Origin: a virus
IMG/VR virus record: IMGVR_UViG_3300021368_001768
Coordinates: 1 to 24,425 of that record
DNA: 24,425 bases
Direction: 5' to 3' (one strand)
A program made the translations under genes and the position numbers. Each line of letters opens with the position of its first letter. Positions within the stretch are counted from its first letter, which is position 1. The notes beneath the pieces are model-generated. The model had not been told where the DNA came from. It saw nothing but the letters and a program-made list of their open reading frames with translations, and did no database searches. Shown here in pieces: positions 1 through 24,425 of this stretch.

Positions 1-3000
1 ATACTGGTTCATATTTTTTTTCTATTGTTTCTTCTGACAAGAAGCAAATTAATCTGTATTCATCAAGATCATTTGTAGGTGGTAGCAACTACTTAAAATT
101 TGCTCCACAAGATGATGGGCATAGATTTACATTATATTCTCAGAGATCTAATGAAATTGCTCCACAAAAAATTCTTAAGAAGTTTCCTCTGAATCCAAAT
201 ATTAAAAATGGAAAGGCAGAAGAGACTATTCCTGGAACAACAGGAATGCTTATCAATGGCGTAGAGATATCAAACTATAAATCTGATGATAAAATATACT
301 TTGGTCCCGTAGAGAAGGTAAATCTTCTGAACGGTGGTAGTGGATATGATGTCATTAACTTACCAGTTATCACTGCAACTAATCCAACCAGCACTGGAAC
401 AACTGCTATTATTCAACCAGTAATTAGTGGATCTTTTGAGAAGGTATATATTGATCCTCAAGAGTTTGATATTCAGAACATTGTCTCTATCGGTATCACC
501 GGTGGTAATGGAACTGGTGCAGTATTAGAAGCAAAAACTGCTGATAGATTTAGGAATGTATTCTTCGATGCTAGAAATCAAACAGCTGGTGGCGGTATCA
601 ATACTGTTACAGATCAAATCGTATTTAATACTGACCACAACTTTGTGGGCGGTGAAGAAATCATCTACAACACAGAAGGTAATACCACTGCTGTTGGTTT
701 TGGCACAACTACACTTGTCAACACTGCGTCCTACTTTGCTAAAATTGATAACAATAGGACGATCCAATTATTTGAAACAATAACTGATTACAATGCTGGT
801 ATTAATACAGTAAATCTGACTGATGGTGGTAATGGTATTCAAAAATTCTCTCCATCTAAGTCTAAGAAGACAATTACTAGTGTTGATGTTATTAATGGTG
901 GTAGTGGATATACCAATAGAAATCTTATTGTAAAACCAGTTGGTATTAATACAAGAACAAGTAGTATTGATTTTGCCAATCATGGATTTATTGATGGTGA
1001 TATTATCAATTATGTAAATCACACTGGAGATTCTTGGGAATCACCCGATATTGTTGGATTTGTTTCATCCTTTACTTACAAAGTATTAAAGGTAGATGAT
1101 AATTCTTTCAAATTAGCAAATATTGGTGTTGCCGGAACTGATCTTACCAAATATGATCAGAGAGAACCTGTTAGATTTGAATCGGTAGGTTCTGGATTAC
1201 ATAATTTTAAATTCCCAGACATTTCTGTAAGTGTCCAGTATACGTCTGTTGGATTTGGTACAACAACTCAAACATATCAGACTATTAATGCTGTTCCTGT
1301 TGTTAGAGGATCTATCATTGATGCTTACTTGTCCGAATCTGGAACTGGATATGGATCAACAATTCTAAATCATCATCAAAGACCTCTTATCAGTGTAACG
1401 ACTGGAAAAGATGGACAATTGAATCCATTCATTGTTAATGGTAAAATTGAATCTGTTTCTGTTGATAGTGGTGGTTCAGAGTATACTTCACTTCCTGATG
1501 TTGAAATAAATGATCCAACCGGTTTTGGTATTGGAGCAGATATTAGACCCATCATCAATAATGGAAAATTAACAGACGCTGTTATTGTTAATCCTGGTAT
1601 TGGTTACTCTACCGATACAACAATTAGAGTTAGATCAACAGGAATTAATGCCCTCTTTGATGCTGATATTAGATCATTGAGTGTTATTAACAATGAAAGA
1701 TTTGATGATGAGTTGCTACAAGAAACTGACAATAAACTGCAGTATTCTGTACTGGGATATTTTAGTGCATTAAGAACTGCTTTTGGGGAAGATTCGTCTA
1801 CTGCTTCAGGCATTATTGGATGGGCTTATGATGGAAATCCAATTTATGGACCTTTTGGATATTCTGACCCAGAAGATACTAACTCATCTGCTGCTAGAGT
1901 AAGAAGTGGATATGTTCTCAATGCATCCAATGTTTTTGACAGACCATCCGCTTTTGCTAATGGTTTCTTTGCTGAAGATTATCAGTATACAAATAATGGA
2001 GACCTTGATGAATACAATGGTAGATTTGCTAAGACACTTGAATTCCCAAATGGTGTTTATGCTTACTATGCAACCTTAAACTCTTCAAATAATCCAGAGT
2101 TCCCATATTTTATTGGTAACAAGTATAGATCTAATACTTTACCAGAAAATATTTCTCTAAATCAAGAGTTTGATTTTAATTCATCAAAATTACTTAGAAA
2201 TACTTTCCCATATAAAGTATCAGATGCGAATGCTGATAATGACTTTATTATTGAGACAAGTGAGATTATAAATCAAAAATCAATTGTTGAGGGACAGTCC
2301 AAAGGCACTGTTACTGGATTTGACATTGTTAGCTCTGGAAAAAATTATAAAGTAAATGATATTCTTAATTTTGATGCCACAGATAGTGGTGGTGGTTTAA
2401 TTTCTAAGATATCAAAAATTAAGGGTAAAACTATTACCGATGTAACAACAACGGTTGAAGAATTTTCTGATGCAGTATTTACTCTTGATAGTGATAGAAA
2501 AGTAAAAGTTACTATCAAACCTCAACACACTATTTTAAATGGTGAGAGTATTGTTATTTCTGGATTCTCAACGAGTTTGACAGAACTAAATGATAACTTT
2601 ATTGCTGGAGTAACAACTTATAGATCTGCACTTATTCAGGAAATCCCAAGTGGAACTGCTGGATTAACAACTGAAATTTATGTTGCTAATATTCCCCAAA
2701 ATGTTTCAGTTGGTAGTAGTATTTCTATTGGATCTGAAACCTTTGAAATTTTTGAGGTATTTAAGAATAACAATGCATTAAAAGTTGAGAGAAGTTTAAC
2801 AGGTGTTTCTCACACTACTACTTCTATTGTCAACTTTAATCCAAATTCACTAACCATTGATTCTAACTTAGAATTCTTTGACTCGAAGGTAAATGATAAA
2901 GTATATTTTAACCCACAACAGTCTGTTGGTGTTGGTACAACTGCTGGACTGTCCTCAACGGTCACTTTCTCGTTTGGCAGTGGCACTGTAACAAGAGATA

Positions 3001-6000
3001 TTCCAACTAAGTCAATTATTCTCGAAGATCATCCTTTTGACAACAATCAAAAGGTTCGTTTTGTGACGGGTGGAGCAACAATATCGATTTCTACATCTCC
3101 AACTGGATCACTTGATCCATTACCTTCTACAGTTTATGTTATTAACAAAAATGTAAACACCATTGGTATAAAAACCTCTTTAGATAGTTCAGAGGTTTAT
3201 TTCAGAACCAATGGATCTAACACCAGTCTTTACTATTTTGAATCCACCTTCAATCAAATCTTAGGTAAAGTTCAGAAAGTAAGATCTCAGGTATCTGTAT
3301 CAACTTTCCATGAACTAAAACCAAATGATGTTATTAGTTTGAATGTAAATCCATCACTCTCTGTTGGAATTGGTACTTCTACTGCTGTTGTTGTAAAGAG
3401 AAATGTTTCTAATGGAAATATTCATTTAAATCCATTTGAATTTACATCAGCTGCTATTGATACTACTAGAAACATAATTACAATTAATGATCACGGTCTG
3501 AAGACTGGTGATAAGGTAGATTATGATGCTGATACTGTTGCTAGTGGACTAAGCACCAATACATATTTTGTTTATAGAGTTGATGATGATAGAATTCAAC
3601 TGTCAACGACAAATGTAAACGTATCGGCAAATCCACCAGTAGTTGTTAATATAACTGGTTCTGGTGGAGCTAATCAGACAATATCACCAATTAACCCAAG
3701 AATAGAATCGGTAAAAGATAATCATTTAGTATTTGATTTGTCAGATTCTTCTCTGCAAGATCATCAACTAAAAATTTATTATGATAATGAATATAATAAT
3801 GAAATTGTATCAATATCTACGACTGGATCTTTCACGATTGTTGGATATGGAACTGCTGGTGTAACAGCAGGTGCAGCTCTAACTATTTCTTATAATCAAG
3901 ATTTACCAAGAAGACTTTATTATAACCTGGAAAAGGGTGGATATATCAGCACTGCTGATAAAGAGGTCTCTAATTATTCAGAGATCATGTTCACTGATAG
4001 TGCATATGTTGGTAACTACAAAGTATCTCCTATTGGATTTACAAGCACTAGTTTCAATGTATTCTTAAGTGAAATACCCGAAAATCTATCATATGCATCA
4101 ACTGAATGTAATGTACTTTCGTATGATACAAACTCAGTTAATGCTACTGGTTCTATTTCCAAAATTGATATTATATCTGGTGGAAGTAATTATGAAAGAG
4201 TTCCTGTTTTCTCTGGTGTAACTGGATCAAATGGTACTGATGCTAGTATCGTCCCAACCTCAGATACAATAGGTAATGCAGATAGTGTTAGAGTTATTAA
4301 TGAAGGATTTGAGTATTCTTCTGATAAAACACTGCAACCAACTGCCGATATTGATGATTTCATTACAATAAGAGATTCTAACACTGTTGGAATTGTAAGT
4401 ATTGTTAGTGGAGGTAAAAATTATATTAGTGCTCCTACAGTTTCAATTGTTAATTCAGTAACACGTAAAAAAATTGATAGTGGTTTACTTCTCCCAATTA
4501 TTACATCAAATGCTATTACTGAAGTTATAATTGAAGATGAACCAAAAGGACTTCCAGAAACCACTGTAGATCTTTTCACAGAAAATAACACTAACGGTGT
4601 TAGTGTTCAAAAAGTATTCACAAATGATAATGTTGGTATTGTTACCTGCGAAATTACTACACCAACTATTGGATTTGCAGAAAATCCATTTAAGATTGGT
4701 GATAAAGTCTTCTTGGAAGGTGTTGTAAACTATACAACAACAGGAACTGGATATAACTCTCCAGATATTGGATATAAGTTCTACACTGTTACAAACTATG
4801 ATACAACAAGCAGTGTTCTTGATAGAGTAACTCTTGATGGAACTGATTATATTACTGCTGGTAGTGCAGGTATTGCGAAAACTGAACAGGGTGCTGTCCC
4901 TGTTCTGATTAAAGAGAGTGATTATCCTTCATTGATTGCCATACAGAAGAGATCCGACTTCTTAGTTGGTGAATCTCTAATTGTTGGTGGATTGGAAAGA
5001 GATCTGTTTATCACATCTTATGAAGAGACTACGATTAAGGTTAGTGGATCTTACGAACTGTCATTGAATGATGAAATAACAGGATCTGATTCTGGAAATA
5101 AAGGAACAGTTTCTGATATTGAAGTTGGTGAAGGTATATTTAAAGTTGATTATAAGATTGAGAAAAATATTGGTTGGGAAGATAATGTTGGTATGTTAGA
5201 CCTGGATAATCAGGTTGTATCTGATAATGATTATTATCAAAATCTTTCTTATTCTATCAAGAGTCCACTAACTTACAAAAAAACAACAGAGGTTGTAAAG
5301 GGTATACTGCATACAAGCGGTCTTAAAGATTTTGCTGATACTGGTATTACTTCTGAAGCTCCAGCTGGTGTAGGATCACGAAATAATGGAGATTTAATTG
5401 GAGATGATGGTGTTGATGATCAGACATCTATATTCAAAGATATAATCGATGAAGTAAGAGTAGATACACTTTATAATTTTGATTTGGTAAGAGATATTGA
5501 TGTTGTAGATGATACTTCCAAATTTATTGAATTTAAAAACAAGAGATTAACTGATTTTATTGATTGTAGAACTAATAAAGTTTTGACAATAGATGATATT
5601 AGTTCTCAATTCTCTAATGTTGATGGAGACCCAAGTCAATTTGCTACTTTATTTGATTTTGATAGTGGCAGAACATATTACAATATTTTGGCTAGAGTTA
5701 ATAATACTGATGGAGACGAAGTTCAGTTAAGTGAATTTGCTGTTCTTAGATCAAATAACGATTTCTTCATTCTTGATAAAGGAACGGTAGTTAATAATGG
5801 AGATAATTTACTCCATAATGCTGGTGAAGAATATGGTTCTTTCAGCATTGTTACTGATGCATTTGGATCCAGCAGTTTAAGGTTTACTCCAGAAGAACCA
5901 CTTAATACAGATTACGATCTAAAATTAAGAATAAGTGAGTTTAATTCTTCACTTTCTGGAATAGGTACCAGGGATCTTGGTGTTGTTAAGTTGGTTAGTT

Positions 6001-9000
6001 CGAACGGAATAACAACAGCAACAGGAATTACTACAACATTATACACTGAGGAAGGATCCAAATTTGAAGGATTATTTGCTGAAGTGCAAGTAATTGATAA
6101 AAATAATGATGAAATGAATTATGTAAGTGCTTACATGACTCATGATGGAACTGATACTTTTATTTCTGATTTCTATAGTGATACTAATGAAGACACTAAT
6201 GCACTCACAGTAGATGAAATTGGTGAGTTTGCTGGTGATATTGTAAGTGGAATGGTTTCATTCAATTACACCAGTGATAAAGATAATGATGTAGAAATTA
6301 GATCTAGAATAGTTGGATTTGGAACCACAGGAATGGGTTCTGGAACATATAGATTTAAATCTACTGGTCAGATAGATGGATCAGAAAGATCTGTAATTTA
6401 TCAGTCTGGATTTAACGAAAATGTTTCAGCTGCCGCAACTATTCTATCAATTAGCAATAATTTATTCAATGCTGTCAAATCTTACGTTAAGGTAAGTGTT
6501 GGAAATACTAGTGCTCTTCATCAAGTTATGATGATTAGAGACAATAATCAGGATATTTATTTACAACAATCACCTTTCTTGTCAATTGGTAGTACAAGTG
6601 GATTAGGAACTTTCGGATCTAATATAACTTCTGGAAATCTAGATCTTCATTTCACACCAGATAATTCTCAAACTGTAGAGATATCAACTTTCAGTGAATG
6701 TTTCTATCAAGCACAAGACTCTGTAAATATTCCAAATTCTCTTACATTTAATTCTATAACTGAGAGTATTGATTATGATTTCTATAATGCCATTAACGGT
6801 GATAGGATTAATAAGAGACAATTTAAGGTAACTCACGATGGAGTTCCAATTTTTGCCAAGGTATTCAATCCAGATGATAATACGGAACTTAATCTCTCTA
6901 CTGGCACATTCTCAATTACAGATCACTTCTTCTCAAATGGAGAGCAATTAAATTATACAGCAAACTCCACTTTTGCTGGGATTGGTGCTAGTGTCATGCA
7001 CTATAGAAATGATGTTGGAATCGAAGGCGAATTACCTCCAACAGTATTTGCTGTTGTTGGATCAGATCCAGATAGTTTCCAAATATCAACAACCAAAGCT
7101 GGAACAGCAGTTACATTTACCTCAGTTGGTGAAGGTAATTATCATATGCTTGAGATGTCTGTGAGAAACTCTAAGTCTCTCATAGCTATTGATAATCTCG
7201 CCCAATACCCAGTAACATTCTCTCCAATATCTCACCCATTAGGAGATAATGGTGGATCAATTGGAATTGGAACCACCGTATTCTCCTTAAGTGGTATTTC
7301 TACCATTTTACCCAACGACGTTCTGAGAGTTGATGAAGAATATATGATTGTTCAAAACGTTGGTTTTGGAACAACTAATGTTGGACCCATTACTAATAGT
7401 GGAACGATTGGTCTTGTAACTGTAGAGAGAGGTGCTATTGGAAGTGCTGCTTCTACACACCAGGATTCCACTGGCGTTGCTACAGTCTTTAAGGGTGCTT
7501 ATAACCTTGTTGGTCAGGATATTTTCTTCACTCAACCACCAAGAGGAAATCCTCAAATTCAGACTACTGATTCTAATTTACCATTCCCAACTTCACATTT
7601 CAATGGTAGAGCGTATCTGAGACAGGATTATACTACAAACAGAGTTTATGATGATGTTTCTGCTAAGTTTACCGGAATAGGTCAAACATTTACTTTAAAT
7701 GTCGGTGGTGCTAATACTGCTGGTATTGGTACTACTGGTGGAAACGGTGTTCTGTTTATTAATGGAATTTTCCAAACTCCAACAACTGCTAATAATCCAG
7801 CAAATAACTTCTCTATCATTGAGGATAATTCTGTTGGTGTAAGTAGTGTTCTGTTCAGTGGTATCAGAGATCAGGCTGAAAATATCTTCACAAGTGTTGC
7901 TGACGTGAATATCGGTCAACTGCCTAGAGGCGGTATGATTGTATCACTTGGTTCAAGTGGTGGTCTTGGATATGCACCATTAGATGGCGCAATCGTGGCA
8001 CCTACAATCGGAGCAAATGGTAGTATTGGTAGTGTGGTTGTTGGATTTGGTTCAACATCTGATATTAAGAATGTAACTGACGGTTACATGATCAGCACTG
8101 CAACTTATAATGCTTCTACTGGTGTTCTTGAAGTAACTACGGAAGAACCACATAAGTTTACTCAAAATGTTGAAGAAGTCTTCATGGAAGGTCTTCATTT
8201 TGAATGTGCTGCAGAGCACGCAGGTGTAACCACCACCATCTTCCCAGATGGTAGCAGCCCATTCGGTCAAAGATTCCCTGTACTTGGAATTACATCAGCA
8301 ACAACATTTACCGCAAACGTAGGTATATGCACAATTCCCCATAATTACGTTGGATTTGGTTCAGTTTATAGTTTCCTCAGTGATTTAACTGTTGGTTCTG
8401 GTTATAGAGAGTGGGGTGGCGGAACAGTTTCTGTTGCCGTGACCGACCTTATCTATCCACATAGATTTGTAAGTGCTGGAGTTAATTCAATCACTGATAA
8501 TCTTGGCAATACTTATACAGCAACAAATGCTGAATATGATTCACCAACTGGAATTTTGAAACTCACTATTCCTAGTCATGGATTGACTGATACTAATACA
8601 ATTGGCATAGCAACGGGTAGTTTGGTATTCACTTGCTCAAGAGATAACTATCAAACCAACCATGCATATCCAAGAGCAGTATCTCTCACTAGAAAGAGAA
8701 GAGGTGAATCTGGTGGTGATCCAGCACATAATGTAAATCTGGGAATTACTACATTCACTACTCACACCCTTAGTGTTGGTGTTGGATCTGGCGGTGGCGC
8801 TGGTTCTGGTGCAATAATCAACCACGTAGTTGGTGCTGGCGGAACTTTAGGGTTCTCCGTTGGTGCAGCAGGAACTGAATACGTTAATCCACACATCGAT
8901 GTTTCTGAACCAGTATATGAAAATCTTGAGATTGAGGGTATATCAAGATTGGGTCTTGGACATACAACAGATACTGGAATTGGTTTATTGTTGGATGTAC

Positions 9001-10442
9001 AAGTAGGTGCTAGCTCATCAGCTATTGGTATTGGATCAACTTATCATGAGGTAACTGGATTTAAGATTACAAGACCTGGATATTCATTCAGAAGAGGTGA
9101 TGTATTCAGACCAGTAGGATTAGTTACTGCTTTAGGATTATCTCAACCTGTTAGTGATTATACATTAACTGTTTTGGATATCTTTACTGATAATTTTGCT
9201 TCATGGCAGTTTGGTGAAATTGATTATATCGATTCTATCAAGAATTTCCAAGATGGTTCTAGAAAGAGATTCCCATTATTCTATAATAATGAACTCTTGA
9301 GTTTTGAGGCAGCAGATGATTCTGATGTGGATCTTGCCGCTGCTCTATTAATCATTATTGATGGTGTTATTCAAGAACCAGGATCTGCATATACTTTTGA
9401 GGGTGGAACTTCATTCTCATTTGCTGCTCCTCCATTAGAAGAATCAAAAGTTGATATCTTCTTCTATAGAGGAACAAGAGGAGAGGATACTGTCCTGGTA
9501 ACTGGTGTTAACCAGTTGATTGAAAAGGGTGATCAAGTTCAAATCTTTAAGAATAATGCAATAAGAACTACCAAATCTCAAGGTAAGAGAAGAGTATTTA
9601 ACTTAGATGCTTCTGACAGAATTGAAACTAATAAGTATCTTGATCAAGGAATAAATGATTCCGATTACAAACCACTGAACGTCATCAAGCAAAAGGTTGA
9701 TTTAACGATTAATGGTGAAAAGGTTTATAAGACTAGAGACTCTATCGAAGGTCAAGTATTCCCCGTATCTAAAGTTATTGGTGACTTCTCCGCAAGTGAC
9801 ACTCAAATCTTTGTTGATAATACTGATTTGTTTGATTATGGTTCTCCTGCATCAATTGGATTGATGGTTGTTGCTGGTATTGGAAGTACTGATGCTGTAG
9901 ATAATGTAGAGTTAATTTCTGGAGTAACTAACATTGAAGGTTTCTCTGGTATTGTTACTGGTATTACAACAACTACAGGCACTGGCGGTCACCCACTAGC
10001 ACTTGAGTTCTCTCTTGAGCAAACAACCTTCCCCGGATTGTCTGTTGGATACCCAATTTACATTGATAACACAAATATTGGAACAGGAGCAACTTCAGTA
10101 TTCGATTCTGATGCATCAGTCATTGGAATTGGTCAAACATTCCTGGATAATGTCTACAATATCAGCGCTCTGCATATAGATGGTACTGTTGGAATTATTA
10201 CCTGTAATATTCATTCCGAAAGTCCTGTATCTGGTCTTTCAACATTCGGTGATGAGCATAATCCAGTTGGTAACTTCTCTTGGGGAAGATTATCAGGATT
10301 TAGCAGAGGTGGATCCGCGATATCAATTGGTGTTACAGGATTCACTGTACCAGACGCAACAACGGGTATATCAACATATCCAATCGTCCAAAGAAGAAAT
10401 GTTGGACTTCGCGAAAACGGTTCATTACCAAAACAATTGTAA
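1..10442 (+). CDS. Giant virion structural protein with YHYH-type domain, 5'-truncated (positional equivalent of T4 gp7)
   Basis: This is a giant structural protein, probably part of the baseplate wedge or its periphery. The frame is open from base 3, so the ATG at 246 is internal: the 80 codons before it read as ordinary protein of the same style, and at least 3,479 codons are present. Visible parts are GxGY beta modules (about 320-540, 885-960, 1320-1680, 2315-2420, 4160-4590), a YHYH-type domain at 1818-2130 (GWAYDGNPIYGPFG, then LDEYNGRF and YPYFIG-like blocks), and repeated segments that begin H-x-x-x-x-G-(D/E) and end in VDDDxxQL-like strands. Further on are a YYQNLSYSIKSP block near 5235, two INGVxQxP-type blocks (about 7750 and 9355), and two ATYNxxTGVL-type blocks (8089-8240, 8500-8690). 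The C-terminus (9190-9800) is less repetitive. I see no signal peptide or membrane segment. It lies directly upstream of gp8, where T4 has gp7 (about 1,030 residues), but I see no clear sequence match to gp7. Virion role: sure. Exact position in the particle: inferred. Confidence 0.88.
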   Translation, partial: TGSYFFSIVSSDKKQINLYSSRSFVGGSNYLKFAPQDDGHRFTLYSQRSNEIAPQKILKKFPLNPNIKNGKAEETIPGTTGMLINGVEISNYKSDDKIYFGPVEKVNLLNGGSGYDVINLPVITATNPTSTGTTAIIQPVISGSFEKVYIDPQEFDIQNIVSIGITGGNGTGAVLEAKTADRFRNVFFDARNQTAGGGINTVTDQIVFNTDHNFVGGEEIIYNTEGNTTAVGFGTTTLVNTASYFAKIDNNRTIQLFETITDYNAGINTVNLTDGGNGIQKFSPSKSKKTITSVDVINGGSGYTNRNLIVKPVGINTRTSSIDFANHGFIDGDIINYVNHTGDSWESPDIVGFVSSFTYKVLKVDDNSFKLANIGVAGTDLTKYDQREPVRFESVGSGLHNFKFPDISVSVQYTSVGFGTTTQTYQTINAVPVVRGSIIDAYLSESGTGYGSTILNHHQRPLISVTTGKDGQLNPFIVNGKIESVSVDSGGSEYTSLPDVEINDPTGFGIGADIRPIINNGKLTDAVIVNPGIGYSTDTTIRVRSTGINALFDADIRSLSVINNERFDDELLQETDNKLQYSVLGYFSALRTAFGEDSSTASGIIGWAYDGNPIYGPFGYSDPEDTNSSAARVRSGYVLNASNVFDRPSAFANGFFAEDYQYTNNGDLDEYNGRFAKTLEFPNGVYAYYATLNSSNNPEFPYFIGNKYRSNTLPENISLNQEFDFNSSKLLRNTFPYKVSDANADNDFIIETSEIINQKSIVEGQSKGTVTGFDIVSSGKNYKVNDILNFDATDSGGGLISKISKIKGKTITDVTTTVEEFSDAVFTLDSDRKVKVTIKPQHTILNGESIVISGFSTSLTELNDNFIAGVTTYRSALIQEIPSGTAGLTTEIYVANIPQNVSVGSSISIGSETFEIFEVFKNNNALKVERSLTGVSHTTTSIVNFNPNSLTIDSNLEFFDSKVNDKVYFNPQQSVGVGTTAGLSSTVTFSFGSGTVTRDIPTKSIILEDHPFDNNQKVRFVTGGATISISTSPTGSLDPLPSTVYVINKNVNTIGIKTSLDSSEVYFRTNGSNTSLYYFESTFNQILGKVQKVRSQVSVSTFHELKPNDVISLNVNPSLSVGIGTSTAVVVKRNVSNGNIHLNPFEFTSAAIDTTRNIITINDHGLKTGDKVDYDADTVASGLSTNTYFVYRVDDDRIQLSTTNVNVSANPPVVVNITGSGGANQTISPINPRIESVKDNHLVFDLSDSSLQDHQLKIYYDNEYNNEIVSISTTGSFTIVGYGTAGVTAGAALTISYNQDLPRRLYYNLEKGGYISTADKEVSNYSEIMFTDSAYVGNYKVSPIGFTSTSFNVFLSEIPENLSYASTECNVLSYDTNSVNATGSISKIDIISGGSNYERVPVFSGVTGSNGTDASIVPTSDTIGNADSVRVINEGFEYSSDKTLQPTADIDDFITIRDSNTVGIVSIVSGGKNYISAPTVSIVNSVTRKKIDSGLLLPIITSNAITEVIIEDEPKGLPETTVDLFTENNTNGVSVQKVFTNDNVGIVTCEITTPTIGFAENPFKIGDKVFLEGVVNYTTTGTGYNSPDIGYKFYTVTNYDTTSSVLDRVTLDGTDYITAGSAGIAKTEQGAVPVLIKESDYPSLIAIQKRSDFLVGESLIVGGLERDLFITSYEETTIKVSGSYELSLNDEITGSDSGNKGTVSDIEVGEGIFKVDYKIEKNIGWEDNVGMLDLDNQVVSDNDYYQNLSYSIKSPLTYKKTTEVVKGILHTSGLKDFADTGITSEAPAGVGSRNNGDLIGDDGVDDQTSIFKDIIDEVRVDTLYNFDLVRDIDVVDDTSKFIEFKNKRLTDFIDCRTNKVLTIDDISSQFSNVDGDPSQFATLFDFDSGRTYYNILARVNNTDGDEVQLSEFAVLRSNNDFFILDKGTVVNNGDNLLHNAGEEYGSFSIVTDAFGSSSLRFTPEEPLNTDYDLKLRISEFNSSLSGIGTRDLGVVKLVSSNGITTATGITTTLYTEEGSKFEGLFAEVQVIDKNNDEMNYVSAYMTHDGTDTFISDFYSDTNEDTNALTVDEIGEFAGDIVSGMVSFNYTSDKDNDVEIRSRIVGFGTTGMGSGTYRFKSTGQIDGSERSVIYQSGFNENVSAAATILSISNNLFNAVKSYVKVSVGNTSALHQVMMIRDNNQDIYLQQSPFLSIGSTSGLGTFGSNITSGNLDLHFTPDNSQTVEISTFSECFYQAQDSVNIPNSLTFNSITESIDYDFYNAINGDRINKRQFKVTHDGVPIFAKVFNPDDNTELNLSTGTFSITDHFFSNGEQLNYTANSTFAGIGASVMHYRNDVGIEGELPPTVFAVVGSDPDSFQISTTKAGTAVTFTSVGEGNYHMLEMSVRNSKSLIAIDNLAQYPVTFSPISHPLGDNGGSIGIGTTVFSLSGISTILPNDVLRVDEEYMIVQNVGFGTTNVGPITNSGTIGLVTVERGAIGSAASTHQDSTGVATVFKGAYNLVGQDIFFTQPPRGNPQIQTTDSNLPFPTSHFNGRAYLRQDYTTNRVYDDVSAKFTGIGQTFTLNVGGANTAGIGTTGGNGVLFINGIFQTPTTANNPANNFSIIEDNSVGVSSVLFSGIRDQAENIFTSVADVNIGQLPRGGMIVSLGSSGGLGYAPLDGAIVAPTIGANGSIGSVVVGFGSTSDIKNVTDGYMISTATYNASTGVLEVTTEEPHKFTQNVEEVFMEGLHFECAAEHAGVTTTIFPDGSSPFGQRFPVLGITSATTFTANVGICTIPHNYVGFGSVYSFLSDLTVGSGYREWGGGTVSVAVTDLIYPHRFVSAGVNSITDNLGNTYTATNAEYDSPTGILKLTIPSHGLTDTNTIGIATGSLVFTCSRDNYQTNHAYPRAVSLTRKRRGESGGDPAHNVNLGITTFTTHTLSVGVGSGGGAGSGAIINHVVGAGGTLGFSVGAAGTEYVNPHIDVSEPVYENLEIEGISRLGLGHTTDTGIGLLLDVQVGASSSAIGIGSTYHEVTGFKITRPGYSFRRGDVFRPVGLVTALGLSQPVSDYTLTVLDIFTDNFASWQFGEIDYIDSIKNFQDGSRKRFPLFYNNELLSFEAADDSDVDLAAALLIIIDGVIQEPGSAYTFEGGTSFSFAAPPLEESKVDIFFYRGTRGEDTVLVTGVNQLIEKGDQVQIFKNNAIRTTKSQGKRRVFNLDASDRIETNKYLDQGINDSDYKPLNVIKQKVDLTINGEKVYKTRDSIEGQVFPVSKVIGDFSASDTQIFVDNTDLFDYGSPASIGLMVVAGIGSTDAVDNVELISGVTNIEGFSGIVTGITTTTGTGGHPLALEFSLEQTTFPGLSVGYPIYIDNTNIGTGATSVFDSDASVIGIGQTFLDNVYNISALHIDGTVGIITCNIHSESPVSGLSTFGDEHNPVGNFSWGRLSGFSRGGSAISIGVTGFTVPDATTGISTYPIVQRRNVGLRENGSLPKQL
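1818..2130 (+). other. YHYH-type domain inside the giant structural protein
   Basis: The block GWAYDGNPIYGPFG (1818-1859), followed by LDEYNGRF (about 2004-2027), FPNGVYAYYAT (about 2043-2075) and FPYFIGNKY (2100-2126), follows the conserved order of the YHYH domain found in secreted bacterial proteins and in large marine phage structural proteins. The signature that names the family reads Y-A-Y-Y here (2058-2069), so both histidines are absent. This suggests the fold is kept as a structural or binding module without a histidine-dependent function; that last step is inference. Confidence 0.8.
8089..8690 (+). repeat. Tandem divergent protein module (two copies) in the giant structural protein
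   Basis: Two copies of a module start with ATYNASTGVLEV (from about 8101) and ATNAEYDSPTGILKL (from about 8521). Each continues into a histidine-containing turn (EEPHKF, PSHGL) and a strand ending in FEC or FTC. The second copy then has a DNYxxxHAYPRA block (about 8641-8676). The same block type is common in large virion proteins of marine T4-like phages. The repeat is visible in protein only; the DNA of the two copies has diverged. Confidence 0.65.
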
Positions 10443-10451
10443 TAATCTTTG

Positions 10452-10459
10452 TATAAATA
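10452..10459 (+). promoter_or_regulatory. T4-type late promoter box upstream of gp8
   Basis: A perfect TATAAATA lies in the 34-base gap between the giant gene's stop (10440-10442) and the gp8 start (10477). This is the consensus -10 box recognised by the T4 gp55-type late sigma factor, and related boxes are used by marine T4-like phages. With the usual spacing, transcription would start about 10 bases before the gp8 ATG, giving a very short leader. The longest intergenic gap in the window coincides with this box. Confidence 0.8.
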
Positions 10460-10476
10460 TCTAAAAACGCAATGAT

Positions 10477-12021
10477 ATGGCAGCTGTCGTAACAGATCAA
10501 TTTAGACTTTCTAATGCCAGTAATTTTGTAGATTCGGTTACTTCTGCAAGTAATTCCTATTATGTGTATTTGGGTCAACCAAGCCCAACATCACCATCTG
10601 CAGGATTTGGTAGGACATCAGATTATGATACTAACGTTCCAGTCCCTACTGACAATCTTCAATACTCTGGATTTTACAAGAAAAATATTCTTTTTGGAAA
10701 GAAGGTAAACAGTGCAAATATAAGAAGAGTTATTAGAAAAGTAACTTGGACGGTGAATAATCGCTATGACATGTATAGACATGATTATAGCATAGAGAAT
10801 CCTACTCCAAACTCAAACTCAAGTAGGTTATATGATTCTAATTTCTATGTAATGAATAGTGACTTTAGAGTCTATGTTTGTATTGATAATGGTTCTTCTG
10901 GAACCAACACTAAGGGTAATAATTCTCAAGACGAACCAACATTCACTAATCTAGCACCATCCGCTGCTGGAACTAGTGGTGATGGATATGTTTGGAAATA
11001 TTTGTTCTCAGTATCACCAAGTGATATCATTAAGTTTGACTCTACCGAATATATTGTAGTTCCTAATGATTGGGCAACTTCAACAGATACTCAAATCTCT
11101 GATGTAAGAGAGGCAGGCGATTCTGATGTTCAGAATAACCAAATCAAAAAGGTTTATATTGATAATGCTGGCTCTGGATATAGTTCAGGTACTGTTAATA
11201 TACTTGGTGACGGCAGCGGTGCTAAAGTTTCTATCTCGGTTGATAGTAGTGGTGCAATCACAGACACTACTGTAACTACTGGTGGTAAAGGATATACTTA
11301 TGGTATTGTCGATCTTGGAAGTTTGCAACCATCTGGTTCAATACCAAATCCAGCAAAATTAATTCCAATTATTCCACCCTCCAGAGGGCATGGATATGAC
11401 ATTTACTCAGAGTTAGGTGCTGATAAAGTATTGATGTATGCAAGGTTTGATGCATCAACAAAAGATTTTCCTGTAGATACTAAATTTTCTCAGGTTGGTG
11501 TTATAAAAAATCCTCAACAGTTAAACTCTACAAATATATTCACAGAAAGTCAATTTACTGCACTTTCTGCGATTAAATTAGCAGATGACTTCACAGGCAC
11601 TCCAACTATTGGTGGAGAAATGACGCAAACAAGAGATGATGGAAAAATTGCTAAGGGATATGTAGCGTCATATGACAGTGAGACGAAGGTTTTAAAATAT
11701 TTCCAAGATAGGTCTTTGTATTTTGGAAATGAAAAAGATCAAACTGATTATGATGATGTAACCAATGGTTCTACAGTTTACGCATTCGAATCATCGGCAA
11801 ATACCATCTCTCCTTTTAGTGGTTCTATTAATACTGGATTCACTGGTAGCACAGTAACTGTGGGTAGTAAGTTGGTTGATTTGGGAACAACTTTTACAAA
11901 TGGGCTTGCTAGTCCAGAGATAAATAAAAAAACAGGCGAGTTAATTTATCTTGATAACCGCCCAACAGTCCAAAGAGACATAAGACAAAAAGAAGACGTA
12001 AAAATTATTCTGGAATTCTAA
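10477..12021 (+). CDS. 8: Baseplate wedge subunit gp8
   Basis: This is baseplate wedge protein gp8, which in T4 forms a dimer in each wedge and contacts gp6, gp7 and gp10. Recognisable T4 gp8 features are the block GDGYVWKYLF at residues 168-177, EYIVVP at 191-196, and the C-terminal GELIYLDNRP at 487-496 followed by a VKIILEF ending. At 514 residues it is much longer than T4 gp8 (334). The extra length falls between the conserved middle and end and contains a GxGY beta module (residues about 226-280) and a TMTQTRDDG-like G-x-V segment (about 380-411). The start at 10477 follows a late promoter; no strong Shine-Dalgarno is visible, and the ATG at 10472 is out of frame. The next gene begins 6 bases after the stop. 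Confidence 0.94.
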   Translation: MAAVVTDQFRLSNASNFVDSVTSASNSYYVYLGQPSPTSPSAGFGRTSDYDTNVPVPTDNLQYSGFYKKNILFGKKVNSANIRRVIRKVTWTVNNRYDMYRHDYSIENPTPNSNSSRLYDSNFYVMNSDFRVYVCIDNGSSGTNTKGNNSQDEPTFTNLAPSAAGTSGDGYVWKYLFSVSPSDIIKFDSTEYIVVPNDWATSTDTQISDVREAGDSDVQNNQIKKVYIDNAGSGYSSGTVNILGDGSGAKVSISVDSSGAITDTTVTTGGKGYTYGIVDLGSLQPSGSIPNPAKLIPIIPPSRGHGYDIYSELGADKVLMYARFDASTKDFPVDTKFSQVGVIKNPQQLNSTNIFTESQFTALSAIKLADDFTGTPTIGGEMTQTRDDGKIAKGYVASYDSETKVLKYFQDRSLYFGNEKDQTDYDDVTNGSTVYAFESSANTISPFSGSINTGFTGSTVTVGSKLVDLGTTFTNGLASPEINKKTGELIYLDNRPTVQRDIRQKEDVKIILEF

Positions 12022-12027
12022 AAAAAG

Positions 12028-15000
12028 ATGGCACAAAAAACCGATTTAAACGTCAATCCATATTACGACGATTTTGACGCTGCGGATAATTTTTACAAGG
12101 TTTTATTTAAGCCTGGATATCCTGTTCAGGCAAGAGAATTAACTACTCTCCAATCAATCCTCCAAAACCAGATTGAAGACTTTGGTAGTCATATATTTAA
12201 AGAAGGCTCAATTGTTATACCTGGTAATATAGCATATGATGGTCAATTTTATGCGGTAAAGTTAAACCCAACTAATCTGGGTGTTGATGTTTCGGTTTAC
12301 ATCAATAATTTTATTGGTAAAAAAATCACAGGACAAAATTCTGGTACAACTGCCACTATCCAATATGTTGCTATGCCTGATGGCAACAACATTGAGGATT
12401 TGACAATTTATGTAAAATATTTGGACTCTGATAATAATTATGAGTTCAATCAATTTCCAGACAATGAATCTTTCTTTGCAAGTGAGAGTATTGTATATGG
12501 TAATACAACAATTGCTGCAGGAACGGTATTTGCTTCTTCATTAGCTTCAAATTCTACTGCAATTGGATCTGCTGCTTTTATTGGAGATGGTGTATTCTTC
12601 ATCCGTGGTTACTTTGTAAATGTAACTAAGCAAACTCTTCTTCTTGATGAGTATTCAAATACTCCATCATATAGAGTAGGTCTTAAGATAACTGAATCTC
12701 TTATTAATGCAAAAGATGATTCTTCGTTGTATGATAATGCAAAAGGTTTCACTAACTATGCTGCACCTGGTGCTGATAGGTTAAAGATTGGACTTACCTT
12801 GTCCAAAAAACTCATTAGTGATACTAATGATACTGATTTTGTTGAATTACTGAGAGTAGATGATGGAAAGATTAAAATACTTGAAACTAAAACTGAATAT
12901 AATAAACTTCGTGATTATTTGGCAGAAAGAACATATGATGAATCAGGCGACTATTCAATCACACCATTCCAACCATCAATCCACAACTCATTAAATGATA
13001 GACTAGGAAATGATGGTCTATTTTTTAGTGATGAATTGACTGATGAAGGTAATACTCCTTCAGATGATTTGATGTGTGTCAAATTGTCTCCTGGTAAGGC
13101 ATATGTAAGAGGATATGATGTAGAAACTATATCTGCTAAAATTTTAGACGTTGAAAAACCAAGAGATACTAAGAAAGTAACTTCAACAAGTATTCCCTTT
13201 GAGATGGGTAACCTTCTCAGAGTTTTTGATGTATCTGGTATTCCACATTACAGAGAAGCAGTTGACCTTCACGATCAAGTAGATGGTGGTGGTACTGTAA
13301 TCGGTTCTGCTAGAGTTTACTCTTTTGGTGCTACAGATGCCACTTATGCTGGCGATGCAACTCAGTTTGATTTATATCTATATGATATTCAAACATATAC
13401 TGAACTGACAATAAATCAACAACTGTCTTCAATGCAGGCACCTGTTGGATCTTACATTAAAGGTAAGAGTAGTGGTGCTACTGGTTTCCTTGTAACCAAC
13501 GTTGGTGGTGGTGCAACTACAATTAGAATTAGACAAACATCAGGTTCTTTTGCACCTGGTGAGCAAATTCAGGTCAATGGTGTTGATGATGTTCCTGTTG
13601 TAAACTTCCAGGCTGGTCATAGAACAATTACTGAAATTAGAGTATTTGATTCTAAAGATATTAAGTCTGCTGTTCAAGCCAGTGGTGGCGGATTCCCTGG
13701 TTTTACCGCAACCGCAGTTCTTTCCTACACTGACATCCCTGGCGGTACAATCAGTGGTAGTAATACATTTACACCTGATGGGGGTGCATACACTGAATTG
13801 CAAGTTGGTGATATTATTTCATATTATGCTAGTGGTGGCGGTGACAGAAGATGGAATAGAGTTACTGCTGTAATAAGTGGTGGAACTTCATTTACAATTG
13901 CTGCTCTGAGTAGTGCTGTTGCTGGAGTTTTTGATGTCTCTGTTGAAAATGGTACATACACTTCAATTAAAAAAGCAGTATCCGAAATCAGAAATGAAGA
14001 TAAAGGATTTTTATATGCTGAATTACCTGATGCAAATGTAGCATCTGTAAGTCTCAGTGGATCAGAACTGCATGTTACAGAACAGGTTACTGGTAAAACT
14101 ATTGCAAGTAGTCAAGTTACAGTATCAACTTCAGACTTCCCAGACATTACAAATTCATTCTTAACTCCTTTTGATGCTGAAAGATATTTGGTATCTAGTA
14201 GTGGAGGTGGTATTGGCACTGTAACGTCAGATAGTTTCGCATTGAATGCGAATAGTACAACTGCAACTCTGTCTGGACTAACTGATGGAAGTAATGTTGT
14301 AATTAATGCAACTTTAGTTAAGCAAAATATTCAAAGTAAAGTAAAAGAATTTAGTAGATCTAAAGTTCTTAATATTGATTTATCCAAATATACTAAGTCT
14401 GGAACAGGTATTAACACCTCAGTTGGTGATGGACTTACTCATAATATGTTCTATGGACTTAGAGTTCAGGATGAGGAAATTTCTTTAAATGTTCCAGATG
14501 TAACTAATGTAGTTGCTGTTTATGAAAGTCTTGACGCATCAGCACCAACCTTAGATGTATTTGAGTTTACCTCTACTGCTGATGTTACTAACAATGCAGT
14601 AATTGGCGAAAACTTCACAGGTACTGATTCTAAGGCAATTGCTAGAGTTGTTACCAAACCATCCGCTAACCGTTTAGGTATTGTTTATCTTTCTCCTCAA
14701 AAGTTCAATGCTGGTGAGGAAGTAACATTTGATGAATCTAACATTGTTACCAATATTCAAACTATTGTTACTGGTAACTTTAAAGATGTTACAAATTCCT
14801 TTGGTTTAGATAAAGGACAGAAAGATCAATATTATGATTATTCAAGATTGGTTAGAACGAAAGATTCTAATATTCCTTCTAGAAGACTGTTAGTTGTCTA
14901 TGACCACTATATAATTCCTACAGACGATGATGGCGATGTATTCACCGTTCTGAGCTATGATAGTGATAGATTTACAAATGATATTCCACTCATTGGTAAG

Positions 15001-18000
15001 AACCAAGTAAGGGCAACTGATACCCTGGACTTCAGACCAAGAGTTGCTGAGTTCACCTCAACCACATCCTCACCATTTGACTTCCCCGCAAGATCTTTCA
15101 CAGCGGTTCCTAAATTAATTCTTGCTCCAAACGAGTCTTCTCGTTTAGGTTATGATTATTATCTTGGAAGAATTGATAAGATTTACATTGATAAGTTTGG
15201 TACATTCATTGTACAAAAAGGTGTATCTGGTATTGATCCTAAAGCACCAACAAAGATTGACACAGTAATGGAGATTGGTACAGTTACCCTTCCTCCATAT
15301 CTCTACAATCCAAGTGATGCACAACTGGATCTTGTAGATAACAGAAGATATACCATGAGAGACATTGGGTATATCGAAGATAGAGTTGAGAATTTAGAGA
15401 GAGTTACTTCACTTTCACTTCTTGAGTTAAACACATCCACATTACAAATTCAAGATGTAGATGGAAATAACAGATTTAAGAGTGGATTCTTTGTTGATGA
15501 TTTTAGAAACAACGAGTTTATTGATCCTGTATTATCTCAGGCTCAGGTTGAACCAGCATCTCAAGAATTATCTCCAGTTGTTAGTAGAAATACTTTAAAG
15601 AGTCAGTTAGCACCAGCTGAAGAACTGATCGATACTGTCTTAGATCTTTCCACTAATTTCAATCTTCTTGATTCAAATGTTAAGAAGACTGGTAAAGCAG
15701 TAACTCTTGATTATACAGAAAATGGTTGGATTGAGCAACCTCTTGCTACCAGAGTAGAGAATGTAAACCCATTCCACGTAGTCCTTTATACAGGAAGTGT
15801 GGAGTTGAACCCTGCTCAGGATAGTTGGGTCAGAACCATCAGGATACCCCCCAGAAACGTCTTTGGTGGTGCCTCTAACATCTCTTTGGGTGGTGGATGG
15901 CGTGTCTTTGCTGGAACGGTAACACAGGTCAGCACACAGGATGTTGTGGTCTCCTCTGGTAATGATGCATTCATGAGATCAAGGAATACTGAGTTCGATA
16001 TCTCAAACATCAAACCACTTACCAAGTTCTATCAATTCTTTGATGGAAATGGATCTGTTGATTTTGTACCCAAACTTCTTGAAATCGCTAGTGATAGTGC
16101 TCTTGAGAACTATGGTGCATCTGGTGAGTTCACAGTTGGTGAAACTGTTCATGGCACCGATTCTGAAGGCAACATCTTAATCAGATTTAGAGTTGCTCAA
16201 TCAAACCATAAGAAAGGACCATTCAATGCTCCTACTTTAACATATAATATTAACCCATATGTAAAGAGTGAAAATCTTCAAACCTCTTACAGTGCTTCAT
16301 CAAAAGTTCTGAACGTTGATACATTTGCACTTTCTGAAGAAGCACAGGGTAGATACTTTGGTTATGTAACCAGAGGTATGAAGTTGGTTGGTCAAGAAAG
16401 TGGAACAACTGCTTATCTGAAAGATCTCAGACTGATTTCTGACAACTATGGTGATCTGCAAGGTACATTCTTCCTGAAGGATCCATATGCTAACCCAGCA
16501 CCTTCTGTAAGAATTGAGACTGGTACTAAGTCATTCAGAGTTACAAATAGCCCAACTAATGCTGAACCACTGCCTGGCAGCAACTTGATTTCAAGTGCTG
16601 AGACAGAATACAAGGCAGAAGGTATCTTCCAGGTCAGACAACTTGTTCAGACCAGAAGAACTATCAACCGTTTCGTCGATCCACTTGCTCAGTCATTCAC
16701 AGTTGGTGGTAACATCGATACAACTTCTGATCCTACAGGAGCAAATGATGATACCAACGGAGCATATCTGACTGCTGTTGATCTGTTCTTTGCTAATAAG
16801 GACAGCAACAACAACCCAGTAAGAGTTGAGATTAGAACTGTTGAACTGGGAACTCCAACAAGAGATGTTATCGGAGATCCTGTTACACTGAGACCTGATG
16901 ATATCACTATCTCCAGAACTGGAGAAATTGCTACTAAGGTTTCCTTCCCATACCCTATCTTCCTTGAGCCATCAAAAGAATATGCGATTGTTATCGTATC
17001 TGAGGCAAGTGATGAGTATGAACTGTGGTGCGCTCGCATGGGTGAGGTCACTGTAAATACTCAGTCACTGCCTGACGCTGAAGCAGTTAGATATACCAAG
17101 CAATTTGCTCTGGGTAGCTTGTTCAAGTCACAGAACGGAACAATCTGGACTGCTGACCAGTATCAAGATCTTAAGTTCAAACTGTATAAGGCGAACTTCA
17201 CTTCCACCTCAGGTACTGCCTACTTCTATAATCCAACTCTGGATGAGAGCAATGGTTATGTTCAGGTTCTTGGTAACAATGCAGTTACCACTCTGCCTAA
17301 GACTCGAACACTGGGTATCACTACTGCGTATGATGTAGTAACTCAAAATACTCTGGTTACTGGTAGAAAGGTTGTTGGTTCTGAAGATTTTGTAAGTGCG
17401 ACTATTGTTGGGACGGGTAGTTCCGTTGCCAATATTAGTGTCAATTCTGGCGGAACAGGTTATGTATCCGATACAATGGTTGATACTTATAATATTGTTG
17501 GTGAAGGAACTGGTCTAAAACTCAATATTACTGCTGATGCGGATGGTGTTATTACTGGAGTATCTAGAGCTGTTGATGGTTCTGATATTCAACACGGAAA
17601 TGGATATCAACAAGGTGATATAGTTGGTATTGTAACATCCACTGTTTCTTCTGCTACTGGTTCTGGTGCAAGAATAAACATTACATCTAAAATTGGTGTA
17701 GATACTCTCTACTTGAGTGATATTAAAGGTGATACCTTTACAACTGGTATTGGAGTAAGTTTCAGAGATGATGTTGGAACTTTAGTTTCACTTGCCAATA
17801 CTACCATTCTTTCTTACACCGAAACCGGTGGTGTTAATTCTGGTGAATATCTGAAAGTCAATCATTTTGATCATGGTATGTACTCAGATACTAATGATGT
17901 GATCATTAGTGACGTACAAACTAATATTGCACCAACAACACTTTCTTCCGACTTAACATCTCAAGAAGTTGATATTATCAATGTAACAGATTCTTCCAAT

Positions 18001-19188
18001 TTTGCCAACTTTGAAGGAATGCCTGTAAGTGCAACTAATCTTGGATATGTATTGATTGAGAATGAAATCATTGCATATGATGCAGTAAGTGCAGGTGTTC
18101 TTGAAATTGCAACAAATGGTAGAGGTATTGATTCTACATTAACAATTGAACACTCTAATAATCAAAAGGTTTCCAAATATGAACTGAATGGTGTTTCTCT
18201 GAGAAGAATTAACACCACACACGATATTAGTAATATTGATATTGGACTTGATCATTATCATGTCAGGATTAACAGAGTATCACCTGGTGTAGATAGAAGC
18301 AGTGATAATCTGACTTCAAGAGCACCTGAGCTTTCATTTAATAATGAAGCAGATCTTGGTGGAACTAATATCAAGGCATCTGAGAACATTCAGTTTGGTT
18401 CATTGATCCCCAATTACTATATTGCTACACCTGGTTCTTCTACATCTGCAACTGCTAAGATTAGAACTGTAACAGGAACTAGTGTTGATGGATCTGAAGT
18501 TTCCTTTGTAGATAGTGGATTTGAGGACGTTGAACTCAACAAAGTAAATCTACTGAGTTCTACTAGAGTAGTTGCTTCTCAAGTAAATGAGAATTTACAT
18601 CTCTCTGGTCTTCCTAGAAGTAAGTCATTTACTACTGCAGTAACTTTAACTACATCTGATAATAATCTTTCTCCTATAATTTACACTGATGCTGCATACA
18701 CAGAATTCAGAAATAGTCGTGTAAACAATCCAGTTACTGACTATGCGGGAGACAATAGAGTTAACTCACTATTCTTTGATCCTAACGCAGGTGTTTATGT
18801 TTCTAACGTTGTAAATCTTACTCAACCAGCAACAACACTGAAACTCATAATTGCTGCTTATAGACACTCCACTGCTGATATAAGAGCACTTTATAGTCTT
18901 GTAAGAGCAGATTCTTCTGAAGTAGAACAAGAGTTTGAGTTGTTCCCTGGTTACGATAATACAATTTTATCGTCAAGTGGAGAATTGCAAGTTACTGATC
19001 CTCTTAAGAATAGCGGAAGATCTGATGTATTCGTACCAGCAAGTCTTGAAAATCAATTCTTAGAGTACGAATTTACTGCGAATAACTTGGATCTATTCAC
19101 TGGATATAGAATCAAATTAATTATGGCAGGTACAAGTCAGGCTCATGCACCAAGAATTAAAGACCTTAGAACTATTGCTGTAAGATGA
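12028..19188 (+). CDS. DUF4815-type giant virion structural protein (baseplate/fibre-associated)
   Basis: This 2,386-residue virion protein has the DUF4815 signature. Its N-terminus reads NPYYDDFDAADNFYKVLFKP, then VQARELTTLQSILQNQIEDFG (residues about 31-51). The second conserved part (residues about 999-1171) contains DTLDFRPRV, YYLGRIDKIYID, RRYTMRDIGYIEDRVENLER (a probable helical hairpin or coiled coil) and RFKSGFFVDDF. It is followed by QPLATRVENVNPFHVV (about 1237), a DPLAQSFTV to YELWCARMGE domain (1551-1673), and a C-terminal domain from about 2193 that ends in APRIKDLRTIAVR. Repeated GxxSGxxGxV segments occur near residues 98, 475, 860 and 1450, and GxGY modules near 1805. The gene lies between gp8 and the neck genes, where T4 has gp9-gp12 and wac, so it probably forms a peripheral baseplate or fibre-attachment part. 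The family is recurrent in marine myoviruses, but its place in the particle is not known to me. Confidence 0.88.
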   Translation: MAQKTDLNVNPYYDDFDAADNFYKVLFKPGYPVQARELTTLQSILQNQIEDFGSHIFKEGSIVIPGNIAYDGQFYAVKLNPTNLGVDVSVYINNFIGKKITGQNSGTTATIQYVAMPDGNNIEDLTIYVKYLDSDNNYEFNQFPDNESFFASESIVYGNTTIAAGTVFASSLASNSTAIGSAAFIGDGVFFIRGYFVNVTKQTLLLDEYSNTPSYRVGLKITESLINAKDDSSLYDNAKGFTNYAAPGADRLKIGLTLSKKLISDTNDTDFVELLRVDDGKIKILETKTEYNKLRDYLAERTYDESGDYSITPFQPSIHNSLNDRLGNDGLFFSDELTDEGNTPSDDLMCVKLSPGKAYVRGYDVETISAKILDVEKPRDTKKVTSTSIPFEMGNLLRVFDVSGIPHYREAVDLHDQVDGGGTVIGSARVYSFGATDATYAGDATQFDLYLYDIQTYTELTINQQLSSMQAPVGSYIKGKSSGATGFLVTNVGGGATTIRIRQTSGSFAPGEQIQVNGVDDVPVVNFQAGHRTITEIRVFDSKDIKSAVQASGGGFPGFTATAVLSYTDIPGGTISGSNTFTPDGGAYTELQVGDIISYYASGGGDRRWNRVTAVISGGTSFTIAALSSAVAGVFDVSVENGTYTSIKKAVSEIRNEDKGFLYAELPDANVASVSLSGSELHVTEQVTGKTIASSQVTVSTSDFPDITNSFLTPFDAERYLVSSSGGGIGTVTSDSFALNANSTTATLSGLTDGSNVVINATLVKQNIQSKVKEFSRSKVLNIDLSKYTKSGTGINTSVGDGLTHNMFYGLRVQDEEISLNVPDVTNVVAVYESLDASAPTLDVFEFTSTADVTNNAVIGENFTGTDSKAIARVVTKPSANRLGIVYLSPQKFNAGEEVTFDESNIVTNIQTIVTGNFKDVTNSFGLDKGQKDQYYDYSRLVRTKDSNIPSRRLLVVYDHYIIPTDDDGDVFTVLSYDSDRFTNDIPLIGKNQVRATDTLDFRPRVAEFTSTTSSPFDFPARSFTAVPKLILAPNESSRLGYDYYLGRIDKIYIDKFGTFIVQKGVSGIDPKAPTKIDTVMEIGTVTLPPYLYNPSDAQLDLVDNRRYTMRDIGYIEDRVENLERVTSLSLLELNTSTLQIQDVDGNNRFKSGFFVDDFRNNEFIDPVLSQAQVEPASQELSPVVSRNTLKSQLAPAEELIDTVLDLSTNFNLLDSNVKKTGKAVTLDYTENGWIEQPLATRVENVNPFHVVLYTGSVELNPAQDSWVRTIRIPPRNVFGGASNISLGGGWRVFAGTVTQVSTQDVVVSSGNDAFMRSRNTEFDISNIKPLTKFYQFFDGNGSVDFVPKLLEIASDSALENYGASGEFTVGETVHGTDSEGNILIRFRVAQSNHKKGPFNAPTLTYNINPYVKSENLQTSYSASSKVLNVDTFALSEEAQGRYFGYVTRGMKLVGQESGTTAYLKDLRLISDNYGDLQGTFFLKDPYANPAPSVRIETGTKSFRVTNSPTNAEPLPGSNLISSAETEYKAEGIFQVRQLVQTRRTINRFVDPLAQSFTVGGNIDTTSDPTGANDDTNGAYLTAVDLFFANKDSNNNPVRVEIRTVELGTPTRDVIGDPVTLRPDDITISRTGEIATKVSFPYPIFLEPSKEYAIVIVSEASDEYELWCARMGEVTVNTQSLPDAEAVRYTKQFALGSLFKSQNGTIWTADQYQDLKFKLYKANFTSTSGTAYFYNPTLDESNGYVQVLGNNAVTTLPKTRTLGITTAYDVVTQNTLVTGRKVVGSEDFVSATIVGTGSSVANISVNSGGTGYVSDTMVDTYNIVGEGTGLKLNITADADGVITGVSRAVDGSDIQHGNGYQQGDIVGIVTSTVSSATGSGARINITSKIGVDTLYLSDIKGDTFTTGIGVSFRDDVGTLVSLANTTILSYTETGGVNSGEYLKVNHFDHGMYSDTNDVIISDVQTNIAPTTLSSDLTSQEVDIINVTDSSNFANFEGMPVSATNLGYVLIENEIIAYDAVSAGVLEIATNGRGIDSTLTIEHSNNQKVSKYELNGVSLRRINTTHDISNIDIGLDHYHVRINRVSPGVDRSSDNLTSRAPELSFNNEADLGGTNIKASENIQFGSLIPNYYIATPGSSTSATAKIRTVTGTSVDGSEVSFVDSGFEDVELNKVNLLSSTRVVASQVNENLHLSGLPRSKSFTTAVTLTTSDNNLSPIIYTDAAYTEFRNSRVNNPVTDYAGDNRVNSLFFDPNAGVYVSNVVNLTQPATTLKLIIAAYRHSTADIRALYSLVRADSSEVEQEFELFPGYDNTILSSSGELQVTDPLKNSGRSDVFVPASLENQFLEYEFTANNLDLFTGYRIKLIMAGTSQAHAPRIKDLRTIAVR

Positions 19189-19388
19189 TAAGAGTTGAAG
19201 GGCACCAGCATCTTTACAGAGATGAAAAAACTGGTGCCATAGTCAATTGTGATAATGTGGCATACAATCAATATGTCTCTTCTCTCAAAAGAAGATCCTC
19301 TCAAAAAAGAGAACTATCTGAAATGAGAAAAGAGATTGATGAACTAAAGTCATTAGTAAAGGAGATTTTAAATGGAAATGAATCCTGA
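19185..19388 (+). CDS. Small protein with C-terminal coiled coil
   Basis: A 67-residue protein of unknown function. The N-terminus (MIRVEGHQHLYRDEKTGAIV) looks like a small beta unit. Residues about 32-64 form a charged amphipathic helix with heptad-like spacing (KRELSEMRKEIDELKSLVKEIL), probably a coiled coil. Its ATG overlaps the previous stop (ATGA, 19185-19188), so translation is probably coupled to the DUF4815 gene. Its 3' end overlaps the next gene by 17 bases. From memory, short proteins starting this way occur beside structural and packaging genes of marine T4-like phages. An assembly or scaffolding role is only a guess. Confidence 0.75.
   Translation: MIRVEGHQHLYRDEKTGAIVNCDNVAYNQYVSSLKRRSSQKRELSEMRKEIDELKSLVKEILNGNES
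19361..19364 (+). promoter_or_regulatory. Shine-Dalgarno site that decides the 19372 start
   Basis: GGAG lies seven bases before the ATG at 19372, inside the end of the preceding gene. It is one of the few clear ribosome binding sites in the window; most other starts rely on stop/start overlap. Confidence 0.6.
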
Positions 19389-19557
19389 TGATATTTCATT
19401 AGAAACAATGAATAAGTCTTTTGCCTATGAAAAACTGGCGAGAGACGTAGATGATATCGATGATCCTAGGGTTTTAAGAGAACTTGCGAAGTGTTATATC
19501 AAATTATATTTTAAACAACAAGAAGTTGTAGGTAGGATGGGAGCACCGACGATATAA
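19372..19557 (+). CDS. Small hypothetical late protein
   Basis: A 61-residue, mostly helical acidic protein with no recognised function. Key stretches are SFAYEKLARDVDDIDDPRVL (residues about 11-30) and ELAKCYIKLYFKQQEVVGRM. GGAG at 19361-19364 sits 7 bases before the ATG at 19372, which favours this start over the ATG at 19378. The gene overlaps the end of the upstream coiled-coil gene, and its stop codon lies within a late promoter box. Similar short proteins are, as far as I recall, conserved in cyanophages at this place. Confidence 0.75.
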   Translation: MEMNPDDISLETMNKSFAYEKLARDVDDIDDPRVLRELAKCYIKLYFKQQEVVGRMGAPTI

Positions 19558-19560
19558 ATA
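19553..19560 (+). promoter_or_regulatory. T4-type late promoter box upstream of the fibre-like genes
   Basis: A second perfect TATAAATA. It overlaps the TAA stop (19555-19557) of the 61-residue gene and ends 26 bases before the ATG at 19587, in the short gap 19558-19586. It probably starts a late transcript covering the fibre-like, neck and tail-completion genes, since no comparable box is seen between here and the right edge. Confidence 0.78.
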
Positions 19561-19586
19561 TATACTAGGTTCCCTATATTCAGTTC

Positions 19587-19814
19587 ATGGCTGATATTAA
19601 AGTTAGAGTAGGTCAATCACCAGCAGTTAAAGTTACTTCCTCCTTGGGCGGCGCTCAGGGAGGTTCTTTAGCAGAATTGAGTGATGTCACGATTAGTAAT
19701 CCAGTAGATGGAACAGTTTTGGTTTACAACAACACTTCTAAGAAGTTTGAAGGAACTAATACTTTAACTACTGGAAACGATCAAACCTTAACTATTAATG
19801 GTGGTGTCTTCTAA
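19587..19814 (+). CDS. Short fibre-like structural protein
   Basis: A 75-residue protein starting MADIKVRVGQ. Its middle (LSDVTISNPVDGTVLVYNN, residues about 31-49) matches a segment that recurs in tail-fibre and appendage proteins of marine phages. It is the first gene after the late promoter at 19553-19560. Its stop overlaps the next start (TAATG at 19812-19816), so it is probably translated together with the following fibre-like protein and may be its partner or base. No strong Shine-Dalgarno is seen. The assignment rests on motif and position only. Confidence 0.7.
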   Translation: MADIKVRVGQSPAVKVTSSLGGAQGGSLAELSDVTISNPVDGTVLVYNNTSKKFEGTNTLTTGNDQTLTINGGVF

Positions 19815-21085
19815 TGGCAACCAAAATTCAACTAAAAAGATCATCAGGTTCTGCGTTACCAACAACAATTGCTTATGGTGAATTAGCGCACATCTCTGGT
19901 GTTGGTAGTTTTGGTGGTGCTGACCAATATAAAGATAGACTTTACATCGGTCATAATGATGCATCATCACCGAACATAGTTCCTGTAGGTGGTCGTTATT
20001 ATACATCAATGATGGACCACACTCCTGGTGCCATTGCTGCTGTAACTAATAGTGTTAACACTGATGGTGGTATAGTTGTTGTATTAGATAGTGATAGAAA
20101 AGTTGATCAATTCAATGTTGATAACTTAAGACTTGATGGAAATACTGTATCATCAACTAATGTTAACGGGAATATTATACTGGACCCTAATGGGAATGGA
20201 AGGGTAGTATTTGAAGGTGCTGCAATTGATATAAACAAACCATTATTTCTTAATGCACCAGCTACTTTTAATTATGGTGTTGCGATTAATAATATTGGAA
20301 TCTCAACAGATTTAATTAGAACAACCAGTGGTGATACATTATACATTGATCCATATCCTGATGGATTGGATAGTGATGGTACTGTTATCATCAAGGGTAA
20401 CCTGCAAGTCGATGGAACCTCGACGATTGTTAATTCAAATGATTTAACAATTACTGAACCTATTATTACTTTAGGTCTCACTACAACAACAAGAACTGTA
20501 ACACAAACAGTTCAAGCTGGAGTTTCAACTATAACGATTGACTCTGTTGTCGGTCTTAATACCGGAGATAAAGTTGAGGGTAGTGCTTCTATTAGTGCTG
20601 GTACAACCATTACTGGTATTAATGCAACTACTGAAATTATTTCTATCAGCAATGTAACCACTGCTGGTATTTCAACTCAAACTCAACTTCTGTTCACAGT
20701 AAATGTAGATACAAATACTGATAGAGGTGTTGCATTCCATTACAACACCAGTGAGGGTGCTAGTAATTCTAAGAAGGGATTCTTTGGATATATTGACACA
20801 ACAAACTCTGGTAGTTCTGCTGTTCAGAGATCTTGGACTTATATTCCTGAAGCAACTATTACTAGTGACGTTGTAACTGGTACTAGAGGTTACCTAGATA
20901 TTAAAGGAATTTATTATCAGACTGGTGACTATAACTTGAATGGTATGGTCTACTTTGATGTAAATGGTCTCCAAACATCAACAGTATCACCTGGTTCTGG
21001 AATTAGTACATCAAACTTTGTTATGACTACTGATTCATCAAATGTTCCTACTTGGACTAGTACATTAGATGGAGGATCTTATTGA
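19814..21085 (+). CDS. Fibre-like structural protein
   Basis: A 423-residue appendage protein. The N-terminus MATKIQLKRSSG, with GELAH and DRLYIG further on (residues about 22-46), is the pattern of phage fibre N-terminal domains of the 'IQLRR' type. It is followed by a beta-rich body with NGNIILDPNGNGRVVFEG (about residues 118-135) and Thr/Ser/Gly-rich strands. The end (VMTTDSSNVPTWTSTLDGG) is typical of cyanophage fibre-like proteins as I recall them. It sits just before the neck genes, the position of T4 wac (fibritin), but I see no fibritin coiled coil in it. A trimeric fibre at neck or baseplate is likely; the receptor, if any, cannot be told. Confidence 0.75.
   Translation: MATKIQLKRSSGSALPTTIAYGELAHISGVGSFGGADQYKDRLYIGHNDASSPNIVPVGGRYYTSMMDHTPGAIAAVTNSVNTDGGIVVVLDSDRKVDQFNVDNLRLDGNTVSSTNVNGNIILDPNGNGRVVFEGAAIDINKPLFLNAPATFNYGVAINNIGISTDLIRTTSGDTLYIDPYPDGLDSDGTVIIKGNLQVDGTSTIVNSNDLTITEPIITLGLTTTTRTVTQTVQAGVSTITIDSVVGLNTGDKVEGSASISAGTTITGINATTEIISISNVTTAGISTQTQLLFTVNVDTNTDRGVAFHYNTSEGASNSKKGFFGYIDTTNSGSSAVQRSWTYIPEATITSDVVTGTRGYLDIKGIYYQTGDYNLNGMVYFDVNGLQTSTVSPGSGISTSNFVMTTDSSNVPTWTSTLDGGSY
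21071..21075 (+). promoter_or_regulatory. Ribosome binding site for the 51-residue coiled-coil gene
   Basis: GGAGG stands 9 bases before the ATG at 21085, inside the last codons of the fibre-like gene. It supports translation of the short downstream frame. Confidence 0.65.
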
Positions 21086-21240
21086 TGAATGATGAAGTTG
21101 ACGTGAATGCATTGATTACTCTATATAATCAAAAAGTATCGCAATTATCAAATCAAGTTATATTATTAGAAGCAAAGTTACAAACTTTGACGCAAGATTA
21201 TCAAGAACTGAAAGAGAAGCACCAATCTACGTATGAATAG
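21085..21240 (+). CDS. Small coiled-coil protein between the fibre and neck genes
   Basis: A 51-residue frame, easily missed because of its size. It begins MNDEVDVNALITLYNQKVSQ and continues as one long helix with regularly spaced Leu/Ile/Val (LSNQVILLEAKLQTLTQDYQ), a good candidate for a coiled coil. A GGAGG at 21071-21075 and a TGATG overlap with the fibre-like gene's stop (21083-21087) support expression. It fills exactly the space before gp13, whose ATG is 7 bases after its stop. Function unknown; I recall short proteins of this type before gp13 in cyanophages. It might help trimerise or attach the fibre, but that is a guess. Confidence 0.78.
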   Translation: MNDEVDVNALITLYNQKVSQLSNQVILLEAKLQTLTQDYQELKEKHQSTYE

Positions 21241-21247
21241 ATAAAAA

Positions 21248-22111
21248 ATGGCAAAACCAACGACAAGACAAGAATTAATTGATTACTGCCTAAGAAGATT
21301 GGGTGCTCCTGTATTGGAGATTAACGTAGATGATGATCAGATTGATGATCTTGTAGATGATACGATTCAATTCTTCAACGAACGCCACTTTGATGGTGTT
21401 GAAAGAATGTATCTCAAGCACAAGATTACTGCAACAGATATTGAGAGAGGGCGTGGATTAACATCTGGAACAACATCAGTAAACAGTGAAACAGGTGTTG
21501 GAATTGTAACTACAACAGGCACTTCTACAAATAGTTCTGGTAACTTTACCTCAACTTTTTACGAAAACTCAAATTATATTCAAGTTCCCGATCCTGTAAT
21601 CGGCATTGAAAAGGTATTCAAATTTAATACAAGTGAGATATCTGGCAGCATGTTCAGTGTCAAATATCAATTGTTTTTGAATGATATGTATAATTTCAAT
21701 TCAATTGATCTTCTACAGTATTCAATGGTAAAGACATATCTTTCTGATATTGATTATCTTCTCACTACTGATAAGCAAATCAGATTTACCAAAAATCAAA
21801 ACAGATTGTATTTGGACGTTGATTTTGCCGAGTTCACTGCTGGAGACTTCATAATCATTGATTGCTTTAGAGCACTTGACCCTGCTAACTTTGCAAAGAT
21901 CTATAACGATTCTTTTGTAAAGAGATATCTTACTGCACTCATTAAGAGACAGTGGGGACAGAACCTCATCAAATTCAGAGGTGTCAAACTGCCAGGTGGT
22001 ATTGAACTGAATGGTAGGGAGATTTATGAAGACGCAGAAAAAGAATTGGATGAAATAAAATCCAAGATGAGCATGGATTATGAATTACCACCTCTCGACT
22101 TTATTGGATAA
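21248..22111 (+). CDS. 13: Neck protein gp13
   Basis: This is neck protein gp13, which in T4 assembles with gp14 beneath the portal to complete the head and receive the tail. The N-terminal 60 residues match the family: RQELIDYCLRRLGAPVLEIN, then DDDQIDDLVDDTIQFF and FDGVERMYLKH. The C-terminal part contains KRYLTALIKRQWGQNL (about 220-235) and KLPGGIELNGREIYEDAEKE, also typical. Its 287 residues are close to T4's 309. Residues about 70-105 are a Thr/Ser/Gly-rich linker. The stop overlaps the gp14 start (TAATG, 22109-22113), which suits a pair that works together. Confidence 0.95.
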   Translation: MAKPTTRQELIDYCLRRLGAPVLEINVDDDQIDDLVDDTIQFFNERHFDGVERMYLKHKITATDIERGRGLTSGTTSVNSETGVGIVTTTGTSTNSSGNFTSTFYENSNYIQVPDPVIGIEKVFKFNTSEISGSMFSVKYQLFLNDMYNFNSIDLLQYSMVKTYLSDIDYLLTTDKQIRFTKNQNRLYLDVDFAEFTAGDFIIIDCFRALDPANFAKIYNDSFVKRYLTALIKRQWGQNLIKFRGVKLPGGIELNGREIYEDAEKELDEIKSKMSMDYELPPLDFIG

Positions 22112-23520
22112 TGGCACTAAATCCCTTCTTCCTCCAAGGAGCACAATCAGAACAAAGACTGATTCAGGATCTCATCAATGAGCAACTGCAAATTTATGGT
22201 GTTGAGATTACTTACATACCAAGAAAGTTTGTAAGAAAGCAAACTATTATCAAAGAAGTTCAGTCTTCTAAATTTGATGATAATTTTGCACTAGAAGCAT
22301 ACGTCAACACTTATGAAGGATATTCTGGTGCTGGTGATGTTCTTACAAAGTTTGGTGTCAGTCTGAGAGACGAAGTAACTTTAACAATATCAAAAGAGAG
22401 ATTTGAAGACTTTATTAGTCCATTCCTTGATGCGGCAGACGATGCTGAAGTAGAACTTGCATCAAGACCAAGAGAAGGAGACTTAGTATATTTCCCACTA
22501 GGACAAAGACTTTTTGAAATTAAGTTCGTAGAACATGAGAAACCCTTCTATCAGTTGGGTAAAACTTATGTTTATGAAATACAGTGCGAACTCTTCGAAT
22601 ATGAAGATGAAGTTATCAACACTGGTATTGAAGAGATTGACGAGACGGTACAGGATGAAGGATATATTACTACACTTCAACTGGTTGGTTCTGGTGTAAC
22701 CGCAACGGCAACTCCTTCAGTTAATACTGGATATGTTAGAAACATATTCTTGAATGATGATGGTTCTGGATACACATCAACTCCAACTGTCGCAATTGGA
22801 ACAGCACCATCTGGCGGTGGAAACGTAAATGCAACTGCTGTTGCGATTACTACTGAAAGAGCTGGAGTATTCTCTGTTGAGAGTATAAGAATCACCAATG
22901 CTGGTCAAGGTTATACACAAGCACCCACTATTACAATTAGTGGTGGAGGAGGAAGTGGTGCTGCCGCTACATGTAGCGTAGAAACGACACTCCGTGGTGT
23001 TACTGCAATAAGTATAGCGGAAGAGGGAAGAGGATACACTGTTGCACCTTCTATATCCTTTATAACCACTGGTGTAGGCGTTTCTGTTCCAACTGCCGTT
23101 CCTATAATGAAGAACGCACTGGTTGGTCTTTCTGTCGATACGATTCAAATTACAGATCCTGGTTCTGGAATGGTTGGTGTTGTTACCGTCAGTATCACAC
23201 CTCCACCTTTCATCAGCACCACTGGTAACTACAACTTCAACGAACTGGTCAATGGTTCTATCAGCGGAACGCAGGGTAGAGTCAAAGAGTGGGATCTCGA
23301 TACTAAGATACTCAAGGTATCAAACGTTGGTATCGGAACAACTGCAAAGGGATTTATTCCTGGAGAACTCGTTACTGGAGTTGGTTCATCTACTGTCTAC
23401 GCAGTTGGTTCATATAATAAAGATGATATATATGATGAATATGCTTCTAATGAAGAAATAGAAGCAGAAGCAGATTTAATCCTTGACTTCTCACAATCTA
23501 ATCCATTCGGTTCATACTAA
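22111..23520 (+). CDS. 14: Neck protein gp14 with large Gly-rich insertion
   Basis: This is neck protein gp14, the partner of gp13 at the head-tail connection. Residues 1 to about 180 follow the T4 family: NPFFLQGAQSEQRLIQDLIN, IYGVEITYIPRKF, SKFDDNFALEAYV, LTKFGVSLRDEVTL. The end (residues 459-469, DFSQSNPFGSY) resembles the T4-type C-terminus. At 469 residues it is nearly twice T4 gp14 (256). The difference is a Gly-rich segment of four GxGY-type beta modules (residues about 209-363) followed by a GSISGTQGRV module (about 382-430). These resemble modules in the giant baseplate proteins of this window and would probably project from the neck. The start overlaps gp13's stop. Confidence 0.93.
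   Translation: MALNPFFLQGAQSEQRLIQDLINEQLQIYGVEITYIPRKFVRKQTIIKEVQSSKFDDNFALEAYVNTYEGYSGAGDVLTKFGVSLRDEVTLTISKERFEDFISPFLDAADDAEVELASRPREGDLVYFPLGQRLFEIKFVEHEKPFYQLGKTYVYEIQCELFEYEDEVINTGIEEIDETVQDEGYITTLQLVGSGVTATATPSVNTGYVRNIFLNDDGSGYTSTPTVAIGTAPSGGGNVNATAVAITTERAGVFSVESIRITNAGQGYTQAPTITISGGGGSGAAATCSVETTLRGVTAISIAEEGRGYTVAPSISFITTGVGVSVPTAVPIMKNALVGLSVDTIQITDPGSGMVGVVTVSITPPPFISTTGNYNFNELVNGSISGTQGRVKEWDLDTKILKVSNVGIGTTAKGFIPGELVTGVGSSTVYAVGSYNKDDIYDEYASNEEIEAEADLILDFSQSNPFGSY
22735..23205 (+). repeat. Four GxGY beta modules inside gp14
   Basis: Consecutive divergent protein repeats read IFLNDDGSGYTSTPTVAIG, IRITNAGQGYTQAPTITIS, ISIAEEGRGYTVAPSISF and IQITDPGSGMVGVVTVSI. Each is a strand, a Gly-x-Gly-Tyr turn, a Pro, then a second strand, with spacers of about 25-35 residues. 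The fourth copy has lost the Tyr. The repeat is evident in protein; the DNA copies have diverged. Confidence 0.8.
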
Positions 23521-24323
23521 TGTTAGGCACATACTATTACCACGAAATCATCAGACGTACAATTATTGCGTTTGGTACTGTCTTTAATGATATCAATATC
23601 AGACATCAAAATAAAGATGGTCAGAGCATCAGTCAGATGAAAGTGCCTCTGGCATATGGTCCCGTACAAAAGTTTCTTGCTAGATTAGAGCAGCAGGCAG
23701 ATTTGAACAAGGCAGTTCAAATTACTCTGCCTAGAATGTCATTTGAGATGAATTCAATTACATATGATCCAACCAGAAAGACTGGTATTACTCAGACTTT
23801 CAAGGCATGTGATGATGATGGCAATGTAAAGAAAGTCTTTATGCCTGTTCCATATAATATTGGATTTGAACTCAATATCTTGACAAAGTTGAATGATGAT
23901 TCACTTCAGATTATTGAGCAAATTCTACCATACTTCCAACCATCATTTAATTTGACTGTTGACTTAGTAGATTCAATCAACGAAAAGAAAGATATTCCTG
24001 TTGTATTAGATAGCATTTCTTTTCAAGATGATTATGAAGGAGATTTCTCTACTCGCCGTGCCTTAATATATACTTTACAGTTCACAGCAAAAACTTATTT
24101 GTTTGGTCCTGTTGCCGAATCTTCCGATGGTCTTATCAAGAAGGTTCAAGTGGATATGTACAACGATACAAATATTCAGACTGCGAAGCGCGAAGTAAGA
24201 TATACCGTTACTCCCGATCCAATCACTGCTGGACCCGAAGATGATTTTGGATTCTCTGAAACCACAACGTTCTTCAGTGATAGTTCTACATATAGTCCAA
24301 CTAGACAGGAAGATCTTAAGTAA
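23520..24323 (+). CDS. 15: Tail sheath stabilizer / tail completion protein gp15
   Basis: This is tail completion protein gp15, which in T4 forms a hexameric ring capping the tail tube and sheath and joins the tail to the neck. Features shared with T4 gp15 are the opening MLGTYYYHEIIRRTIIAFGT, the LPRMSFEM block (about residue 79), the very characteristic QIIEQILPYFQPSFN (about 140-154), and the region around DIPVVLDSISFQDDYEGDFS. Its 267 residues compare with 272 in T4. The C-terminal 50 residues are Thr/Ser/Asp-rich and divergent, as usual for the family. Both ends are coupled by TAATG overlaps with gp14 and gp16. Confidence 0.95.
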   Translation: MLGTYYYHEIIRRTIIAFGTVFNDINIRHQNKDGQSISQMKVPLAYGPVQKFLARLEQQADLNKAVQITLPRMSFEMNSITYDPTRKTGITQTFKACDDDGNVKKVFMPVPYNIGFELNILTKLNDDSLQIIEQILPYFQPSFNLTVDLVDSINEKKDIPVVLDSISFQDDYEGDFSTRRALIYTLQFTAKTYLFGPVAESSDGLIKKVQVDMYNDTNIQTAKREVRYTVTPDPITAGPEDDFGFSETTTFFSDSSTYSPTRQEDLK

Positions 24324-24425
24324 TGTCTAACTTTGATCCTATTGATGAAGCTTTGAATATCTCTAGTGATATTGTGGAAGTCGAAAAGGCGCCTATTAAA
24401 AAGGAAAAACCACAAGTTGATGATA
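24323..24425 (+). CDS. 16: Probable terminase small subunit gp16, 3'-truncated by the window
   Basis: Only the first 34 codons are present, starting MSNFDPIDEALNISSDIVEV and running off the right edge. The ATG overlaps gp15's stop (TAATG, 24321-24325), and AGGA at 24307-24310 could serve as a ribosome binding site. In T4-like phages gp15 is followed by gp16, the small terminase subunit that regulates the packaging motor gp17. The acidic start and IDEALNI-type sequence fit cyanophage gp16 as I recall it. The call leans on gene order, because the diagnostic part is outside the window. Confidence 0.75.
   Translation, partial: MSNFDPIDEALNISSDIVEVEKAPIKKEKPQVDD

Follow-up and report, generated by a model that had tools for sequence, protein, structure and literature searches.

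A GxGY repeat of T4-like phage neck and baseplate proteins: paired copies in gp14 and a probable Ig-like fold

The locus and its repeat copies

The window analysed here is a stretch of 24,425 nucleotides (IMG/VR record IMGVR_UViG_3300021368_001768), and the source phage of this 24.4 kb fragment is marine and T4-like, of the Kyanoviridae type. Its gene order matches that of P-SSM2, with gp7, gp8, a DUF4815/VrlC-like protein, a 423-aa protein, gp13, gp14 and gp15. The interval at 19189-19813, flanked by the genes of the DUF4815 and 423-aa proteins, contains no ORF of at least 80 aa; P-SSM2 has several small genes there. The original prediction placed one GxGY beta module in a giant upstream protein, gp8, the DUF4815 protein and gp14. 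The giant protein is the gp7 ortholog, the baseplate wedge initiator, and carries most of the copies in the window. The features are the following, in window coordinates.

3-10442, + strand: giant gp7-like protein of the baseplate wedge, 3479 aa, truncated at the 5' end (phrog_2885; orthologous to P-SSM2 gp7; placed between gp6 and gp8)
300-542, + strand: gp7 module pair a, a clear copy at 306-455 and a degenerate partner at 435-533, FEKVYIDPQEFD...GGNGTGA (HMMs; partner by eye)
870-968, + strand: isolated gp7 copy, VINGGSGYTNRNL (23.6 bits when in the training set, 7.6 with the iterated HMM)
1173-1685, + strand: gp7 array, a degenerate copy at about 1173-1310 (by eye) followed by 1311-1457, 1443-1589 and 1566-1685 (HMMs, AlphaFold model)
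2307-2453, + strand: isolated weak gp7 copy, GD variant, SGKNYKVNDILNF (HMMs)
4152-4637, + strand: gp7 array, 4152-4289, 4278-4388 and 4383-4535 plus a degenerate fourth copy by eye (HMMs)
11134-11376, + strand: gp8 module pair, 11143-11238 and 11257-11304+ (HMMs, PHROG)
17416-17697, + strand: module pair of the DUF4815/VrlC-like protein (HMMs)
22111-22644, + strand: gp14 N-terminal neck domain, T4 gp14 family PF11649 (Pfam and PDB matches)
22669-22725, + strand: first part of the gp14 C-terminal beta-barrel, with strands at 187-192 and 199-205 (model, structure alignment)
22732-23247, + strand: gp14 array of four modules, 22732-22896, 22873-23025, 22996-23154 and 23131-23247 (HMMs, model)
23224-23421, + strand: gp14 C-terminal beta-barrel, second part, NYNFNELVNG...VKEWD...VYAV (model, structure alignment)

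The predicted copy coordinates were correct to within tens of bases. Of the three near-tandem copies expected at 1320-1680, all three were found as clear copies (1311-1685), preceded by the degenerate fourth, and the expected period of roughly 45 residues was corrected to 41-47 aa. The gp7 units at 870-968 and 2307-2453 were present as well, isolated and weaker than the others. A YHYH domain (PF14240, E 5.6e-25) lies in gp7 at 1770-2084, directly after the 1173-1685 array. The gp8 pair falls in the region that makes this protein about 195 aa longer than T4 gp8. In the DUF4815 protein the second copy has a divergent GNGYQxGD form; the proteins at the same position in S-RSM4 and Sf-FS3 carry two copies each according to the broader HMM.

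Recovery of the repeat across proteins

With an HMM built from the nine gp7 copies alone, three gp14 copies were recovered (20.0, 11.5 and 7.4 bits). No score above 10.0 occurred in 100 block-shuffled windows, so that the two best gp14 copies stood above every one of them, and the recurring unit is real. A gp14-only HMM was too narrow a profile and did not recover the other window proteins above decoys. After iterative training across 81 related loci, at 0.02 decoy hits per shuffled window, the gp14 copies scored 43.8, 39.2, 24.1 and 19.9 bits, gp8 19.8 bits, the gp7 copies 16.3, 14.7 and 12.4 bits, and the DUF4815 protein a weak 6.6 bits. A broader HMM, with window copies partly in its training set, scored the DUF4815 protein at 11 bits, the top decoy reaching 8.7. 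Recovery across proteins, as anticipated by the original prediction, held from gp7 to gp14 and, with related contigs in training, for gp8; it failed from the gp14-only profile and was weaker for DUF4815.

Independently built profiles pointed the same way. Residues 190-336 of gp14 were matched by phrog_708, 701, 5342, 19630, 4406, 2885, 1922 and 438, eight baseplate, tail-fibre and structural families, and residues 204-275 of gp8 matched phrog_460, the gp14 family. In seven cyanophage regions the broader HMM found copies in gp7 and gp14, usually in gp8 and often in the protein at the DUF4815 position; a tail-fibre-like protein of S-RSM4 also carries copies.

We considered whether a Gly-rich turn motif could have arisen convergently, without common descent. 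GGSGY-like turns are low in complexity, and the scores of the DUF4815 copies are weak when the window is taken by itself. However, block-shuffled sequences of equal local composition fell below the gp7, gp8 and gp14 scores, the match common to the copies extends across the strand pattern, P-x-V-x-I and G-x-GA, and the predicted strand order agrees, so that convergence is very improbable. The profile matches and a strand order common to the gp7 and gp14 models bear out the notion of one homologous beta module in otherwise different baseplate and neck proteins.

The repeat is covered by no Pfam or NCBIfam family, and gp7, gp8 and gp14 gave no match to Pfam Ig-type models (Ig/FN3/Big) at E up to 1. 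An artificial repeat consensus had no match in plasmids, a search in which low complexity may have been filtered out. An earlier description of the repeat in cyanophage gp14 was not found in the open literature. Large unannotated stretches of structural proteins of abundant marine phages are filled by these repeats.

Arrays and copy number in gp14

The N-terminal domain of gp14 was identified by PF11649 (E 1.2e-32) and by T4 gp14 in the PDB (E 1.7e-26), with 31-34% identity to the T4 gp14 structures. VIA-align matches of the gp14 model spanned residues 183 to 442 with just 55-75 residues aligned; combined with the predicted strands, this shows that residues 183-206 and 379-442 form one barrel around the array. 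Matches of the same search to eIF2-gamma domain 3 and the F1 barrel (Z about 5-6) appear to belong to this host barrel rather than to the repeats and were set aside. In our proposal the four modules of the array amount to two Ig-like domains, both placed within the barrel's beta1-beta2 loop.

In gp14 of S-RIM44 and S-CAM1 the barrel is uninterrupted and free of copies. The gp14s of P-SSM2, S-SM2, S-CAM9 and the window have the array ahead of NYNFNE, and those of S-RSM4 and S-RIM8 have two copies after GEEVVG, in the next barrel loop. Mapping the site of insertion onto a tree of the gp14 N-terminal domain takes three changes; the same kind of domain thus occupies two different loops of one barrel. 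gp14 barrels with and without arrays agree with the view that module arrays are inserted into loops and vary in number.

Further inserts were seen at the same barrel. In four gp14s (L031, L044, L059 and L299) an insert without GxGY lies in the last barrel loop, about 80 aa before the C-terminal NPFG, as a third insertion site. In gp14 of Sf-FS3 (L089:42043-44334) residues 322-448 form a Laminin_G_3 (lectin-like) domain within the GxGY array (E 2.9e-7), and the gp14s of L310, L333 and L336 (about 1020 aa) have a LamG-like stretch without a Pfam call. When the gp14 barrel was sought in other window proteins, GxxVxGxxSGT and FxxGExI fragments in the DUF4815 protein and gp7 scored below the best shuffled decoy; the barrel-like fragments below decoy level lie at 16102-16173, 14614-14766, 5064-5141 and 12310-12366. 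S-CAM9, with an eight-copy gp14, has a protein of 373 aa at the gp13 position (L087:36337-37455; 287 aa in the window) and a gp15 of 359 aa (L087:39448-40524; 267 aa in the window).

Copies were counted in 100 non-redundant gp14 proteins, 94 of which had them. The machine count was even in 88 of these 94, with totals of 2, 4, 6, 8 and 10, and on inspection the six odd counts look like a weak hit missed or a spurious one. In the longer gp14s of L310 and L333, 11 copies score above zero bits and a twelfth is uncertain; these copies surround the extra LamG-like stretch. The parity reflects a few independent events and not 94, because relatives share ancestry, mostly a single four-copy ancestor; the eight architecture states of gp14 need at least 12 changes on the N-terminal-domain tree. 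Between the close neighbours L288 and L332 the difference is one in-frame pair (about 85 aa), and between L286 and its neighbour L300 it is a pair plus another stretch. The pair specific to L288 had no match among phages by tblastn at E 1e-5.

The window has two copies in gp8, two in the DUF4815 protein and four in gp14, and the gp7 arrays comprise two, four and four copies when the degenerate ones counted by eye are included; the two isolated gp7 copies do not fit the pairing. The evidence for parity comes mostly from gp14, and these isolated copies and L310/L333 leave pairing short of proven everywhere. Even counts and two-repeat gains nevertheless make the pair, rather than the single repeat first proposed, the unit.

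Mean copy identity across proteins was 0.296 within the same genome and 0.294 between different genomes, which led us to reject homogenisation of copies within genomes. Between gp14s of different genomes it was 0.343. Among four-copy gp14s, scores were 67-119 when copies at the same position in different phages were compared and 35-55 when the positions differed, and at E 1e-5 the gp14 array of the window matched only gp14s or unannotated records. By these sequence comparisons the gp14 copies are orthologous by position. A spreading of the module as present-day exchange between these proteins, as first suggested, is not upheld, within-genome identity being no higher and the gp14 copies orthologous. 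Dispersal among proteins is old, and the ongoing change is the gain of pairs within gp14.

Fold of the repeat pair, possible role and known systems

A pair profile, A4, built from eleven copy pairs, was compared with 177,635 PDB sequences. Its sole convincing match was Dpo31/Dpo36, residues 450-514 (E 4.2e-6; next match 0.85). Dpo31 is the EPS depolymerase tailspike of the Cobetia marina podophage Carin-1 (PDB 28lx, 28mg; tail-fibre entry 8ck1). The gp14-only HMM scored it at 11.2 bits, whereas none of 500 shuffles exceeded 6.9; the gp7-only HMM did not reach it. Residues 434-536 of Dpo31 are described as the Ig-like domain D3*, which is set into the trimeric beta-helix and stands out from it; alone it is soluble and monomeric, and it has distant DALI similarity to sugar-binding domains (PMC13317679, 2026). 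Its sequence shows two GxGY repeats.

The gp14 array was modelled by AlphaFold with a pLDDT of about 75-91; in the gp7 array at 1173-1685, clear copies two and three reached 90-96. The strand order S3-S1-S2, with a period of 41-44, was the same in both models, in line with the common fold expected. Among viral models, the gp7 model aligned with the two-copy gp14 of S-RIM32 (82 columns at 2.5 A) and with YHYH proteins (74-78 columns at 1.1-1.4 A); its two-module stretch 75-160 resembled Ig C1/filamin sandwiches weakly (Z up to 4.9). Foldseek gave no confident relative of the array in the PDB, and a PDB search with the single sequence of a two-copy gp14 insert gave no match. Each repeat pair probably folds into one Ig-like domain as in D3*.

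The repeats might instead chain into one continuous beta-solenoid or rod per protein, without a closed two-repeat domain. The regular 41-47 aa spacing and the continuous S3-S1 hairpins in the gp7 and gp14 models would suit such an arrangement, but the counts are mostly even, gains are of two repeats and Dpo31 D3* was solved as a two-repeat Ig-like domain, and we regard a solenoid as improbable.

On balance we favour, with moderate confidence, a reading in which two repeats make one loop-inserted Ig-like domain with an exposed adhesive or decorative role. The unit S1-GGSGY-S2-GxGA-S3, present twice over about 85 aa, would form one small Ig-like beta-sandwich. Such domains, single or arrayed, would be plugged into loops at the surface of gp7, gp8, the DUF4815 protein, gp14 and tail-fibre-like proteins, leaving the host fold undisturbed and changing in number by whole domains. 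In T4, gp14 is a hexamer of the neck, and a four-repeat gp14 would place about 12 Ig-like domains around it. The C-terminal barrel from which the arrays would project belongs to the arm whose T4 equivalent docks to the tail terminator gp15, and we infer a position of the cyanophage array outside the gp15 ring. As weak adhesive or decoration domains they could hold the particle at the host surface polysaccharide. Surface adhesion or decoration appears the likeliest role, and the original suggestion of surface decoration or carbohydrate binding is plausible in view of Dpo31 D3* and of LamG in a gp14 array.

The same domains could alternatively be spacers or contact surfaces inside the particle, meeting neck fibres or gp15 in the case of gp14 and serving wedge packing in gp7 and gp8, and not host-facing adhesins. 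Once neck and tail have joined in T4, residues 178-256 of gp14 contact gp15 extensively (PMC12270204); gp7 and gp8, as components of the wedge, pack against their neighbours, and the copy positions in gp14 are conserved as orthologs. Yet copy number ranges from 0 to 10+ among relatives whose gp14 is otherwise conserved, as befits a free surface; the array can accommodate a LamG domain, and D3* stands out from its spike. We hold this contact role to be the less likely, though a serious rival, and exposed adhesion or decoration remains our preferred reading. As a tentative extension of it, the uncurated two-repeat Ig-like family may be a general plug-in of marine phage particles that comes and goes by whole pairs at hot spots in loops, and through gp14 the neck of T4-like cyanophages may be a second host-adhesion belt tuned by copy number. 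If two repeats are one crystal-anchored Ig-like domain, many of the unannotated stretches would become annotatable, and the gain of pairs at two sites in gp14 brings neck decoration within reach of testing.

Several known systems bear comparison with the window. Mosaic protein fragments in phages are likewise common to functionally different virion proteins, neck proteins being among the recent mosaics; the survey describing them does not contain the word cyanophage, and no account of the window module was found in it (PMC10684548). T4 gp14 shares the N-terminal PF11649 domain with the window gp14; the T4-type gp14 of KIT03 (256 aa) lacks both the C-terminal barrel sequence and the copies. Ig-like domains (I-set, Big_2, FN3) are known as exposed elements on capsid, tail and baseplate proteins of tailed phages, where they are often thought to bind surface sugars weakly. 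Those are accessory beta-sandwiches spread over many structural proteins, as proposed here for the repeat pairs; the type in the window differs in being built from two internal repeats and in bearing a GxGY signature, and no Pfam Ig family matches it. Dpo31 D3*, the only solved relative found, similarly combines two GxGY repeats per about 100 aa with insertion into a loop of an unrelated structural fold, but it is single and sits in the beta-helix of a podophage tailspike, whereas here the repeats form arrays in myophage neck and baseplate proteins.

Follow-up and report, generated by a model that had tools for sequence, protein, structure and literature searches.

A histidine-free half of the YHYH domain in the gp7-like baseplate wedge protein of a T4-like cyanophage

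Results

Genomic context of the half-domain

The window, the whole 24,425-base stretch of virus DNA analysed here, carries a gene set resembling that of a T4-like cyanophage. It begins within a giant gp7-like open reading frame (ORF), with the gp6 side outside view, and a gp8 homologue follows (Table 1). The giant ORF (3-10442) matches the baseplate wedge subunit family phrog_2885 over residues 2-3280, which covers most of the protein (E 0, 2632 bits). Synechococcus phage S-SRM01 is the nearest named phage for the gp8 homologue (59.7%), and the tail sheath stabilizer of the window is nearest to those of S-SRM01 (74.7%) and S-SKS1 (73.9%).

A whole-ORF scan places a PF14240 (YHYH) match at residues 590-694 of the giant protein (E 5.6e-25), the only such match in this fragmentary record. 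The excised piece scores 90.6 bits against a curated cut-off of 25 (E 1.6e-25), which establishes family membership, and the Pfam scan lists no other family for the domain. The sequence-only reading, which had described a YHYH-family domain lacking its histidine site inside a phage baseplate protein, is borne out by the PF14240 and phrog_2885 matches: its conserved blocks lie where it placed them, the score is well above chance, and no better-fitting Pfam family is listed.

Table 1. Features of the window that bear on the half-domain
Feature	Position	Strand	Remarks
Giant baseplate wedge (gp7-like) ORF	3..10442	+	3479 aa visible; 5' end outside window
gp7 stretch with beta-repeats (NPGIGY type), in place of YHYH N-terminal half	1452..1736	+	sequence; modelled mainly as strands
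YSVL, MAFFT counterpart of diagnostic YHYH	1743..1754	+	weak: gaps here in profile alignment
PF14240 match, C-terminal half-domain	1770..2084	+	profile 82-184 of 193
Ala at usual His place (HS[PK]I or one place on)	1803..1805	+	His in 66/129 gp7-class, 20/21 other phage copies
GWAYDG block with invariant Asp	1818..1835	+	sequence, alignment
LDEYNGR block	2004..2024	+	conserved family-wide
YAYY, second Y.Y. site (YAYYAT from 2058)	2058..2069	+	Pfam ~176-179; not diagnostic YHYH
FPYFIG block	2100..2117	+	sequence
gp8 baseplate wedge homologue	10477..12021	+	phrog_438, PF09215; genomic context, after giant ORF

The match is not full length. The best PF14240 match in 24 of 26 cellular genomes runs from profile position 1-5 to 193, whereas the window copy spans only 82-184 and thus begins beyond the upstream YHYH (profile 74-77). 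Positions 1212-1800 of the window, scanned alone against Pfam, gave no PF14240 match. The GWxxDG, LDxxNG, Y.Y. and FPY scaffold is present, and cellular PF14240 proteins such as WP_239051980.1 of Deinococcus sp. KNUC1210 share with the window the order GWxxDGxPxY, LDxxNGR, P.G.Y.Y, PY. In these cellular proteins, however, profile positions 1-81 hold the [AG]H and YHYH histidines, a region for which the window has no match; its 141-residue domain contains neither His nor Cys.

Two further genes of the window were noted. Residues ~190-320 of the neck protein at 22111-23517 (head closure Hc2, phrog_460) match baseplate, tail-fibre and virion families including phrog_2885, which suggests a module common to the neck protein and the giant ORF product. 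The ORF at 12028-19188 (2386 aa) matches DUF4815 (PF16075, E 4.9e-61) and phrog_358, of unknown function.

The diagnostic YHYH lies upstream of the retained half

The sequence-only reading had taken the YAYY at 2058-2069 for the motif that names the family, with both histidines lost. YAYY does stand there, but the diagnostic YHYH lies upstream of it. Two cellular YHYH proteins were aligned with the window, and pieces of the Deinococcus protein were scanned against Pfam for coordinates. In both cellular proteins YHYH precedes G[WF]AADG, in the context NAHxQPxGxYHYHG, and the position of the window YAYY reads YYYA or YGYV. On the profile, YHYH starts at 74 and GWAADG at 98, and a piece ending just before the Y.Y. 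site stops at 175.

Conservation points to the same site. The upstream histidine pair is found in all 84 distinct cellular copies, and it is to this site that, on our reading of the conservation, the family name refers. At the second site, 65 of 83 cellular copies have a histidine at position 2 and two have one at position 4, the usual reading being YHY[YVF]; what is replaced at YAYY, across phages, is one common histidine (position 2) and not both. In phage proteins that have the upstream motif, the second site is YAYF or WAYF (L167, L194, L210, L222, L351, L353-L356 and L359-L364, some of these rows being one protein fetched twice); the exception is L166 (L278 on the tree, where it groups with cellular proteins), which reads YVYF. 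Because phage proteins whose upstream YHYH is intact also read YAYF there, YAYF or YAYY is not a mutated YHYH; as far as these sequences go, it is the normal second-site state of phage copies.

One observation favours the original equation. Twenty divergent cellular paralogues were drawn without motif selection by a Pfam search of 26 cellular genomes, with sites assigned by Pfam match positions. Four of them (L337, L341, L343, L346) read YHYH at profile ~174-176, in addition to a His-rich upstream site. The upstream site of the 20 reads YHYH in 15, YHWH in three and YHHH in two (L337, L342), with both histidines present in every case. If the internal duplication described below holds, equating YAYY with YHYH would be right for the repeat and wrong for the site.

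The histidine-free state is general among gp7-like copies

PF14240-type copies are matched in 463 of 50,697 phage records. Counted by first name word, records with the domain and with a gp8 homologue number 372 and 373 for Synechococcus, 61 and 61 for Cyanophage, and 24 and 24 for Prochlorococcus; since the domain is recorded about as often as gp8, nearly every recorded T4-like cyanophage probably carries a copy.

Copies were compared in several samples: the best 80 of 599 relatives (L002-L081); the best 80 of 252 cellular loci; and 80 of 90 loci of a second viral set, one selecting pattern of which was the N-site. Instances without a regex anchor were left out (60 of 345 in one set), and 314 anchored instances yielded 234 distinct ones. 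The gp7 class was defined by flank similarity of at least 40 bits, giving 128 gp7 and 22 other copies, or 129 and 21 after one S-PM2 copy, whose gene follows gp6, was moved by hand. Four 'other' rows (L196, L207, L233, L290) also look gp7-like, and weak gp7 calls such as L203 (43 bits) may be wrong because the flank profile includes gp7 repeats.

An upstream YHYH-like motif occurs in 84/84 cellular copies (selected by patterns that required the N-site or its neighbourhood and so favour this motif), in 10/21 other phage copies and in 0/129 gp7-class copies. The loss is general to the gp7-like copies, as the sequence-only reading had asked, and is no local mutation. A loss confined to the window phage, or a sequencing or assembly effect, can be given practically no weight: all 129 gp7-class copies share the state, and the frame is open throughout.

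In print, YHYH domains are predicted to combine a conserved histidine triad with Asp in a Zn site, and a tail-associated hydrolase has been proposed, with AOO14285.1 as the example (PMC7824862, in the portion available to us). Following this prediction, the half-domain might still be a metal-dependent hydrolase that uses ligands other than the canonical histidines, and the Asp of GWxxDG would suit such a role: it is kept in 134/134 phage copies in frames of at least 1000 aa, in 16/16 in shorter frames and in 84/84 cellular copies, although GWxxDG is part of the anchor by which copies were found. We regard this as very improbable, given a domain with no His or Cys to offer. When the 134 large-frame phage copies are aligned, the canonical [AG]H position is filled by His in four, the first YHYH position in one and the second in one, never two together. 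Of the 129 gp7-class copies, 28 have no His anywhere in the counted stretch.

A Pfam survey of 30 virus records noted where on the profile each match starts. Frames of at least 3,663 aa gave 20 matches, of which 17 start at 68-94 and the others at 25, 27 and 48. The 11 matches in frames of 267-745 aa all start at 2-21. Six records have frames of 1,152-2,562 aa, with starts at 8-20; in two of the six the match is split.

Two pairs of second-site and HS-site histidines seemed to avoid each other. The HS-site His co-occurs with the position-2 His of the second site in 0/6 cellular copies (65/77 without the HS-site His) and with the position-4 His in 0/64 gp7-class copies (20/62 without it). Covariation by a ligand swap is not claimed, as an 89-row phage tree built without those sites left only two independent pairs on supported branches, too small a number (p 1). 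Separately, the phage copies L174 and L170 have an insert, which we take to be cupredoxin-like from its look, after the GxxYDGYPIYG block and ahead of the remaining domain; their upstream site is degenerate.

Named phages and their full-length neighbours

Among ten named phages, nine have the copy in a gene that immediately follows gp6 or a baseplate wedge gene standing in for it; in P-SSM2 this gene lies between gp6 and gp8. S-SKS1, the tenth, has its copy in sequence after gp6 that bears no annotation. Pfam finds a single match in seven of the phages, three each in S-SM1 and S-RIM2, and two within one frame in S-H34. Identity to the window over the domain is 60.6% in S-SKS1, 54.7% in S-SRM01, 51.4% in P-SSM2 gp7 and 52.7% in S-T4. 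Like the window, the gp7-like proteins of P-SSM2 and S-SKS1 lack YHYH; the HSPII histidine is kept in P-SSM2 and absent in S-SKS1 and the window (class counts in Table 1). The S-SKS1 homologue (NC_020851.1, L307 5380-12377), between gp6 and the next baseplate gene, has an open frame of only 1601 aa, possibly reflecting a frameshift or a missed gene.

In six cyanophages (S-WAM1, P-TIM40, S-SSM4, S-ShM2, P-RSM6 and S-RIM14) a giant frame of 6200-8573 aa reads EYAH[LVF] for YHYH. The next gene is a frame of 528-592 aa with YHYH intact, the third in the row carries the annotation 'baseplate wedge tail fibre connector', and three of the six have a further divergent copy without YHYH in a frame of 1,154 or 1,186 aa. 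The full-length virion proteins of S-WAM1 (YP_009325075.1), P-TIM40 (YP_009188175.1) and S-RIM14 (AOO14286.1) have a second half with YAYF that is alike to the window half; unlike the window, they keep GGHP...YHYH and HSK and are encoded by separate genes. In S-SSM4 (L354 1207-2979) a LLHGSGGNG stretch follows the YHYH domain; Pfam finds no second domain there at E 0.01, and the stretch presumably recalls alpha/beta hydrolases.

Predicted structure and conservation

An AlphaFold2 model of the half-domain with the upstream gp7 stretch, based on 77 gp7 copies, has a mean pLDDT of 79.3, with values per ten residues of 86-94 over 131-220 and 80 at 121-130; the half-domain is thus predicted to fold without the N-terminal half. 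It superposes on the BFVD model of the 526-aa P-TIM40 YHYH protein over 112 columns (rmsd 2.0, prob 1.00). A model of a full-type phage copy was poor (pLDDT 57.2) and was left out of the comparison. In a viral structure search, proteins named YHYH (S-RIM14, P-TIM40) ranked seventh and eighth, behind six large proteins. In the PDB, a sequence search gave no relevant relative, its hits being four chains of the kinase BTK with E values of 0.045 and above; none of the 19 matches listed by Foldseek with the half-domain model reached E 0.001, and none of 82 chains reached Z 2 in VIA-align. The lack of solved relatives does not by itself establish a new fold.

Within the 266 aa compared among 77 gp7 copies, the C-terminal half is the best conserved part, with 27/104 invariant columns against 8/85 and 1/33 upstream (the latter around YSVL) and 2/44 downstream. 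Compared with L002 over 130 codons, the half-domain shows mostly silent changes (dN 0.055, dS 0.643, dN/dS ~0.09) and is under purifying selection. Selection therefore tells nothing particular about the half-domain, the remainder of the shared ORF being just as constrained (dN 0.039, dS 0.430).

These data bear on a rival account, in which the half-domain would touch the host surface as a receptor- or glycan-binding module and owe its retention to binding specificity, not to a part in assembling the baseplate. Pelagimyophage YHYH domains have been listed among host-recognition domains (PMC7029224, in the portion available to us). In the six relatives above, a full YHYH protein and an annotated fibre connector gene follow the giant protein. 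Tail binding modules are usually variable between close relatives, however, and the half-domain is the reverse. A binding role is plausible, yet this account of why the half-domain is kept seems to us rather unlikely.

Phylogeny and internal duplication

The sequence-only reading had also suggested a borrowed cell-surface fold, and YHYH domains are indeed common in secreted proteins. A recent borrowing from cells finds no support in a tree of the C-terminal half (82 of 138 representatives; 22 of 79 inner branches open, bootstrap not settled), in which a 100/96 branch separates 56 phage rows from 25 cellular rows and one viral-contig row. Weakly supported branching (80/82) places full-type phage copies next to some of the gp7 copies. 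The gp7 class does not form a single clade here and needs at least five changes on the best tree, which leaves a single loss in the gp7 lineage unsupported. The upstream YHYH needs at least three changes on a quick phage tree.

To compare the two halves, full-type copies were split ahead of GWxxDG, and hhalign was used to align the resulting profiles. The N-site falls in register with the second site (D..N[AG]...P.G.YHY), with scores of 33.1 (41 rows) and 26.8 (34 cellular rows); controls on the cellular profile did not exceed 17.3 (60 column shuffles) and 18.9 (reversed). With 94 rows the score is 32.9 (E 4.1e-5, probability 70.0%); 100 shuffles gave no more than 20.3 and the reversed control 20.0, and a global alignment of the halves pairs GIALNGV with IGWAADGF. 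The hhalign probabilities for full-type halves are modest (82.9, 42.6 and 70.0%). The gp7 half alone scores 19.4 against the N-terminal half, within the shuffle range, so that the case for duplication rests on the full-type profiles and not on the gp7 half.

These alignments suggest that the YHYH domain likely arose by internal duplication, with gp7 carrying the second repeat only. The divergent cellular paralogues with two YHYH sites fit such a duplication. Four more paralogues, L344, L345, L347 and L348, have two GH......[YF]HYH sites at a spacing of 55-58 residues, of which the second lies past the end of the Pfam match, and may possibly represent a two-site form of the domain.

Discussion

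The reading that best accounts for the locus, and that we hold with reasonable but not high confidence, is that the gp7-like baseplate wedge protein of this T4-like marine cyanophage carries a solo second half of the YHYH domain, a histidine-free and non-hydrolytic beta module. The full domain would consist of two related halves, the first with the histidine cluster ([AG]H, YHYH) and the second with the GWxxDG, LDxxNG and Y.Y. scaffold. In the gp7 lineage the first half would have been lost or reduced beyond recognition, with gp7 repeats abutting in its place, while the second would have been retained under purifying selection. The product would be a folded, stable beta module of the baseplate, serving subunit contacts or weak cell-surface binding, with neither His-coordinated metal nor hydrolysis; any metal chemistry would belong to the full-length copies. 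In the window the half-domain is probably a structural or binding/adhesive piece and no enzyme. Counting against this reading, GWxxDG keeps its Asp, and LDxxNG its Asp and Asn, in all or nearly all copies, a retention that would also fit another metal or a His-independent activity.

YHYH domains in phage tails are already in print, to judge from the available portions of PMC7824862 and PMC7029224, and a diatom paper, also available in part, lists the family. The published example, AOO14285.1, is a giant structural protein (L367; KX349303.1 61787-80383) with a single Pfam match (65822-66403) that reads EYAHL, not YHYH; its neighbour AOO14286.1 (L360) has the intact motif. Like the window protein, AOO14285.1 is a giant structural protein with a degenerate copy; unlike it, it has a longer match (27-184), EYAHL in the YHYH place and a retained HSPII. 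The histidine triad and Asp set out in the available text of PMC7824862 are not found together in the window domain, which has no histidine.

A broader proposal, to which we give somewhat less than an even chance as a whole, joins three elements: an ancient duplication, with halves that each end in P.G.Y.Y.; baseplates carrying the solo, non-enzymatic second repeat, some with complete copies as neighbours; and a tail-hydrolase idea that would fit, if at all, the neighbour gene and not the baseplate protein cited as its example. The portions of the open literature on YHYH available to us mention neither a half-domain form nor an internal duplication and report no tested function for the domain.

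Telling a histidine-less half-domain apart from the intact full-length form corrects the inference drawn from the Pfam label where a baseplate protein bears it, and redirects the published hydrolase prediction to the neighbour gene. The half-domain and its full-length neighbour form a natural pair with and without the histidine site. Two BFVD entries annotated YHYH, A0A5B8IDC5 (Mimiviridae sp. ChoanoV1) and A0A5J6VJS1 (Megaviridae environmental sample), also match the half-domain model.
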